Assembly (NCBI RefSeq): GCF_013367775.1
Contig: NZ_CP055157.1
Location: 496,001-560,000, forward strand
Source of the DNA: Microbulbifer sp. YPW1
GTDB lineage: Bacteria; Pseudomonadota; Gammaproteobacteria; Pseudomonadales; Cellvibrionaceae
DNA: 64,000 nt
Direction of reading: 5' to 3'
Numbering within the stretch: the first letter of the stretch is position 1; each line of letters begins with the position of its first letter. A model generated the notes under the pieces. The model had not been told where the DNA came from. It did not search any database and saw nothing but the letters and a program-made list of their open reading frames with translations. The position numbers and the translations under genes were made by a program. Shown here in pieces: positions 1 to 64,000 of the stretch.

Positions 1-818
1 AGCAGTACACCCAGGTAACGGATACGGCCGACACAGGTCTCGGAGCAGATGGTGGGCTGGCCGGACTCGATGCGCGGATAGCAGAAAATACACTTCTCGG
101 ATTTGCCGGTTTTCCAATTGTAGTAAATCTTTTTGTAGGGACAGCCGGAGACACACATACGCCAGCCACGACATTTGTCCTGGTCGATCAGTACGATGCC
201 GTCTTCCTCGCGTTTGTAGATGGCGCCGCTCGGACAGGACGCGACACAGGCCGGGTTGAGGCAGTGCTCACACAGGCGCGGCAGATACATCATGAAGGTG
301 TTTTCAAACTCACCGTAGATGTCCGCCTGCACTTCGTCGAAGTTCTTGTCCTTCCTGCGCTTTTCAAATTCGGTACCGAGGATTTCCTCCCAGTTGGGGC
401 CCCAGTCGATTTTCTCCATGCGCTGACCGCTGATCAGCGAGCGCGGCCGGGCGACCGGCTGGTGCTTCTGCTCCGGCGCCTTGTGCAGGTTCTGGTAGTC
501 GAAATCGAACGGCTCGTAATAGTCGTCGATTTCCGGCATATCCGGGTTGCCGAAAATATTCGCCAGCACGCGGCGCTTGCCGCCCTGGCGCGGTTCCAGC
601 TTGCCGTTTTTCTTGCGGATCCAGCCGCCGTTGTACTTGTCCTGGTTTTCCCACTCTTTCGGGTAGCCGATACCGGGCTTGGTCTCGACGTTATTAAACC
701 AGGCGTACTCGACCCCTTCCCGAGAGGTCCACACGTTTTTACAGGTAACGGAACAGGTATGGCAGCCGATGCACTTGTCGAGGTTCAGCACCATGCCGAT
801 TTGGGCTCTTACTTTCAT
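1..818 (-). CDS. narH: Respiratory nitrate reductase beta subunit NarH (partial, C-terminus off the window)
   Basis: NarH is the iron-sulfur electron-transfer subunit of the membrane-bound cytoplasmic-facing nitrate reductase, passing electrons from NarI haem to NarG. The visible 272 residues start MKVRAQIGMVLNLDKCIGC and carry the first ferredoxin cysteine set (C16, C19, C22, C26). Further in is the set CEHCLNPACVASCP, followed by CRGWRMCVSGCP. The Trp in that last motif is the known NarH substitution that leaves a 3Fe-4S centre in one cluster. The family is about 510 residues, so roughly half is present, the rest (and narJ, narI) lying beyond base 1. Its ATG overlaps the narG stop by four bases (ATGA), which indicates translational coupling. 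Identification is secure. Confidence 0.97.
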   Translation of the reverse strand, partial: MKVRAQIGMVLNLDKCIGCHTCSVTCKNVWTSREGVEYAWFNNVETKPGIGYPKEWENQDKYNGGWIRKKNGKLEPRQGGKRRVLANIFGNPDMPEIDDYYEPFDFDYQNLHKAPEQKHQPVARPRSLISGQRMEKIDWGPNWEEILGTEFEKRRKDKNFDEVQADIYGEFENTFMMYLPRLCEHCLNPACVASCPSGAIYKREEDGIVLIDQDKCRGWRMCVSGCPYKKIYYNWKTGKSEKCIFCYPRIESGQPTICSETCVGRIRYLGVL

Positions 819-3800
819 TGCACTGTCTCCTCTGCGGCACCAGCCACTTTCACGTCTTCTCCGTCGAGCCAGTCGACCTTGTTCATTTTTCTCACGATGA
901 CAAATTCGTCGCGGTTACAACCGACGGTGCCGTAGTAGTTGAAGCCATAGGACTGCTGGGCGTAGCCACCGATCATGTGGGTGGGTTTCATCACCGCACG
1001 GGTCACGGAGTTGTGGATACCGCCGCGGGTGCCGGTGGTTTCGGCTCCGGGAGTGTTCACGATGCGCTCCTGGGCGTGGTACATCATCGCCATGCCGTCC
1101 GGTACACGCTGCGATACCACCGCGCGCGCGGCAATGGCACCGTTGACGTTGAAGATTTCGATCCAGTCGTTGTCTTCAACACCGGCCAGCTTCGCGTCCG
1201 TCTCACTCATCCACACGATGGGGCCACCGCGGGACAGGGTCAGCATCAGCAGGTTGTCCGAGTAGGTGCTGTGGATGCCCCACTTCTGGTGCGGGGTAAT
1301 CCAGTTCAACAGGATTTCCTTGTTGCCGTTGGATTTCTTGTTCAACACCGGCTCGACGGTTTTCAGGTTGATCGGCGGCTTGTACACGCACATGGTCTCG
1401 CCGAAGTCGCGCATCCACTCGTGGTCCTGGTAGAACTGCTGGCGACCGGTGATGGTGCGCCAGGGGATCTGCTCGTGGACATTGGTGTAACCGGCGTTGT
1501 AGCTCACGTGCTCGTCTTCCAGACCGGACCAGGTGGGTGACGAAATAATCTTGCGCGGCTGGGCAACGATGTCGTTGAAGCGGATTTTTTCCTCTTCCTT
1601 CGGCTTCGCCAGATGGGTGTGGTCACGGCCGGTGATCTTGCCCAGTGCCTCCCACGCTTTTACCGCGACCTGACCGTTGGTCTCCGGCGCCAGCGACAGG
1701 ATCATCTCCGCGGCATCCACCGCCGAATCGATCTTGGCGCGACCGTTGCGATCGGAATCCTCGCTGTAGGTGCGGTTCAGTTTTTTCAGGAAGTCCACTT
1801 CCGCTTCGGTGTTCCAGTTGATGCCCTTGCCGCCGTTGCCGAGTTTTTCCAGCAGCGGACCAACCGAGGTGAAGCGGTTATAGGTGTTGGGGTAGTCCCG
1901 TTCCACCACGATAATGCTGGGTGCGGTTACGCCGGGCACCAGATCACACTCGCCTTTCCACCAGGCTTTAACCCCGAACGGCTGCGCGATTTCGGTGGGT
2001 GTATCGTGGTGGATCGGCAGGGTTACCAGGTCTTTTTCCACACCCAGGTGGCCTTCGGTGAGGGCGGAGAAACTTTTGGCAATGCCCTTGAATATTTCCC
2101 AGTCGCTGCGCGCTTCCCAGGCCGGATCCACAGCCTTGGTCAGCGGGTGAATAAACGGATGCATATCCGAGGTATTCATGTCGTCCTTCTCGTACCAGGT
2201 TGCGGTGGGCAGGACGATGTCGGAATAGAGACAGGTGGTGGACATGCGGAAGTCCAGGGTCACCAGCAGGTCGACCTTGCCCTCGCTCGGTGCTTCGCGC
2301 CAGGTGACGTCTTCCGGTTTCTTGCCACCGGATTCACCCAGGTCCTTGCCCATCAGGCCGTGCTTGGTGCCCAGCAGATGGCGCAGCATGTACTCGTGGC
2401 CCTTGCCGGAGGAGCCCAGCAGGTTGGAGCGCCAGATAAACATGTTGCGCGGGAAGTTCTGCGGGTTGTCCGGATCCTGGTTGGCAAACTTCAGCTCGCC
2501 ACTCTTCAGGCGCTGAACCGCGTATTCCTGCGGCGTCATGCCCGCGGCTTCGGCATCTTTGACCAGCTGCAGCGGGTTCATACCCAGCTGCGGAGCGGAC
2601 GGCAACCAGCCCATGCGCTCGGCGCGGCTGTTGAAGTCGATGATGGATCCACTCCACTTGTCCTTGTCGGCCAGCGGCGAAATCACTTCGGACATCTCCA
2701 GCTTTTCGTAGCGCCACTGGCTGGAGTGGTTGTAGAAGAAGGAGGTACCGTTCATATGGCGCGGCGGACGCTGCCAGTCGAGGGCAAACGCCAGCGGTGT
2801 CCAGCCGGTTTGCGGACGCAGTTTTTCCTGCCCCACATAGTGTGCCCAGCCGCCGCCACTCTGGCCGATACAACCGCACATCATCAGCATGTTGATGAGG
2901 CCGCGGTAGTTCATGTCCATGTGGTACCAGTGGTTCAGCGCAGCACCGACAATCACCATGGAACGACCGCGGGTCTTGTCGGCGGTAGTGGCGAATTCAC
3001 GCGCTACGCGGATCACGTCCTCGCGCCGCACACCGGTGACCTTTTCCTGCCAGGCGGGAGTGTAGGGTTTGTCCTCGTCGTAGCTGTGGGCGCAGGCCGG
3101 GTCATCCAGGCCGTGCTCGACACCGTAGTTGGCCAGGGTCAGGTCGAAGACGCTGGCAACCAGCAGAGTCTTGCCGTCGGCGCCGCTAACTTTTTTGACC
3201 GGCACTTTGTATTCGATCACGTCTTCATGGTCGGTGTGCTGGAAGTAGTCGTATTCGTGCGCCTGACCGCCGAAGTACGGGAAGGCCACATTGGCAATTT
3301 CGTCGGCGCAGTCTTTCAGGCTCAGCTTCAGTTTCAGCTCGGAACCGTCGGCGCCGTCGCGCGGCTCGATATTCCACTTGCCCTTTTCGCCGGACTCTCC
3401 CCAGCGGTAGCCGATGGAACCCTGTGGAGATACCAGGCGGCCATCTTCGTTGACGGCGATGGTCTTCCACTCGGGGTTGTTTTCCTGCCCCAGGTTGTCC
3501 ACCAGGTCGGACGCGCGCAGGAAGCGATCCTGCACCAGACGGCCGTCCTTTTCCTGCAGGGTGACCAGCATCGGCATGTCGGTGGTATTGCGCACATACT
3601 CGGTGAAATAGGCGCTGGGCTTGTCGACGTGGAATTCCTTCAGGATCACGTGACCGAAAGCCATCGCCAGCGCGGCATCGGTGCCCTGACGCGGCGCCAG
3701 CCAGGTGTCGCCAAACTTGGAGCACTCGGAATAGTCGGAGGTGATTACACAGGTCTTGGCGCCCTTGTAGCGCACCTCACTCAGGAAGTGGGCGTCCGGG

Positions 3801-4585
3801 GTACGGGTCTGCGGAACGTTGGAGCCCCACACGATCAGGTAGTTGGAGTTGTACCAGTCGGCGGATTCCGGCACGTCGGTCTGCTCACCCCAGATCTGCG
3901 GCGAGGCCGGCGGCAGGTCACAGTACCAGTCGTAGAAGCTCAGGCAGTTACCGCCGATCAATGACAGGTAGCGCGCGCCGGCGGCGTAGGACACCATCGA
4001 CATCGCCGGGATCGGCGAGAAGCCGGTCACCCGGTCGGGGCCGTAAGTCTTGGCGGTGTAGACGTTGGACGCTGCGATCAGTTCGTTGACTTCGTTCCAG
4101 TCGATACGCACGAAGCCGCCCATGCCGCGGCATTCCTTGTAGGACTTCGCCTTGGCCGGATCCTCGACGATGCTCGCCCAGGCCGCCACCGGATCGGTGT
4201 GCTTCTGCTTGGCCTCACGCCACAGTTTTACCAGCCGCTTGCGGATCTTCGGATACTTGAGGCGGTTGGCGGAGTACATGTACCAGGAGTAACTGGCGCC
4301 GCGCGGGCAGCCGCGCGGTTCGTGGTTGGGCAGGTCCGGGCGGGTACGAGGATAATCTGTCTGCTGGGTTTCCCAGGTGACCAGACCATCTTTGACATAG
4401 ATCTTCCAGCTACACGAACCGGTGCAGTTCACCCCGTGAGTGGAGCGAACGATCTTGTCGAACTGCCAGCGGCGACGGTAACCGTCTTCCCAACTGCGGT
4501 CATCATAGGTTTTTTCGCCGTGACCATCGGCGAACGACTCCTTTTGTTTTTTGAAGTACTTCAGACGGTCCAGAAAGTGGCTCAT
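815..4585 (-). CDS. narG: Respiratory nitrate reductase alpha subunit NarG
   Basis: NarG is the catalytic Mo-bisMGD subunit that reduces nitrate to nitrite at the cytoplasmic side of the inner membrane. The 1256-residue length matches the family. Near the N-terminus are H50, C54, C58 and C93, the His/Cys ligand set of the FS0 4Fe-4S cluster. The stretch YDWYCDLPPASPQIWGEQTD contains D223, equivalent to the Asp that ligates molybdenum in E. coli NarG. There is no twin-arginine signal peptide, as expected for a Nar-type rather than Nap enzyme. It is first in narGH(JI), overlaps narH by four bases, and is divergent from narX. The 286-base upstream gap holds a NarL-type palindrome. Cofactor genes moeA and moaABCDE occur later in the window. 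Confidence 0.98.
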   Translation of the reverse strand: MSHFLDRLKYFKKQKESFADGHGEKTYDDRSWEDGYRRRWQFDKIVRSTHGVNCTGSCSWKIYVKDGLVTWETQQTDYPRTRPDLPNHEPRGCPRGASYSWYMYSANRLKYPKIRKRLVKLWREAKQKHTDPVAAWASIVEDPAKAKSYKECRGMGGFVRIDWNEVNELIAASNVYTAKTYGPDRVTGFSPIPAMSMVSYAAGARYLSLIGGNCLSFYDWYCDLPPASPQIWGEQTDVPESADWYNSNYLIVWGSNVPQTRTPDAHFLSEVRYKGAKTCVITSDYSECSKFGDTWLAPRQGTDAALAMAFGHVILKEFHVDKPSAYFTEYVRNTTDMPMLVTLQEKDGRLVQDRFLRASDLVDNLGQENNPEWKTIAVNEDGRLVSPQGSIGYRWGESGEKGKWNIEPRDGADGSELKLKLSLKDCADEIANVAFPYFGGQAHEYDYFQHTDHEDVIEYKVPVKKVSGADGKTLLVASVFDLTLANYGVEHGLDDPACAHSYDEDKPYTPAWQEKVTGVRREDVIRVAREFATTADKTRGRSMVIVGAALNHWYHMDMNYRGLINMLMMCGCIGQSGGGWAHYVGQEKLRPQTGWTPLAFALDWQRPPRHMNGTSFFYNHSSQWRYEKLEMSEVISPLADKDKWSGSIIDFNSRAERMGWLPSAPQLGMNPLQLVKDAEAAGMTPQEYAVQRLKSGELKFANQDPDNPQNFPRNMFIWRSNLLGSSGKGHEYMLRHLLGTKHGLMGKDLGESGGKKPEDVTWREAPSEGKVDLLVTLDFRMSTTCLYSDIVLPTATWYEKDDMNTSDMHPFIHPLTKAVDPAWEARSDWEIFKGIAKSFSALTEGHLGVEKDLVTLPIHHDTPTEIAQPFGVKAWWKGECDLVPGVTAPSIIVVERDYPNTYNRFTSVGPLLEKLGNGGKGINWNTEAEVDFLKKLNRTYSEDSDRNGRAKIDSAVDAAEMILSLAPETNGQVAVKAWEALGKITGRDHTHLAKPKEEEKIRFNDIVAQPRKIISSPTWSGLEDEHVSYNAGYTNVHEQIPWRTITGRQQFYQDHEWMRDFGETMCVYKPPINLKTVEPVLNKKSNGNKEILLNWITPHQKWGIHSTYSDNLLMLTLSRGGPIVWMSETDAKLAGVEDNDWIEIFNVNGAIAARAVVSQRVPDGMAMMYHAQERIVNTPGAETTGTRGGIHNSVTRAVMKPTHMIGGYAQQSYGFNYYGTVGCNRDEFVIVRKMNKVDWLDGEDVKVAGAAEETVQ

Positions 4586-4693
4586 ACGTTACTCCGAAAC
4601 AGACATGCCGGTGCGTGATTTGTAGGTGACATCGAATATAAAAGTTGCCAACAAGGAATACACCGGGGGAGAAAATGGCCGAAATGAACGCCC

Positions 4694-4709
4694 TACCCCT
4701 TTGTGGGTA
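4694..4709. promoter_or_regulatory. NarL-type 7-2-7 binding site between narG and narX
   Basis: TACCCCT-TT-GTGGGTA is an inverted pair of heptamers with a two-base spacer and fits the NarL/NarP consensus TACYYMT. It lies about 110 bases before the narG start and 163 bases before narX. It could therefore serve nitrate activation of narGHJI, control of narX, or both. I did not find a convincing full FNR/Anr site in this gap. The match is visible; binding is inferred. Confidence 0.65.
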
Positions 4710-4871
4710 GACCCGGAAAACCGCTACCGGCCCCAGGTGCAGCAATAGCCGGGGCAGCGGGGATTTCTGCTTCGGTGAGGGGGCGGGAATCGACCAGTCG
4801 GTTTCTTTGGGGGTACTACCAAATACAGTGCCACCAGGCATAATGAGCGTGTACCAGCAAAGGCTTTTCCT

Positions 4872-6761
4872 ATGGGCAGGGTTTTTCACCGCATCCGACA
4901 ATCCATCGTGTTTCGCATCGGCGTGTTGCTGCTGCTTACCGCCTTTGTCGCGATCAGCTCGATGGTGGCTTCTTACGTCATCTCCGACGCGGCCCAGCAC
5001 GACGCCGAGGCCATCAACGTGTCCGGCTTTGTGCGCGCGATGAGTTACAAGCTGGCCTCCACCGCGCAGAGCGGTGACGCTGCGGCCACCCGGGAACTGG
5101 CAGACGCCCTCAACAAGCGGCTGAACAAGATTTCCACCATTTCGAATTTCCGCGATTCCGACTCCTCGCAGGTGGCGCGGGATTTCCACGAAGTAAAAAG
5201 TGACTGGCAGCAGGAAATGCGTCCGCTGCTGGAAGCGGTCGCCTCGGGCGAGCACGAAATTGACAGTAAGGAACTGCTGGCCGCCGCAGAAACCTTTGTG
5301 AACAAAGTGGACAGGCTGGTTCTCGATTACCAGCGTATTGCGGAGGAAAAAGTCGAGTTCCTGCGTATCGTGCAATTGGGCTCGCTGTTCGCCACCATCA
5401 CCCTGGTCTACTTTTCGATGTTCACCCTGTCGCGCTCGGTCGAGCAGCCGCTGCGGCAGTTGATCGCCAGCTGCCGGGAGATCGCGCGCGGCAATTTCCG
5501 TCCGCAACTTGCCCCCCTGGACAGCGAGGATGAGCTGGGCATGCTCACGCAAACCATCAAGGGCATGAGTGAAGTCATCGACCAGACCCACCGCGAACTG
5601 GAAGACCGGGTCGAGGAGAAAACCCGGCAACTGCAGCAGAGTCATAAGGTTCTGGATTTCCAGTACCGCCTGGCGCGACGCATCAGCGAGGGGCCCCTGA
5701 ATGGCCAGGAAATAGAGCGCTGGCTGGAAGAATTCAGCGCCCTGACCGGTCTCCCCGATCTCGACCTGTGCCTGATGACACAGGAGGGCGAAACCCCCTA
5801 CGAGCACCTGATTTACGGCGAGGGCAACCGCAGTTGCGAGGAACAGGAATGTTTCAGCTGCTCGCACTCCTGCGGCCCGACGGAGGGTATAGAACAGCGG
5901 CTCTACCGCTATCCGCTGGAAGCAGACAAGCGCAATTACGGTGTACTGGTGTGCAGCCTGCCCGCCAACCAGCTGTTGCACCGTGAACAGCAGCAGCGAC
6001 TCAGTGCGTTCGCCGACGCGATCACCACCGCTATTACCCTAAAGGAGCGCGGCGAGCATGAACGCCGTGTGGCGCTCATGGGGGAGCGCGGCATTATCGC
6101 CCGCGAGCTACACGACTCCCTCGCACAATCACTCTCCTACCTGAAAATCCAGGTGGCGCGATTGAGCCGCTGTACCAAGAGTGAGGAAATCGACCGCGAG
6201 CAGGTCATCGACATTACCGACGAACTGAAACAGGGGCTCAACAGCTCCTACCGTCAGTTGCGCGAACTACTCACCACTTTCCGCCTGCAGGTATCTGAAG
6301 GTGGACTACGCGATATCCTGCGTCGCTCGGTGGAGCAATACCGCGAGCAGCACCCGGAAATCGACATCGAGTTCAATTACGAACTGGACGAAATCCCCCT
6401 TACGCCCAACGAGGAAATCCACCTGCTGCAGCTGGTACGCGAGGCGTCACAGAATGCGGTGTATCACTCCTGGGGAGATCACGTCAGTATCAGCCTGGTA
6501 CCGGGCCCCGGACAGCAGGTATTCGCCAGCATCTGCGACAACGGCAAGGGCATCAGCGATTCGCCGGAGAAGAGAAACCATTTCGGTATGTCGATCATGC
6601 AGGAGCGCGCCAGTAATCTCGGCGGAGCCCTGGATATTCACCGGCGCGATGCCGGTGGTACCGAAGTGGCATTTTCCTTCCTGCCCGAATACGCCCGCGC
6701 CCGCCAGATGGAGTCGGGGAATGCGGGCGAGGTATTTCATTCGGACCGGCGCGCCAAATAA
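4872..6761 (+). CDS. narX: Nitrate/nitrite sensor histidine kinase NarX
   Basis: This is an inner-membrane sensor kinase expected to phosphorylate NarL. TM1 spans about residues 12-36. The segment around DAEAINVSGFVRAMSYKLA (residues 44-62) corresponds to the periplasmic P-box that binds nitrate in NarX. TM2 is at about 165-186, HAMP at about 187-240, and a central module contains four cysteines (C322, C327, C330, C334). The HisKA_3 phosphoacceptor is H414 in RELHDSLAQS, followed by a HATPase domain with DNGKGI and GMSIMQERA. The length of 629 is close to E. coli NarX (598). AAGG lies about eight bases before the ATG. Its partner narL is nearly 8 kb away, an unusual split. Confidence 0.95.
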   Translation: MGRVFHRIRQSIVFRIGVLLLLTAFVAISSMVASYVISDAAQHDAEAINVSGFVRAMSYKLASTAQSGDAAATRELADALNKRLNKISTISNFRDSDSSQVARDFHEVKSDWQQEMRPLLEAVASGEHEIDSKELLAAAETFVNKVDRLVLDYQRIAEEKVEFLRIVQLGSLFATITLVYFSMFTLSRSVEQPLRQLIASCREIARGNFRPQLAPLDSEDELGMLTQTIKGMSEVIDQTHRELEDRVEEKTRQLQQSHKVLDFQYRLARRISEGPLNGQEIERWLEEFSALTGLPDLDLCLMTQEGETPYEHLIYGEGNRSCEEQECFSCSHSCGPTEGIEQRLYRYPLEADKRNYGVLVCSLPANQLLHREQQQRLSAFADAITTAITLKERGEHERRVALMGERGIIARELHDSLAQSLSYLKIQVARLSRCTKSEEIDREQVIDITDELKQGLNSSYRQLRELLTTFRLQVSEGGLRDILRRSVEQYREQHPEIDIEFNYELDEIPLTPNEEIHLLQLVREASQNAVYHSWGDHVSISLVPGPGQQVFASICDNGKGISDSPEKRNHFGMSIMQERASNLGGALDIHRRDAGGTEVAFSFLPEYARARQMESGNAGEVFHSDRRAK

Positions 6762-6859
6762 CAGCGCATTGTCGACTACCCACTTATAGTCGGGCACGCA
6801 AACGTCGGCGCGAATAAAATACGGCTCCCGCAGCGAGAGCGATACCGATCGACACTGGC

Positions 6860-7123
6860 GTGAAACCCGATACCACCACCGCAATGCGCGGACTGATCTG
6901 CAAGGTCCGCAGCGCCCTGCCCTTCAGCCTGCCGGCCGCCGAACTGTGCGCCGGCCCCTGCCGCGGTTGTCCGAAAAAGTTGCTGGAATTACTGGATGGG
7001 GAAATTGTGGAATGGGAGCAGAGACTGGATAACGGCGAAATTCCCACGCTGGGCGATGTCAATAAATTCGGCCGTCTGTGCCGGAAGATCCATAAAGCGA
7101 TTGCGGCCAACGGGCTTATCTAA
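6860..7123 (+). CDS. Small Cys-rich protein of the nar/NO region, function unknown
   Basis: I do not recognise a named family. The product is 87 residues from a GTG start, or about 79 residues from the in-frame ATG at 6884; neither has a strong Shine-Dalgarno, so the start is uncertain. The core contains CAGPCRGCPKKLLELL, three closely spaced cysteines followed by a basic-hydrophobic helix. One cysteine precedes it and one follows (FGRLCRKIHKAI). There is no signal peptide or membrane segment. It sits between narX and nsrR and ends 34 bases before the convergent nsrR stop. The CxxxCxxC spacing suggests metal or Fe-S binding, and the neighbourhood suggests a role in nitrate or NO metabolism. 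Both are inferences. Confidence 0.6.
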   Translation: MKPDTTTAMRGLICKVRSALPFSLPAAELCAGPCRGCPKKLLELLDGEIVEWEQRLDNGEIPTLGDVNKFGRLCRKIHKAIAANGLI

Positions 7124-7157
7124 CCCCGGTGTGCATCAACCCCGACAGCGTGCGCCG

Positions 7158-7604
7158 TTACTCTGCGGCATTGATATTCAGCAACTCCCGCACCGCGGCC
7201 TTATGCTGATCCCCCACCAGGTCTTCCAGCGTGTAACGGTCCAGTGTTGCGAAAAAGCTTTCCTGCGCTTCTGCAAATATTTTCTTCAGCTGGCAGGCCG
7301 GGGTAATCACGCACTGGTTTTCACTGCCGAAACATTCCACCAGCTTGCTGCCCTGCTCAAACGCCCGCACCAGCTCGCCAATATTGATGTTGCTCGGCTC
7401 CGTGTTCAGACGCAGCCCACCGTTCTTGCCGCGTGTCGCCAGTAGATAACCCCGCGCGTTGAGCTCCTGGACGATCTTCATCAGATGGTTCTTGGAAATA
7501 TCGTAACTCCTGGCGATCTCGCTGATGGTACAGAGTTCACCTTCCTTTGCGGCCAGATAGATCAGCACGCGCATCGAATAATCGGTGTAACGGGTGATAT
7601 GCAT
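7158..7604 (-). CDS. nsrR: NO-sensing Rrf2-family repressor NsrR
   Basis: NsrR is an Fe-S transcription factor that represses NO-detoxification genes and releases DNA when NO nitrosylates its cluster. The 148-residue protein has the Rrf2 winged helix at the N-terminus (MHITRYTDYSMRVLIYLA, then ISKNHLMKIVQELNARGYL). The cluster cysteines C91, C98 and C104 lie in ECFGSENQC...PACQL, a spacing typical of NsrR rather than IscR. It is the second gene of a unit with the DUF454 gene, only two bases apart, and is divergent from hemerythrin-norB. Palindromes matching the gammaproteobacterial NsrR consensus lie in the divergent gap, so autoregulation is likely. Confidence 0.92.
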   Translation of the reverse strand: MHITRYTDYSMRVLIYLAAKEGELCTISEIARSYDISKNHLMKIVQELNARGYLLATRGKNGGLRLNTEPSNINIGELVRAFEQGSKLVECFGSENQCVITPACQLKKIFAEAQESFFATLDRYTLEDLVGDQHKAAVRELLNINAAE

Positions 7605-7606
7605 AT

Positions 7607-8080
7607 TTATTCCTGTTCCATGGACGGCAAGGCGTCTGTTTCATGCGTGCGCGCCGTGGGAAGGCGCCAGATAAATACCAGCAGGGCACAAAACATCAAC
7701 GCCAGTCCCGCCAGTAGCCGCGCGTCGACGCCGACGGCCAGCAGCAACAGCCAGTTGAACAGCAGCAGCCCTGTCACCAGGCGCTTGGTAGCGAGCGGGA
7801 TGCTCCGCTCCCGCTGCCAGCGCAGGATGGGCGGTCCGAAGCGCGGATGATTGGTTAGCCACTCGGCCAGTGCGGACTCCGCTTTGAGGCTGAACCACAG
7901 GCTGCAGAGCAGAAATGGCGTGGTTGGCAACAACGGCAACACCACCCCAAGACCCGCCAGTAAAAGACTGCACCAGGCCAGAATCACATACACCCGCCGG
8001 CGCACACCGACGCCGGTTTTGGTTTCCGCTGAGGCGCTTTTCACCGGGTACTCCGCATTTGCTGTGAGCCTGTCGACCAT
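7607..8080 (-). CDS. DUF454 (YbaN-type) inner-membrane protein
   Basis: This DUF454-family protein of unknown biochemical role begins with a short cytoplasmic basic stretch, then RRRVYVILAWCSLLLAGLGV and PLLPTTPFLL, a family hallmark. Two further hydrophobic segments follow near the C-terminus. I chose the ATG at 8080 (157 residues, MVDRLTANAEY) because it follows GTGGA. The in-frame ATG at 8095 lies inside an NsrR-like palindrome and has no Shine-Dalgarno. It is transcribed ahead of nsrR with two bases between them. The context implies co-regulation with NO stress, and the function is otherwise unknown. Confidence 0.8.
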   Translation of the reverse strand: MVDRLTANAEYPVKSASAETKTGVGVRRRVYVILAWCSLLLAGLGVVLPLLPTTPFLLCSLWFSLKAESALAEWLTNHPRFGPPILRWQRERSIPLATKRLVTGLLLFNWLLLLAVGVDARLLAGLALMFCALLVFIWRLPTARTHETDALPSMEQE

Positions 8081-8090
8081 TTCCACACAT

Positions 8091-8113
8091 AACATGCATT
8101 TATTTTACATCTT
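8091..8113. promoter_or_regulatory. Weak NsrR-like palindrome, proximal to the DUF454-nsrR unit
   Basis: The left half AACATGCATTT matches the NsrR half-site AAGATGCATTT at 10 of 11 positions. After one central base, the right half TTTTACATCTT matches its counterpart AAATGCATCTT at about 7 of 11. It lies 28 bases from the better box and just upstream of the chosen DUF454 start, a position suited to autoregulation. Binding is inferred. Confidence 0.5.
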
Positions 8114-8140
8114 TAAACCGCAAGCGTACACTTGCCGAAA

Positions 8141-8163
8141 AAGATGCATTTTAAATGCACCTT
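8141..8163. promoter_or_regulatory. Strong NsrR-box upstream of hemerythrin-norB
   Basis: AAGATGCATTT, one central T, then AAATGCACCTT forms an 11-1-11 palindrome with a single mismatch. It fits the NsrR consensus known from gammaproteobacteria. It ends 62 bases before the hemerythrin start and 60 bases from the divergent DUF454 start, so one repressor dimer could control both directions. Confidence 0.8.
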
Positions 8164-8225
8164 TTAGCGATTAACTGCTCCTCCAGCAATCACCAGGCGC
8201 GCCGAGTGGCGCACAAGGAGAAATT

Positions 8226-8732
8226 ATGGACCTTCTTACCGATTCGCCAGTGGATAACGATGGGGAACACTGGCAACAGGCCAGCGACAGCGAGCTGGTC
8301 GACCACCTGCTACAGCGCTACCACCAGGTACACCGCCGCCAGCTGGGTGACCTGCTCTATCTCGCGCAGAAAGTGGAACACACCCACCACGACCACCCCG
8401 ACTGCCCCCAGGGGCTCACCGAGCACCTGCGCAACATGGCGAGGGAGCTGGAGCAGCACATGCAAAAAGAAGAAATGATTCTGTTCCCGATGCTGGCACG
8501 GGGCCAGGGCGCCATGGCGGGAGGTCCTATCCAGGTGATGCTGGGTGAACACGATGACCACGCCGCTGCCATCGCACACATCGATGTACTTACCAATGGC
8601 CTCTCCCTCCCGGACGGCGTTTGCAACAGTTGGCGCGGGCTTTATACGGGCCTGCAAACATTCGTAAGCGACCTGCAAAAGCACATTCAACTGGAGAACG
8701 ACATTCTGTTTGCGCGCTACCTGAGCGCGTAA
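8226..8732 (+). CDS. Hemerythrin-domain di-iron protein, NO-stress type (short Ric/YtfE-DnrN-like)
   Basis: This is a cytoplasmic hemerythrin HHE-domain protein of 168 residues. Candidate iron ligands are visible in helices: RYHQVHRRQL, KVEHTHHDHPDCP, QHMQKEEMILFP, GEHDDHAAA, and KHIQLENDILFARYL at the C-terminus. It resembles the C-terminal di-iron half of the Ric/YtfE iron-sulfur repair proteins but lacks their N-terminal ScdA_N domain. That is the form seen in DnrN/NorA-like proteins linked to NO reductases. It is 37 bases before norB on the same strand and directly behind a strong NsrR box. AAGGAG sits close to the ATG. A role in NO scavenging or Fe-S repair during denitrification is the likely function. 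Confidence 0.87.
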   Translation: MDLLTDSPVDNDGEHWQQASDSELVDHLLQRYHQVHRRQLGDLLYLAQKVEHTHHDHPDCPQGLTEHLRNMARELEQHMQKEEMILFPMLARGQGAMAGGPIQVMLGEHDDHAAAIAHIDVLTNGLSLPDGVCNSWRGLYTGLQTFVSDLQKHIQLENDILFARYLSA

Positions 8733-8769
8733 TTACCACCAATTTTGCACAGTTAAGGAATGGGGAATT

Positions 8770-11055
8770 ATGAACAAGTACTACAGGCTCTGGTGGGCGC
8801 TTATTGCGGTGCTGGGGGTCACATTCGGGATATTGGGATATTTCGGCAAGGAGGTGTATCGGGTAGCACCGCCGATTCCGGAGCAGGTGCTGACGCAAGA
8901 TGGCGAGCTGCTGATGACCCGCGACAGCATTCTCGACGGACAGACCGCATGGCAGTCGGTAGGCGGAATGCAGCTGGGCTCCATCTGGGGACACGGCGCC
9001 TATCAGGCACCGGACTGGACTGCGGACTGGCTACACCGGGAACTGCTCGCCTGGCTGGATCTGGCAGCGCAGGATGAGTATGACCGGCCCTATGCCGAAC
9101 TGGGACCGGCGCAGCAGAACAACCTGCAGTTCCAGCTCAAGCAGGCCTATCGCCAGAATAGCTATGACGCGAATCGCGATACCCTGGTACTGAGTGCGCG
9201 GCGGGTAAAGGCGATCGAGAACACCGCGGAATACTATCACCGCCTGTTTGGCGCGGCGCCAGAGTTACAGCAAACGCGCCGCAGCTATGCGATGAAGGAA
9301 GACACGCTGCCGAGCAGCGAGCGTCGCGACCGCCTCAGCGAATTTTTCTTCTGGACCGCGTGGGCCGCAGCCACCGAACGCGCCCCCGGAGAAGCCACCT
9401 ATACCAACAACTGGCCGCACGAGCCGCTGATCGACAATGTACCGACGGCGGAGAATGTGGTGTGGTCGGTTGTCAGCGTTGTGCTGCTGATCGCGGGTAT
9501 TGGCGGGCTGGTGTGGGCCTGGTCATTTATGCGCGGCAAGGATGAAGCCGAACCGGTTCCGCCACACACCGACCCGCTCACCACTCTTGCACTTACCCCT
9601 TCTCAGAAAGCGTTGGGAAAATATCTGTTCATCGTGATTGCCCTGTTTGTGTTCCAGGTTTTTCTCGGTGGATTTACCGCGCATTACACGGTGGAAGGAC
9701 AGGCTTTCTACGGAATAGAAACGTCCAAATGGTTCCCCTACAGCCTGGTGCGCACCTGGCATATCCAGTCCGCCCTCTTCTGGATTGCCACTGGTTTCCT
9801 CGCTGCGGGCCTGTTCCTGGCCCCCATCATCAACGGCGGCAAGGATCCAAGGTTCCAGAAACTGGGTGTGGATATCCTGTTCTGGGCACTGGTGGTCGTC
9901 GTCGCCGGCTCCTTCCTGGGCAATTATTTCGCCATCGCACAGATCATGCCTGCGGAGTGGAATTTCTGGCTCGGGCACCAGGGCTATGAATACGTGGATC
10001 TCGGCCGTCTTTGGCAGATCGGCAAGTTCACCGGCATCGTCTTCTGGCTGGTACTGATGTTGCGCGGCATCGCACCCGCGCTGCGCCAGCCCGGTGACAA
10101 GCACCTTCTGGTACTGCTCACGGCATCAGTAATTGCCATCGGCCTGTTTTACGGTGCCGGCTTCTTCTACGGTGAGCGCACCCATATTTCCATCATGGAA
10201 TACTGGCGCTGGTGGATCGTGCACCTGTGGGTAGAGGGCTTCTTTGAAGTGTTTGCCACCGCCGCACTGGCGTTTATTTTCTGCAGCATGGGACTGGTCT
10301 CCAAAAGAATGGCCACCATCGCGTCACTGGCCTCGGCCTCCCTGTTTATGCTGGGCGGCGTGCCGGGCACCTTCCACCACCTGTATTTCTCCGGTACCAC
10401 GACGCCAGTAATGGCGGTGGGTGCGACCTTCAGTGCACTGGAAGTTGTTCCCCTGATTGTGCTCGGCCATGAAGCCTGGGAACACTACCGCCTGCAGCAC
10501 CGCGCGGACTGGATGCAGAAAATCAAATGGCCGCTGATGTTCTTCGTGGCGGTTGCGTTCTGGAACATGCTCGGCGCCGGCGTACTGGGTTTCTCGATCA
10601 ACCCGCCAATCTCGCTGTATTACGTGCAGGGACTGAATACTACTGCCACACACGCGCACGGTGCACTGTTCGGTGTCTATGGTTTTCTCGCCCTCGGCTT
10701 TACCCTGTTGATCCTTCGCTATATCCGCCCGCAGCTGGTGTTCAGTGAACGACTGATGCGTATGGCCTTCTGGTGGTTGAACGGTGGACTGGCACTGATG
10801 TTGTTCAGCAGCCTGTTACCGGTGGGGATCATCCAGTTTATTGCCAGCGCATCGGAAGGACTCTGGTATGCCCGCAGTGAATCCTTTATGCAGAGTGACC
10901 TGCTACAGACACTGCGCTGGGTTCGCACTTTCGGTGATGCGGTGTTTATCGTCGGCGCGCTGGCAGTGGCCTGGCAGGTGATGAAAGGGTTGTTCAATAT
11001 TGGTGGCCATGCGCCGCTGGATATCATCGACACCCAATCAGCGAATCGTACCTGA
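8770..11055 (+). CDS. norB: Quinol-dependent nitric oxide reductase (qNor), single subunit
   Basis: This enzyme reduces two NO to N2O using quinol at the inner membrane. The 761-residue length fits qNor/NorZ: an N-terminal TM plus a soluble NorC-like region (about residues 30-220) without a CxxCH haem c motif, then about 12 TM segments. Haem and FeB ligand motifs are visible: RTWHIQSALFW, HLWVEGFFEVFA (His with the characteristic nearby Glu), TFHHLYFSG, and TTATHAHGALFGVYG. It follows the hemerythrin gene within 37 bases and ends at a strong intrinsic terminator. NsrR control through the upstream box is likely. It pairs with narGHI for nitrate-derived NO; no nir genes are in this window. Confidence 0.96.
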   Translation: MNKYYRLWWALIAVLGVTFGILGYFGKEVYRVAPPIPEQVLTQDGELLMTRDSILDGQTAWQSVGGMQLGSIWGHGAYQAPDWTADWLHRELLAWLDLAAQDEYDRPYAELGPAQQNNLQFQLKQAYRQNSYDANRDTLVLSARRVKAIENTAEYYHRLFGAAPELQQTRRSYAMKEDTLPSSERRDRLSEFFFWTAWAAATERAPGEATYTNNWPHEPLIDNVPTAENVVWSVVSVVLLIAGIGGLVWAWSFMRGKDEAEPVPPHTDPLTTLALTPSQKALGKYLFIVIALFVFQVFLGGFTAHYTVEGQAFYGIETSKWFPYSLVRTWHIQSALFWIATGFLAAGLFLAPIINGGKDPRFQKLGVDILFWALVVVVAGSFLGNYFAIAQIMPAEWNFWLGHQGYEYVDLGRLWQIGKFTGIVFWLVLMLRGIAPALRQPGDKHLLVLLTASVIAIGLFYGAGFFYGERTHISIMEYWRWWIVHLWVEGFFEVFATAALAFIFCSMGLVSKRMATIASLASASLFMLGGVPGTFHHLYFSGTTTPVMAVGATFSALEVVPLIVLGHEAWEHYRLQHRADWMQKIKWPLMFFVAVAFWNMLGAGVLGFSINPPISLYYVQGLNTTATHAHGALFGVYGFLALGFTLLILRYIRPQLVFSERLMRMAFWWLNGGLALMLFSSLLPVGIIQFIASASEGLWYARSESFMQSDLLQTLRWVRTFGDAVFIVGALAVAWQVMKGLFNIGGHAPLDIIDTQSANRT

Positions 11056-11122
11056 ACACACAGCACGCTATGTACACAGCCTTGCAGCGCCCTCAATCGA
11101 GGGGCAGCAACTCACAGGACTT

Positions 11123-11149
11123 GCTGCACGACCCCGTGCAGCTTTTTTT
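11123..11149 (+). terminator. Intrinsic terminator of hemerythrin-norB
   Basis: GCTGCACG and CGTGCAGC form a perfect eight-base stem with an ACCC loop, followed directly by seven T. It begins 68 bases after the norB stop. Its distal T-run overlaps the end of the TrhP remnant on the other strand. Confidence 0.93.
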
Positions 11150-11377
11150 ATTTATCGATATGACGCATCAGCATGCTGTAGCCGAGATCTCTGGCTGGCA
11201 GCTCCGGCGGCCAGCGCGTCGTCGATCGCCGCAGCCAGGTTTTCGATCCGATTGAATTCGTTGTTGCGCACTCGCAGGCTGTAGCGCGGCTGCCCCCATA
11301 TACACCGCATCCGCGCCGTAGGCGAATGCGTAGCGCATGCTTTTCAGGGTACCGGCCGGGGAAAGCAGTTCAATCAT
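11148..11377 (-). pseudogene. Internally deleted, frameshifted remnant of the tRNA-hydroxylation U32 peptidase-like gene trhP/yegQ
   Basis: The start region reads MIELLSPAGTLKSMRYAFAY then GADAVYMG, the conserved TrhP/YegQ N-terminus, with AGGAG before the ATG. An extra G in a G-run at YMG shifts the frame. Removing it restores QPRYSLRVRNNEFNRIENLA. Soon after, another frame gives PELPARDLGYSMLMRHIDK and a stop, which resembles the C-terminal end of E. coli YegQ (DLELNYALLMRNF, from memory). About 380 of the usual 450 or so residues are missing between the two ends. It sits 11 bases after nnrS on the same strand and is almost certainly nonfunctional. Confidence 0.82.
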
Positions 11378-11388
11378 AGGGATTACTC

Positions 11389-12549
11389 CTAACCGGGTTG
11401 ACCGTCGGTGCGCGGCGCCATCAGCATCGGTGCGTAATAGTATAAATACAATCCGTAGCCGAGCAGCCAGCCGCACACAGCGACCATCAAGCCGTTACTC
11501 GCCGGTGCCCAGAAGATCCGCGCCAGCGCCGCCAGTGCCAGCGCGGCAAACGCCAGCGGCATCAAGCGCGGGCATTTCAGCATGCGGCCGGTATGGCCGA
11601 GGGTGACGCGGCTGATCATCGCCAGGATCATGCCACCGATTCCGCCAACGGCAAACGCGTGTAACGCACCGCTCTCAAGCCCGCGCGCAATGCCGGTCCA
11701 GGCGAGAAATGCCATAAAAAAACCCAGCACGATGAACCAGTAGCTCACATGCAGCGACCAGAGCAGCGGCTCGCGCCAGATCAGCGACGGGCGCCAGAGA
11801 CCACAGCGCGCCAGCTGCAGTACCGCCAGTAGCAGTGCCAACCACCCCCACACCGGTTGCGGCAGGTTAAAGCCGACTGCCAGCAGCAGCGCCAGCACAC
11901 CGATATGGCTGCCAATTTCCAGAACCACAATTTTATCTCGCTGCTGCATCTGAAACCGCCGCGCGGTAAAAAAGGGAATTACCCTGCCGCCAAAGACCGT
12001 GATCAGACCGGTGACCAGCAACAGGGTCACAAGGCCCCCTGCGCGCTGCCAAGCGGGAAGCAGCCAGTGGGCGGCGGCCAGTGCTGCGAAGGCGATCAGC
12101 GCAGGGATGACAAACAGATTGCGCCACTGACGCACGGCGAGAATACGGCGGCCAGTCAGCACCGCGGCCACCAGAAAAAAACCACTTTCAAACATCACCG
12201 GCAGCCACAACGGTACACCGGCAAATAAATAGCCGAGCCGCGCCGCGAGCCACAGAGCACTCAGCCCGGCCAATGCGCGGCCGGTGGGTGCACGCAGGCC
12301 AGTCCAGGTTTGCATGGCGGTGGTGATAAAGCCAACCACCACGGCGCCGGCAAATCCGAAAAGCATTTCATGGGCATGCCAGATGACGCCGCCGCGCAGC
12401 GCCGGCAGAGAAATGCCGCGCAGCTGCGCGAGCCAGATACACAACGCAATGCCGCCCCAGACGGCGGCACCGAGAAACATCGGACGGAACGGCATGCGCC
12501 ACAGGGGCAAGAGCGTTTGTTCGCGTTCACGGTCCATGATTTGCAACAT
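11389..12549 (-). CDS. nnrS: NnrS-family haem/copper membrane protein of NO stress
   Basis: NnrS proteins are polytopic inner-membrane proteins that relieve NO stress, often under NO-responsive regulators. The 386-residue product shows the family N-terminus PLWRMPFRPMFLGAAVWGG, then GVIWHAHEMLFGFAGAVVVG, which carries the conserved His pair. Further along are GGRVIPFFTARR, LHAFAVGGIGGMILAMISRV and TLGHTGR. About 12 hydrophobic segments are present. A GGAG lies about eight bases before the ATG. It is downstream of narK on the same strand beyond an intrinsic terminator, and is followed by the TrhP remnant. I saw no clear NsrR box directly upstream, so its promoter is uncertain. Confidence 0.93.
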   Translation of the reverse strand: MLQIMDREREQTLLPLWRMPFRPMFLGAAVWGGIALCIWLAQLRGISLPALRGGVIWHAHEMLFGFAGAVVVGFITTAMQTWTGLRAPTGRALAGLSALWLAARLGYLFAGVPLWLPVMFESGFFLVAAVLTGRRILAVRQWRNLFVIPALIAFAALAAAHWLLPAWQRAGGLVTLLLVTGLITVFGGRVIPFFTARRFQMQQRDKIVVLEIGSHIGVLALLLAVGFNLPQPVWGWLALLLAVLQLARCGLWRPSLIWREPLLWSLHVSYWFIVLGFFMAFLAWTGIARGLESGALHAFAVGGIGGMILAMISRVTLGHTGRMLKCPRLMPLAFAALALAALARIFWAPASNGLMVAVCGWLLGYGLYLYYYAPMLMAPRTDGQPG

Positions 12550-12581
12550 AACTCGACTCCAAAAACTTCACGGTGGTGACG

Positions 12582-12606
12582 AAAAAAAGGGGAGTTCACA
12601 CTCCCC
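12582..12606 (-). terminator. Intrinsic terminator between narK and nnrS
   Basis: Read on the minus strand, GGGGAGT and ACTCCCC form a seven-base stem with a four-base loop, followed by seven T. It begins 31 bases after the narK stop. Only about 32 bases separate it from the nnrS start, so nnrS relies on readthrough or on a promoter overlapping the hairpin. Confidence 0.9.
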
Positions 12607-12636
12607 TGAAGCAACAACGTACGAATGCGGTTCGCG

Positions 12637-14250
12637 TTACGGGTTGTAGAATTCGCCGCCTTTGCGCAGGTAGTACCAGTAGTTAATCACCAGGCACACG
12701 CCGTAGAAAATAGCAAAACCGGCCAGGGCATACTCGGGGGTAGTCGCCTTGATCTGCTCACCGAATACTTTGGGAATATAAAAAGCACCGTAAGCGGCAA
12801 CTGCAGAAGTCCAACCCAGTACCGGGCCCGCCTGCTCTTTCGGGAACACCATGGCAATGGTACGGAAAGTGGAACCGTTACCGATACCAGTTGCCGCAAA
12901 CAGTGTCAGGAACAGCAGGAAGAACGGAACAAAGTAGTCCTCGGGAGAAGCCGCCGCGTAGGCTGCTTTCATGTAGTAAGCGACACCCAGCGCGCTGGCC
13001 ACCATGATCACGGCACAGACCTGGGTAACCAATGCGCCACCGATACGATCCGCAATCCAGCCGCCCACCGGACGGATCAGCGCACCGATAAACGGACCCA
13101 TCCAGGCGTACATCAGTGCGCTGGGGCCGTTCGGGTTGATAGTGTCGTGGGTCATCACGCCATCGACCATCACGTGGCTATAGCCAAAGATCACTTTGAT
13201 GGCGAGCGGGAAGGCCGCGGCGAAACCAATAAAGCTGCCGAAGGTCATGGTGTAAATCACACTCATCACCCAGGTGTGCTTATTGTTGAAGATTCGATAC
13301 TGGCGATTGAGGCTGTTGCGGATATCACCTGGCAGCATCTTCAGGCCGTAGACGGTGCCGAAAATCACCAGTACCAGCACGATTTCCTTGGGTATACCCC
13401 AGCCGGAGCCGTTGGCACTTTCCGGCAGTATCAGCCACAGGCCGATGATCGCATTGATCAGGCCGATACCGAGCATCAGGCTCATCTTGCCAAAGGTACT
13501 GAGCGGACTGCCGATATCCGGAGACACCTCATCGGTGCGGATATTGTTCATGCCAAACCAGGTGGCGAGCGCGAGGGGAACCAGCAGAAGCAGCCAGACA
13601 AAACCGGCGTTCTGGATCCAGGAGTCGGAACCCGCAGGCACCTTGCCGATCAGGGAGCCGGAAGAATTGACCAGCACCATCGGATCGCCGCCCATAGCGC
13701 CGAAGGCACCAAAAGTCATAAACAGCGGCACAATGATCTGCATGGTGGTTACGCCAAAATTACCGAGACCGGCATTCAGGCCCAGCGCCAACCCCTGTTT
13801 TTCCTTGGGGAAGAAAAAGCTGATGTTGGACATTGACGAGGCGAAGTTACCGCCGCCGAAACCACTGAGCAGCGCCAGCAGCTGGAACACCCACAGGGGC
13901 GTGTTCTTGTCCTGCAAGGCGATACCGGTACCGAGTGCAGGCAACAGCAACAGCGCGGTGGTAAACATGATGGTGTTGCGCCCGCCGCAAAGGCGGATAA
14001 AGAAGCTGCTGGGAATCCGCAGCGTGGCGCCGGTCAGGCCGGCGATGGCCATCAGGGTAAAGAGTTCAGACTTGGCAATCGGGAATCCCAGGTTGAGCAT
14101 CTGTACCGTGATGATGCCCCAGTAAAGCCAGACGGCGAATCCGGCCAGCAGGCTGGGGATCGAGATCCACAGATTGCGGTTGGCGATTTTCTTGCCCCTG
14201 GATTGCCAGAACTGGCTGTTCTCCGGGGACCATTCATAGATATCAGACAC
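12637..14250 (-). CDS. narK: Nitrate/nitrite MFS transporter NarK
   Basis: NarK-family transporters import nitrate and/or exchange nitrate for nitrite across the inner membrane. The 537-residue protein has about 12 TM segments. It has the two glycine-rich nitrate signature motifs, around GGGNFASSMSNISFFFP and GIGNGSTFRTIAMVFPKEQ. The arginines of the substrate site lie in the LRIPSSFFIRLCGGRN and IRPVGGWIADRIGG regions. The start is GTG with AGGAG about ten bases upstream. It is divergent from narL. The upstream region holds an FNR-like half-site, a short inverted repeat and a perfect NarL palindrome. Whether it is a NarK1-type symporter or NarK2-type antiporter cannot be settled by eye. Confidence 0.95.
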   Translation of the reverse strand: MSDIYEWSPENSQFWQSRGKKIANRNLWISIPSLLAGFAVWLYWGIITVQMLNLGFPIAKSELFTLMAIAGLTGATLRIPSSFFIRLCGGRNTIMFTTALLLLPALGTGIALQDKNTPLWVFQLLALLSGFGGGNFASSMSNISFFFPKEKQGLALGLNAGLGNFGVTTMQIIVPLFMTFGAFGAMGGDPMVLVNSSGSLIGKVPAGSDSWIQNAGFVWLLLLVPLALATWFGMNNIRTDEVSPDIGSPLSTFGKMSLMLGIGLINAIIGLWLILPESANGSGWGIPKEIVLVLVIFGTVYGLKMLPGDIRNSLNRQYRIFNNKHTWVMSVIYTMTFGSFIGFAAAFPLAIKVIFGYSHVMVDGVMTHDTINPNGPSALMYAWMGPFIGALIRPVGGWIADRIGGALVTQVCAVIMVASALGVAYYMKAAYAAASPEDYFVPFFLLFLTLFAATGIGNGSTFRTIAMVFPKEQAGPVLGWTSAVAAYGAFYIPKVFGEQIKATTPEYALAGFAIFYGVCLVINYWYYLRKGGEFYNP

Positions 14251-14281
14251 AATCTTGGCTCCTGCTCGGGTAGTTGTTCTC

Positions 14282-14301
14282 GGCTGTCAATATGGACAGC
14301 C
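14282..14301. repeat. Perfect 7-base inverted repeat in the narK leader/promoter
   Basis: GGCTGTC, six bases, then GACAGCC. It lies 32-51 bases before the narK start, about where the -10 region and transcript start would fall if the FNR-like site acts at -41.5. It may be an operator or a leader hairpin. No known motif was recognised. Confidence 0.5.
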
Positions 14302-14313
14302 CCCGACCAGCGC

Positions 14314-14327
14314 TCAATTACCATCAA
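14314..14327 (-). promoter_or_regulatory. FNR/Anr-like site upstream of narK
   Basis: On the narK strand the sequence is TTGAT-GGTA-ATTGA: one perfect FNR half-site and one half matching 3 of 5. Its centre is about 70 bases before the GTG. A class II position at -41.5 would give a leader of about 28 bases, which is reasonable. Anaerobic activation of narK is expected from the family. The site itself is moderate. Confidence 0.5.
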
Positions 14328-14438
14328 TAAGTACTCCCTTTTTTCCGGCCGCGCAATTGTCGGTGCACCCGAAGTTCCGCCGCTCCCGTGCACAGTGTTT
14401 ATCCCCAGAGCCAGGCAGGGCGCCGCCGCCGGAAACAC

Positions 14439-14454
14439 TACCCCCTAAGGGGTA
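14439..14454. promoter_or_regulatory. Perfect NarL 7-2-7 palindrome between narK and narL
   Basis: TACCCCC-TA-AGGGGTA is a perfect 16-base palindrome matching the NarL 7-2-7 arrangement. It lies 84 bases before the narL start and about 190 bases before narK. Nitrate-dependent control of narK at a distance and autoregulation of narL are both plausible. Confidence 0.75.
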
Positions 14455-14537
14455 GACCGCTCGAGCGAGGGGTTGCCTGTGCTAGCATATCGACAACGAG
14501 CCGCCCCACCGACAATCACTTAAATCCAGGAGCGATC

Positions 14538-15206
14538 ATGCCTAGTACCGCCAGAGTCATGATGGTCGACGACCATCCGCTGTTTCGAAAAGGACTGATG
14601 CAGTTGTTCAGCCTGGAGCCGCGCCTGGAATTGGTGGCGGAGGCCAGTAGTGGCGAGGAAGCGGTGCGCCTGGCGGATGAGTGCGACCCGGATATCATCC
14701 TGCTCGATCTGAATATGCGCGGTATGGACGGCCTCGACACCCTGCGGGCCATGCGCGCCGGCGGTGTGACCGCACGCATCGTGATGCTCACGGTCTCTGA
14801 CAACAACGCCGACGTGGTGGCCTGTATCCGCGCCGGTGCCGATGGCTACCTGCTGAAGGATATGGACCCCGAGGAGATCCTCGACCAGGTGCTGGCGGCA
14901 ACCCATGGCAAGATGGCCATCAGCCAGCGCCTCACCGAAATCCTCGCCTCCGCGCTGCGCAAGCCCGACCGCGCTGGCGCCGATACCCTTTCCACCCTGA
15001 CCAGCCGTGAATACCAGATTCTGCAGCTGATCGCCGACGGCCTCAGCAACAAACTGATTGCCCGCGAACTGGATATCAGCGATGCCACCGTAAAGGTGCA
15101 CGTTAAACACCTGCTGAAAAAACTCGGCATGCGCTCCCGGGTGGAGGCGGCCGTGTGGATGGTCAATCAAAAACGCTCGGAAACTGCCGTACCCCGGAGT
15201 ACATGA
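14538..15206 (+). CDS. narL: Nitrate response regulator NarL
   Basis: This is a two-component response regulator of 222 residues that binds DNA when phosphorylated by NarX. The receiver domain starts MPSTARVMMVDDHPLFRKGL, with the acidic pair at D11-D12, the phosphoacceptor D57 in LLDLNMRGMDG and the conserved Lys in YLLKD. The LuxR-type helix-turn-helix covers about residues 150-215 (LTSREYQILQLIADGLSNK, DATVKVHVKHLLKKLG). I chose the ATG at 14538 because CAGGAG precedes it and the receiver domain begins there; an upstream in-frame extension has no domain. The stop overlaps the moeA start (ATGA). The partner kinase narX is about 7.8 kb upstream on the same strand. Confidence 0.95.
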   Translation: MPSTARVMMVDDHPLFRKGLMQLFSLEPRLELVAEASSGEEAVRLADECDPDIILLDLNMRGMDGLDTLRAMRAGGVTARIVMLTVSDNNADVVACIRAGADGYLLKDMDPEEILDQVLAATHGKMAISQRLTEILASALRKPDRAGADTLSTLTSREYQILQLIADGLSNKLIARELDISDATVKVHVKHLLKKLGMRSRVEAAVWMVNQKRSETAVPRST

Positions 15207-16444
15207 TGAGTGACTGCTGTTCCCAGCCCGGCCTGATGCCTGTCGAAGTGGCCCGGGCAACCCTGCTCGAAGACCTGACCCCGGTGACCAGACAGGAGCC
15301 GCTGGCGCTGATACACGCCTGCGGCCGCGTGCTGTCCCAGGCGGTGAATTCACCAGAAAACCTGCCGCCCTGCGACAACTCCGCCATGGACGGCTATGCA
15401 CTGCGCTTTGCCGACCTGGCATCCGGTGAACCACTGGAACTGATCGGCCACTCCTTTGCCGGCAACCCGTTTGACGGCCAGGTGAATCCGGGCACCTGTG
15501 TACGCATCATGACCGGCGCCGCGCTACCTGCCGGAGCCGACACGGTGGTGATGCAGGAACAGGTCACCACCCAGGGCGAACGCGTTTCCATCGGCGGTGA
15601 TGTACGTCCCGGTGACCATATCCGCCGGTGCGGTGAAGATGTGCGGGCGGGGGAGGAATTACTGGCGCGAGGCGCGCGTATCTCGGTAGCCCATATTGCC
15701 CTGCTGGCGGCCGCCGGCATTGGCGAGGTGAGCGTACTGCGACAGCCCGTGGTCGCGCTGTTTTCCACCGGCGACGAACTGCGCCAGGCGGGCGAACCCC
15801 TCGGCAACGGCGACATTTACGACAGCAACCGCAGTGCCCTGCTGGCCGCGCTGGCAAAGCTGGACGTGCAGGTGATTGACCTCGGTATTCTGCCGGACGA
15901 CAAACGGGTCATCCGGGACAACCTCACCCGCGCCGCCCGCGAGGCCGATGCGATTATCACCTCCGGCGGCGTGTCCGTGGGGGATGCCGATTACACGCGG
16001 GAAGTGCTGGAGGAGATGGGCCAGATCGGCTTCTGGAAAGTGGCGATGAAACCGGGCAAGCCCTTCGCCTACGGGCGCCTGCAGGGTACCCCCTTCTTTG
16101 GCCTCCCCGGCAATCCGGTATCCGCCCTGATTACCTTTCAGCAGCTGGTGGTGCCGGCGCTGCGCCTGTTACAGGGGGGCCAGTGGTCTGCCCCCATCCG
16201 ATTGCGGGCCGAACTGCGCCAGCCCCTCAAGAAGAAACCTGGCCGCACCGACTTCCAACGGGGCAGCTACCGCAGTGATGAAGCCGGCAACCTGCTGGTT
16301 GAGCCGGTGGGCAGCCAGGGCAGTCACATCCTGTCCGGCCTCGCCGGGGCCAACTGCCTGATCGTATTGCCGCGGGAAGGTGGCAATGTCGATGCCGGTG
16401 AAATGGTGAGCATAGAGCCGCTGGCGTCCCCCTTCGCTCCCTGA
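15203..16444 (+). CDS. moeA: Molybdopterin molybdenumtransferase MoeA
   Basis: MoeA inserts molybdate into adenylated molybdopterin, the last common step of molybdenum-cofactor assembly. The 413-residue protein has the MoeA domain order: PPCDNSAMDGYALRF, a beta domain around VRIMTGAALPAGADTVVMQE, then the MPT-binding fold with FSTGDEL, DSNRSALLAAL, TSGGVSVGDADYTREVL and KPGKPFAYG, and a C-terminal domain with GLPGNPVSALITF. The two successive ATG codons at 15203 and 15206 follow GGAG and overlap the narL stop, so narL and moeA are translationally coupled. Linking nitrate signalling to cofactor supply makes sense because NarG requires Mo-bisMGD. Confidence 0.95.
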   Translation: MMSDCCSQPGLMPVEVARATLLEDLTPVTRQEPLALIHACGRVLSQAVNSPENLPPCDNSAMDGYALRFADLASGEPLELIGHSFAGNPFDGQVNPGTCVRIMTGAALPAGADTVVMQEQVTTQGERVSIGGDVRPGDHIRRCGEDVRAGEELLARGARISVAHIALLAAAGIGEVSVLRQPVVALFSTGDELRQAGEPLGNGDIYDSNRSALLAALAKLDVQVIDLGILPDDKRVIRDNLTRAAREADAIITSGGVSVGDADYTREVLEEMGQIGFWKVAMKPGKPFAYGRLQGTPFFGLPGNPVSALITFQQLVVPALRLLQGGQWSAPIRLRAELRQPLKKKPGRTDFQRGSYRSDEAGNLLVEPVGSQGSHILSGLAGANCLIVLPREGGNVDAGEMVSIEPLASPFAP

Positions 16445-16509
16445 GCCAGGCTGCACCTGCACGCCACCCGGTCCGCATTTCGGCAACCACCCAACATCCG
16501 CCCCGCGAG

Positions 16510-16533
16510 CGCCCCGATCAACATATCGGGGCG
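16510..16533. terminator. Hairpin after moeA, possible terminator
   Basis: CGCCCCGAT and ATCGGGGCG form a perfect nine-base stem around CAACAT, 65 bases after the moeA stop. There is no U-tract on either strand, so it may be a Rho-assisted terminator or mRNA end. Confidence 0.45.
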
Positions 16534-16600
16534 AATTCCCTGCACGCTGTTTTCGAGCCACTGCCACCTGAATCTGACGGGCAACCTCAAAATCGCGATT

Positions 16601-16619
16601 GATATCGATTCTCATTTTA
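16601..16619. promoter_or_regulatory. Fur-box-like site before the TonB-dependent receptor
   Basis: GATATCGATTCTCATTTTA matches the 19-base Fur consensus at about 13 positions when aligned without gaps. It lies 112 bases before the receptor start. The rest of the 287-base moeA/receptor gap shows only the hairpin at 16510 and no gene. Iron repression is inferred from the match and the receptor family. Confidence 0.55.
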
Positions 16620-16731
16620 ACTATTATCGCCCTCCTCAACGGCGGCACGCCCACAACCAGTTGACGGGCTCTCCGCTGCCGCCGGTTTCACGATCGAACA
16701 ACAAGCTTGTACCCAAACCTAGGAGCCTCGG

Positions 16732-18837
16732 ATGCGCTACCTGAAGACCTCTCTCGCCCTGTCCATTATCGCCGCCAGCACCACTGCATTCGGCGCGGAA
16801 GACAGCAACGGCCAGCAAATTGAAGAGGAGGTTGTGGTTACCGCAAGCCGCACCGAAAAGCCGCTGAGCTCGATCCCGAACACGGTCACCCTGATCGATC
16901 AGCAGGAGCTGACCAGCCAGATGGCCACGACCAGCGATCTGTCCACCATTCTCGGCAACCTGATTCCCAGCTTCTCCCCCAGCCGCCAGAAGATGACCAG
17001 CTCCGGTGAGAGCCTGCGCGGCCGCAAGCCGCTGTATCTGATCGACGGTGTGCCCCAGTCCAACCCGCTGCGCAACGGCGGCCGCGACGGCCACACCATT
17101 GATCCGCTGGTACTGGAGCGTGTGGAAGTCATTCACGGCGCCAACGCCATTCACGGTATGGGCGCCTCTGGCGGCATCATCAACCTGGTGACCCGCACCC
17201 CCAGCGACGAATTCCAGCAGAGCGTGCGTGTTGAAACCGCGCTGCAGACCGAAGATGTAGGCGAGTCCGCGGGCTACAACGGCAGCTACAGCGTCTCCGG
17301 CAAGGTTGATGCGGTAGACGTACTGGCCAGCTTTACCTATCGCAACAGCGGTGTGGGCTACGACGCCAACGGGGACATTGTCGGTTTCGACAACACCCAG
17401 GGCGACACCATGGACAGCGAAACCACCAACGCCTTTATCAAGACCGGCTACAGCTGGGACGATCAGCGCGTGCAACTGACCGTGAACCGCTTTCTGGTTG
17501 AAGGTGACAACAACTGGCTGAGCGTGGATGGCGATATCAGCGAAGGCGTTGCCACCACCGCGATCAAGGCACCGGTACCCGGGGATGCGCCGTCTAACGA
17601 GGTCACCACCGTCAACCTGCAGTACAGCAAGGAAGACCTGTTCGGCCAGAAGCTGCGCGCGCAGGTATTCTCCCAGGACTTTGCCGGCACCTACGGCGGT
17701 GGCGCCTTTGCCACATTCCAGGACCCGGCCTACGGCGAAGACATATTCGACCAGTCCCAGAACAATTCGGAAAAGCGCGGTCTGAAACTGACCCTGATCA
17801 AGGACGATATCGCCGGCAGCGCTATCAGCCTCGCCTACGGTGTCGACCTGCTGCAGGACGAAACCTGGCAGCAACTGGTTCAGACCGGTCGCGCATGGGT
17901 GCCGCCCACCAAATACAGGAGCACCGCGCCTTACGCACAGGCGGAGTTCAGTGGCATCGAGCAGCTGACCATTACCGCCGGTGTGCGCCACGAGCGCTCC
18001 AAGCTGAACGTTGACGACTTCACCACCCTGGCGTCTTACGGCAGCCAGTTTGTCGAAGGCGGCAACCCGGAATTCAGCGAGACCCTGGGCAATATCGGTG
18101 CGACATATGCCATCAGCGATGCCTGGCGAGTATATGCCAACTACTCCGAAGGCTTTTCCATGCCGGACGTCGGCCGGGTGCTGCGCGGTATCAACCAGCC
18201 GGGCCTGGATGCAGAGAGCTTCCTCGAGCTCAAGCCCATCCTGACCCAGAACCACGAACTGGGCCTCGACTTCAATAACGAAGAGTTCGGTTTGCAAGTG
18301 GCGCTTTACTCTTCCGACTCCGACTTTGGACAGCGTCTGGCGCTGGGTAGTGACGGTGTGTACAGCGTGAAACGCGAAAAGACCGATATCGATGGTGTGG
18401 AAATGCGCTGGCAGTGGTTTGCCACCGATACCGATACCCTGGAAATGCGGTATGCCTACACAGAGGGACGATACGACTCCGACCAGGACGGCAAAGTGGA
18501 TACCGATCTCGACGGCCGCAACATTTCCCCCAACCGGTACAACGTGAGCTGGGCGCGCAACTGGACTGAAAACTTCAGCACCCGCCTGCAGGCCAACTGG
18601 CTGCTGGACCGCGACTTTGAAAACAGCGCCGGTGAAGTCACCACCGAGTTCGATGGCTATACCATTATCGATGCCAGCGCCCAGCTGAAAGCCCTGGGCG
18701 GTGAATTCGCCCTGGGCCTGCAGAACCTGACCAACGAAGACTACTTCACCTACTACTCCCAGACTGCGGGCAATGATGTGCGCAACTTCAAGGGCCTGGG
18801 CCGCAGTGTGAACCTGTCTTACTCAAAAGTGTTCTGA
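16732..18837 (+). CDS. TonB-dependent outer-membrane receptor, probably for a ferric siderophore
   Basis: This 701-residue outer-membrane transporter is energised by TonB. It has a signal peptide of about 22 residues ending AFGA, a TonB box-like EEVVVTASR, and a plug domain (about residues 40-155) with LRGRKPLYLIDGVPQSNPLR and ERVEVIHGANAIHGMGASGG. A beta-barrel follows, ending in an aromatic residue (SYSKVF), the usual BAM signal. CAAACCTAGGAG precedes the ATG. A Fur-like box upstream and a PepSY-TM protein downstream point to ferric-siderophore uptake with reductive release. The plug resembles the aerobactin/catecholate receptor groups, but the substrate cannot be fixed by eye. Confidence 0.9.
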   Translation: MRYLKTSLALSIIAASTTAFGAEDSNGQQIEEEVVVTASRTEKPLSSIPNTVTLIDQQELTSQMATTSDLSTILGNLIPSFSPSRQKMTSSGESLRGRKPLYLIDGVPQSNPLRNGGRDGHTIDPLVLERVEVIHGANAIHGMGASGGIINLVTRTPSDEFQQSVRVETALQTEDVGESAGYNGSYSVSGKVDAVDVLASFTYRNSGVGYDANGDIVGFDNTQGDTMDSETTNAFIKTGYSWDDQRVQLTVNRFLVEGDNNWLSVDGDISEGVATTAIKAPVPGDAPSNEVTTVNLQYSKEDLFGQKLRAQVFSQDFAGTYGGGAFATFQDPAYGEDIFDQSQNNSEKRGLKLTLIKDDIAGSAISLAYGVDLLQDETWQQLVQTGRAWVPPTKYRSTAPYAQAEFSGIEQLTITAGVRHERSKLNVDDFTTLASYGSQFVEGGNPEFSETLGNIGATYAISDAWRVYANYSEGFSMPDVGRVLRGINQPGLDAESFLELKPILTQNHELGLDFNNEEFGLQVALYSSDSDFGQRLALGSDGVYSVKREKTDIDGVEMRWQWFATDTDTLEMRYAYTEGRYDSDQDGKVDTDLDGRNISPNRYNVSWARNWTENFSTRLQANWLLDRDFENSAGEVTTEFDGYTIIDASAQLKALGGEFALGLQNLTNEDYFTYYSQTAGNDVRNFKGLGRSVNLSYSKVF

Positions 18838-18858
18838 TCTGCGGTAACCGCGGAAATT

Positions 18859-18918
18859 GTTCGCCTGCAGGGCAGGCTCCTACAGTAGAGTCCGTAGGAG
18901 TCTGCCCTGCAGGCGAAC
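18859..18918. repeat. REP-like palindrome pair (two inverted 25-base units)
   Basis: Two copies of a 25-base unit face each other at 18859-18883 (minus) and 18894-18918 (plus), with 10 bases between. The unit starts GTAGGAGYCTGCC and ends TGCAGGCGAAC. Each unit is itself partly palindromic around CTGCAG, and the pair can form one long hairpin. The same unit recurs three times at 62963-63070. This matches the behaviour of REP/BIME elements. It lies in the gap between the receptor and the PepSY gene and could act as a hairpin that trims or stabilises mRNA. Confidence 0.85.
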
Positions 18919-18937
18919 CAAAACAAGCTTCCACACC

Positions 18938-20143
18938 ATGCGCAAAACATTTTTCATCCTGCACAAGTACGCCGGCCTCACCCTCGGCCTGCTGCTCGCC
19001 CTGATCGGAATTACCGGCAGTCTGCTGGTGTTCGATCACGCCCTGGATGAAACCCTCGCGCCGCAGACGGTATCCTTTTCTCCATCTGCAAACCCGGCCA
19101 GCTATGCGGACATATTTGCCGCGGCCCAGGCCGCGGTACCGGGCAACCCCACGCCCACCCGCCTGATGACCCAACGCCAACCCGGCAGTCCCCACGTGGT
19201 GCGTTTCCCAACCCCCGAAGGAGCGCCCGGCCCCATTGAGGTTTCAGTGTCTCCCACCGATGCGGAAGTGCTGGCGGTACGCGGTTGGGGCACCCCTGAA
19301 TACACTATGAGCTGGCTCTATCGCCTGCACTACACCCTGCTCGCCGGTAAAAACGGCAAGACCGTGGTGGGCTTTATGGGCCTGCTACTGATGGTGTTCT
19401 GTATCACCGGTGCGGTGTTGTGGTGGCCGAAAAAGAGCAAAAACAGTAAAGGGAAATGGAAACGCGCCTTTTCCGTTTCCCGCAGCGGCAACCGCTTCCG
19501 GTTCTACTTCGATATACACAAGGTATTCGGTATTTATTTTCTGCCGCTGCTGCTGATGACCAGCTTTTCCGGCGTCACCCTGATATTCCCGATGCAGGTG
19601 GAAGCGGTAGTCGGCACCCTGTTCAAGGTCGAGCCCCGCCCGGCCCTGCCTGGCTCCAGTACCGACAGTGGCAATCCCATCACCCCGGATCAGGCGGTCG
19701 CCGTCGCCCAGGCGGCCTTTCCCGGCGGCGAGCTGAAACGCATTTACCTCCCGCGCAATGAAAGCGACAGCTACGGACTGAGCTTCCGCGCCGCGGGCGA
19801 AGCCTGGACCAACTACGGCGCCAGTATCGCGCGGGTAGACCAGTACAGCGGTGAACTGCTGATGTCCCAGGACGTCACCGAGATTGCCCTGGGCAACAAA
19901 ATCCTGCGCTGGCAGTTCCCCCTGCACAATGGCGATGCGCTCGGCATTGTCGGCCGCTGGCTGGTACTGCTGGCGGGCCTGACGCCGGCCCTGCTGTTCG
20001 GCACCGGACTCTACCTGTGGTGGCAAAAGCGCAGCCTGAAGCGGCGCGCCAGTGCACGGGCGGCCGGGAAAGCCGCGCAGAGCGAAGCTCCCTCTCCTTC
20101 TCGCTCGACGACACCGCCCTCGAACACACCCGCGGAAGTCTGA
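18938..20143 (+). CDS. PepSY-associated TM-helix protein (iron-uptake type)
   Basis: This 401-residue inner-membrane PepSY_TM family protein begins RKTFFILHKYAGLTLGLLLALIGITG, the usual first TM with an HKYxGL motif. It has a periplasmic loop, then LYRLHYTLLAGKNGKTVVGFMGLLLMV and WWPKKSK, an FDIHKVFGIYFLPLLLMTSFSGV segment, a second periplasmic domain and a last TM near the C-terminus. Conserved His residues in the TMs fit haem binding. Relatives act as siderophore or ferric reductases beside TonB receptors, and the Fur-linked receptor directly upstream supports that. The ATG at 18938 is chosen because the upstream part of the reading frame is the REP repeat. The C-terminal tail is basic then Ser/Pro-rich. 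Confidence 0.85.
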   Translation: MRKTFFILHKYAGLTLGLLLALIGITGSLLVFDHALDETLAPQTVSFSPSANPASYADIFAAAQAAVPGNPTPTRLMTQRQPGSPHVVRFPTPEGAPGPIEVSVSPTDAEVLAVRGWGTPEYTMSWLYRLHYTLLAGKNGKTVVGFMGLLLMVFCITGAVLWWPKKSKNSKGKWKRAFSVSRSGNRFRFYFDIHKVFGIYFLPLLLMTSFSGVTLIFPMQVEAVVGTLFKVEPRPALPGSSTDSGNPITPDQAVAVAQAAFPGGELKRIYLPRNESDSYGLSFRAAGEAWTNYGASIARVDQYSGELLMSQDVTEIALGNKILRWQFPLHNGDALGIVGRWLVLLAGLTPALLFGTGLYLWWQKRSLKRRASARAAGKAAQSEAPSPSRSTTPPSNTPAEV

Positions 20144-20282
20144 GCCATTCTGCCGCCGTCCCTGCGCGGCTCATCTAAACTGCGACGGCGGTGTCGGGTT
20201 TACCTCGCGGCCCTGCTGCGTCATCTGGCGCGAAAATTGAATCACGGATACTGATTGTCCCCAACGGATATGGAGATCTCAC

Positions 20283-21308
20283 GTGAAAGCTGTCGGCCTA
20301 TTCCAGTACCTGCCCATCGACCATCAGGAATCCCTACTGGACTTGCAGATAGACAGACCAGAACCCGGGCCCCGGGATCTTCTGGTGTCGGTGAAGGCCA
20401 TCGCAGTCAATCCCGTGGATACCAAGGTGCGTGCGCCCAAGGCGGCGCCGGTCATCGAGACCACACCCAAGATCCTGGGTTGGGATGCGGCGGGTGAGGT
20501 TGTGGCGGTAGGCAGCGAGGTCGAGCACTACCAGGTGGGCGATCGGGTTTTCTACGCCGGAGATATCACCCGCCCGGGATGCAACAGTGAGTATCAGCTG
20601 ATCGACGAACGCATCGTCGGTGCGATGCCGCGCACCCAGGATTTCCAGGCCGCTGCCGCCCTGCCCCTGACCAGTCTCACTGCCTGGGAGGCGCTGTTCG
20701 AGCGTTTGGGTATTTCCCCAACGGGAGAGGATGCGGGCAAGTCGCTGCTGATTATTGGTGGCGCAGGGGGTGTGGGTTCCATTGCGATCCAACTGGCTCG
20801 CAGCCTCGGCAAGCTGAACGTGATCGCCACCGCCTCGCGCACCAAGTCCTCCATGTGGGTAAAGCAGATGGGGGCCAGACACGTGGTCAATCACCGCAAT
20901 CCAATTGATGGAGAGTTAAAAGACATCGGTATTGATACGGTGGATTTCATCCTCTGCCTGAACAATACCGATCAGCACTTTCCGGCGATGGCCAACGCGA
21001 TCAAGCCCCAGGGGAAAATCTGCACGATTGTGGAAAACACGGGGCCCCTGGAAATCGGCCTGCTGAAATCCAAGAGCGCGACCTTTGTATGGGAGTTCAT
21101 GTTCACCCGCAGTATGTTCCAGACAGACGATATGATCCGTCAGCAAGAGATTCTGAATCGAATTGCGGAATTGATTGATCAGGAAGATCTGATCACGACG
21201 GTCGGGGATACCATTGAACCGATTAATGCAGCTAATTTACGCCTGGCGCACCAGCAACTGGAAGCGGGGCGGACCATTGGCAAGATAGTTTTGGCAGGCT
21301 GGGAGTGA
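20283..21308 (+). CDS. Zinc-type alcohol dehydrogenase-like MDR oxidoreductase
   Basis: This is a medium-chain dehydrogenase/reductase of 341 residues in the quinone-oxidoreductase/YogA-like subgroup. The GroES-like N-terminal domain contains VNPVDTKVRAP and GWDAAGEVVAVGSEVEHYQVGDRVFYAG. The Rossmann domain contains LLIIGGAGGVGSIAIQLARSL. The catalytic zinc cysteine of true alcohol dehydrogenases is not present in the first domain, so a zinc-independent NADPH reductase is more likely. The start is GTG with GGAG ten bases upstream. It is alone on the plus strand, and the 139 bases before it hold only a hairpin with stem CCGCCGTC and no U-tract. The substrate is unknown. Confidence 0.85.
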   Translation: MKAVGLFQYLPIDHQESLLDLQIDRPEPGPRDLLVSVKAIAVNPVDTKVRAPKAAPVIETTPKILGWDAAGEVVAVGSEVEHYQVGDRVFYAGDITRPGCNSEYQLIDERIVGAMPRTQDFQAAAALPLTSLTAWEALFERLGISPTGEDAGKSLLIIGGAGGVGSIAIQLARSLGKLNVIATASRTKSSMWVKQMGARHVVNHRNPIDGELKDIGIDTVDFILCLNNTDQHFPAMANAIKPQGKICTIVENTGPLEIGLLKSKSATFVWEFMFTRSMFQTDDMIRQQEILNRIAELIDQEDLITTVGDTIEPINAANLRLAHQQLEAGRTIGKIVLAGWE

Positions 21309-21354
21309 AAGAAGCTTACTCCAGGTCTGTATCCTTTTAAGCTGACTTGGTGAC

Positions 21355-21381
21355 GGCAAAGCACGGGGTAAGTGCTCTGCC
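21355..21381. terminator. Hairpin in the convergent gap after the MDR gene and the OmpA-barrel gene
   Basis: GGCAAAGCAC and GTGCTCTGCC form a ten-base stem with one mismatch around GGGGTAA. It lies between two convergent genes, 47 bases after one stop and 33 after the other. There is no U-tract, so terminator activity is uncertain. Confidence 0.4.
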
Positions 21382-21413
21382 GCCACAGGACCAGCGACAA
21401 ATCTTTAGAGTGT

Positions 21414-24400
21414 TTAGAACTTACCGACCATGTTGATAAAGACACCCTGACTGTCGTAATCCAGGTCAGTCAGGTCATCGGAGAAGTCGGTAAAGTTGTA
21501 GCCGATACCCGCCTTGAAGTTGCGTCCCATCTGACGATACAGCGCCAGCAGTGCGCCGCTTTTGCGGTCACCCGCATCTGGCAGGTCGAGCAGGCGGCCT
21601 TCGATCAGCAGGTCCCACTTGTTCACGAAGTGCCAGTCGGCACGTAGCACGTACAGACTCGCGGAGCTGTCGAAGAACTCCGGGTTATCCCGCTCCATAC
21701 TCAACTGACCCAGACGGTAGGCGTACTTGGCGCCCAGGGTCCAGCGCTGGGTGATGTCGTAGTTGGTGTCGACGGAGAAAATATGGCTCTTCTGCACGAA
21801 CTCCGTGGCATTGTTCACGCTGTTGGAGGTGACCAGCACCTGATCCGTGGTGGGCACGTTGTAGAAGTAGGTGTACTTCAGCAGCGTGTTCCAGCGATCG
21901 TTATCCACAGGGCGGTAGGCGTAGCCCATCACCCCTTCGGTGAACTTGCCGTCGTAGAACTCACCTTGTGAACTCTGGCTGTCGGAATAATTGAGCTTGC
22001 CCACAAGACGCCAGTCCGGGTTCATCTGGAAACTGACGGTATTTTTCAACAACCAGGTCTGGCGCTCGTTTTCCAGCACCGTCTCCGGATCACTCAGGGT
22101 CTGCATATTGTCCACACGGTATTCCACCGCACTGGACAGGCGCAGGCTGCCGTCGTTGAAGCCCATGCTCGCGCCCAGGGCGCGGCGCTCGGTTTCTGCG
22201 CCGGTGCGCGGATCTTCCAGGGTACCCGCTTCCACACTGGTGCCGTAATTCCACTTGTCACTGGGAGCCAGATCCACACCCAGGGCGTGGGTGAGGCCGG
22301 TGGAAACGTCGCCGTGGGTGTAGCGCTCTTCGCCGTAGATACTCGTCGTATCGCTGAAGCGACTGCGGAAACCACTGTTCAGATTACCCTTGCGCGCGCG
22401 TACACCGGTGTCGGTACGCTCGTTGTCGAGGGTGTAGTTCAGGTAAAGGTTGGTGCGGTCGGTTACCAGGAAGTCGGTGCCGAGTCGCGCCGCGGTGCCG
22501 GTGTCACCGCCGGACAGTTCACTGTCGAGGGTAAGGCGTTCGCTTACCCGGTAGGCGCCACCGAAACCGATGCGGTTGTTCTCGTCGCGGTTACCGGACA
22601 GCTCGGCGGTGCGCTGCACAAAACCGAACGCATTCCAGTCTGCACCGGAATCGTAACTGGCCTGTACCGCCACATCGGTACGCTCACCCTGGGTCTGGGT
22701 AACCGGCACCACCGGCGACAGGTCCTCGCGGGAATCGGAGCGGGCCGCAGCGGCCAGGCGCCAGCGATCGCTCAGGCGATAGCCCAGTTCCACATCGGTC
22801 GCTTCGGTCTGCAGGCCCTGCTGCTGTTCGCGGGTATCGGTCTTGAGCCCCACATCAAAGCGCTCACCAATCGGTACATTGACTGCCGCACCGTATTGCT
22901 CGGTCTCGCGGGTGGCGAGCTGGCCAGGGCCGGAGAAGCCGGCATCGCGCTGCTGTGCATAAACAGAAGCGGAACCGCGCATGCCCTCAAAGAAATCCCC
23001 AACCTGCAGCGCGGCTTCAAACTTGTTGGCACCGGCCTTGTCTTCGGGATCAAACGGCGCGGCCTGATCAAAGCTGCCCTGTTCGAAACTGCCCGGGTTA
23101 AAGCTGTAACCACCGTCCAGGGAAGAGAGACTGTCGAGGGTATTGCCCTGGCTCTCTGCCACTTCCACCTTCATCCAGGTGCCGGCGGTTTTACGCAGGG
23201 TCAGGTCGACGCCGCTCAGGGAAGACTCGTTGTCCTCTTCATCCTGCTGGCTGGCGCTTACCCCGATTTTCACGTGATCGCCGGCCCAGTAATGGGCACG
23301 GCCACCAACCGCAAGGGTATCCAGATCGTCAAAGCCCGGCGTGTATTCGTAGCGGGCAACCAGGTACTGCGGATTACCGTTGTAGGATCCGTCCTGCACG
23401 ATCAGGTTGTCATTGGCGATGGCCGACAGCGGACGATTCAGCAGCACGCGGCCCTGGATGTAATCCATGTCGTAGTCGATGACCGGGGTGAGGTTTTTCA
23501 CTCCCAGTACGATGCCCGAGTTTTTGTCCCGCACTTCCACACGCAGGCGTTCGGAACCGGTGAGGATATCCTGGTGACGCATGTAGTAGAGAGAGCCACC
23601 GGTACCGCGGAACTCATCCCGTCCAGCAATGGTGCCCGGCTCTGCACTGAAGGCATCGATCTGGAAACGTTTCTCGCCGAAGTCGGTCACGTCGTCGGTT
23701 TCGAAGTGGAAGTTGGCCCCGTACAGCGCGCGGTCAATGTGTGCCAGCTCGTTGTCGGTGTAGGACGCGTTGAAGTTACCCCACAGGCCGTAATCGTCGT
23801 AATTCTCCAGCTTGATATAGAACTTGCCGGAGGTGGGGGCATCTTCCACCACGGTAGAGTCGTCACCAAAGGTGGGGTAGTACAGATCGCTGTCCAGACG
23901 GCGGAACAGCGCGTCCGGGGTTTTTTCCATAAAGTTGGTGAACAGGTCCTCTACCGGGCCCTCTTCGGTATCCGCACTGGCGGACAGCTGCCAGCCGTCA
24001 CCAAAGCTGCCGCTGGTGTAGAACGCCAGGCGGCCATCGTAACTGGCAGAGTTGTCGTAGTGGGTTTCGTCACCGGTCACCAGTGCCGCGGGGCCATTGG
24101 TCTTGTCGCGGGCGATGGTCAGGTCGGCAATACCCACAGTAAACCAGTCGTCGCGATTGAACTCGAGGTCGCGCAGGAACAGTTCGCCGTTGCCGCTGTC
24201 ATCCAGTACCGCCACTTCCACGGTGTGCAGGCCCTTGGCAAAAATTTCCTCGGCAACAAATTCACCGCTGTTGCTGACCGGTACTTCGCGCCCCGCCAGC
24301 CACACGCTGTGGTTTGCGGGAATATCCGCACCGTTCACCAGCACCGCATTGCCATTCACCGGTATATTCTGCTCCGCAAGACGGTTTTCCCCGTAACCCA

Positions 24401-26615
24401 CCAACAGCTCTTTCTCGGTGGTGGTTTCCTGCAGTTGCGGTTCGAAGTTATCCACAATCCACAGGGTCTGCGGACGGGTTTCGTCGAAGCGCTGTTTCCA
24501 GTCGTAAACCCGCAACACGTATTTCAGCTTTTTCAGCGGCGCCTGGTACTCCTCAAAGTCCGCATCCCAGCTGCCCTCACCGTTCTGGTCGAGGGTGACC
24601 ACCGCAATGGGTTCATCGCGCAGGGACTGCTCTTCCTCGAACAGGCGCACTTCCGCGCGGGTGATGAACGACGGATAGTTAGTGTAGCGCTTGAACTGCA
24701 CGCGACTGTCGGCAATCTCGGTCTCCGGGTCATCCGCATAACGGATGGTGCTCGGGAACGCAGTGACGTTCAGACGCGGCTGCATGGTCTGGTTGTCGAA
24801 GCGGAACTGGATATTGGCTTTTTCCAGTGCCACGTCGGTACAGCGCTGCAGGTCGGCGGAATTTTTGTGAGGGTCGTATTCCGGCGCACCGTCCACGGTG
24901 ATACGCATCAGGTTCAGGGCATAGGGGTTGTGGGCCTCGGCCTCCTGCTGAATACGCTCGATCTCGAGACGGTCTTTTTCCGCGAGTACCGCGAGCTCGT
25001 CGTAGAGCACCTGCACTTCTACCCGCGCGCCATCCATGTGGATAAAGCCGGTCTGCACCACGTCTTTGGATTCCACAAAGCCTCGACCTTCGAATTCCAC
25101 CTGCTCGTCTTCCAGGCCCAGGTGCTGCTGTACCGCGCGCATGGTTTTTTCCGCACGCGCCGAGGACAGGCCGACATCATCGCCGTACACCATGGCTTCG
25201 CGGCGTTCCATGCGCTCGTTGTCGCTGTAGCCGATAAAGCTCAGGCGCACATTCTGCTTGCCGGAAACCTCGTCCATCATGCGCTGCATTTGTGCCAGCT
25301 GCGCGCTGGAAATCTGCGGCTCGCCGCTGTCGAGGAAGATCGGCGGCACGTCGCCCGTGGGGGATTCGTGGGCAATGGTGATGGTTTCCGCAGCCGCCGA
25401 TTCCGGACACGCCTGCAGGCCATCGGCAGCGGTTTCCAGTAGATCGTCGTACCAGAACTCCACTTCCACGCGGCGGTTGAGGGCGCGGCCCTTGGCGGTG
25501 TCATTGGCGGCGATGGGCTGGCTCGAACCCTTGCCACTGCTGGTTACCATATAGCCCGGCATATTCAGCTGATCGGCCACCGCCAGCGCTACGCGGCGCG
25601 CTTCCGCGCGGGAGAGTGCCATCTGGTCGTCGTAGAGTTCGGCAGGGCCTTCCGGCAATGGCTTGCCATCGGTGTGACCGACAAAGTGGATGGTGAGATT
25701 GGGTTTATCCAGCAGGGTGTTGCGCACTTCCTGGATACGGCGCACAAACGGCATCGGCAGATCCACCTGCCCCGGTTGCAGTCGCAGCGGCGACACCAGG
25801 TTTTTCAGGCGCGCGCGCTTGTCGGAACCGGCGGTGTAACGCAGTTTACACACGGTTTCCTGGCGACAGACCTGTACCCGGTTCAGCTGAGCCGCTTCGG
25901 CGCGACGCTGGGCATCGCGGGCCTCCTGGTCCAGTTCAAAGTAGCGCAGCTTCACCTCGACGCGACGGTTCAACTCGCGGCCTTTTTCGGTGATGTTTTC
26001 TGTCAGCGGTTCGCTGTCGCCGCGGCCTTCAAATACAACGGCCTCTTCCGGCAGTTCCAGTGCGGTCTGGAAATATTCCGCGACCAGCTGCGCACGGGCA
26101 CCGGTAAAGGCTTCTTTATCTGCGAAGGCATCCAGCTGCTCTTCACTCAGGGGATCGCTGTCGGTGTGGCCGGTAAAGATCAGTTGCAGCTCGTGCGCGT
26201 CTTCCAGTTCGGCGAGTTTTTCCTGTAGTTCTTCCACCAGCTCGGGAGCGATCTCATCGTCGACTTCCCGGTACACCAGCGGCGGGAGTACGTCGGTTTC
26301 CAGCACCGGTTCCTGCGGATCGATAAACGCTTCCGCGTCCTGTACCCACAGCTGGCCAGCTGCGGGAATCAGGGTGGTTTCGGTATTGCTGCCGAGTGGC
26401 TTTTCGCTGTACTCACCGTTGCTCTCGACCCCCGGGGACAGGCCGGGAATCAGCTGCCACCAGGCACTATTGTCTGCAGCGCCCGTCTCAGCAGCATTCT
26501 CGGAAGTCGCATCCTGTGCGAACACGGATACGCTGCTGGCGAGAACAATGGCAAACGCACAACCGGGTTGGATCATTCGCTTCAAGTTAAAAACTCGGTT
26601 AGAAGGACGGAACAT
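21414..26615 (-). CDS. Outer-membrane protein with three OmpA-like domains and a large C-terminal beta barrel
   Basis: The 1733-residue exported protein has a signal peptide of about 34 residues ending VFAQ. OmpA-like peptidoglycan-binding domain 1 covers about residues 115-226 (IFTGHTDSDP, GRELNRRVEV) and domain 2 about 283-391 (HFVGHTDGKP, GRALNRRVEVEF). Domain 3 (about 435-540, SFIGYSDNER) is degenerate, with HTD replaced by YSD and no NRRVE. A middle region of beta-sandwich-like sequence follows. From about residue 870 to the end the pattern is alternating aromatic strands, finishing INMVGKF, a typical barrel end signal. The ATG overlaps the stop of the giant upstream gene by one base (TGATG), so the two are coupled. 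It is the last gene of the eleven-gene cluster. I infer an outer-membrane anchor or pore for the giant protein. Confidence 0.8.
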   Translation of the reverse strand: MFRPSNRVFNLKRMIQPGCAFAIVLASSVSVFAQDATSENAAETGAADNSAWWQLIPGLSPGVESNGEYSEKPLGSNTETTLIPAAGQLWVQDAEAFIDPQEPVLETDVLPPLVYREVDDEIAPELVEELQEKLAELEDAHELQLIFTGHTDSDPLSEEQLDAFADKEAFTGARAQLVAEYFQTALELPEEAVVFEGRGDSEPLTENITEKGRELNRRVEVKLRYFELDQEARDAQRRAEAAQLNRVQVCRQETVCKLRYTAGSDKRARLKNLVSPLRLQPGQVDLPMPFVRRIQEVRNTLLDKPNLTIHFVGHTDGKPLPEGPAELYDDQMALSRAEARRVALAVADQLNMPGYMVTSSGKGSSQPIAANDTAKGRALNRRVEVEFWYDDLLETAADGLQACPESAAAETITIAHESPTGDVPPIFLDSGEPQISSAQLAQMQRMMDEVSGKQNVRLSFIGYSDNERMERREAMVYGDDVGLSSARAEKTMRAVQQHLGLEDEQVEFEGRGFVESKDVVQTGFIHMDGARVEVQVLYDELAVLAEKDRLEIERIQQEAEAHNPYALNLMRITVDGAPEYDPHKNSADLQRCTDVALEKANIQFRFDNQTMQPRLNVTAFPSTIRYADDPETEIADSRVQFKRYTNYPSFITRAEVRLFEEEQSLRDEPIAVVTLDQNGEGSWDADFEEYQAPLKKLKYVLRVYDWKQRFDETRPQTLWIVDNFEPQLQETTTEKELLVGYGENRLAEQNIPVNGNAVLVNGADIPANHSVWLAGREVPVSNSGEFVAEEIFAKGLHTVEVAVLDDSGNGELFLRDLEFNRDDWFTVGIADLTIARDKTNGPAALVTGDETHYDNSASYDGRLAFYTSGSFGDGWQLSASADTEEGPVEDLFTNFMEKTPDALFRRLDSDLYYPTFGDDSTVVEDAPTSGKFYIKLENYDDYGLWGNFNASYTDNELAHIDRALYGANFHFETDDVTDFGEKRFQIDAFSAEPGTIAGRDEFRGTGGSLYYMRHQDILTGSERLRVEVRDKNSGIVLGVKNLTPVIDYDMDYIQGRVLLNRPLSAIANDNLIVQDGSYNGNPQYLVARYEYTPGFDDLDTLAVGGRAHYWAGDHVKIGVSASQQDEEDNESSLSGVDLTLRKTAGTWMKVEVAESQGNTLDSLSSLDGGYSFNPGSFEQGSFDQAAPFDPEDKAGANKFEAALQVGDFFEGMRGSASVYAQQRDAGFSGPGQLATRETEQYGAAVNVPIGERFDVGLKTDTREQQQGLQTEATDVELGYRLSDRWRLAAAARSDSREDLSPVVPVTQTQGERTDVAVQASYDSGADWNAFGFVQRTAELSGNRDENNRIGFGGAYRVSERLTLDSELSGGDTGTAARLGTDFLVTDRTNLYLNYTLDNERTDTGVRARKGNLNSGFRSRFSDTTSIYGEERYTHGDVSTGLTHALGVDLAPSDKWNYGTSVEAGTLEDPRTGAETERRALGASMGFNDGSLRLSSAVEYRVDNMQTLSDPETVLENERQTWLLKNTVSFQMNPDWRLVGKLNYSDSQSSQGEFYDGKFTEGVMGYAYRPVDNDRWNTLLKYTYFYNVPTTDQVLVTSNSVNNATEFVQKSHIFSVDTNYDITQRWTLGAKYAYRLGQLSMERDNPEFFDSSASLYVLRADWHFVNKWDLLIEGRLLDLPDAGDRKSGALLALYRQMGRNFKAGIGYNFTDFSDDLTDLDYDSQGVFINMVGKF

Positions 26616-29600
26616 CAATGGAATCCTCCCTGATCGCCATCATTTCCTAATGCGCGATCCACACTGCGTTTAAGGCCATCGAGCAGCCCGCCCCGACTGG
26701 GCGGCGCCCCTCTACGCCAGAATATTTCGGTTTCGATATTGAGCGGGTAGCAACAATCCAGTGCCGCCCAGTCTTCCGCGATACGTGCCTTGATGGTTTC
26801 AAGACGCGCGTCTACCAGGGCCGGATCTTCATTTTCCGCCAGGTAAGACAGACGCAACACGGAAGGCGCATCTTGCAGTTTTTCCAGCAGCAGTTCTGTG
26901 CGCGAATGCCACTGCGGACGCAACTCGGTGGAACCGGGCTCGAATACCGCTTCCGCCAGGTCCAGACGTACCACGCGATGCAGGCTGGTACCGAAGTTGA
27001 ACTCCAGCATCTTGCCTCGGGTGGCGCGCTCTACCCGCGGGTTTTCCGTGGTCAGGCGGTAGCCGCTCGGCAGGCTGCGGTCGTCCAGCTTCAGTACAAA
27101 GTTGGAACCGCGATCCGGGTTGGGCACTGCCGCACAGGTAATGTGGAAGCGACCGTGGGCGTCGGTGGTGGCCCGCAGGCCCTGCGCCGTCACCACACGC
27201 GCTCCCGGCACACCGCCTTCGCCGCTGTCCTGGTAACCGTTCAGGTTCTTATCGTCGTACACCTTGCCGATCACATCGGTACAGTCGAAGGTCGGGTCGG
27301 GTACCACACGCACCGTCGCAGAAGCTTCACCGGAAGCCTGCTGGCCGGAGAGTTCATTGAACATGCGTGCGCGGTTGACGTACTTGCCTTCGCCCACACC
27401 GGAGCCCACCACCAGCAGCAGCTTCAGGGTGCGGGTCTGCTCGCCCTCGGCGCGCAGATGCGGCCACTGAAGTTGCAGGCCGTTTACCTCCGGCTCGACC
27501 GGGACACCATCCAGATTTGCAGAACCGGCCACATACTTGAAGCCCGCGGGGAAGTAATCCACCAGCTGCAGGTCGGTCAGCGGCACCGCCATGGTGTTGG
27601 TAAAGGTGATGGTGTACGGCACCAGCTGGCTGCGGGTCACATTGGTCATGGCCGAGGTCTTGGTAAGCGCCAGCGCGCCTTCCAGCAGCGGATCCAGGGC
27701 AATGTGGTTGTTGTACAGCTGGCTGCTGCCCGGCTGATTGGTGTCGTCCAGGTTCAGGCGCAGGTAGTAATCCGTTTCACTGGAACGCGCATCCATATCG
27801 ATGGGCGGCGGCAGTTCCGAAAGCTGGATTTCACAGTGATTCGGGGTACCCGGAATCAGGTCCGAAGCACTGCCGAGACAGGCGCTTACATCAAAGGCGC
27901 CGGTTTCGGTACCGGTCTGCGGCGGAATAATCTGGGACGGGCCGGACATATAGTCTTCGTTCGGCACTTCCACTTCGATCAGGTAATCCGCATTCACGGC
28001 ACAGGCCGCACTACTGAAGTTCAGGTCGAACTTGTAGTAACCGCCGGGCAGTGTCACCTGGTCCTGCTGCGCCGGATCTTCGAAACAGCTGTCCGGTAAT
28101 GCCTGGCCACTGGAAGCCTGCAACATGCGGACACGGGCACCGGCGATGGGCCCGCGCACCACAGAATCGTAGATTACGCCGTTGGGAGTAATCGGCAGAT
28201 TCAGGTTCTGCGGGTTGGCACCGGAGCCGATATAGATCTCGCGGATCTGCTGTGGACCATTGGTGAAGTCGGAGCTGGCGATACCCAGGGACGCGGTGGA
28301 CTCCACGGCATTCGGGGCCGAGTAGCGCAACTCGTAATTGGCACCCGCCATTTCCGCACCGTCCATGTTCGGCACCAGGCCGGCGAACTGGAAGTAGCCG
28401 TTCTCGTCACTCTGTACGGTTTCCAAAAACGCGTTGTTGAAGTACAGGTCCACGGTCCAGTTGCTGAGCAGACGCTCTTCACTGTCGGCGGTTTCACTGA
28501 AGTTCACATCGTGCCACAGGTAGCCGCTCAGGTTGGCGATGCCCGGGGTACCGCCGATATCGATGGCCACGGTGGCCTCGTTGTATACGGGCGGATCATT
28601 CCATTTCACCTGTGCGGTATTGAGCACGGTGTAACCCATCGCCAGGTTTTCACCCAGCTTGGCTTCAAAGCGCAGGGTGATGGTTTCGCTCGGTTCCAGG
28701 TCTCCGTAGTTGGTGCTGTAGTCGACGGTGATCAGCGAGCCGTCGACCATCACCCCATCGGGCTGGCCATTCAGGCGCGCGGAGTCTTCCACGTAAGTGA
28801 GTACCCCTTCACCTGCGGTGAGCAGGTCGTCGTAAATACTCACCAGGCTCGCGGGCACCGCACTGATGTTGGTAACACGCACGATGTATTCCAACACCTT
28901 GCCGGACTCGGCAGCACCGCCACCAACTACCGCCACCTCTTTGGTGATGGACAGCTGCTGGGCATCCCCTACCACCACTTCCGTGGGCTGGGCGCCGTTG
29001 CTGCTGTTGCCATCCGCATCGGACAGGGTCAGCGGCAGCTCGACGCTGTAGACACTGCCCTGGTTGCTGATGATGGTGCCGCGCTCGGTGTCGGCATTGA
29101 CCATCACATCGAACACGATCGTCGCACTCTGCGCGGTAGTGATCACGCCCTCACCTTCCGCCGGCATCGGCGGGGTCAGGTCGTCACTGCTTACCGGCAG
29201 ACCCGCCACCAGCGGCGACTCACCGCCGTTATCGGCCACGGCCAGTCCATTCAGGGTGGTGCTGTCGGCAACATAGGTGGTGTTGTCCGGCACCAGATCC
29301 ACCAGGCGGACCTCGGTCGCGTCCTTGCCGCCCATGTTGCTGATGGTGATGGTGTAACGCAGCACGTCTTCCGGATCGACGATTCCAGAGGTCAGGTTAT
29401 CCACCGCCAGTTCCACGGTTTTCTGTACCCGCAGCAGCGGCACGTTACCGACAATATCAATGGTGGGATCGTCGACCACTTCCGTGGTCGGATCATCGGA
29501 AGGCTGCTCATCCACCGCCGTGTTTTCACCACCGGCGCCCAGACCATTGGCAAAGCCCTGGTTGGAAATCACGGTACCGTCGTTGACGTCATTGATGGTC

Positions 29601-32600
29601 ACATCAAAGGTGATGATCGCGGCCTGGCTGCCGGACGCATCCGGATCTGCCAGTAGTTGTCCCTCTTCGGCATCGGGGGACTGGATAACCAGTGTCTGTG
29701 CCAGCGGCGTGCTGCCGTCGATATCATCCAGCGCGACACCGTTCAGGGTGGTGGAACCGGCAACGTACACGGTGTTCGCCGGCACCTGGTCGCGCAGGCT
29801 GGCCTCAAGCATGTTCTCGTTACCGGTGTTTTCCACACGGATGGTGTAGCGCAGGGTATCGCCCGGCATCAGGCTGTCCGGCTCACCGGTGAGGTCCTCG
29901 GAGGTTTTCTCGACCTTGAATACCGGTGCGGATTCGATGATCACCCGGGTGGGGTCCTCGTCGCCAGCTACCTGCGGATCTGCCGCGCCATTGATATTTG
30001 GATCGTCACTGTCGATCAGCGGCTGGCCGGGCAATTCCACCTGGGCCTGGTTCAGCACGGCGCTGGCACTGTCGATCACATTGATCAACTGCACCTGATA
30101 TACCAGCTGAACTTCTTCGCTGCCGCTGCCGGCCGCGCCCAGGGTAATGTTGCGCACATCCACCAGACCGGAGCCATTGATTCCGCCGTTGGCATTGGTT
30201 GCGGTGCTGTCACCGGCAGCAGGTGCGCTGAGCAGCTGCAGGGTGCCGGCCGCAAACAGTGCGGGCGCATTCAGGCGATCCAGCTCGTCGGTGATCGCGA
30301 TGTTTTCCACATCCAGATCACTGAGGTTGCGCAGGGTCACGGTGTACTGCAGTACATCGCCGGGGGTCGCGGTGGTCGCCGGGCTGTCACCGGAGGTGAT
30401 GTTTTCCACCACTTTTTCGAACACAACGCTGGGCACCGCAGCAATCACGGTGAACACGTCCTCGTGGTCTTCCACGGACGGTGTGCCGTCGGGCGGATCG
30501 GCCGCATAAGTGCGCTCGTAAACGCGTGCATCCGGACCGTTGCTGTCCCAGCTGTACCAGCGCTCGGCGCCGGCCACATTATCCAGTGCGGTGCCATCTA
30601 CAGTGTTTTCATCCAGCCAGGCATCGTAGGCAAACTGCAGGTGGTGATCCGCCGGCAATACGGCATTGGCGCCAGCGGTAGTGACCGTCAGGGTGCAGTT
30701 TTCCGCATCGAATACCACGGAGAAATCACTGCCCTCACTCAGGGTTGCCACGGCATTGCCGCCGGCATCCACAACCGAGGCTGCGAAGTTGGCAGGCGGA
30801 GTCTCACACATGCCACCCTGTTCGGTACTGGGCAGGAAGTCACGCAGGGTCAGATCCCAGGCCGGACCGGTGCCGCGGTTGTGCACATCCAGGGTGAAAC
30901 GTCCGGCCAGACCGGACTGAATTTGTGCGTCGCCGGTTTTGGTCATCACCAGCTCGTAGGGTTCGACAATCTCGATAGGTGCCGAATACTCGCTGACTTC
31001 GCCCATGCCGCGACCCGCATCCGGATCGTCATTGGCATAGCTGTAGCTGTAACTGGCGCGCGAGCTAAAGGAATTGCCGAACTGGTTCTGAGCGGTATCG
31101 CGCAGGCGCAGGGTCACGTCGATGACCGCTTCGCTGCCCGCCTCGATATCGATACCGCTGGTGTTATCCACAATGGTCAGCAATCCGCCGTCTACAGAAC
31201 CCTGCGGGTTGAACGGGATATTGCCGGATACCTGTGCGGCCTCCACGAAGGCGAGATCCACCGGATCGATACCGGAGTCTGCGAGGTCCATCTGGATCGC
31301 CACATCGTGCAGCGCGCCCACCGCCGGAATCGTCAGACGATAGACGAAGGGCTCGCCGATCGACGCCTGCTCCCGGGTAGTGGGCTCGACGGCAATCTGC
31401 AGCGGCTCGGCGTCCGGCGTACTGAACAGCACGCTCACTGCGTCGCTGGGGCCATACGGCTGGCGGTTATCCAGCACCGCGCCTTCGGGGATCTCGCTTT
31501 CGCCGAAGGAGTAATACCATTCGATGTAAGCGTTGTTGCCGATTTGCAGGCCAGCGGCGAGATCGCTGTCGGTGGTAACCCGGTAAACAACCTCGAGCAC
31601 ACCGCCCGCGGGAATTTCGTTAACAAAATTCCACACGGTTTCACCGGTGGCAGCATCAAACGTCGGCTGCAGCGGATTCGTTGTACTGCCGTTGACGGAA
31701 ACAGTGTCAACACCGGCCTTGCGCATGCCCACCGGAATCACATCCCGCAGCACAATGTCGTATGCCGGTGCAGTACCGTTATTCGTAACGGTGGCGGTAA
31801 AGGTGATCGTCTGGTCCGGTGTCAGCGCCACGGTGCCGTCGGGGGTAGCCGTGAGTGCAAATTCCAGATCCGGTTGCAGCAGGTTCAGCACCTGCTCTGC
31901 CAGCAGCGGGGTGCTGGGACCGGCGGCAGTATCGAACTGGAAGCTGGCCGCGTTGCGCATCTCGATACTGGCGGCATTCAGCGGCAGGACATCCCGCTGT
32001 ACACGCGTGCGGTAGGTAATCACCAGTTCGTCACCGGCGGTATTCACCAAGGAACCGAAGTTCCAGATAATTTCACCTGCCGCCTCGGCCATTGGCTCCT
32101 GACCTAGGTCGTAAGTCATGCCGTCCGCAGCAATGGAAACTGTATCTACAAACACCATGCCTTCTGGCAGGGTGTCGGTGACGATCGCATTCGGCAAGGT
32201 GCCGCGCTGCGCACCCAGACGCAGCTCGTAGGTCACCAGATCGCCGATTCGCAGTTCACCGTCGTTGAGCGGTGCGGTTTCGCTGATGACATTCTTCTCG
32301 AGTGTCGCTGTGTTGTTGATTGCCAGCGGCGGCAATTGCTCGGGACCGAGGAAGTAATTGTTCAGCGCTGCCGGGTCGGGCATATCGGAACCGTCGCGCT
32401 CCACGTGCTGTGGCGCACCGGCCTGGCTGGTCCACTGTACGCTGGTGCTGCCAGTCAGCTCCTGGCCTGCGAGTACGCTGTCGAGAACCCGCACATCAAA
32501 TTCCAGGGTGCGGGTTTCACCCGCGGGAATATCGGTGTTGGCAACCGCATCCCAGTTCAGGCTCTGCGCGGTATTGATACCGTCGCCGGTAATCACCGGC

Positions 32601-35600
32601 TCGGCAATCGCGGCACCATTAAAGGTGGCACTGCCGGCCTCATAGGCCCAGCCGGTGCTCAGCTCTTCCAGTACGGAGAGATCGTACGCAGTGGAACCAT
32701 TCGCGCCCTGCTCCGCCAGCGCCAGGCTGAAGTGATAGATATCACCAGCCACCGGCTCGGGATTGCCACTCTGGTTGACCGCGCTCTGGGTCAGGGCCAG
32801 TTCCGGCTCGACAATGGTGAGCGTCGCGGAGCCACCACCCATTTCCGTCACCACACCGGCTTCGTCATAGGTATAGGTAGCGCTGATATCGTAGGTCTGT
32901 CCGGACTGGGCGGCATCCACATTGGCGATCCAGCCGGTGAAGACTATTTCACGCACTTCATTGGGCGGAATATCGCCCACGTCGATGGTGAATACCTCAC
33001 CATCGGGGACAGTTACCGGTTCACCAGCGATGGTGACGGTATCCAACACAATCACCGTGTCGCGGCCCTGAAGGGTGTTCTCGACCTTCACATCCGCCAG
33101 GCTGGAACTCGCAATGGGACTTGCCGGAACGGTGATCCGGTAACTGACCGGCTCACCAATCGGCGCGCGGCCATCGGAGGGTTCCATCAGCTGCAGCGTC
33201 AGGTCTTCCGGGTTTGCCACCGAGGTCATCAACTGGAAACAGTTCGCGGACAGCGCGGATTCACAGGCCGGCGCGGTACCTTCGTACAGGCGGCTGCTGG
33301 TGCTGTCGATATCGTTGGAAACGTAGTTGTCGATATGGAAGCGGTTGTACCAGGTGTGGCCGCTGGGAATATTGATATTCAGGCCGACTTCGTAATCGAT
33401 CTGAATAGTCGCACCTTCAGGGACTACATCGCTGAGAGTAAATTCGATAATGCCCGCATTCACCGTGTGGGTGTAGTTCGCGGCCACATTATTAATCAGT
33501 ACCTGAGTGACATTGACCGAAGTCTCATCGAATTCCGGGTTAGCCGGATCGATATTCAGGGTATCGGCAATCACCATACCGTAGGCAGGTGCACCGCCCG
33601 TGTTCTGTGCCTGCAGGCGGAAATTCATCACCTCATTGGCGATATCCACTACCGTATACGGGCTGGTGACGCCGCTGCGGGAATCGATTTTCTGCAGGTC
33701 GGTGATATTTGGTTGTACAACCCAGATGCTCGCCTGATCCTGCAGCAACGCTGTAGCGCCGTCGTAGGTCAGCTCGGCGCTGTTCGCCCGCTCGATTTCA
33801 CCACTACCCGCAGGGAATACGGTTTCGTCGTCGAGCACCACCGCGGTATAGACGATGGTGAACGGCGGTGTGGAATCGCTCTGCGCATCGATATCCCCCA
33901 ACTGCCACTGCAGTGTGCCGGTGGCACCCGTTGTCGGCTCGACTGGAGCCTGGGAACAGGTAAACCCGTTGATGCCGCAATCAATGTTATCCACAGAAAC
34001 CAGTTCCAGGCCTGCCGGCAACTCGTCGGTAACCACAACGTTGCGGGTAATACCCGGCTGGATAAACAGGTTCAGGGTGTACTGCACCGTATCGCCAATA
34101 CGCGCGCGATCCGCCGCACCCCAGGCATCGGAAACTGCCGTTTTGCTGAAGTCGGTGCTGTCCTGGGTGGCTACGGTTTCATTGGTAAAGGTGCAGTATT
34201 CATTCGGTGCCACGGTATCCGGGCAACCTTCACCGTGACGCTGGTAAACACCGGGATAGGAGTCCTGGCCTGGCACACCGTGATCCAGCGACGTCCAGTC
34301 CACGTGCACGATATTTTCGATCTCACTGCCGAATGCAGACAGTACCGTGGTGTTGTAGATAAGCGTAAGGGAATCACCGGGGGCGATATCCAGGCTGTTG
34401 TCACCGTTTTCACGACCCCACACAAACGCACCGTCAGCGCGAGTGCCCGGCATATAGTCGGCACCGTTAACGGTCGCGCTGTCCAGACGCAACTGTTCCG
34501 GCAGCAAGTCCGCAATATTGACGTCATAGGCGGTGGAAACATTCGCACCGGTATCGTTGGTAATGGTGATGGTGTAGTCGAGCGTGTCGCCGCTCACCGC
34601 ACTGGTGGCGCTCGCGGTTTTGGTTACCGTCAGTTGCGGCTCCGCCACCTCAACAGGACCCACGTCATCACTCAGGGCACTCGGCGCATTCAGGTAATTC
34701 AGCTCCGCACTGTTGGAAAGCGCAGTGCCGGCAACCACGCTGCCGGTATTCTCGATACGCGCCACATAGTAGATGTGGATAACCGGATCGATGGCATTGG
34801 TGGCGCCGTCTCCGGTGTCATCTTCGGTTTCGGTCTCGACCTTGCCGATATTCCAGGACAGAACCCCGGTGTCACCGTTTTGCGGCAAGGCGCCGGCGAA
34901 TTGTCCACAGGCGGCATCCGGCGCCTGGTCGTTGATGGTGCGGATAGTGCTGTCGTATTCACAGCGGATTTCGTAGCCGTGTGCAGGATCGGCGATGGCG
35001 TAACCCGCAGACATGGTGTCAGTCACAACCACATTTTCGGTCACGCCTTCCGGCAGGCTGATATCCAGGCGGAAAGTACGGTGTGCACCGATCGCGCGGG
35101 ATTCCGGGGTGTTACCGTTTTCGGTGACGTCCTCTTTCAGGAACGCCAATCCGGCCACAGTGGCATCCACGGTTTCGCTGTTGGTTTCGTAGTCGTTGAT
35201 CGCATCATCCGCGTGCGGCAGCGCACCAATTCGCTGGCCATCCGCCGCGCCATCTACACCAATCTGGCCGGCCGGATTCAGCGCAGTACCCTGCCCCGGC
35301 AGTGAGGTCCAGACCGCTTCCGCAGTATTTTCCAGTTGCTGATGTGGCTGGGCGGTGTCATCCACTGTCACCTCGAAGGTGAACTCGCGGCTGTCGCCCG
35401 GAGCCAGCGGGTTTTCTGGATTCCACACAAATACCGGCTGATTTGCACCGAACGTGGTCGTATCCACGCTATCCGGCACATTGGCGCCACCGACACTGCC
35501 AGGTACAAAGGTCATCTCGCTATCGAGCAGATCGTCCAGGATGCGCAGGTTATAGGCGTTGGCGGTACCGTTGTTGGTGGCGATCAGGGTAATGATGATG

Positions 35601-38600
35601 GTATCTGCAGCATCAATATCACCGCTCGGTGCATCCCAGCTTTTGGTCAGTGCAATCAGCGGCTCGGTGATCTGCACTTCCACCTGGCCGTAATCCAGGC
35701 TGTTATCGGTGCCGCTTTCATCGCGCCACTCCAGCGTGGCATTGGTTGCAGGCACACCATTGATCAGAGAGTCGGTGTCATTATTGCCCGCAGTGTTCTG
35801 GACCCGAGCGGTAAACTTGAGCTCGAACGTGAAACGATTGGGATCCCGGTCTGACGAGGGATTGGTCAGTACCACGTCACCGAAGGACCACTGCACCTGA
35901 TTGTCGGAACAGATCGGCGTGACATCCCCAACATCGCTCAGATCGGGACGCTTGAAGCCGGCCGCGCTCCAGGGGGCGTCGTTGCTAAGGTCGATGGTGG
36001 GGGCATCCGCACACATCAGTCCCACGGGCAGTTCATCGGTTACCGTAAGCGCACGCAACTGGGCGACAGGCAGTTCTGCGGTAAGGGTGTATTCGATTTC
36101 CTCACCGATTTTCACCTGCTGTACGCCGCTACCCGCCAGCGGAGTTTCCGACAAGGCGGTAATGGTTTTCGGCTCGGTGGTCGGTTCACTGAAGGTCATA
36201 GATGCGGTTGCTTCGGTATCCGCATCGCCGGTTACCGGATAAATACGCGCACCGCCCAGCTCGCCACTGCCCGGGGTAACCACGGTCTGATTGCTATGGT
36301 CGTTGGCGCTGCCTTCCAGGGAATCGTAGTAGGTAACCTGTACGTTGTTCGTCAGGGTTTCAGACGGGGCAATGCGATCATCCGGATCCACGCGGTAGTA
36401 CATGTACACACTGGCGCCGGATTCGAGACGGCGCAGACCTGTGCCATCAACACCCTGGGTGTGGGAGAAGGTGATGGTGGTCGGATTACCATCGTTCATC
36501 ACGTTTCCGACAATAACCCCCTCTTCTCCGGGCTCGTCGGTGCTGCCATCGCCGTCGTTGTCGATACCGTCGCTGTCCAGGTCTTCGATAAACAGCAGGT
36601 CCGGCAGGGTATCTTCAACGGTCAGGTCGTATACCGGCGGACGAGGATGGCCGTCCGCTGCCGCTTCGCTGGTAACGGTAAGACGATAGATGTAGTCATT
36701 GGTAGTGACTGCGCCCTGATAATCATTGGTCCAGCCGGCGCCACAGGAGCCGGTACCGTTGTCGAAATCAGACGCCGCACAGATTTCCTTCACTACCTCG
36801 ATGCGGGGTTCGGTAACCACCACATCGACACGACGGATAGGTTCTTTTGGATAACCGACGGTTTCACCACCGCCATAGCTACCGAACTCGTAAGTTTCCC
36901 AATCACCGGTATTGTTATTGAAGAAAATCCCTTTGAACGAGGAGTCGAGCACATTGGCGCTGTTGAGACCATGCGCGTTGGGGGCTGCCCTATCGTTCTG
37001 CAACTTGTTGAGGATACGGCTGGTGGTGTTGATGGTGAACCACTCATCGATATCAACAATATAGGAGCCCTCATCGGGCGCACCGCTGTAACCGGAGTTC
37101 TGGTTACCGGTAAAACGCCAGCCGAAGGGAGTGAATTCGCCCAGCGGAGATGTGGTGGGGTCATTGGGCGCCTGAGTCGCACCAAAGATTTGCGGCGTCA
37201 CCAGAGGCACGGAGCTGGAAATATAGCTCTGTCCATTGGGAATCAGGTCCAGCACCTGGATATCGCGCACACCGATAAAATTGAAGCCGCGGGAATCAAA
37301 TCCGAACCAGCCGCCGGTCTGTATACGCACGGTACATTCTTCACCGATCTGCACGTGTTCTGCAGGCTTGGTCTGGCCGGAGAAAGTATCGGCTGCGGCG
37401 CGGGTTACGCCAGTTGTATTTTCATTACAGACGCCGAGATCCGGTACACCGCCATAGTTACCGGAACCGGTATCACCCGCGGTCACCTGGTCTTTTTTCA
37501 GGTTAAAACCGATACCCCGCGACCAGTGCGCATCCAGGGAGTAAAGGTTGCCACGGTCCACTTCGCCATCACTACGGACATTGTCAGCACTACCAGGGAC
37601 CGGGAACCACAAGGGATTGCCATTGGTAATCGCGGTGGGATTATTAATTGCGATGGAGGAAATACTGCGGTTACCACCGTTGGTAACCTGGTTCACACCC
37701 ACGTTGCTGGTATTCACCTGAGTCGCGGCAATGGTGAAATCACTAAGAGTGAAAATTTCGCCCACTACATCCGCGCGGAAAGTCAGGTCGTCGGCCAGAA
37801 TACCGGCGGAGTCCGTCGTCTTGTTAACCTCGAAGTTGAAGGTCGCACTACTGCCCGCTGCCAGGGCTGCATTCAACGGTGACCCCGTTGGCTGACACTG
37901 ATACACGGTGCCATCACTGGGCAATAGCATATGCATCTTGTTGACCTGGTCGGGAGCCGGGTTCACTGCCCAGACCTTGTACGGATCCGGATGCCCCATG
38001 GGACGGCCGTTGCCGTCGACACTGGTCTGAGTAATGCTGGTCTGCGCACAGCTGAAACCGGCAGGCGCGCTGCTACTGACCACGTTGATGGTCGCACCAA
38101 AGCTGACAAATACGCTGAAGTCCCGCGCTTCGTCACCGCCGCGGTTGGTCAGGGTAACGGACAACGGTGTTGTCTGAGTGCGATCGTCGGTAATGATGAA
38201 CGTAGGCTCGTTGATGTTTACATCGAGCTCTTCCGGTGCGAAATCGACCGGAGTACCGGCATCATTTGCGGCGAAGGTGTCATTCAGACCATTGCCTGTC
38301 ATGACGGACTGCAGCACACCCTGTGTATCGCACAGGGTCTTGATCTGCATGGTCAGGGTGTTATCGAGAGCAGAGAAAGGACTCAGGTCCGGGTCGGTCG
38401 GCTCCGGCCTGGCGTTCAGGTCTATGGTTGGGAGCTCCTCAAGAACGTCCAGATCTGCAGCGCGGTCAAAATACTCCTTGTCTTTCATCACCACCGCAAA
38501 GCGGATCACGATCACATCGCCGTGACGCATCAGACCGGTGCTTTCCTCTGCCTGGTCGGCATCGGGGTCCGTAGTGCTGCTGGTCAGTTTAAATTGCGGG

Positions 38601-40321
38601 TTGGAGTTATTGAGATACTCGCTTTCACTACCGGATGTACCGGGAATGGGACCATTGGCATTCACCCACTCCAGGGTGTCTACACGCCCGTCATAACTTC
38701 CATAGAGAGAAAACGCATTTTCCATGGTGGGTTCAAAGCTCGGATCCACCACGTATTCGCTGGGCAACTCGTCATTCAGGTGCCAGGTCATGCTCGGGTC
38801 AAACCAGACGGTGCCACGGCCTTCATTGCGCAGGGTAATGGTCATCAGACCCCGGGTGCCCACAGCACCACTACCGGTAATACCGGTCAGCTGTCGCTCA
38901 ACGCGCAGGGCATTGGTGCCGCCGTTCAGGCCGTAATAGGTATCCAGCAATGCCGTTTCTTCCTGCCCGGAGGGGATTCCACCGGGCGGCGTCTGCACAG
39001 CACAGCCGAACTGAACATCTTCAAAACTGTTGGTCAAACGAGCGTTCGTACAAGAGCCATCATCATGGATCTTGCCAACCACATAGAGATTGATGTTGCC
39101 ACCCGTGCGGATATCGATGGCATCGGTGGAGGTTCCCGGAACCACGGAGTTCACGGTGTTCGCATAAGGAGTTGGTATATCGTCGTTATGTCCAAAGGGG
39201 GCATCCAGATCCCAGTCGCTCAAAATCGTTCCCGTGACGGCATCAGTGGGCACACAACTTGAGCCACCCGGTAGAGTACCGTTCTGGGCGGCAATCGCAT
39301 TGGCATCCGCAGCGGATGGACACACGTAATTCGCGTCCATCACGTTGGCATTACTTAGCAGGTCATCAATGCGCAGATCCTGCAGTGGCGCATCACCGGT
39401 GTTTCGGATATTGATACGCCAGACGATGTCGTCGTCGTTGTGCCCGAAAACCTGGTCACTGCGGCTACCTTCGCGCTGGCCACTGTCGTAGTTCCAGCCC
39501 TGCTTATTGAGGGCTATACCCGGCTCGCGGATATCAACGCTCGCGCTGTGCTGGCCGTCAGGGCGGGCATAATCCTGCCAGAAATCCGTGGGATAATTAC
39601 TCGGGTCCTCTGACCCAGAGCAACGGTTGCCACCACAGCCGTCATACCAGGTATTGTCATCGCGGAAGTTTTCGCGCAGCCCTGGGTTATCAGTACAGCC
39701 ATCCGCCATGGTGTAGCTGATGGTAGCGGTAGCCTGGGGATTCGTACCGAAGAGGGACTCTGGGCTGTTGGTTGGTGCGCGATGTACCGGGATGCGCAGC
39801 GTAACGGTATTTCCTGGAGGCAAGTCCGACATGCCGTTGACGGAAATGGTACTGGTACCACTGAGCGTACCGCCCAATGGAAGTGTTGCGGCCACACCGG
39901 TGTAAAGCTCAAGGCCGTTATCCAGAGCAAGAGTCAGACCACTGGAGTTACTGAAATCGAGTGAAGGGTTTGACGAGCCGTAATCAGAATTACGGCGAGT
40001 CTGGGTTCGCGTATCACCAGAAATGGTAACCACACGCGTTTCGTAAGGCTGGTCGCCATCGGCGGCATTGGTGCCCTGCCGGTAGGGGTTGGTAATCTGC
40101 ACCTCTACGTAGCCATAGCTACAAAACTCACAGTAGCTGTTTTGTACAGTCACCAGATTGGTAGGCGGGTTCTGCTGTCCCACCACACACATGCTGCCAT
40201 ACGCAGCGAATGCCTGCCCTGAAGCTAGCAGTAATGCAACTGACAGCAGCCACCGCACTGAATACTTCAGTGCCGCTAGTGCATTTCTGAATGATTTTCG
40301 CCCAGTTACTTCAGACTTCAT
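26615..40321 (-). CDS. Giant secreted DUF11-repeat protein (4568 residues)
   Basis: This single gene spans 13.7 kb. I chose the ATG at 40321 because it starts a proper signal peptide (about 39 residues, basic then LLSVALLLASGQAFA); the longer frame from 40483 adds 54 residues with no export features. A short N-terminal domain contains CEFCSYGYVEVQITNP. From about residue 270 to 3920 there are roughly 21 DUF11-type Ig-like repeats, recognisable by phrases such as GDTLDYTITITN, NVVVTDELPAGL and NTGTAPAYDI. Then come SdrD_B/Cna-like domains at about 3925-4030 and 4350-4440 (GKVYDDKNLNGYQDSGEGG), one more DUF11 unit near 4220, and a degenerate OmpA-like C-terminus (about 4453-4530, AVFEPGSTELRPQ). 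A DSDGIDNDGDG stretch resembles a calcium-binding loop. There is no LPXTG or type I secretion tail. A long periplasm-spanning or surface fibre is inferred. Confidence 0.8.
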   Translation of the reverse strand: MKSEVTGRKSFRNALAALKYSVRWLLSVALLLASGQAFAAYGSMCVVGQQNPPTNLVTVQNSYCEFCSYGYVEVQITNPYRQGTNAADGDQPYETRVVTISGDTRTQTRRNSDYGSSNPSLDFSNSSGLTLALDNGLELYTGVAATLPLGGTLSGTSTISVNGMSDLPPGNTVTLRIPVHRAPTNSPESLFGTNPQATATISYTMADGCTDNPGLRENFRDDNTWYDGCGGNRCSGSEDPSNYPTDFWQDYARPDGQHSASVDIREPGIALNKQGWNYDSGQREGSRSDQVFGHNDDDIVWRINIRNTGDAPLQDLRIDDLLSNANVMDANYVCPSAADANAIAAQNGTLPGGSSCVPTDAVTGTILSDWDLDAPFGHNDDIPTPYANTVNSVVPGTSTDAIDIRTGGNINLYVVGKIHDDGSCTNARLTNSFEDVQFGCAVQTPPGGIPSGQEETALLDTYYGLNGGTNALRVERQLTGITGSGAVGTRGLMTITLRNEGRGTVWFDPSMTWHLNDELPSEYVVDPSFEPTMENAFSLYGSYDGRVDTLEWVNANGPIPGTSGSESEYLNNSNPQFKLTSSTTDPDADQAEESTGLMRHGDVIVIRFAVVMKDKEYFDRAADLDVLEELPTIDLNARPEPTDPDLSPFSALDNTLTMQIKTLCDTQGVLQSVMTGNGLNDTFAANDAGTPVDFAPEELDVNINEPTFIITDDRTQTTPLSVTLTNRGGDEARDFSVFVSFGATINVVSSSAPAGFSCAQTSITQTSVDGNGRPMGHPDPYKVWAVNPAPDQVNKMHMLLPSDGTVYQCQPTGSPLNAALAAGSSATFNFEVNKTTDSAGILADDLTFRADVVGEIFTLSDFTIAATQVNTSNVGVNQVTNGGNRSISSIAINNPTAITNGNPLWFPVPGSADNVRSDGEVDRGNLYSLDAHWSRGIGFNLKKDQVTAGDTGSGNYGGVPDLGVCNENTTGVTRAAADTFSGQTKPAEHVQIGEECTVRIQTGGWFGFDSRGFNFIGVRDIQVLDLIPNGQSYISSSVPLVTPQIFGATQAPNDPTTSPLGEFTPFGWRFTGNQNSGYSGAPDEGSYIVDIDEWFTINTTSRILNKLQNDRAAPNAHGLNSANVLDSSFKGIFFNNNTGDWETYEFGSYGGGETVGYPKEPIRRVDVVVTEPRIEVVKEICAASDFDNGTGSCGAGWTNDYQGAVTTNDYIYRLTVTSEAAADGHPRPPVYDLTVEDTLPDLLFIEDLDSDGIDNDGDGSTDEPGEEGVIVGNVMNDGNPTTITFSHTQGVDGTGLRRLESGASVYMYYRVDPDDRIAPSETLTNNVQVTYYDSLEGSANDHSNQTVVTPGSGELGGARIYPVTGDADTEATASMTFSEPTTEPKTITALSETPLAGSGVQQVKIGEEIEYTLTAELPVAQLRALTVTDELPVGLMCADAPTIDLSNDAPWSAAGFKRPDLSDVGDVTPICSDNQVQWSFGDVVLTNPSSDRDPNRFTFELKFTARVQNTAGNNDTDSLINGVPATNATLEWRDESGTDNSLDYGQVEVQITEPLIALTKSWDAPSGDIDAADTIIITLIATNNGTANAYNLRILDDLLDSEMTFVPGSVGGANVPDSVDTTTFGANQPVFVWNPENPLAPGDSREFTFEVTVDDTAQPHQQLENTAEAVWTSLPGQGTALNPAGQIGVDGAADGQRIGALPHADDAINDYETNSETVDATVAGLAFLKEDVTENGNTPESRAIGAHRTFRLDISLPEGVTENVVVTDTMSAGYAIADPAHGYEIRCEYDSTIRTINDQAPDAACGQFAGALPQNGDTGVLSWNIGKVETETEDDTGDGATNAIDPVIHIYYVARIENTGSVVAGTALSNSAELNYLNAPSALSDDVGPVEVAEPQLTVTKTASATSAVSGDTLDYTITITNDTGANVSTAYDVNIADLLPEQLRLDSATVNGADYMPGTRADGAFVWGRENGDNSLDIAPGDSLTLIYNTTVLSAFGSEIENIVHVDWTSLDHGVPGQDSYPGVYQRHGEGCPDTVAPNEYCTFTNETVATQDSTDFSKTAVSDAWGAADRARIGDTVQYTLNLFIQPGITRNVVVTDELPAGLELVSVDNIDCGINGFTCSQAPVEPTTGATGTLQWQLGDIDAQSDSTPPFTIVYTAVVLDDETVFPAGSGEIERANSAELTYDGATALLQDQASIWVVQPNITDLQKIDSRSGVTSPYTVVDIANEVMNFRLQAQNTGGAPAYGMVIADTLNIDPANPEFDETSVNVTQVLINNVAANYTHTVNAGIIEFTLSDVVPEGATIQIDYEVGLNINIPSGHTWYNRFHIDNYVSNDIDSTSSRLYEGTAPACESALSANCFQLMTSVANPEDLTLQLMEPSDGRAPIGEPVSYRITVPASPIASSSLADVKVENTLQGRDTVIVLDTVTIAGEPVTVPDGEVFTIDVGDIPPNEVREIVFTGWIANVDAAQSGQTYDISATYTYDEAGVVTEMGGGSATLTIVEPELALTQSAVNQSGNPEPVAGDIYHFSLALAEQGANGSTAYDLSVLEELSTGWAYEAGSATFNGAAIAEPVITGDGINTAQSLNWDAVANTDIPAGETRTLEFDVRVLDSVLAGQELTGSTSVQWTSQAGAPQHVERDGSDMPDPAALNNYFLGPEQLPPLAINNTATLEKNVISETAPLNDGELRIGDLVTYELRLGAQRGTLPNAIVTDTLPEGMVFVDTVSIAADGMTYDLGQEPMAEAAGEIIWNFGSLVNTAGDELVITYRTRVQRDVLPLNAASIEMRNAASFQFDTAAGPSTPLLAEQVLNLLQPDLEFALTATPDGTVALTPDQTITFTATVTNNGTAPAYDIVLRDVIPVGMRKAGVDTVSVNGSTTNPLQPTFDAATGETVWNFVNEIPAGGVLEVVYRVTTDSDLAAGLQIGNNAYIEWYYSFGESEIPEGAVLDNRQPYGPSDAVSVLFSTPDAEPLQIAVEPTTREQASIGEPFVYRLTIPAVGALHDVAIQMDLADSGIDPVDLAFVEAAQVSGNIPFNPQGSVDGGLLTIVDNTSGIDIEAGSEAVIDVTLRLRDTAQNQFGNSFSSRASYSYSYANDDPDAGRGMGEVSEYSAPIEIVEPYELVMTKTGDAQIQSGLAGRFTLDVHNRGTGPAWDLTLRDFLPSTEQGGMCETPPANFAASVVDAGGNAVATLSEGSDFSVVFDAENCTLTVTTAGANAVLPADHHLQFAYDAWLDENTVDGTALDNVAGAERWYSWDSNGPDARVYERTYAADPPDGTPSVEDHEDVFTVIAAVPSVVFEKVVENITSGDSPATTATPGDVLQYTVTLRNLSDLDVENIAITDELDRLNAPALFAAGTLQLLSAPAAGDSTATNANGGINGSGLVDVRNITLGAAGSGSEEVQLVYQVQLINVIDSASAVLNQAQVELPGQPLIDSDDPNINGAADPQVAGDEDPTRVIIESAPVFKVEKTSEDLTGEPDSLMPGDTLRYTIRVENTGNENMLEASLRDQVPANTVYVAGSTTLNGVALDDIDGSTPLAQTLVIQSPDAEEGQLLADPDASGSQAAIITFDVTINDVNDGTVISNQGFANGLGAGGENTAVDEQPSDDPTTEVVDDPTIDIVGNVPLLRVQKTVELAVDNLTSGIVDPEDVLRYTITISNMGGKDATEVRLVDLVPDNTTYVADSTTLNGLAVADNGGESPLVAGLPVSSDDLTPPMPAEGEGVITTAQSATIVFDVMVNADTERGTIISNQGSVYSVELPLTLSDADGNSSNGAQPTEVVVGDAQQLSITKEVAVVGGGAAESGKVLEYIVRVTNISAVPASLVSIYDDLLTAGEGVLTYVEDSARLNGQPDGVMVDGSLITVDYSTNYGDLEPSETITLRFEAKLGENLAMGYTVLNTAQVKWNDPPVYNEATVAIDIGGTPGIANLSGYLWHDVNFSETADSEERLLSNWTVDLYFNNAFLETVQSDENGYFQFAGLVPNMDGAEMAGANYELRYSAPNAVESTASLGIASSDFTNGPQQIREIYIGSGANPQNLNLPITPNGVIYDSVVRGPIAGARVRMLQASSGQALPDSCFEDPAQQDQVTLPGGYYKFDLNFSSAACAVNADYLIEVEVPNEDYMSGPSQIIPPQTGTETGAFDVSACLGSASDLIPGTPNHCEIQLSELPPPIDMDARSSETDYYLRLNLDDTNQPGSSQLYNNHIALDPLLEGALALTKTSAMTNVTRSQLVPYTITFTNTMAVPLTDLQLVDYFPAGFKYVAGSANLDGVPVEPEVNGLQLQWPHLRAEGEQTRTLKLLLVVGSGVGEGKYVNRARMFNELSGQQASGEASATVRVVPDPTFDCTDVIGKVYDDKNLNGYQDSGEGGVPGARVVTAQGLRATTDAHGRFHITCAAVPNPDRGSNFVLKLDDRSLPSGYRLTTENPRVERATRGKMLEFNFGTSLHRVVRLDLAEAVFEPGSTELRPQWHSRTELLLEKLQDAPSVLRLSYLAENEDPALVDARLETIKARIAEDWAALDCCYPLNIETEIFWRRGAPPSRGGLLDGLKRSVDRALGNDGDQGGFH

Positions 40322-40578
40322 CGCGTTCCGCTGCCAGTCAAAAATTTGAATTTGCCAACTGCCGCACAGGCGGCACCACCGGAGGAGGACCCGGTCGCGG
40401 AACTTTATTTCAAGGGGGGAGTCGGCGCCGTGAAGCAAGTCATACTTGCGCGCCAGGGAGGGAACTTTTTCTACGTTTGCCAAACAGTTCTCAAGTAAAG
40501 CTAAGGTACTTTCTTAAGAGCTGCAATGAGCTACCCACTACTCCAGAAATTCCGGAGCAGTGGGCTAAGCCGGCCGAC
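40322..40578 (-). other. 257-base gap between the AgmX/PglI-like gene and the giant DUF11 gene
   Basis: No separate gene is seen. At 40534-40564, just after the upstream stop, an 11-base stem (CCCACTRCTCC with GGAGTAGTGGG on the transcribed strand, one G-U pair) closes a nine-base loop. No U-tract follows. The gap may hold a processing or attenuation hairpin and an internal promoter, allowing the giant pair to be expressed at a different level from the motor genes. This is inferred from size and structure only. Confidence 0.5.
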
Positions 40579-41958
40579 TTACGCTGCGGGCAGGAAGTCG
40601 ATCGGGTACAGGATGGTGATGGTTGGAACACCTTCCTTGGGACCGAAGTTGAACCGCTTCACGCGGGCAACAATCTTGCTGTCCAGGGTGGGCGAGTCCA
40701 TATCACTGTTTTCAACTTGTGCCAGTGATACAGAACCATCCGGCTCGATGGTGATCTTGAGGACCATCTTGCCCTGGAGGGCCGGGTTGTTACGCAGTTC
40801 GCGATTGTAGATCCGGTAGAGCGCCGACTTGTAACGGTCGAATACGATCTGGATCTCTTCGTCGGTACGGGATGGACCCATGCCGTCGCTGAGCGGACGC
40901 TCTTCGCCGGCGAAGTCACCCTCGGTGCCGATACCACTGGATACCCGCGAGAAGCTGACCCCATCCAGCGCGGTACCTACACCACCGGCGTTGCGGCTGA
41001 GAGCGGCGGTATTGATACCGTCCGACCCGGATTTCGCCGCGGCGGTGATGAGTGAACGCTGACTGCGGTTTTCCTTCTTGCCTGCGGTACTCAACTGAGT
41101 CTGCTGGCCGAGACGCTGGTCGAGGTCATCCTGGATGAGATCCTGGAAGTTGTCCTTGAAGGCCAGTACCCCGGCGCGCTCAACCTTTTTACGAACCTGC
41201 TTCTTCTCAACATTGGAGGGCTTGGGTTCTTCCTTCGCCACTTCCTGCTTCGGTTTCTCAGGCTCTTTCTTTTTCTCTTCCGGCTTCTTCACCACCTGCT
41301 CGGGCGGAGGCTTGGGCTTGGTCTTTTTCTCCAGCACCAGCTTGGCCAGGCGCTCGGGGACCTCTACCACCTCGTTTTCATCAGGCTCGGGCAGCTGCCA
41401 CATATGGATGCCGAAGCCCAGGAAGAAGGCCAGCAACAAGCACGCGAGCACGCTGAGGCGGAAGCGCCGCTCATCATCGCCGTTGGTACTCCAGGGCATG
41501 ATGGCTTCGCGGAAGGCGTTGTCGCCCAGCTCGCGAGTCACTTCGTACTCGTAGTGGACATCCTCTTCCGCCTGACGGATCTCCCGGAACTCGGCATCCA
41601 GGTCGAAAAGGTCATCCCGGCAGTCTTCCATCTGGTCTTGGAGCTTGCGCTTGCGCTCAAGCAACAGGTCCAGATTGGCGTGGTAGATACTGACGGTTTT
41701 CTGCAGGCGGTGGATCAGCGCCTTGGAAGCATCCTGCTTGTAGTGCTCCGCCCAGAAGAGATCACCGGCACCGGCATCTTCGAGTTTTCCGAGACGTTCG
41801 GAAATCTCATCGAGCAGCTGGTGCTTGGCTTCATCTTCGCGCAGCGACTCAAGCTTGCCATCAACCTGGCTGCTCTCGTCCTCGAGCGCAGCCAACTGCT
41901 GGCGTACAGCTTCCTGCTTTGCTGTCAGTGCCTGTTTTTGTTGATGAAAATTATTCAC
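40579..41958 (-). CDS. Transmembrane protein with AgmX/PglI (TonB-like) C-terminal domain
   Basis: In the 459-residue protein, residues 1-150 are a cytoplasmic coiled coil (QALTAKQEAVRQQLAALEDE onward). A single TM lies at about 167-188 and is followed by a Pro/Lys/Glu-rich periplasmic spacer at about 210-260 (KTKPKPPPEQVVKKPEEKKK), as in TonB. A Ser/Gly-rich linker leads to the AgmX/PglI domain at about 365-459 (DRYKSALYRIYNRELRNNP, ending ILYPIDFLP). In Myxococcus such proteins (GltG and GltJ/AgmX) reach across the periplasm from the Agl motor. It follows the second exbD by nine bases. It is the likely force-transmitting arm of the channel complex encoded upstream. A dedicated TonB for the downstream barrel is an alternative. 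Confidence 0.85.
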   Translation of the reverse strand: MNNFHQQKQALTAKQEAVRQQLAALEDESSQVDGKLESLREDEAKHQLLDEISERLGKLEDAGAGDLFWAEHYKQDASKALIHRLQKTVSIYHANLDLLLERKRKLQDQMEDCRDDLFDLDAEFREIRQAEEDVHYEYEVTRELGDNAFREAIMPWSTNGDDERRFRLSVLACLLLAFFLGFGIHMWQLPEPDENEVVEVPERLAKLVLEKKTKPKPPPEQVVKKPEEKKKEPEKPKQEVAKEEPKPSNVEKKQVRKKVERAGVLAFKDNFQDLIQDDLDQRLGQQTQLSTAGKKENRSQRSLITAAAKSGSDGINTAALSRNAGGVGTALDGVSFSRVSSGIGTEGDFAGEERPLSDGMGPSRTDEEIQIVFDRYKSALYRIYNRELRNNPALQGKMVLKITIEPDGSVSLAQVENSDMDSPTLDSKIVARVKRFNFGPKEGVPTITILYPIDFLPAA

Positions 41959-41967
41959 AAAGGCTCA

Positions 41968-42543
41968 CTAACTCTGAGATGCTTTTTGAATCACCGCCAG
42001 GGAAATTCGCGTGTATCCAGCATTGGTACAGCTGGACATGACCTTTTTCAGCACACTGAAGGGCACTGTACGGTCTGCCAGAATGTTCACTTCCGGGGGC
42101 TCGGCGAGCAGCTCTGCCACCTCTTCGGTGACATCTTCACCGGCAGCGGCGCGCTCGGCCAGTGCGGCCTTGGCCTCTTCCAGTTCGGTGTCCGCCATGG
42201 TGATCGCCTTACCCACCGCTTCGATCATGCCCTGCTGAATAGCCTCTACTACCAGGTCTTCACTCTGGTAGAGGTCTTCAGTCTTCATGATCGGCTTGGT
42301 TTCGATCAGTACTTCGTCGTGGGTCACCATCAAGGTGACGGTCTCCCGCGGCTTGGATTCCACTACCGAGTCCGGCAAGGTGATGACCTTGGGCGCTTCG
42401 ATGGCTTCATTGCTGGAACTGTTGGTCAGCAGGAAGAACACCAGAATGGTGAATACATCCATCAGCGAGGTCAGGTTCATACCCGGCGTCTTGCGCTTGC
42501 GGCTGCGCGCCATGCGCTTCATGCGTCTGCTTTCACGTTTCAT
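41968..42543 (-). CDS. ExbD/TolR-like proton-channel subunit (second copy, Asp present)
   Basis: The 191-residue inner-membrane protein has a strongly basic cytoplasmic N-terminus and one TM at about 24-42. The TM begins NLTSLMDVFTILVFFLL, where D29 is the conserved proton-translocating Asp of ExbD/TolR. The periplasmic domain includes an acidic Ala/Glu-rich insertion (about residues 115-150) before the usual fold (VNILADRTVPFSVLKKVM). It overlaps the first exbD by four bases (ATGA). Together with exbB and the AgmX-like gene it forms a complete TolQRA/ExbBD-TonB-type energy module. In Myxococcus the comparable proteins are AglQ and AglS. Confidence 0.9.
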   Translation of the reverse strand: MKRESRRMKRMARSRKRKTPGMNLTSLMDVFTILVFFLLTNSSSNEAIEAPKVITLPDSVVESKPRETVTLMVTHDEVLIETKPIMKTEDLYQSEDLVVEAIQQGMIEAVGKAITMADTELEEAKAALAERAAAGEDVTEEVAELLAEPPEVNILADRTVPFSVLKKVMSSCTNAGYTRISLAVIQKASQS

Positions 42544-43151
42544 GGCGCATCCCCCAGGGAAATATCGGGAAAGAGTTCCAGTGTTTCCGGCTTGGCTTCG
42601 GGATCCGGCTGCGCGCCCTCTTCCAGTTTTGGCATGACCTGGGCGCTACGCACCGCATCCATAACGCCAACCAGATGCTCATAGGCCACATCGGGCTCCA
42701 TCAGCAACGTGGAATCGGTTTTATCCGGATAGGTTTCCTTGATACGCAACAGCTGCTCGCGAAGCTGGGCCAGATCATAGATCTCCTCGGTGGGAGGAAT
42801 GATCGGCAGACCATTTTCATCTACCGGCACTTCACCTGCGGCCTCGCCGTCAGCAGGAGCTTCAGCACCCGCCTCTGCACCACTCTGTTGATTCAGGTTG
42901 GGAAAACGCGCGATCACTTTTGAGCCATCGCTGATTTCCAATGCTGTTTTGCGAACGACCACTTCCAGGGTCACTCCGGGGTCTTCCGCTCCGCCCCCGG
43001 CACCGGTGGGCATGTTGAGCTCCAGGATGGTGACCCGGGAAAACACTGCGGAAACCAGCAGAAACGGTACCAGTACCACCATCAGGTTAAGGAAGGCGGT
43101 AATGTCCAGTTCCGGGGTTTCTTTTGTTCTACCGTGACGCCTGCTTCTCAT
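42540..43151 (-). CDS. ExbD/TolR-like subunit (first copy, channel Asp replaced by Asn)
   Basis: The 203-residue protein has a short basic N-terminus and one TM. The TM start reads ELDITAFLNLMVVLVPFLL. Aligned without gaps to the ExbD motif VTPFIDVMLVLL, the essential Asp position is N22; the only nearby acid is D16, at the membrane edge. The periplasmic part carries an acidic Ala/Gly-rich insertion (about 90-110) and the stretch ELNMPTGAGGGAEDPG. It overlaps exbB by one base (TAATG) and the next exbD by four. It may be a structural partner of the Asp-bearing copy in a hetero-oligomer. Family membership is sure; loss of proton transfer is inferred. Confidence 0.87.
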   Translation of the reverse strand: MRSRRHGRTKETPELDITAFLNLMVVLVPFLLVSAVFSRVTILELNMPTGAGGGAEDPGVTLEVVVRKTALEISDGSKVIARFPNLNQQSGAEAGAEAPADGEAAGEVPVDENGLPIIPPTEEIYDLAQLREQLLRIKETYPDKTDSTLLMEPDVAYEHLVGVMDAVRSAQVMPKLEEGAQPDPEAKPETLELFPDISLGDAP

Positions 43152-43936
43152 TACGCGGTTTCCGGCTTGGTCTTTTCTTCGGTAGTGGCTTCAGCTTTCT
43201 GCTGGGCCTGCTGGGTTTGCTGCACGTCGCGGTTAACGGGTTTGGCTTCAGCGGCACCTTTACCTGGCTTGGCTTTCTCGTCCTTTTCCGCATCGCTGCG
43301 GCGACGGGTACCGGAAGACATGATGTTCAGAGCCTTTACGGAAACCATCTCGAGGCTGTCGACGATGCTGCCGGTCAGGGAGTTGAGCAGTGCGTGCACG
43401 ATCAGCAGCGCGATACCCACCATCAGACCAAAGGCGGTGGTGTTCATGGCCACGGAGATACTGGCGGAGAGCAGGTCGGCTTTTTCCGCGGGGTTGGCGT
43501 TGGCTACCGCGGTAAAGGCTTCGATCAGGCCCATAATGGTACCGAGCAGGCCGAGGAGTGTGGCGATGTTGGAGCCGAGCGCGACGTACGGGGTACGTTT
43601 TTCGAGCTGCGGAATGGTCTCCATGATGCTTTCTTCCATGGCAATCTCGATGTCTTCACGGCGGCGTACGGCGCCCTGACGTTCGAGGCCCATGGCGAGC
43701 AGTCGGCCGACACCGGTGTTGTCGTCTTTGACCAGGTTGCGCGCACGGTCAAAGTCGCCAGCATTGAGCACCGGCTGTACTTTTTCCCAGGTAGCGCGGT
43801 TGGTGTGACGCTCGTAGACGAGGCGAACGTAACGTTCGATCGCTACCGCGGCGCCGAGCGCGAATACCACCAGAATGGGGTACATGAATGCACCACCAGT
43901 CTGAAAAAACGCGACTACACTGTTCAAGAAATCCAT
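43151..43936 (-). CDS. MotA/TolQ/ExbB-family proton channel protein
   Basis: This is the inner-membrane channel subunit that, with ExbD partners, converts proton flow into motion. The 261 residues have TM1 at about 15-35 (FMYPILVVFALGAAVAIERYV), a cytoplasmic domain, then TM2 and TM3 around SNIATLLGLLGTIMGLIEAF and NTTAFGLMVGIALLIVHALL, the latter with the conserved Thr pair. A charged C-terminal tail of about 45 residues (KAKPGKGAAEAKPV onward) is longer than in TolQ. The ATG at 43936 is preferred to the adjacent GTG at 43939, with GAGGG upstream. It starts the motor sub-operon and corresponds to AglR of Myxococcus. Confidence 0.92.
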   Translation of the reverse strand: MDFLNSVVAFFQTGGAFMYPILVVFALGAAVAIERYVRLVYERHTNRATWEKVQPVLNAGDFDRARNLVKDDNTGVGRLLAMGLERQGAVRRREDIEIAMEESIMETIPQLEKRTPYVALGSNIATLLGLLGTIMGLIEAFTAVANANPAEKADLLSASISVAMNTTAFGLMVGIALLIVHALLNSLTGSIVDSLEMVSVKALNIMSSGTRRRSDAEKDEKAKPGKGAAEAKPVNRDVQQTQQAQQKAEATTEEKTKPETA

Positions 43937-44033
43937 CACTTGCCCTCTTGGTTTTCTTTCTCGGTTCCGCGGTATTAGTCCGCTTTACCTTGGCTTGACC
44001 CTGATTGGTCGTTCTTTGGTTAGTTTTTCATTT

Positions 44034-44068
44034 GAGCTCTGTCTGGAGCTCGATGGCGGCAAGCCGCC
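44034..44068 (-). other. Two adjacent hairpins in the gap before exbB
   Basis: The 169-base gap between the 106-residue gene and exbB holds GGCGGC-TT-GCCGCC and, directly after it on the transcribed strand, GAGCTC repeated around a six-base loop. Neither is followed by a long U-run. It is the largest gap in the upstream half of the cluster, so mRNA processing or partial termination is possible. No gene is seen there. Confidence 0.4.
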
Positions 44069-44105
44069 TTCAATTTACGTATCTAAACTTCGTAAGCCAC
44101 CTGGC

Positions 44106-44426
44106 TTACTCATCCGTGAGGCTGAGTTCGTAGAACTCCAGCTCTCTTTCAAACACTTCCTTATCCAGCGGCTGCAGGCTCGGGTCCAGCAGGCTGGAGT
44201 TCAGTCCGCTTTCCACACCCACTTCGGAGCTTTTCCACGGCACAATATACAGCGATTTTGGCGCTTCCTTGTTACCGATAATGGAAATACCGGAAAGTGA
44301 CTTCACTTCGTTATCGACTTTTTTTCCGGTTTCCTTTTCTTCGTCCTGGGCGAATGCCTGGGGCAACCCCAGGGAGGAAAGTAGCAGGAGAGAGCCGAGG
44401 GATTTTACGATTATTTTTCCAGTCAT
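44106..44426 (-). CDS. Small exported protein of the Glt-like cluster, unknown function
   Basis: The 106-residue protein has a signal peptide of about 26 residues ending QAFA. The mature part is acidic, with a conserved-looking core SLYIVPWKSSEVGVESGLNS followed by SLLDPSLQPLDKEVFERELEFYEL. No cysteine and no second membrane segment are present, so it is expected to be soluble and periplasmic. Its ATG overlaps the TPR lipoprotein stop by one base (TGATG). Its position between the TPR lipoproteins and the channel genes suggests a periplasmic linker. It could correspond to one of the small Glt proteins, but I cannot assign it by sequence. Confidence 0.75.
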   Translation of the reverse strand: MTGKIIVKSLGSLLLLSSLGLPQAFAQDEEKETGKKVDNEVKSLSGISIIGNKEAPKSLYIVPWKSSEVGVESGLNSSLLDPSLQPLDKEVFERELEFYELSLTDE

Positions 44427-45010
44427 CAGTTGGCCCGCCGTTTCAGGTCTGCCACCCAGATGGAGACTTTGGGATCTTCAGGTTGATATTTCAGGTACTG
44501 CTCGAATTGTGCGAGTGCACAATTCACATCCTGAAGATATAAGTCACACAGAATGCCGAGGTTTTTGATCAGCGGCAGATATTCCGGGTGCAGTGCGAGT
44601 GATTCGGTATAGGTTTTGCGAGCCTCATCAAAGCGTCCCTGGTGTCGATAGAGCACCGCCAGCTCGTTGCTGGCAACCGGGTCCAATGGCGCTGCGCGCA
44701 GGGCTTCAAGGAAGGATTCTTCTGCGTGCTTTTCATCACCGGTACGGAAATAGGCAATGCCCAGATTCACGTAGGGCGCGGACAGACGCTGCTCGCGGGT
44801 AACCACGTCCTGCAACAGTTCAATGGCTTCCGGGTAGCGCTCGCCCTGGATATATTCCACGGCCTGCAGGAAATCCCGGTTGACCCCGCCGGCGACCTTC
44901 ACGTTCATCGGGTCGACCGGGCGATTGGAGGTTTTCGGGCCACTGGCACAGGCGCTCAGCAACAGTGCGGCAACACAGGCCAAAGCGGTGAGGAGGCGTC
45001 TGTAATTCAT
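44426..45010 (-). CDS. TPR lipoprotein (GltE-like)
   Basis: The 194-residue protein has a lipoprotein signal: LLLSAC with the lipidated Cys at about residue 21 followed by Ala-Ser, which favours outer-membrane sorting. About four TPR units follow (for example YPEAIELLQDVV, APYVNLGIAYFRTGDEKHAE, NELAVLYRHQGRFDEARKTY). The C-terminus ends at a last helix (KVSIWVADLKRRAN). The ATG overlaps the preceding gene stop by one base (TAATG). In size, lipidation and TPR content it resembles GltE of the Myxococcus gliding complex. Generic TPR lipoproteins such as PilF are also similar, so the equivalence rests on context. Confidence 0.82.
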   Translation of the reverse strand: MNYRRLLTALACVAALLLSACASGPKTSNRPVDPMNVKVAGGVNRDFLQAVEYIQGERYPEAIELLQDVVTREQRLSAPYVNLGIAYFRTGDEKHAEESFLEALRAAPLDPVASNELAVLYRHQGRFDEARKTYTESLALHPEYLPLIKNLGILCDLYLQDVNCALAQFEQYLKYQPEDPKVSIWVADLKRRAN

Positions 45011-48000
45011 TATCCTTTATCCTCCTCGGTTTCCATTTCGGCGATCACAGCGGGCTCGGCCGATTCGGGCTCTGCCACGGTTTCCTCCTCAAGAGAGTCT
45101 TGCTCGAGAACCTCTTCCTGAGCCTCCCGCGAGGATTCTGCGGGAACCTCTTCAGACGGCGCTTCGGCGACTTCTTCCGGCGCTTCCGGTACGGGAACAA
45201 TGGTCATGACCACATTGCCCGCATCTTCCGGACGGTCATAACGGGCGGGCACCAGGCCGGCCAGCTGACCGATACTTTTACCTACCCAGCGGTTGTAGAT
45301 ACCGGCCGCCATCAGGTCGATGTTTTTCTCGTGAACGGAGATGGCGCGCTCTTCAAACGGATAGATCTGCTCTTCCAGTGCCAGCTCGTACTCTTCGAGC
45401 TCCATGGCGTTCAGGTTGGTCGGACGCTCGGAGTCTTTCAGTGCACGACTGAAGTGCAGGTAGATTTCACCCAGATAGAAAGTCGCAGCGGCAGTGACGT
45501 CGGCGACCTGGTAATCGATCAGGTCACTGAAGGCGTTGACCGCGGTTTTCATCCGGATACGCTTGGTATTGAGGTTCTGCTCCAGTGGTGCAACCAGCGC
45601 AATTTCCCGGAACGCCTCGTATTTTGGCTCTGCCAACTGCAGGGCGGCACTACCGGCGAGATAGCGGGTGCGGTCGTTGCGCTCGTTGCCGCCGCGGGCT
45701 TCGATGCGCACCATTTCCTCAAGCGTTCTGAAGTAGGCCGCGCGGTTGCCGCTGTTGTTGTAGATGTCGGCAATTCGCTGCCGCGTCTCCAGCGCCGGCT
45801 CCATGGGGCTCGGGAACAGTTTGACGTACCGGTTGAGGACGGTGAGTGCCTTGTCATAGCTCTTCGCAGCGCCGTAAAGGTCGGCGGCCTGGGTGAGCGC
45901 TTCGCGGCGCACGTCTTCGTCGTCGGACTCGCGTTCGATGCGCTCAAACTCGGCACCGGCCAGCAGTAGCTGACCGCTCTCCTGGTAAACCACGGCGAGT
46001 TTCTTGGTGACTTCTTTCTGCAGCTCGTGCTCGGGATGGTTTGCGCGGAAGGCCTTGAGCACATTCGCCGCGCGGGCCCAGTTTTCCAGCTGAATAAGTG
46101 AAGCTGCCGCATCGTATTCGGCGGTAGCAAGGATGCTCGCCCCGGGCGCTGCGTTGCGGATGCGCAGGAAGTGTTCGGCCGCGGCCAGGTGATCTTCCGC
46201 ACGACGCGCCACGTCGCCCTGCTGGTAGATGGCACCGGCGAGGTTGTCGATCAGGTCGGCGCGGTCCCTGGCGTCCGCAGCGGTCATGCCGAGCGCTTCG
46301 CGGTAGCCAGCTTCTGCATCCACATAGGCCTCGGTATCAAACGAGGCGTGGGCCACCAGCAACCAGGCGGAGCGACGAATTTCGTGTTCTGCTGCAGGGA
46401 ATTTCTCCAGCAACAGACGACCATTCTGGATGGTTTCTGCAAAGCTCTTCAGCTTGTACAGATCGTCCACCGCGCCCAGCAGGATCTGCGGCGCCTTGGC
46501 GTGTTCGGGGAAGGTTTCCGCAAAGGTCAGGGAAGAGCGGATGATCTCTTTCTGGATTGCGGTCTTCTGCGCGGTGCTGCCCTTGGCGAGATCGTTCTTC
46601 AGGTGTTCGCGATAGGCGAATACCGCCGCGTACCCGGCTTCGCTGGCCTCTTTGTGCGCGGCGTACTGATACGCGGTGCGCTCGTATTCCTGGGCCGCAT
46701 TGAGGAAATCCTTGTTTTCCAGCATCAGGCCGGCGAGCTGGTAGTTGATCTCCGGCGCTTTCGGCTGATCGGCAAAGGATTTCAGGTAACGGCGGTACCA
46801 GTGAATGGCTTCCGCGTAGTTCTCGCTCCGCTTCTTGGCGAACTCTTTATCCTTGGGCTTCACGTTCTGGTAAGCCGCATGATAGTGGCTCGCCAGGTCG
46901 ATCAGGTTGGTCTGCAGGAACTCCACCACGGTGGCGTAATCCTGAATATCGAATACGGTCCAGTACTTCGCCTCCAGGGCGTAGGTATTGGCAAAGTCTT
47001 TCTTCGCTTCCAGCACCAGACGGGGGAAGCCGCCCTTCTGGTAAATCTCGATTACGCGAATGGAGAAGTCCGGAGATACCCGGTGCAGCGGATTGCGCTC
47101 CACAAAAGTGTTGTAGGCCTTAGCGGCGTCCTGATAGCGACGCTTGTCGAGGTAGTACTCACCCAGGTGACTGTATACGTAAGACTCGTAGTCCCGCGCA
47201 CCCTTGCGAGCAAAGTAATCGACGATGGATTCCGCCCCGCCGAGATAGGAAAAGCTCAGGCTGATAACGCGGAAGGTATCTTCGATATGTTTGCGTTCGG
47301 TCTCGTTGGTCTGCTGTTCGAAGTCGTAGCCCTGCTCCACCTTGTAGTCGAGCATGTGTACGAAGTCGTCCAGCGCCATCTCGTACATATCCTGCTTGAA
47401 CAGGGCCCAGCCGCGCTTGTACAGGGCAAGCTCGAAGAAACTGGATGTCTCGCCCATGTCGATGACGCGTCCGTAGGACTCTTCGGCATCGAGGAATTTT
47501 TTGCGGGTGAAGTAGTACTCACCGAGACGGAAAAAGGATTCGTCCAGATGGCGCGAGGCCGGGTACTTGGCCACCAGCTGACGCAATACATTAACCGCCT
47601 CATCTATCTGCCCGGTTTCCTCATAGGCGCGGGACAGCTGGTACATCACCTGATCGTTGCGCTCGTACTGCGGATATTGCACCAGCAGCTTTTTATACAG
47701 CGCGATGGCTTCGCGGGCATTGGCCGCAAGCAGTGCATCCGGATCATCGCCCGGCAGACTGCCGCTGACTTCCGCACCCTCGATGGCCACGGACGCTGTG
47801 GCGCGGGCCTCGAAGTCCGACAGGCTCTCGTCGCCGGTGCGGGCAACGCTGTCCAGTGCGGCCTCGGTTGCCGGTGCTGTTGCGGCAACCGCCGCGGCTT
47901 CCGGCGCATCCAGGTCAGCGCGATTGCCGGTGGTCTTGCGTGCACTGGCCGCCCCAACGGCAGAGGCTACCTCTTCTTCGGAGAGAATCCGGGTTTCGGT

Positions 48001-48318
48001 TGAAGAGCGGTAAGCGCCCTCCTCGGCCCGATGTGCCTGTTTGATCTTGAGGTCCGCAATACGGCGAATGGCTTCCGGAGTCAGTGCGGTTTCCGGGGTT
48101 TCCTGCAGGTATTTCTGGTAACTGGCCAGCGCCTTTTCCAGGCTCCCGTCGATGCGGGTTTCCTGAATTTCGATATCCACTTTCTGCAGGCTGCCAATGG
48201 TCTTGCCACTGTTGCTGGCACAGGCACTTAACAGCAGTGCCGCCGATGCGGCGGACACCATGGCAACCCGATTGATATTCAGGCTGAGCAGTCGTTTATC
48301 CATTTTGCGGTTATTCAT
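45010..48318 (-). CDS. Large TPR lipoprotein (GltD/AgmU-like)
   Basis: The 1102-residue protein has a lipobox (ALLLSAC, Cys at about residue 33). An N-terminal coiled region leads into many TPR-like helical repeats from about residue 185 onward (YPQYERNDQVMYQLSRAYEETG, ASRHLDESFFRLGEYYFTRKKF and others). A Glu/Pro/Ala-rich acidic tail covers the last 60 residues. I chose the ATG at 48318: GGAG lies about ten bases upstream, and it overlaps the end of the preceding gene by eight bases. A longer frame lacks export features, and a second Met five codons on (48303) is possible. Size and repeat type resemble GltD/AgmU, a periplasmic gliding-complex protein. That comparison is from memory, not alignment. 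Confidence 0.82.
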   Translation of the reverse strand: MNNRKMDKRLLSLNINRVAMVSAASAALLLSACASNSGKTIGSLQKVDIEIQETRIDGSLEKALASYQKYLQETPETALTPEAIRRIADLKIKQAHRAEEGAYRSSTETRILSEEEVASAVGAASARKTTGNRADLDAPEAAAVAATAPATEAALDSVARTGDESLSDFEARATASVAIEGAEVSGSLPGDDPDALLAANAREAIALYKKLLVQYPQYERNDQVMYQLSRAYEETGQIDEAVNVLRQLVAKYPASRHLDESFFRLGEYYFTRKKFLDAEESYGRVIDMGETSSFFELALYKRGWALFKQDMYEMALDDFVHMLDYKVEQGYDFEQQTNETERKHIEDTFRVISLSFSYLGGAESIVDYFARKGARDYESYVYSHLGEYYLDKRRYQDAAKAYNTFVERNPLHRVSPDFSIRVIEIYQKGGFPRLVLEAKKDFANTYALEAKYWTVFDIQDYATVVEFLQTNLIDLASHYHAAYQNVKPKDKEFAKKRSENYAEAIHWYRRYLKSFADQPKAPEINYQLAGLMLENKDFLNAAQEYERTAYQYAAHKEASEAGYAAVFAYREHLKNDLAKGSTAQKTAIQKEIIRSSLTFAETFPEHAKAPQILLGAVDDLYKLKSFAETIQNGRLLLEKFPAAEHEIRRSAWLLVAHASFDTEAYVDAEAGYREALGMTAADARDRADLIDNLAGAIYQQGDVARRAEDHLAAAEHFLRIRNAAPGASILATAEYDAAASLIQLENWARAANVLKAFRANHPEHELQKEVTKKLAVVYQESGQLLLAGAEFERIERESDDEDVRREALTQAADLYGAAKSYDKALTVLNRYVKLFPSPMEPALETRQRIADIYNNSGNRAAYFRTLEEMVRIEARGGNERNDRTRYLAGSAALQLAEPKYEAFREIALVAPLEQNLNTKRIRMKTAVNAFSDLIDYQVADVTAAATFYLGEIYLHFSRALKDSERPTNLNAMELEEYELALEEQIYPFEERAISVHEKNIDLMAAGIYNRWVGKSIGQLAGLVPARYDRPEDAGNVVMTIVPVPEAPEEVAEAPSEEVPAESSREAQEEVLEQDSLEEETVAEPESAEPAVIAEMETEEDKG

Positions 48319-50392
48319 CGTCTGCAGTCTCCACCCCTTCGGCCCCATCTTGTGCGGGCGCCTCCAGTTCCGGCGGATTATCTGTGGGCAGAGGCTCGCC
48401 ATCGGGGTTTGCCACCGGCGCCGACTGCTGCATCTGTTCTACCTGCTCGCGGTACTGCTCGACCTTGCGCTCGTCCTCGCGCTGCTCCTGCAGCTCGTTG
48501 GCGCGGTCATAACTGTCGGCGAGGGCAAAGCGGGCCTTGATCTGGTAGCTCTCCAGCTGCGCGCGGCGCTGGTCGAGTTCGTTAATGGCAAGCTGCTCGA
48601 GCATGCTGCCCTGACGGGCCATCAGCTGATCGATACGATCCTGGGCGCGGTTGAGGCCGCCGCGCAGGGAGGCGATCTGATCGGTGTAACCCTCGTAACT
48701 GTGGGTTGCCGCCTGACGGGTGCGCACATAGCGCTGGTAGGTTTCCTGCAGGGTGGCGATCACGCCATCCAGCTCCTGCAGATTCTTGTAGGCTTTGGTA
48801 AGGCGGTCATCAAACTCGCGGGACAGGCGGAATTTCAGCACCCCTTCGAGACGGGCGATACGGTCCCGGGTTTCCTCACTGCTGAGGTTGGGATTGTAAG
48901 CGAGGATTTCGCGCATCTGCTCGAGAATCAGGCGCGCCTCGGTCTCGTCGCTCTTCGCCAGCAGCTCCGGACGGCGGTTGACCAGCAGGTTATCGATACG
49001 TGCGGCGAGGCGCTGACGCTGCTCCAGACGCATCTTGATACGTGCGTCGATCTGGCGGAAGGTCACATCCAGGCCCGGCAGGATTGGCTCGTAATAGCTG
49101 CGGCGCAGGGCGATGATTTCCTCGAACGCGTCCAGGCTCTGCAGCCAGTCGCGGTTGCGCTCGAACAGGTTGTTCAGGTCTTGATAGTTGCGCAGGAACT
49201 CTTGATAGTCATTCGACGCCATCAGGTCCAGCAGGTAATGGGTTTCCGGCGCGCCGGGCAGTTTGCGCAGTTCCACCACCCAGTTTTTCACCTGGCTGGC
49301 CTCTTTACGGCGCAGTGCCTCCAGCAGTTTGCCTTCGCGGATACTGTTAATGGACTGGGAGAGCACGTCTACCTGAGTGCCGAACGCATCCAGTGCCTGG
49401 CCGTAATTCACCGCCGCAGTACTGTGTACATCCAGCTTGCCGTAGGCATAGGGCACTGCCAGCATGGCCTCGTGCACCGCGGCATCGGTAGCGCGACGCT
49501 GCTTCAGCATCTGCCACGGCACCAGTGCGCGATCGTAGCGGCCCGCATTGGCCTCTACCCAGCCAGCACCCAGCAGGGCCTGATCGGAAAATGGTCCGGA
49601 GAGCTGTACGCGGTCAAAATACTGACGGGCGCGGTCGTACTGCTCTTCCTTCATCAGCTGGTTGCCCAGCAGCAGGTTGGTTTTGTCCTGCAGCGCCTGT
49701 TTGGCTGAACCGCTACCCGCGTTACGCCCCAGGCCATCCAGTACCACCACGCCTTTTTCCGTTTCACCAGCTTTCAGCAGTGCGATACCCAAATTGTATT
49801 CGACAAAACCCTGCAGGGATTTTTCGCCCTTCAGGTCTTCGAGCAGCTCTACCGCCTCACTAAAACGGCCCAGCTGCATATACACCCGCGCACGCAGGAA
49901 CTGCTCATCGGCACGCACACGTTCCGGCACCCGCCCCTGAATCAGCTCAAGCGCATGCAATGCGTTGGCGAACTGCTGCTTCTGGTAGTGGATTTTTGCC
50001 AGGCGATAGGCGGCCTCGTTCTTGATCGGCTGTGCCACATTACCCTGCAGCACCTGCTCCATGGCCCGCCCCGCTTCCTGGTGCATGCGGTAAGACAGCT
50101 CGAGGTCACCCACGGCGAATTCCGCCTGGCCGAAGTGCACACTGAACGGATCCAGTTCCGGGTCATCCAGCAGGCGGTGCTGTTTGATTTCGGTATCCAG
50201 GGCTGAGATGGCATCGACGTAGTTGTCCTGGTAGGCATTGAACAATGCCTCACCAAAGAACAGGTCTTTGAGCTCATCGGTATGCAGCGCGCCCGGATCC
50301 ACGGGCGCTTTGGCCTGCACAGGAATACTGTGCAGCGAGGTCAGTGCCGACAGCGTAACGCCGGCAATTGCGCAGGCCAGACGGGGAAACAT
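48311..50392 (-). CDS. Exported TPR and coiled-coil protein of the Glt-like cluster
   Basis: The 693-residue protein has a signal peptide of about 27 residues ending IPVQA. Roughly residues 40-330 are TPR-like helical pairs (YRLAKIHYQKQQFANALHAL, FLRARVYMQLGRFSEAVELL). Residues about 400-655 are long amphipathic helices and coiled coil rich in Arg/Glu/Gln, including RIDNLLVNRRPELLAKSDE. A Pro/Glu/Asp-rich tail of about 35 residues ends ETADDE. The start is two bases from the preceding stop. No lipobox is seen, so a soluble periplasmic scaffold is expected. I do not recognise a named family. Confidence 0.8.
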   Translation of the reverse strand: MFPRLACAIAGVTLSALTSLHSIPVQAKAPVDPGALHTDELKDLFFGEALFNAYQDNYVDAISALDTEIKQHRLLDDPELDPFSVHFGQAEFAVGDLELSYRMHQEAGRAMEQVLQGNVAQPIKNEAAYRLAKIHYQKQQFANALHALELIQGRVPERVRADEQFLRARVYMQLGRFSEAVELLEDLKGEKSLQGFVEYNLGIALLKAGETEKGVVVLDGLGRNAGSGSAKQALQDKTNLLLGNQLMKEEQYDRARQYFDRVQLSGPFSDQALLGAGWVEANAGRYDRALVPWQMLKQRRATDAAVHEAMLAVPYAYGKLDVHSTAAVNYGQALDAFGTQVDVLSQSINSIREGKLLEALRRKEASQVKNWVVELRKLPGAPETHYLLDLMASNDYQEFLRNYQDLNNLFERNRDWLQSLDAFEEIIALRRSYYEPILPGLDVTFRQIDARIKMRLEQRQRLAARIDNLLVNRRPELLAKSDETEARLILEQMREILAYNPNLSSEETRDRIARLEGVLKFRLSREFDDRLTKAYKNLQELDGVIATLQETYQRYVRTRQAATHSYEGYTDQIASLRGGLNRAQDRIDQLMARQGSMLEQLAINELDQRRAQLESYQIKARFALADSYDRANELQEQREDERKVEQYREQVEQMQQSAPVANPDGEPLPTDNPPELEAPAQDGAEGVETADDE

Positions 50393-50394
50393 GC

Positions 50395-50922
50395 TTACCA
50401 GTCCTTGAAATTGATGGCTGACTGGGTTCCGGCGATCTGGATTTCAACAAACTTGGGACCTACCGCCTTTTCTACGCTGAAGCTGGCAGTACCGCTGTAC
50501 TCTTTGCCAGACTTGGATTTGCCGTGGTAACTGACCACCAGCGGATGTGCGCCGGTCTGAACATTGGCGGTGTGGATACGCTGTACACCGCCCTGCTGCA
50601 GGGCTTCGATTTCGCGATAGGTATAAAGGTGGTGAGCAACCACCTGGTTACCGAGCTTGACCTCGACAGACTCGAGGCTGAACTCTTCGCCACTGGCACT
50701 ACCGGCCAGGGAGACAAAGAAAGCAGCCTGGGTATTGGACGGGAACAGGAGCTTTTCTTCCAGCCGGTTCAGCTCGGAAGTCAGGCTGATTACGTCTTTC
50801 TTGACGTCCTGAATCTGTTCATCGAGACCGCGGATTTCTTCGCGACTCACATTCTGGGCATTCGCCAGAACGGATAGTGACAGCAGCATCGCTGTTGTCA
50901 GAGTGATGAGAATTTTGCACAT
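50395..50922 (-). CDS. Small exported coiled-coil protein, first gene of the Glt-like cluster
   Basis: The 175-residue protein has a signal peptide of about 22 residues ending LANA. A heptad-like segment follows at about 28-58 (IRGLDEQIQDVKKDVISLTS), then a beta-rich domain of about 115 residues with phrases such as FFVSLAGSASGEEFSLESVEVKLGNQVVAHHLY and a Lys/Gly hairpin (YHGKSKSGKEYSG). It has no cysteine beyond the signal peptide. It is followed after two bases by the TPR/coiled-coil gene and preceded by a 431-base gap with a CRP-like site. Function is unknown; the coiled coil and sandwich-like domain suggest a periplasmic adaptor. Confidence 0.78.
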   Translation of the reverse strand: MCKILITLTTAMLLSLSVLANAQNVSREEIRGLDEQIQDVKKDVISLTSELNRLEEKLLFPSNTQAAFFVSLAGSASGEEFSLESVEVKLGNQVVAHHLYTYREIEALQQGGVQRIHTANVQTGAHPLVVSYHGKSKSGKEYSGTASFSVEKAVGPKFVEIQIAGTQSAINFKDW

Positions 50923-51110
50923 ATCCCTAATACCTCAAACCCCGCCCCTGTTTTTATTGGTCGCTACTGCAATGGACACAGGAGTGACTCGCCAAGGGAT
51001 TGTATGGCAAGGGCGCTATTGTGATATGTGAGGCGCTTCAAAACTAGCGCAGAGAGTTCGATAAGAATTTTTTCTTAAAATTCAAAGGACAAGCGTATAT
51101 ATCTAGATAA

Positions 51111-51126
51111 TGTGACAGGTATCACG
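51111..51126. promoter_or_regulatory. CRP/Vfr-like site upstream of the Glt-like cluster
   Basis: TGTGA-CAGGTA-TCACG matches the CRP consensus TGTGA-N6-TCACA except for the last base. It is 189 bases before the first start codon of the cluster. An AT-rich stretch follows on the transcribed side. cAMP-CRP or Vfr control is inferred. Confidence 0.6.
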
Positions 51127-51270
51127 GCGGCTGCGCAGGGGTGAAGTGGGATGACAATCACAAAGACAGGATTATTCGGAGAAACGCATCAAACTTCGTA
51201 CAAATTCAATGCGACAGATCACATAAGGACTGCGCTGTAGCGACAGCAAGCACTTACTATTTGTCAGTAA

Positions 51271-51341
51271 GCGATTACTGTTTTTACGCGATTAGCTATT
51301 TTTAGGCGGTTGTGTTTTTTCAGTCGGGGCGATGTTTTTAG
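51271..51341. repeat. Degenerate tandem repeat, unit about 18 bases, about four copies
   Basis: Units start near 51271, 51288, 51306 and 51329, with a consensus like GCGATTA followed by a few variable bases and TTTTTAG. Copies read GCGATTACTGTTTTTAC, GCGATTAGCTATTTTTAG, GCGGTTGTGTTTTTTCAG and a shorter last one. The array lies directly after the moaE stop on the transcribed strand. Its role is unknown. Confidence 0.6.
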
Positions 51342-51353
51342 ACGAGTGACCAC

Positions 51354-51863
51354 TCACCATTTTTTCAGTGCTTTCTCATCACTGCTGCGCGCTTCTACCC
51401 AGGCACTCTGGGTTTTACCATCGTCCCCCACCCCCACTTCTTTCTTCCAAAAAGGGGCCCGACTCTTCAGAAAATCCATAATGAAGGCACAGGCATCCAG
51501 CGATGCCTGCCGGTGGGCAGAGGTGGTGCCGACAAAAACAATTTCATCCCCGGCCGCCAGTGGACCGTAGCGGTGGATCACCCGCACCCGCCCCAGTGGC
51601 CAGCGCTCTGCGGCCTCGCGGGCGATCTCGGTCAGTGCGGATTCCGCCATACCGGGATAATGTTCAAGCTCCAGCACGCTGGTACTTTTTTTATTCGCCT
51701 TGCCTATATTTTCAGCATTCGCATCAGGCACATAAAAATCGCGCACGTTGCCTACGAACATGGCGGTGGCACCATCGGAATAGTTTTCGCTGCGCAGCCG
51801 ATTATATTCAGCCCCCGGATCGAAACCTTCCGGCTGCACCGAGATGGAGATATCCACAGCCAT
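51354..51863 (-). CDS. moaE: Molybdopterin synthase catalytic subunit MoaE
   Basis: MoaE transfers sulfur from MoaD thiocarboxylate to precursor Z to make molybdopterin. The 169-residue protein contains the family motifs ATAMFVGNVRDF, LELEHYPGMAESAL, RVRVIHRYGPLAAGDEIVFVG, HRQASLDACAFIMDFLK and the catalytic-lysine region RAPFWKKE. A short insertion (about residues 48-62, ENIGKANKKSTS) is slightly longer than usual. It is the last gene of moaABCDE, one base after the moaD stop. Confidence 0.95.
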   Translation of the reverse strand: MAVDISISVQPEGFDPGAEYNRLRSENYSDGATAMFVGNVRDFYVPDANAENIGKANKKSTSVLELEHYPGMAESALTEIAREAAERWPLGRVRVIHRYGPLAAGDEIVFVGTTSAHRQASLDACAFIMDFLKSRAPFWKKEVGVGDDGKTQSAWVEARSSDEKALKKW

Positions 51864-51864
51864 A

Positions 51865-52113
51865 TCAGCCTCCGGTCACCGGCGGGAAGAAGGCGATTTC
51901 ATCACCATCGCTGATCGCCGCCTGCATATTGGACAGCTCTTGATTAACAGCCACCTGTAACTGTTCGTGGGAGAGCGCCGCCTGCCAGGCTTCGCCCTTT
52001 CCCGCCAGGGTGCTGCGCAGGTCGGCCACACTGCCGAGCGCATCGGCGGGTACTTCGATGGCATCACAACCGAGCTGCTCCCGCAGGCTAGCGAAGAACA
52101 ATACCTTGATCAC
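51865..52113 (-). CDS. moaD: Molybdopterin synthase sulfur carrier MoaD
   Basis: This is an 82-residue ubiquitin-like sulfur carrier: [14 protein letters not shown] at the N-terminus, an acidic/hydrophobic core ([15 protein letters not shown]) and the required C-terminal Gly-Gly (VTGG). The start is GTG at 52113, overlapping the moaC stop by four bases (GTGA). The longer reading frame upstream runs through moaC and carries no domain. Adenylation by MoeB and thiocarboxylation would occur at the final Gly. Confidence 0.94.
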
Positions 52114-52601
52114 GATGCGGACTCCGATTTTTCCGGGGTCCAGTGCCCGCGTTTGCCGCCGGTCTTTTCCTGCAACTGGGTGGGCCCGATCACCATGGCC
52201 GGGTCGACGGCTTTGCACATGTCATAGATGGTGAGCGCGGCCACGCTGGCGGCGGTAAGCGCTTCCATTTCCACACCGGTGCGCCCGGCGAGACGACAGT
52301 AACTGGAGATATGCACGGTGTTGCTGGCTTCATCCAGTGCGAAATCCACCTGCACTTTGGTCAGCGCAAGGGGGTGACAAAGGGGAATCAGGTCCGATGT
52401 TTTCTTCGCAGCCTGGATGCCGGCAATACGTGCGGTGGCCAGTACATCGCCCTTCTTGTTGTTGCCGGCCTGCAGTTGCGCAAAGGCTTCCGCAGACATG
52501 GCGACGGCGGACTGGGCGCGGGCGGAGCGGTCGGTGATGTCTTTGTCGGTGACATCGACCATGCTGGCTTCGCCCTGCTGGTTGAGGTGTGTGAGGGTCA
52601 T
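52110..52601 (-). CDS. moaC: Cyclic pyranopterin monophosphate synthase MoaC
   Basis: MoaC converts the MoaA product to cyclic pyranopterin monophosphate. The 163-residue protein has [51 protein letters not shown] and [29 protein letters not shown], which include the catalytic Lys and His. I chose the ATG at 52601 ([17 protein letters not shown]), the usual family start, over an upstream in-frame TTG. The stop overlaps moaD. Confidence 0.95.
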
Positions 52602-52623
52602 CGGGTTAGCAGCCTCAAGCAAA

Positions 52624-53139
52624 TTATTTGGTCAGGTAGCCGACAAAGTTGCACGGCATGTGGCTGGCGGTGAGCTGTTCCTGCAGCAGTTTGCTCCAGC
52701 CGGTTTTACACGCACCGGTGGAGCCGGGCAGGCAGGCAATGAGTGTACGGTTGGCGAGTCCGGCGAGGGCGCGGGACTGGATGGTGGAGGAACCGATTTC
52801 TTCGTAGCTGACGGCCCTGAAGATTTCGCCGAAGCCGTCGATGTGTTTGTCGAACAGGGGGGCGAGGGCTTCTGGGGTGGAGTCGCGCCCGGCGAAGCCG
52901 GTGCCGCCGGTGGTGAGGATGACCTGGATTTCGGGGTCGGCGATCCACTCGGAGACTTTGGCGCGCAGTAGGTATTTGTCGTCGATGACGATGGCTTTGT
53001 CGGCGAGGTTGTGGCCGTCTGCCTGCAGGGCTTCAACGAGGTATTTACCCGAGGTGTCGTTTTCTTCGGTTCTCGTGTCGGAGACGGTGAGTACTGCGAT
53101 ATTGAGTTTCTGGTTTTTATCTACTGGGGCGTGGGACAT
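52624..53139 (-). CDS. moaB: Molybdenum cofactor biosynthesis protein MoaB (MPT adenylyltransferase type)
   Basis: The 171-residue MoaB/MogA-fold protein binds molybdopterin and may adenylate it before MoeA acts. Motifs include [53 protein letters not shown] and [12 protein letters not shown]. It lies between moaA and moaC, with a large palindrome in the 219 bases separating it from moaA. A separate mogA was not seen in the window. Confidence 0.94.
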
Positions 53140-53203
53140 TTGTTTTGTGCTCCGTCGCTTCCTTGTTGGGTGCTCTGTTTTGGGCTCTGTGGCGATCGGT
53201 CAT

Positions 53204-53294
53204 CGGGTGAAGGGTTTCAGGACCGCTGTAAACCCATCCCTGGGCGCTTCGGCGCAAACATCCTGTTTGCGACGATCCTGAAACCCTTCACCCG
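53204..53294. repeat. Large compound palindrome inside the moa operon
   Basis: A 19-base perfect inverted repeat (CGGGTGAAGGGTTTCAGGA at 53204-53222, its complement at 53276-53294) encloses further hairpins. One is CGCAAACA-TCC-TGTTTGCG; another is GCGC-TTCG-GCGC beside CCC/GGG. The whole 91-base block can fold into a branched structure. It sits between moaA and moaB, where it may act as a polarity or processing element. It resembles dispersed intergenic palindromes of gammaproteobacteria, but no second copy was seen here. Confidence 0.8.
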
Positions 53295-53358
53295 ACGCCC
53301 GATCTTCAATTCTGGCTTTTCTACTTCGTAAGCTGGTGGGCGTTCGAACTCTTACTAT

Positions 53359-54342
53359 TTAGCCCCCGATAATCGACAGGTTCTGGGTGCCACCGGTGTT
53401 GCCCTGCTGCAAATAATGGCTGACTTCTTTGTTGCCGATCAGGGCTCTGACTTTTTCTGCCAGTGCACTGGCATCCCCGGTACTGATGGTTTCCCGCAGG
53501 TCGAGGCCGGCATCGGAGAACAGGCACAGGTGCAGTTTGCCCTGGGCGGAGACGCGCAGGCGATTGCAGCTGCTGCAGAAGTCTTTGCTGTACGGGGTAA
53601 TCAGGCCGATGCGGCCCGCATAGTCGGGGTGGACGTATTCGCGGGCGGGGCCGGCGTCGAGCGGACGCGGTAGTAGTTGCCAGCCGTCTTCGATCAGCTG
53701 CTGCTCGATTTCCGCGCCGCGCAGGTGATTGCTGGCGAAGTAGTCGCGGTTGTCGCCGGTCTGCATGAGTTCGATAAAGCGCAGGGTAACCGGTGTGGTT
53801 TTGAGCCAGCCGAGGAACTGTTGCAGCCGCGCGTGGGCGCCGTCGCTGAGCAGGACGGCGTTGACCTTGGTGTGGATTCCGAGCTCCAAAGCGCGATCGA
53901 TACCGGTGAGGATTTTGGGCAGGCAGTCGTGATCGGTGACGCGGGCGAATTCCGCAGGGTCGAGACTGTCGATGCTGATGTTGAGCTGGTCGAGGCCGTT
54001 TTGTTGCCAGCTGTCGATGACGCTCGGCAGTTTGTAGCCGTTGCTGGTGACGGCGACGCGCTGGATGCCCGGGGTTTGCCTGGCGGCCAGGATGAGTTCC
54101 GGCAGGTCTTTGCGCAATGAGGGCTCGCCGCCGCTGAGGCGCACTTTGCGGGTGCCCAGCTGGGCAAACGCGCGCATGACGGTGGAGGCCTCGGCAACCG
54201 TGAGGTCGGGCTGTTGGTGGCTGGCCTGGTAGCCGTCCGGCAGACAGTAGTCGCAACGGAAGTTGCAGACGTCTGTAACGGACAGGCGCAGGTAATAGAA
54301 GCGACGGCCGTGACCGTCCTGCAGTATGTCGTGTTGTTTCAT
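53359..54342 (-). CDS. moaA: GTP 3',8-cyclase MoaA
   Basis: This radical-SAM enzyme starts molybdopterin synthesis from GTP. The 327-residue protein has the N-terminal radical-SAM motif VCNFRCDYC, the SAM-site GGEP (RLSGGEPSLRKDL), and NGYKL. The second 4Fe-4S motif is FCSSCNRLRVSAQGKLHLCL, and the C-terminal Gly-Gly (SIIGG) is needed for activity. The ATG at 54342 follows GGAAAGG; a GTG directly before it is also in frame. It is the first gene of the moa operon and is preceded by a structured leader that looks like the Moco riboswitch. Confidence 0.96.
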   Translation of the reverse strand: MKQHDILQDGHGRRFYYLRLSVTDVCNFRCDYCLPDGYQASHQQPDLTVAEASTVMRAFAQLGTRKVRLSGGEPSLRKDLPELILAARQTPGIQRVAVTSNGYKLPSVIDSWQQNGLDQLNISIDSLDPAEFARVTDHDCLPKILTGIDRALELGIHTKVNAVLLSDGAHARLQQFLGWLKTTPVTLRFIELMQTGDNRDYFASNHLRGAEIEQQLIEDGWQLLPRPLDAGPAREYVHPDYAGRIGLITPYSKDFCSSCNRLRVSAQGKLHLCLFSDAGLDLRETISTGDASALAEKVRALIGNKEVSHYLQQGNTGGTQNLSIIGG

Positions 54343-54355
54343 CACCTTTCCAAAT

Positions 54356-54456
54356 GCGGGAGGCCACTCGGTTTCCCTTGTGACCCTGGCGGGCTGGCGG
54401 AGCCGCCCGCGGCCTGCAACGCGTATCTGTGACTTAGCGATACAGGCTCGGTGTGG
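54356..54456 (-). promoter_or_regulatory. Probable Moco riboswitch in the moaA leader
   Basis: On the transcribed strand the roughly 100-base leader starts near ACACCGAGCC and holds a GTATC/GATAC hairpin, a GCGGGC/GCCCGC hairpin with inner GGC/GCC, and a last hairpin GGTCAC...GTGGCC around AAGGGAAACCGA, then CTCCC shortly before the moaA start. The GGGAAACC-type hairpin near the start codon of moaA is what I remember of the Moco RNA motif. Position and structure fit; the family match is from memory. Confidence 0.6.
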
Positions 54457-54563
54457 TTGTTGTGTTCAGTTTACGATTTTGCGGTTGCAGTCAGTGTAGC
54501 TGCCCTCTTTATCAAGGTTAGCGCGCGCTGGCGCACTGCGTAGTTCCCCCATTCTACCCGGAT

Positions 54564-54593
54564 TCGGTGGCGGCCGTGCAACCGCGCCACCGA
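54564..54593 (-). terminator. Hairpin after pykA, possible terminator
   Basis: TCGGTGGCG and CGCCACCGA form a nine-base stem around a 12-base loop, 38-67 bases beyond the pykA stop. There is no U-tract. A smaller hairpin (GACCG/CGGTC) precedes it. The rest of the 288-base pykA/moaA gap is the riboswitch and the presumed moa promoter. Confidence 0.4.
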
Positions 54594-54630
54594 GAGACTA
54601 TCCATGCGGGCATAGAGACCGAATGTCCGG

Positions 54631-56115
54631 TCACTCCATGACCTGCAGGATTTTCAGGGTATTGGTACCGCCGTGGGACTGCATCAGGTCGCCGCGGATC
54701 AGGATTACGTGGTCCCCACTCTGCACGATCCCCCGATCCTTCAACGTCTTCAGGGCGCGCTGGTTGAGTTCGCGGTCGCCCTCGTTCTCCCCGGGTACAA
54801 ACAACACCGAGACCACCCCGCGATACAGGGCCATACGCCGCTGGGCGACGGGATCGTGGGCGAGGCCGACGATCGGTAGGCCGGAGCGAATGCGGGAGGC
54901 AATAAGGGCGGTGTAGCCGGTCTGCGTCATACAGGCGATGGCGGTTACGCCCTCCATATGATTGGCGGCGTACATGGCGGACAGGGAAATGGTCTCGTCG
55001 ATGCGGCTGAAGCCCTGGTGCATGCGGTGGCCGGATTCCTGGGCGGAGCGCTCGCGCTCGGCACCGAGGCAAAGGCGGTGCATGGCCTCTACCGCTTCCA
55101 CCGGGAAATCCCCTGCGGCGGTCTCTGCGGACAGCATCACCGCATCGGTGCCATCGAGCACCGCATTGGCCACGTCGAACACCTCTGCGCGTGTGGGCAG
55201 AGGCGCGGTGATCATGGTTTCCAGCATCTGGGTGGCGGTGATCACTGCCCGATTGAGCTGGCGTGCGCGCTTGATCATGCGCTTCTGCACACCGATCAGG
55301 GCGGCATCGCCGATCTCCACGCCCAGGTCGCCCCGGGCAACCATCACCGCTTCCGAGGCACTGATGATCTCGTCCAGGGTCGCATCGTCGGCCACCGCTT
55401 CGGCGCGCTCCACCTTGGCCACCAGGCCGATGTCCTTGCCAGCCTCCCCCAGCAGGTCCCGCGCCTCCTGCATATCCGCGGCACTGCGCGGGAAGGATAC
55501 GGCGAGATAATCCACACCGATGTCGATCGCGGTTTTCAGGTCCGCCTTGTCCTTGTCGGTGAGGGCCGCGGCGGAGAGACCACCGCCCTGCTTGTTGATG
55601 CCCTTGTTGTTGGACAGCGGCCCGCCCACCAGCACGATGGTGCGCACTTCCCGCTCGCCGACCTCCTTCACCTCCAGGATCACCCGGCCGTCGTCCAGCA
55701 ACAGCACATCGCCCGCGGCCACATCGCGGATCAGGTCCTTGTAGTCACAGCCCACCCGATTCTCATCGCCGTCGTTGCTGCCCAGCGCCATATCCAGAAC
55801 AAATGGGTCCCCCTCGCGCAGGATGACCTTGCTATCGCGAAAGCGCGCAATGCGGATCTTTGGCCCCTGCAGGTCGCCCAGTGCCGCCACGGTCCGGCCC
55901 AGGCGATCCGCAATCTCGCGCACCTGCTGCAGGCGCCTGCGGTGATCGTCCGCGGTGCCGTGGGAAAAGTTCAGGCGCACCACATCCACACCGGCACTGA
56001 TCAACTGCTCCAGTACACCGGGCTTGTCACTGGCGGGGCCGAGGGTGGCGACGATTTTGGTGCGACGCAGGGGACTGGCGGTGCGGGCGGATTGGAATTC
56101 GGGCATTGGCTCCAT
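54631..56115 (-). CDS. pyk: Pyruvate kinase
   Basis: This enzyme makes pyruvate and ATP from phosphoenolpyruvate. The 494-residue protein begins the catalytic barrel at [17 protein letters not shown], with [21 protein letters not shown], the Lys/Glu active-site region [10 protein letters not shown] and [22 protein letters not shown], and [13 protein letters not shown]. The C-terminal allosteric domain holds [25 protein letters not shown] precedes the ATG. It is downstream of glycerate 2-kinase by 160 bases on the same strand, a neighbourhood common in glycerate/tartrate metabolism (ttuD-pyk). The gap holds only small inverted repeats. Confidence 0.95.
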
Positions 56116-56275
56116 GAGATCCTCTCGGGCAGATGTACACCGCCCGCAACAGGTCCCGCAGGCGGCGCCGGGGCGTTTACCCGGTCACGGAAGTAAACCC
56201 TGACCAGCCCCGGAGTTATAGACACAGCTTAGTCAGCAATCGCCCCGCTGTGCCTGCAGCCCCCGAGGATCGACC

Positions 56276-57586
56276 CTAGGTATCCGTATCCGGAAACACC
56301 AGGATGGCGCGAAAATCATTTACATTGGTTCTGGTGGGGCCGGTAACGATCAGGTTACCGAGTTCGGCAAAAAAACTGTAGGCATCGTTGCCCGCAAGAA
56401 AGCTCTGGGGATCCAGCCCCTGGGCCTGCATCCGGGCCCAGTCACCGGGGGCGAAAAACGCACCGGCATTGTCTTCCGAGCCGTCGATACCATCGGTGTC
56501 GATGGCCAGGCCGTGGATACCCGGCGCACCTTCCAGCGCGCTGAACAATCCCAGCAGGTACTCTACATTGCGTCCGCCGCGGCCGTTGCCCGTTACCGTG
56601 ACACTGGTCTCGCCACCGGAGAGCAACAGCAGTGGCCGGCGGGATGCGCTCTTGCAGGTAAGCGCCAGGGCGGCGTGTTCCGCACCCAGTTCCCGCGCCT
56701 CGCCTTCCAGATTGTCCCCCAGCACTCGCACATCCAGCCCGGTTGCCAGCGCCGCATCGCGGGCCGATTCCAGAGCATCGGCTGCTTTCGCCAGCACCGA
56801 AACGGTATCCGCGGAGAAGGCAAAGTCATCGGGGCTCGGGCTGTCCGTGGCGGACTCGAGATGCGCGCGCACTTCCGGGGCAATCTCGATAGCGTAGTGT
56901 TCCAGTATTGCCAGGGCATCCGCAGGTGTGGAGGCGTCCGATAAGGTGGGACCGGAGGCGATCAGGGTGGGATCGTCCCCGGGCACATCTGAGATCAGGT
57001 AAGTGGCCACCCGCGCCGGATGGGCCGCCGCGGCAAGGCGCCCGCCTTTGACCGCCGACAGGTGCCGGCGCACCGTGTTGATCTCGCGGATCGGCGCGCC
57101 ACAGCGCAGCAGTGCGCAGTTGATGGCTTGCTTCTGTTCCAGGGTCAGGCCCGGTGCCGGCAGACTCATCAGTGCCGAGCCACCGCCGGAGATCAGCGCG
57201 ATCACCAGGTCCTCTTCGCCGAGGTCGGCAACGGCCTCCAACATACGAGTGGCCGCCACTTCCCCCAGCTTGTCCGGCATGGGGTGGGAAGCCTCCAGCA
57301 CCTCGATATTCACACAGTGGGCCGCGTGGCCGTAGCGAGTAACCACCAACCCGGAAATCTCCGCCTCCGGGTATTGTCGGTGCCATGCCGTTTCCAGCGC
57401 TGCGGCCATGGCCGCGCTGGCTTTGCCCGCCCCTACCACTACGGTCTTGCGCCCCGGTGCGGGCAGATTGCCGGACATCAGGTTGTCCGGGTGTACGGCC
57501 TCTACTGCGAGCCCGGCGAGGTCTTGCAACCACCGGGACAACTCGCGCTCATTCATATCGGCATGGACTGGCGGCAACTGTTTCAA
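56276..57586 (-). CDS. Glycerate 2-kinase (MOFRL family, TtuD/GckA-like)
   Basis: The 436-residue protein belongs to the MOFRL/DUF4147 glycerate kinase family, formerly called hydroxypyruvate reductase. It phosphorylates glycerate to 2-phosphoglycerate, which feeds pyruvate kinase through enolase. Motifs are VVVGAGKASAAMA, ALISGGGSALMSLP, INTVRRHLSAVKGGRLA, YLISDVPGDDPTLIASGP and, in the C-terminal MOFRL part, LLLSGGETSVTVTGNGRGGRN and DTDGIDGSEDNAGA. The start is TTG at 57586 with GGGAGA about ten bases upstream; an ATG ten codons later lacks a Shine-Dalgarno. Confidence 0.93.
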   Translation of the reverse strand: MKQLPPVHADMNERELSRWLQDLAGLAVEAVHPDNLMSGNLPAPGRKTVVVGAGKASAAMAAALETAWHRQYPEAEISGLVVTRYGHAAHCVNIEVLEASHPMPDKLGEVAATRMLEAVADLGEEDLVIALISGGGSALMSLPAPGLTLEQKQAINCALLRCGAPIREINTVRRHLSAVKGGRLAAAAHPARVATYLISDVPGDDPTLIASGPTLSDASTPADALAILEHYAIEIAPEVRAHLESATDSPSPDDFAFSADTVSVLAKAADALESARDAALATGLDVRVLGDNLEGEARELGAEHAALALTCKSASRRPLLLLSGGETSVTVTGNGRGGRNVEYLLGLFSALEGAPGIHGLAIDTDGIDGSEDNAGAFFAPGDWARMQAQGLDPQSFLAGNDAYSFFAELGNLIVTGPTRTNVNDFRAILVFPDTDT

Positions 57587-57662
57587 CTGGATCTTCTCCC
57601 TGAATTTGATGCGGTCTTCCCACTACCTGCAAAATCGGTTCCGCCCCGGATCTCAATGGCGA

Positions 57663-58973
57663 TCAGAGAAACGCAAACTTGGCCAGGAAGATAGCGCTCA
57701 GAATATACAGGCTGGGGGAGATCTGCCGGTGCTGGCCGGTAAACAGCTTGAGCGCGGTATAGGTCAGGAAGCCGAGGGCTATGCCGTTGGCGATGGAAAA
57801 GGTCAGCGGCATCATGATCATGGTCACCACCGCCGGAATGGCGTCGGTCAGATCCTCCCAGTCGATATGGGACATCCCCCCCATCATCAGCATCGCCACA
57901 TAGATCAGCGCGCCCGCGGTGGCGTAGGCCGGGATCATGCCCGCCAGGGGCGCAAAGAACACACACAGCACAAACAGCACACCCACTGTGACCGCGGTAA
58001 GCCCGGTACGGCCACCCGCCGCCACACCCGCAGCACTCTCCACAAAACTGGTCACCGGCGGGCACCCCAGAAAGGCACCGAGCACACTGGAGCTACTGTC
58101 TGCCTTGAGCGCCCGCGGCAGCTTTTCGATAGTGCCATCCGCCTCAATCAGGTTGGCGCGATGGGCGACCCCCATCAGGGTGCCGGCGGTATCGAAGATG
58201 TTGATAAACAGGAACGCCAGAATCACGCTCACCATGCTCAGGTCGAGGGCGCCGAGGATATCCATCTGCATAAAGGTCGGCGCCAGGCTGGGCGGCGCGG
58301 ATACCAGACCGCCGTACTGCACGATCCCCAGGCCAAGACCGATCCCGGTGACGATCAAGATACTGATCAGGATGGCGCCGAACACGCGCCAGAAACTGAG
58401 CACCGCGATCAGCAGGAAGCACAGCGCCGCCAGCAGCGCCGGCGGCTCGCGGAAGGAACCGAGGGACAGCAGCGTCGCCTCATTGGGCACCACAATACCC
58501 GCCGCCTTGAGGCCGATCAGGCCCAGGAACAGCCCCACTCCGGCACCCATGGAATACCGCAGGCACATGGGAATACTGTTCATGATCCACTCGCGCACCC
58601 GCGACAGGCTCATCACCACAAACAGCACACCGGCAATAAACACCGCCCCCAGAGCCACCTGCCAGCTGTACCCCATCTCGCCGACCACGGAATAGGCGAA
58701 GAACGCCGTCAGCCCGATCCCCGGCGCCAGCCCCACCGGCCAGTTAGCGTAGAGCCCCATCAGGAAACAGGCAATGGCACTCCCCAGGCAGGTCGCCACG
58801 AAAATGGCGCCGTGATCCATACCGGTGCCCGCCAGCATATTCGGCGTCACAAACACCACGTAGGCCATGGTGACAAAGGTGGTCAGGCCCGCCAGCAGCT
58901 CGCCGCGCACCGTGGTTCCATGGGCTTGCAGAGCAAACACACGCTCCATCAAATTATTCGACTGCTGAGGCAC
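57663..58973 (-). CDS. NCS2-family purine permease (AzgA/GhxP-like)
   Basis: This 436-residue inner-membrane transporter has about 12-14 TM segments and belongs to the AzgA-like branch of the nucleobase-cation symporter 2 family. Motifs are [70 protein letters not shown] in the middle and [23 protein letters not shown] chose GTG at 58973 because GGAG lies seven bases before it; the ATG at 58949 has no Shine-Dalgarno. Likely substrates are adenine, guanine or hypoxanthine. It precedes glycerate kinase by 76 bases on the same strand, without an obvious functional link. Confidence 0.92.
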
Positions 58974-59221
58974 AGGGTTCTCCGACAGGTGGATTCCGGG
59001 GCACACGGAACGCGAGCCCAATCATTATTGTGGCCAAAATAAACCCGGGTGCCCACCACCAGTGCCCTCCCCGGCTTGCCGGCGGCTTCTCCCATGACTT
59101 CTGCGTGACTTCTATTAGTCGCGGCGCCCCAGTAAAATCGCCTGCTTTGCTGACAAGCAACATTAATAAGCAACTCAACAACCAACCCCACCGCAATACC
59201 CAGCGTTACCGGAGCACACCC

Positions 59222-59941
59222 ATGGGCAGAGCCTACCAGAACCGCAAAGAGTCAATGGCCAAGACCTCGAATATGAAGGCCAGGGTCTACAGCCGCTACG
59301 GTCGTGAGATCTATGTGAGCGCCAAGTCTGGAGGTGTCGACCCCAACGGCAACCTGGCCCTGCGCAGCCTGATCGAGCGCGCCAAGAAGGAGCAGGTCCC
59401 CACCCACGTGATCGAAAAGGCCATCGACAAGGCCAAGGGTGGCGCCGGTGAAGACTTCGCCCGCGCCCGCTACGAAGGCTTCGGCCCAGGCGGCTGCATG
59501 GCCATCATCGAGTGCCTCACCGACAACCCCAACCGCACCTTCGGCGACGTACGCCAGGCCTTCACCAAAACCAAAACCAAGATCGGTACCGAAGGCTCCG
59601 TCAGCCACAGCTTCGATCACCTGGCCATCCTCGTGTTCAAGCACGACGATGAAGAGGCAGTACTGGAAGCGCTGATGGAAGCGGATGTCGACGTTACCGA
59701 CATCGAGAATGAAGACGGCAAACTCTCCGTATTCGCGCCGCACACGGATTACTTCAAGGCCAAGCAGGCGTTAGTCGACGCATTTGGTGAGATCGACTTT
59801 GAAGTGGATGAGATTCAGTTTGTGCCGCAGACGTATACCCAGATCAGCGGGGATGATGTGGCGTTGTTTGAGAAGTTTATGAATATGCTGGAAGATTTGG
59901 AGGATGTTCAGGCGGTTTATCACAACGTTGAAAACCACTAA
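59222..59941 (+). CDS. YebC/PmpR-family regulator or translation factor (YeeN-type)
   Basis: The 239-residue cytoplasmic protein opens [20 protein letters not shown], the YeeN-type variant of the family start. Other family motifs are [54 protein letters not shown] and [13 protein letters not shown]. Family members have been described as transcription regulators and more recently as ribosome-associated factors easing proline stretches. GGAG lies eight bases before the ATG at 59222; the longer upstream frame is noncoding leader. It is a single-gene unit on the plus strand ending at a strong bidirectional terminator. Confidence 0.93.
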
Positions 59942-60019
59942 ATATAAATCTACCCGTGCGCGCATGGCGGGCAGATTCAGCTCACCAACTAGAAACAAAG
60001 ATTGATAGTGAGCAAAAAT

Positions 60020-60048
60020 AAAAAAGCCCCGCGATGCGGGGCTTTTTT
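60020..60048. terminator. Bidirectional intrinsic terminator between yebC-like gene and tRNA-Leu
   Basis: AGCCCCGC and GCGGGGCT close a GAT loop, flanked by an A-run on the left and a T-run on the right. It would work for the yebC-like gene on the plus strand and for the secG-tRNA transcript on the minus strand. Confidence 0.95.
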
Positions 60049-60089
60049 ATTCGCTTTAAATTATAAAAAATAAATTAAAGCCTTTGATG

Positions 60090-60175
60090 TGGTGCCCAGG
60101 GCGGGACTTGAACCCGCACGAGCATAGCTCACTACCCCCTCAAGATAGCGTGTCTACCAATTCCACCACCTGGGC
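60090..60175 (-). tRNA. tRNA-Leu (anticodon GAG)
   Basis: This 86-base class II tRNA on the minus strand begins GCCCAGGTGGTGGAATTGGT and ends with an encoded CCA. The anticodon loop is TTGAGGG with anticodon GAG; the stem CTATC/GGTAG includes one wobble. A long variable arm and GGTTCAAGTCC T-loop are present, and the acceptor stem GCCCAGG/CCTGGGC is fully paired. It lies directly after secG, as leuU does in E. coli. Confidence 0.97.
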
Positions 60176-60209
60176 AAAAACTTTACAGTTTTTGATTTAG
60201 CCTTTCGGC

Positions 60210-60638
60210 TTATTGAGGCTGTTCCTCAGTTTCTGCTTCTTCACCTGCTTCCGGCAGTTCAGCCTGAGGGGCTTCTTCTACTGCGGGCAGGTCGTCTGCG
60301 GCCGGGGCTTGCTCCTGAATTTCAGGGATGTCGCCTTCGGTCGCTGCCGGTTCGCGGGATTCTACTGCTGCAGGAACCTGCGGCATACCGTCGACTGCCG
60401 GTGCTTCATCGCGGCTGGCGAGGATAGCCAGGCCGAAGCTGGTGACGAAGAATACCGTCGCCATAATTGCAGTCAAGCGGGAAAAGAAATTTCCGCTGCC
60501 CTGGCTGCCAAATACGGTGTTGGAGGCGCCTGCGCCAAAGGAGGCACCCGCTTCCGCACCCTTGCCCTGCTGCAGCAAAATCAGGCCGATGATGCTCAGC
60601 GCAGTCAGGATGTGAACGATTAAAACCAGTTTTTCCAT
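60210..60638 (-). CDS. secG: Preprotein translocase subunit SecG
   Basis: SecG is the auxiliary channel subunit of the SecYEG translocon. The 142-residue protein has two TM segments: MEKLVLIVHILTALSIIGLI leading into LLQQGKGAEAGASFGAGAS, the family hallmark, then SRLTAIMATVFFVTSFGLAIL. After about residue 75 there is a Glu/Pro/Ala-rich acidic tail, longer than in E. coli SecG (110 residues). It is downstream of tpiA (62 bases) and directly upstream of tRNA-Leu, a classic gammaproteobacterial order. Confidence 0.95.
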   Translation of the reverse strand: MEKLVLIVHILTALSIIGLILLQQGKGAEAGASFGAGASNTVFGSQGSGNFFSRLTAIMATVFFVTSFGLAILASRDEAPAVDGMPQVPAAVESREPAATEGDIPEIQEQAPAADDLPAVEEAPQAELPEAGEEAETEEQPQ

Positions 60639-60701
60639 TGTCCAGAAAACCTGCTACCGGGCGTCAGCCCTTGCTCAAAAAATTTTAACCTGTCGCGCTA
60701 C

Positions 60702-61439
60702 TTAGTCAGCTGCGCAGCAGATTTTGATAAATTCGTCTGCCTTTAATGAGGCACCGCCTACCAGCGCGCCGTCAATATCCGCCTTGGCAAACAGTTCTGC
60801 GGCGTTGGCCGCTTTGACGCTGCCTCCGTAGAGGATCTGCGTCTCTGCACCGGCTTCGCCCAGTTGCTGACGAATAAACTGATGCACTTCCTGCGCCTGC
60901 TCCGGGCTGGCGGTTTTGCCGGTGCCGATGGCCCATACGGGCTCGTAGGCGACGACGGCATTCTGCCAGGTATCCGGCAGGTCCAGGGCGCTTACTGCCT
61001 GAATCTGTTCGGCAACCACTTGCAGGGTATTGCCGGCTTCCCGCTCTTCGAGGCTTTCGCCTACGCAGAGGATCGGGGTCAGGCCTGCGGCCTTGGCGGC
61101 GGCAAACTTGGCTGCGACCAGCTCACTGCTTTCGCCATACAGGCTGCGACGCTCTGAGTGACCTACGATCACGTAGCGTACGCCGCAATCGACCAACATC
61201 TCCGCGGAGACTTCACCGGTGAAAGCACCGGACGCCTGCTCGCTGAGGTTCTGCGCGCCGAGGGCGGCCTGGCCGATGCTGTCTGCAACGCTACCCAGAT
61301 ACGGGAACGGCGGACAGATCACCACCTGTGCAGAGCACTCGCCGGACTCAAGTCCGCTGTTCAGCTCGGCCAACAATTGCTCGGCAAATGCTTTGGTGCC
61401 GTGCATTTTCCAGTTGGCAGCTACCAGGGTTTTACGCAT
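60702..61439 (-). CDS. tpiA: Triosephosphate isomerase
   Basis: This glycolytic enzyme interconverts glyceraldehyde 3-phosphate and dihydroxyacetone phosphate. The 245-residue barrel has MRKTLVAANWKMHGT (active-site Lys), IVGHSERRS (His), VAYEPVWAIGTGKTAS (catalytic Glu and flexible loop) and ILYGGSVKAAN. I chose the ATG at 61439 because GGAGG precedes it and it is the standard family start; a longer frame adds 16 unrelated residues. Its neighbours glmM and secG match the common gammaproteobacterial order. Confidence 0.97.
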   Translation of the reverse strand: MRKTLVAANWKMHGTKAFAEQLLAELNSGLESGECSAQVVICPPFPYLGSVADSIGQAALGAQNLSEQASGAFTGEVSAEMLVDCGVRYVIVGHSERRSLYGESSELVAAKFAAAKAAGLTPILCVGESLEEREAGNTLQVVAEQIQAVSALDLPDTWQNAVVAYEPVWAIGTGKTASPEQAQEVHQFIRQQLGEAGAETQILYGGSVKAANAAELFAKADIDGALVGGASLKADEFIKICCAAD

Positions 61440-61529
61440 GGGTGCTCCTCCAAGGGGCGCAAATCTTAGCGGTATTGCCGGTAACATACAACCAGCGTTT
61501 TCGGATATTTATTGATTTTTCAATGGCTT

Positions 61530-61563
61530 CCGCCGCCCTGCCCGGTTCGGGCACGAGCGGCGG
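61530..61563 (-). terminator. Strong hairpin after glmM
   Basis: CCGCCGC and GCGGCGG flank a nested TGCCCG/CGGGCA stem with a short loop, seven bases after the glmM stop. On the transcribed strand a modest A/T stretch follows about ten bases later rather than a U-tract. It may be a weak terminator or processing signal between glmM and tpiA. Confidence 0.5.
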
Positions 61564-61569
61564 ACGGGA

Positions 61570-62910
61570 TCAGGCGTTGCCCACCCGCTCCACGACCTTG
61601 GCGATCTCGCCGGCCAGCTGTTTGACGGTCTCCGGGTCTTTCCCCTCAACCATGACCCGGATCAGGGGTTCCGTGCCCGACGGGCGCAATAATACACGGC
61701 CGCTGTTCGCCAGTTTGGCTTCCACCTGGGCCACGGCGTCCTGTACATCGCTGTGCTCGAGCACGCCGTCGCGGCTGGCGAGGCGCACATTGATCATGTG
61801 CTGGGGCAGCATCTCCATTTTGCGGCTGAGCTGGTCCAGGGACTCGCCGAAGTCGCTCACCGCACGCAGTACCTGCAAAGCAGAAATAATGCCGTCACCG
61901 GTGGTGGTCACATCCGTGCACACAATGTGGCCGGAGGATTCCCCACCCAGGGTCCAGCCGTTCTTATACATCTTCTCCAGTACGTAGCGGTCCCCGACCT
62001 TGGCGCGGGCAAAGGGGATGGCGCGATCCTTGAGCGCCAGCTCGAAGCCGTAGTTACTCATCTGGGTGCCCACTACGCCGCTGCAGCCACCGAGGAACTG
62101 CTGGCGATGGATGGCGATCAGGAACAGCAGCTGGTCGCCGTCGATCAGGTTGCCGTGCCTGTCCACAAACATGACCCGGTCGCCGTCGCCATCGAAGGCG
62201 ATGCCGAGATCCGCGCCGCGCTCGACCACGGTCTGCTGTAGCTGCTGGGGCTTGGTGGAACCGCACTCCAGGTTAATGTTGAGGCCGTCAGGCTGCACGC
62301 CAATGGCGTGCACCTCTGCCCCCAGCTCGCGGAACACCTTGGGTGCGATGTGGTAGGTGGCGCCGTTGGCGCAGTCGAGCACGATATTGAGCCCCTGCAG
62401 GGAGTAGCGCCAGGGAGTGCTCGCTTTACAGAATTCGATATAGCGGCCGACAGCATCGTCGATCCGCCACGCCTTGCCCAGGTCCTTGGCGGTTTCCATG
62501 GGCAGGTCGAGGGCGGCCTCGATCTCGGCTTCCACCTGATCCGGCAGTTTGCTGCCGTCGGCACTGAAGAACTTAATGCCGTTATCCTGGTAGGGATTGT
62601 GCGAGGCGCTGATGACGATCCCCGCCTGAGCGTGGAAGGTGCGAGTGAGATAGGCGATGGCCGGGGTGGGCATGGGGCCCAACAGGCCGACATCGACGCC
62701 GGCATTGATCAGGCCCGCTTCCAGCGCAGCTTCGAACATGTAGCCGGAAACGCGGGTGTCCTTGCCGATCAGGATGCGCTTGCGGCCGCTGCCGTTGGCA
62801 CCAAGGACCTTGCCGGCGGCATAGCCGAGGCGCAGCATGAAGTCTGGGGTGATGGCGCCCTCGCCTACATGACCGCGGATTCCATCGGTGCCGAAATATT
62901 TTCTTGTCAT
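61570..62910 (-). CDS. glmM: Phosphoglucosamine mutase
   Basis: GlmM converts glucosamine 6-phosphate to glucosamine 1-phosphate for peptidoglycan and LPS precursors. The 446-residue protein has [18 protein letters not shown], the phosphoserine loop [19 protein letters not shown], the metal loop [13 protein letters not shown], the sugar loop GGESSGHIV and the phosphate-binding end [17 protein letters not shown]. The ATG at 62910 gives the canonical N-terminus; a longer frame adds eight residues. It is downstream of folP on the same strand, separated by a 156-base gap holding three REP-like units. Confidence 0.97.
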
Positions 62911-62962
62911 CTCAGTCTTACTTCTTGAGTTCAATCGCTAATTTTAACCTTCACGGTGCCCT

Positions 62963-63070
62963 GTAGGAGCCTGCCTTGCAGGCGAACAGCTGTGGAGTGG
63001 GTTCGCCTGCAGGGCAGGCTCCTACAAGTTTTCACCTCCGGGTGGGTTAGCCTGCAGGGCAGGCTCCTAC
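62963..63070. repeat. Cluster of three REP-like units between folP and glmM
   Basis: Units of about 25 bases lie at 62963-62987 (plus), 63001-63025 (minus) and 63046-63070 (minus, slightly diverged GTTAG start). They share GTAGGAGCCTGC and CAGGCGAAC ends with the pair at 18859-18918. The first two face each other across 13 bases and can form a long hairpin. The third overlaps the end of folP and supplies its stop codon. Confidence 0.87.
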
Positions 63071-63912
63071 GCGGGGTTGTCCACCATCTGCTGTAATTTC
63101 AGCACATCCACGGTGGCCGCAACATCGTGCACACGGATGATGTGTGCTCCGCGCTGGGCGGACAGCATGGCCAGCGCGAGGCTGCCGGGCAGACGTTCGT
63201 CCACATTGCGGTCCAGCAGGCGGCCGATCATGGACTTGCGCGACAGGCCCACCAGCAGCGGAATATCCTGCGGCGCCAGCTGTTGCTGGCTGCGCAACAG
63301 GGCCAGGTTGTGTTCGTCGTTCTTGCCAAAGCCGTAGCCCGGATCGTAGATCACCCGCTCGCGGGGGATACCCGCGGCAATACAGGCCTCCAGGCGCGCG
63401 TCGAGGTAAGCGCGCACTTCCGCCACCACATCAGTGTACTCGGGCTTGGACTGCATGGTGCCGGGCTGCCCCTGCATATGCATGACGCACACGGGCAGTT
63501 CGGTGGCCGCCGCTGCTTCCAGCGCACCGGGGCGGGTAAGCGCGCGCACGTCGTTGATCAGGCCGGCGCCGACCGCGGCAGATTCCCGCATCACCGATGG
63601 GGTGCTGGTATCTACCGAGATGACCACGTCCATGCGCTGCAGTATGGCCTCTACCGCCGGCACCACGCGCTCCAGCTCCTGCTGCTCACTAACCGGCGCG
63701 GCACCGGGACGGGTGGACTCACCGCCGATATCGATGATGGTACCGCCCTCGCTGACGATCTGTTCCGCGCGCCGCAATACCAGGTCGATATCCAGCCCGC
63801 CGCCGGCGTAATAGCTGCCGCCGTCGGAAAAGGAATCGGGGGTGGTATTGAGGATACCCATGACCTGGGGACGGGAAAGATCCAGTGTGCGGGTTCCGCA
63901 GAGCAACTTCAT
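63067..63912 (-). CDS. folP: Dihydropteroate synthase
   Basis: FolP condenses pABA with the pterin pyrophosphate in folate synthesis and is the sulfonamide target. The 281-residue TIM barrel has MGILNTTPDSFSDGG, GTIIDIGGESTRPGA, ISVDTSTPSVM, LINDVRALTRPG, VCVMHMQGQPGTMQ, VIYDPGYGFGKNDEHN, LVGLSRKSMIG and IIRVHDVAATVD. The last residues (MVDNPA) and the stop lie at the edge of a REP-like unit whose GTAGGAG provides the TAG. In relatives ftsH is upstream; here only 88 bases precede the ATG before the window ends. Confidence 0.97.
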   Translation of the reverse strand: MKLLCGTRTLDLSRPQVMGILNTTPDSFSDGGSYYAGGGLDIDLVLRRAEQIVSEGGTIIDIGGESTRPGAAPVSEQQELERVVPAVEAILQRMDVVISVDTSTPSVMRESAAVGAGLINDVRALTRPGALEAAAATELPVCVMHMQGQPGTMQSKPEYTDVVAEVRAYLDARLEACIAAGIPRERVIYDPGYGFGKNDEHNLALLRSQQQLAPQDIPLLVGLSRKSMIGRLLDRNVDERLPGSLALAMLSAQRGAHIIRVHDVAATVDVLKLQQMVDNPA

Positions 63913-64000
63913 AGGCGTATCGGGACGTGTTCGTGAACGGGGTTGGGTCTGGCCGGCGGCAATTGCCGGAGACAGATACTGCAGTTAAACAAAGCGGGCC
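63909..64000 (-). other. Window edge: possible 3' end of an upstream gene
   Basis: On the minus strand one frame is open from the edge and ends in a TGA that overlaps the folP ATG (ATGA), with a deduced end of VHEHVPIRL. Such coupling would fit an upstream gene, and ftsH is the usual neighbour. The short peptide does not show a recognisable FtsH C-terminus, so this is only a possibility. Confidence 0.2.

Follow-up and report, generated by a model that had tools for sequence, protein, structure and literature searches.

The Agl/Glt core complex has been known since 2011 in many non-gliding Gammaproteobacteria, where its function is unknown, and it comprises there the Group B genes gltC, gltD, gltE and gltG together with aglR, aglQ and aglS (Luciano 2011, PMC3169522). 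A later proposal casts the core as a basal transport machine with a task set by its cargo (Wartel 2013, PMC3858216), and the Agl-Glt/Nfs systems are described as surface transporters (PMC3858216, PMC13104615), according to the portions of these sources available to us. We found that a gene array in Microbulbifer sp. YPW1 resembles this core in the kinds and sizes of its clustered parts, which comprise two large TPR proteins, a small TPR lipoprotein, an ExbB and two ExbD proteins, and an arm with an AgmX/PglI domain. The array differs in an N-terminal arm extension of ~150 aa and in a downstream giant DUF11 protein and OmpA-domain barrel; in the available portions of the core descriptions (PMC3169522, PMC3858216) we found no mention of the extension, the giant or the barrel. 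With the Agl-Glt/CglB machine of M. xanthus, the array has in common a proton motor, a GltG-like arm, a TPR scaffold, outer-membrane proteins and a putative adhesin, the candidate for which is the DUF11 giant here and the vWA protein CglB in M. xanthus.

The array lies in a stretch of 64,000 nucleotides (the window). An ORF check confirmed eleven minus-strand ORFs at 50922-21414 (Table 1), where an earlier note on this DNA had placed eleven same-strand genes with particular kinds of domain; all ORFs are present, and the Pfam and NF model matches agree with the predicted kinds. The note had also described the gene ends as overlapping or nearly touching. This holds for 8 of the 10 junctions, which overlap or sit at most 9 bp apart, but not for those before exbB and the giant, where there are gaps of 166 bp and 257 bp, respectively. 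The larger gap allows a separate transcript for the giant, and simple scans for promoters and terminators at three places found none. The 92-bp overlap of T1130 is probably an annotation effect, because translation most likely begins at a Met inside the frame, for example at residue 29 or 34.

Table 1. Genes of the array in the window, listed from the first core gene onward.
Gene product	Coordinates	Strand	Evidence
A175, small exported protein, first core gene	50395..50922	-	ORF and N-terminal signal-like stretch
T693, exported TPR protein resembling GltC in size and place	48311..50392	-	TPR_16 41.9 bits
T1130, TPR lipoprotein, GltD-like	45010..48402	-	TPR and lipobox-like LLLSACAS
T194, small TPR lipoprotein, GltE-like	44426..45010	-	TPR match
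S106, small periplasmic protein, conserved hydrophobic-PW stretch	44106..44426	-	LYIVPW here
ExbB/AglR-like proton channel subunit	43151..43939	-	MotA_ExbB 82.6 bits
ExbD-like protein 1	42540..43151	-	ExbD 46.1 bits
ExbD-like protein 2	41968..42543	-	ExbD 58.7 bits
Long arm, AgmX/PglI C-terminal domain	40579..41958	-	NF033768 66.4 bits (cut-off 40)
Giant DUF11 / isopeptide-type repeat protein	26615..40321	-	DUF11 199.7 bits, TIGR01451 256.8, TIGR04226 192.3
Outer-membrane partner, three OmpA-type domains	21414..26618	-	OmpA 67.5 bits

To place the motor, we compared its proteins with one Myxococcus genome, in which ExbB scored 121 and 114 bits at two loci versus at most 47.5 bits at five others. 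Both of the best loci have ExbD-like sequence downstream. The gene order ExbB-ExbD-ExbD is common to the array and one Myxococcus locus (L219), where ExbD-like protein 1 has a match downstream of the ExbB match; ExbD-like protein 2 has matches downstream both there and at L220. Against the same ExbB, the TolQ and ExbB chains in the PDB scored 27.5 and 24.3 bits. These scores bear out the claim that the motor is closer to Agl/Glt than to generic TonB/Tol systems. In Myxococcus sp. CA023, T1130 matched a frame of 1184 codons at 134 bits and 26% identity, its other five matches in that genome scoring at most 75 bits. T194 stayed under the cut-off of the GltE model NF033758 (31.6 bits, cut-off 225), and T693 is likened to GltC (673 aa) by size, kind and place rather than by aligned sequence. 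Relatives of A175 in other cores are about 31-70% identical to it. S106 had no family match in the Pfam and NF model searches, and its PW stretch is present in 19 of 19 proteins, window included, three of which were picked by position only. Among the array proteins, the GltG and GltJ equivalog models reached 66.5 bits (cut-off 650) and 26.6 bits (cut-off 450). The assignment of the first nine genes to Agl/Glt parts stands for ExbB and the two ExbDs, the arm and the GltD-like protein, but not for GltG and GltJ as equivalogs. The array is kin to Agl/Glt, and its first nine genes are the gammaproteobacterial core complex of Luciano 2011, with which the ExbB scores agree. The word "uncharacterised" in the earlier note should be qualified, since the nine-gene core has been on record since 2011 and was put forward in 2013 as a transport machine; what is new is its linkage to the giant and the barrel.

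The arm consists of a charged, Pro/Gly-poor N-terminal part of ~150 aa, one transmembrane stretch, a Pro/Lys-rich linker and the AgmX/PglI domain. The N-terminal part is probably helical, whereas GltG of M. xanthus has an FHA domain there. Its alignment extends to the giant-linked cores and to a few related cores with a long arm, but not to short-arm cores, and the latter, including one in the YPW1 genome, lack the giant/barrel cargo. We scored an arm as long when its match began at or before residue 8 in a class sample of 274 genomes, or at or before residue 35 in an order sample, in which G359 (match 103-458, 56%) was counted as a truncated long arm. The long-arm, barrel and quality classes were read by hand from match tables.

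The giant and barrel accompany this arm well beyond the window. Of 48 Microbulbifer genomes, 47 carry both array ends; in 45 of these the two ends share a contig and strand, and in the remaining two they lie on different contigs. In the class sample, a barrel that covers the OmpA-domain region is present in all eight long-arm genomes (that of YPW1 and seven from six other families). None of the 52 other arm-bearing class genomes could be shown to have a full barrel; G288, which is unclassable because its barrel fragment sits on a 3.5-kb contig, was counted among those without one. Some of these other arms are in frames of more than 400 codons (G288 510, G253 464, G111 452, G168 412 and G279 411), and their N-termini do not align. 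The giant start directly follows the arm in five of the seven non-Microbulbifer genomes (G212, G094, G241, G324 and G176). With its parts in six other families, the array is not a Microbulbifer oddity. In the order to which G212 belongs, 22 good genomes comprise 13 with long arm and barrel, none with the long arm alone, two with the barrel alone and seven with neither; in both barrel-alone genomes the contig breaks off within the giant. Across the order sample, a barrel match is missing from 5 of 29 long-arm genomes, at completeness of 57-82%, and six barrel genomes have no long arm. Fisher tests on the class and order counts overstate the number of events, since related genomes are not independent. 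ORF calls took wrong frames in GC-rich L031 and L178 and in parts of L041, L053, L066, L070 and L225, and missing rows there are not absences.

The linkage is real, with exceptions. G367 and G372 carry second, more distant long-arm cores (arm identity 37%) that branch beside the giant-linked cores in the tree, and neither giant nor barrel was found in ~7.5 kb or more downstream of them. These cores refute a general rule by which every long arm comes with a giant and a barrel. In G161, arm and giant are separated by a multihaem CxxCH gene that is interrupted by contig ends; the reading frame next to the arm there was tried as the giant and proved to be this multihaem protein. Downstream of the G393 arm locus lies an unrelated gene on the opposite strand. 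Viewed from the barrel, 11 of the 19 barrel genomes in the class sample lie beyond the eight and have more distant or fragmentary barrels: six lack any genome arm at E <= 1e-12 and five have only another arm kind. Taken together, one motor subtype is linked with a giant and a barrel across several families. The earlier note had named, as grounds for refutation, DUF11/OmpA pairs that mostly lack the motor genes, and on this point the outcome is mixed: its idea of a single machine is well supported as a gene unit of the long-arm subtype and does not extend to DUF11/OmpA pairs in general.

Two further observations tie the parts to each other. Trees of the GltD-like protein and of the barrel have the same backbone, in which G324 groups with G339 apart from G212, yet G324 and G212 belong to one family. 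In relatives, the fibre end and the barrel form one open frame (G176, which has the same motor type, G201, G187 and G220), as do DUF11, OmpA and a distant barrel in G015, G071 and G063. The G176 joint shows no signal peptide by eye, so a plain frameshift between two genes does not account for it, and the fusions rule out giant and barrel as chance neighbours. In G176 the OmpA domains come directly after the fibre, between fibre and barrel, so a periplasmic position is probable for the fibre end and conceivable for the entire fibre.

The giant is 4568 aa long from the first likely ATG, which, with its DUF11 match, upholds the repeat protein described in the earlier note. It is acidic (pI 4.05) and repetitive, carries SdrD-like domains and has an OmpA-like tail, as judged by eye. 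When it was cut into ten equal pieces, pieces 2, 3 and 6 had no Pfam match at E <= 0.01; piece 6 matches the DUF11-type model TIGR01451, which leaves residues 458-1371 as the part lacking recognisable repeats. A regular-expression count gave only 6 DUF11 repeats, and the method was dropped. The M. xanthus machine also has a giant, GltI, but this is described in the available part of PMC3169522 as a TPR protein of 4132 aa without signal peptide.

The outer-membrane partner has three OmpA-type domains, a middle part and a conserved C-terminal region of ~900 aa, which we infer to be a beta-barrel. Its strand count was 60, versus 47.1 (sd 3.8) in shuffles, which does not settle the fold. An alignment of residues 610-1734 with relatives has 92 rows; Pfam searches of this region at E up to 1 gave a single chance-level match and no known type V translocator barrel domain. 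Among the 60 of 80 PDB matches listed for the partner profile, there was no solved translocon and no SprA, and all but a few chance-level matches lie in the OmpA region. The first OmpA domain alone keeps, in nearly all relatives, both of the conserved residues that we take to be peptidoglycan-binding positions. Barrels related to that of the array also occur in motor-less DUF11/SdrD-type pairs (Microbulbifer paralogues, Xanthomonadaceae and others), together with a related C-terminal module of the giant. These barrels are about 30-45% identical to the array barrel, less in L036-L040, and the paired genes are adjacent or fused. No motor was found in the stretches read around them, unlike in the array, and the barrels examined have zero, one or two OmpA domains. 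The presence of OmpA domains in barrels without a motor weakens the argument for a wall anchor.

We propose, at a probability of roughly 0.47, that the array specifies a single Agl/Glt-class machine, powered by protons and spanning the envelope, with the giant fibre as its dedicated outer-membrane cargo. The ExbB-ExbD-ExbD channel would drive the long AgmX/TonB-like arm, with the TPR lipoproteins and small exported proteins as a periplasmic scaffold. The barrel protein would retain the DUF11 fibre by its C-terminus, within or at the outer membrane, and may grip peptidoglycan through its OmpA-type domains. Motor work could then move or tension the barrel-fibre unit, by analogy with Agl-Glt, which moves CglB-loaded focal adhesions, and Agl-Nfs, which moves a coat polymer. 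Within this proposal we infer that force from the motor is passed on to the barrel or fibre, that the fibre lies outside the cell and that the output is surface adhesion or movement.

It is unlikely, though worth weighing, that the motor instead powers export or assembly, with arm and channel opening the barrel or pulling the giant through as a one-substrate secretion system. The two genes are adjacent or fused, their order, with the passenger before the barrel, is reminiscent of type V secretion, the giant is acidic and repetitive, and the ~900-aa region may be a large barrel; precedents by analogy, in the portions of the sources available to us, are GldLM in type IX secretion and Oar, a TonB-dependent transporter on which PopC secretion depends. 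However, fibre-barrel pairs are present in genomes without any arm match, so that the motor seems not to be needed to make the pair and export seems independent of the arm. The lack of a solved translocon among the PDB matches listed for the partner profile, and OmpA domains placed between fibre and barrel in G176, unlike in a simple autotransporter, also speak against export. Less likely again is that motor and pair are neighbours only, the core having a general envelope or polysaccharide job and DUF11/barrel being a co-inherited adhesin locus settled alongside. Cores without the pair are common (the 52 class genomes with other arms and 12 other genera of the order), close long-arm relatives included; pairs occur without the core; and the 257-bp gap here and the intervening gene in G161 fit this reading. 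Against it, one motor subtype stays linked with one barrel subtype in 47 Microbulbifer genomes and across six other families, and the trees agree.

A genuine gliding machine like that of Myxococcus is improbable, even with core parts that match Agl/Glt. Unlike the M. xanthus machine, the array has no GltJ equivalog, the GltG model is likewise far under its cut-off, and MglA was found in 0 of 4 genomes with the array at E <= 1e-4, in a search that included no positive genome, the query having been found at 100% in Myxococcus by a separate search. Among the 8 of 10 papers listed as naming both the genus and gliding motility, no title or abstract beginning concerned gliding by Microbulbifer. A gliding role is not supported. 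Weak TonB_C and TolQ matches in array proteins would suit a generic TonB/Tol system serving TonB-dependent receptors, but we rejected this as very improbable: the equivalog models gave 27.3 bits for exbB (cut-off 206.2), 28.1 bits for exbB2 (cut-off 135.35) and 45.3 bits for tolQ (cut-off 221), and ExbB clearly prefers the two Myxococcus ExbB-ExbD loci over the other five.

Linkage, matching subtypes and agreeing trees tie one branch of the Agl/Glt core to a specific giant and barrel. If the motor moves the fibre, this would be a further example of a proton-driven protein-fibre machine, and a new one outside Myxococcota and Bacteroidota. Somewhat more tentatively, it may be the first Agl/Glt-class machine with a dedicated single-polypeptide giant cargo, a gammaproteobacterial proton engine that pulls along or tensions a DUF11 fibre of ~485 kDa on a new kind of peptidoglycan-gripping barrel, in a block both inherited and transferred between families; the fibre would then be the missing cargo of that branch of the core. 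Microbulbifer has harmless members that can be cultured.

In the outer-membrane exchange system TraA/TraB of Myxococcus, a barrel-type protein with an OmpA domain is paired with a surface protein, much as the array pairs its OmpA-domain barrel with the giant; we know of no motor in TraAB. The TraB model scored 41.7 bits against a cut-off of 700, its best stretch lying in the OmpA region. A link to type 11 secretion was discarded, as the lead arose mainly from "DUF11" matching the name "DUF1194". Single giants of 7000-8000 aa had been considered for G023 and G027, and the 22-24 kb spacing in these genomes is explained by two giants in tandem.

The window's genome is one contig of 4.58 Mb. ORF reading of the window placed all eleven genes of the array on the minus strand, from 50922 to 21414, in the order that the earlier note had given. 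The overlapping or near-touching gene ends that it had described were found at eight of the ten junctions (overlapping or at most 9 bp apart), and did not extend to the 166-bp gap between S106 and exbB or the 257-bp gap between the arm and the giant. Counted from its ATG, the giant is 4568 aa (pI 4.05, 485 kDa); DUF11, TIGR01451 and isopeptide-type TIGR04226 mainly cover its last two thirds, with SdrD-like domains near its end. Elsewhere in the window, 815-16444 carries a nitrate respiration set.

Features of the window; array proteins are named by length or domain
Feature	Position	Strand	Description
A175		minus	first in array; exported
T693		minus	second; exported, TPR
T1130		minus	third; TPR, lipobox-like
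T194		minus	fourth; TPR, lipobox-like
S106	44106-44426	minus	fifth; small, exported
ExbB		minus	sixth; domain evidence
ExbD (two)		minus	seventh and eighth; domain evidence
AgmX arm		minus	ninth; domain evidence
Giant		minus	tenth; putative fibre; domain evidence
OmpA-domain protein (barrel)		minus	eleventh, last; barrel fold predicted; domain evidence
narG	815-4585	minus	
NarX/NarQ-like kinase	4872-6761	plus	
NarK-like transporter	12637-14250	minus	
moeA	15155-16444	plus	
TonB-dependent siderophore-type receptor	16732-18837		
Glycerate 2-kinase-like	56276-57586		
tRNA-Leu (gag)	60090-60175		
glmM	61570-62934		

The motor's channel, its GltD-like protein and its arm are akin to those of Agl/Glt, as had been proposed. 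With window ExbB, two loci of Myxococcus sp. CA023 scored 121 and 114 bits, and five others at most 47.5 bits. Downstream of ExbB, tblastn matched both ExbD-like proteins at the first locus, ordered as in the window, and gave one ExbD-like match at the second. The GltD-like T1130 had its best CA023 match (134 bits, 26%) in a frame of 1184 codons; its contig, of 15,106 bases, is by length the one that bears mglA. Five other places gave at most 75 bits. The outcome that the earlier note had named as refuting, a motor nearer to generic TonB-ExbBD systems, was not borne out: window ExbB scored only 27.5 bits against PDB TolQ and 24.3 bits against PDB ExbB, and fell far under the cut-offs of the curated exbB, exbB2 and tolQ models. 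The arm reached 66.4 bits with the AgmX/PglI domain model, over its cut-off of 40, and failed the GltG and GltJ equivalog models. In PMC3169522, Table 1 gives sizes of 673 for GltC, 1191 for GltD, 471 for GltE, 245 for AglR, 162 for AglQ and 194 for AglS; the window proteins are similar, although GltE is bigger than its window counterpart. That paper already reports the seven core genes, joined by one further gene, as a single gammaproteobacterial cluster to which no function is assigned, and PMC3858216 proposes for such cores the role of a basal transport machine that is specialised through its cargo. A 9-Mb genome recorded as Comamonas sp. KCTC 72670 also gave Agl/Glt-like matches; it bears a 99% Myxococcus-type MglA (L097, BNCN01000011.1) and is probably a mislabelled myxobacterial genome.

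In G176, G201, G187 and G220 the end of the fibre and the barrel matched within a single open frame, with repeats in G201 that were Ig-like, not DUF11. The G187 frame, fused to the barrel, spans 11,777 codons (C2, around 450000-464000; L079) and held 20 DUF11 stretches within the part read. In G176, a genome with a long-arm motor, we saw no signal peptide by eye at the fibre-barrel joint. DUF11, OmpA and a barrel region are also joined in proteins of G015, G071 and G063 that are more distant. We conclude that fibre and barrel form one unit.

In G141, G232, G083, G239 and G298, and among Microbulbifer paralogues, fibre and barrel are paired or fused with no motor linked to them. For the nearer motor-less barrels the alignment starts at residue 421 of the window protein or beyond, and the aligned part holds one OmpA domain (G141, G232) or none; distant ones have one or two. 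Motor-less barrels therefore reach zero to two domains, and among the barrels looked at it is the presence of three domains, not OmpA itself, that is limited to motor-linked barrels. We aligned 115 motor-type barrels, the window's and the 114 of the best 120 matches that were at least 1650 aa long (the top match is the window's own cluster), and followed the Asp and Arg positions that we take, by analogy with other OmpA proteins, to bind peptidoglycan. Domain 1 keeps Asp153 in 113/115 and Arg175 in 115/115. Domain 2 keeps Asp317 in 113/115; at position 339, taken as its Arg, 79 of the 115 have Arg and 32, the window's among them, have Glu. Domain 3 keeps Arg488 in 115/115 and Asp466 in only 37/115. 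Entries named Stenotrophomonas, Pseudoxanthomonas and Luteimonas include related short barrels, and that family has a C-terminal Tyr in 120/120 members among the matches listed. At L034, L049, L050, L051 (Microbulbifer), L081, L082 and L075-L077, too, a barrel with one OmpA domain or none follows a DUF11/SdrD-type protein, with no linked motor.

In a class sample of 274 genomes, arms were found in 60 at E <= 1e-12, and barrels in 19 at E <= 1e-100. The long arm occurred in eight, the window's own and seven from six other families (G212, G339, G094, G324, G176, G241 and G161), and all eight had a barrel match spanning the OmpA-domain region, in two pieces in G324. Arm, giant and barrel are consecutive on a single contig in G212, G094 and G241, which matches the proposed neighbourhood. 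In G324 and G176 the giant begins directly after the arm, the motor contig stops inside it, and the giant's end and the barrel lie on a second contig; in G339 the contig stops 0.4 kb past the arm. In G161 a multihaem CxxCH protein (21 motifs in 725 aa), truncated where the contig stops, comes after the arm; giant and barrel are on a second contig, preceded by the terminal part of a multihaem CxxCH protein (L084, G161:C1:1-2176; L073, G161:C3 end). These contig ends have 118 identical bases in common, and the break therefore probably falls within a single repetitive haem gene that separates arm from giant. By Fisher's test, long arm and full barrel were associated at p = 1.4e-15 in the class sample, and long arm and any barrel at p = 5e-7 within the 60 arm-bearing genomes. 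From the side of the barrel, the tie between the DUF11/OmpA pair and the motor was looser, with 11 further genomes of this sample that carry a barrel without a long arm: G187, G201, G232, G288 and G342 have a different kind of arm elsewhere, and G083, G113, G141, G220, G239 and G298 gave no arm at E <= 1e-12.

Among 48 Microbulbifer genomes, long arm and barrel were each found in 47, the sole exception (G007, completeness 80%) lacking both. The two lie on the same contig and strand in 45/47, spaced 9.0-24.4 kb apart (median 13.5 kb), and on separate contigs in G041 and G047. We read the intervening giant directly in the window and in G011, G013, G018, G023, G027 and G044; elsewhere its presence is deduced from the spacing. 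Two tandem giants precede one barrel in G023 (C8) and G027 (C1), and the giant-barrel unit is tandemly duplicated in G011 (C7) and G018 (C1). In the order of G212 (54 genomes), 29 had the long arm, 30 the barrel and 24 both, on the same contig and strand in 9/24. Long arms without a barrel occurred in G350, G353, G362, G393 and G399 (completeness 57-82%), and barrels without a long arm in G354, G363, G364, G366, G374 and G375, of which G366 and G375 have contigs that stop inside the giant. The 22 good genomes of this order comprised 13 with both, 2 with the barrel alone and 7 with neither (Fisher 2e-4). Contrary to the pattern, a second long-arm core in both G367 and G372 (G367:C1:736000-745500, L225, and G372:C157, L227; 37% arm identity) is followed by opposite-strand genes, with no giant or barrel in the stretches read; the G393 long arm, on a short contig, is likewise followed by the opposite strand.

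Judged by the arm, 12 of the 28 other genera in the window's order possess a core. We read 13 loci from these 12 genomes, all short-arm: their alignment with the window arm never begins before about residue 148, and the open frames, one of them broken, measure about 310-390 codons. Six loci hold all nine core genes (L021, L022, L023, L028, L032 and L033); the other seven show contig-end breaks, ORF-picker misreads or a missing gene. A giant or barrel was found downstream in 0/13 loci, with at least about 9 kb of downstream sequence in nine and less in four. The window's own genome also has a short-arm core (G000:C1:1783982-1792944, L041), with no giant or barrel within the stretch read. In L032 (G074), relatives of A175 and T693 come after the arm, not before the GltD-like gene.

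A GltD-like tree of 26 rows, flagged for long branches and uneven composition, separated 11 long-arm motors by a branch (92/86; ten of them 100/100) from 13 short-arm motors, and the short-arm copy of the window's genome fell among the short-arm rows. When the giant-less G367 and G372 cores were included in a quick tree of 24 rows, both fell beside ten giant-linked motors (support 96 for the ten, 98 for the twelve), with the placement of G161 left open. In a quick barrel tree of 16 rows (11 motor-linked, 5 not), the motor-linked barrels grouped together with support 99 and repeated the GltD-like backbone: G161, then G176, G094 and G241, then G212, G339, G324 and Microbulbifer. G324 pairs with G339 in both trees, although G324 and G212 belong to the same family, and no long arm was found in the 28 other genera of the window's order. 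The agreeing trees and this absence therefore suggest that motor and barrel may have been transferred as one block.

We propose that the motor would act through its arm on the barrel-fibre unit. Movement or tension of this unit seems preferable to its export, mainly since fibre-barrel pairs are also present where a genome gave no arm match at all; the extra OmpA domains argue the same way, though more weakly. A plain gliding machine is disfavoured, as MglA was not found in 4/4 genomes. Among the literature matches listed (for example the best 20 of 131, 20 of 1,342 and 8 of 299), no title or abstract start described an Agl/Glt core with a DUF11 giant or a barrel next to it. For the proposed action on the barrel-fibre unit, S106 is a candidate contact of the arm. 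Its hydrophobic-PW stretch was present in 19/19 proteins looked at and is common to both motor kinds. Myxococcus GltF is small, like S106, and is reported in PMC9389320 to resemble the TonB box.
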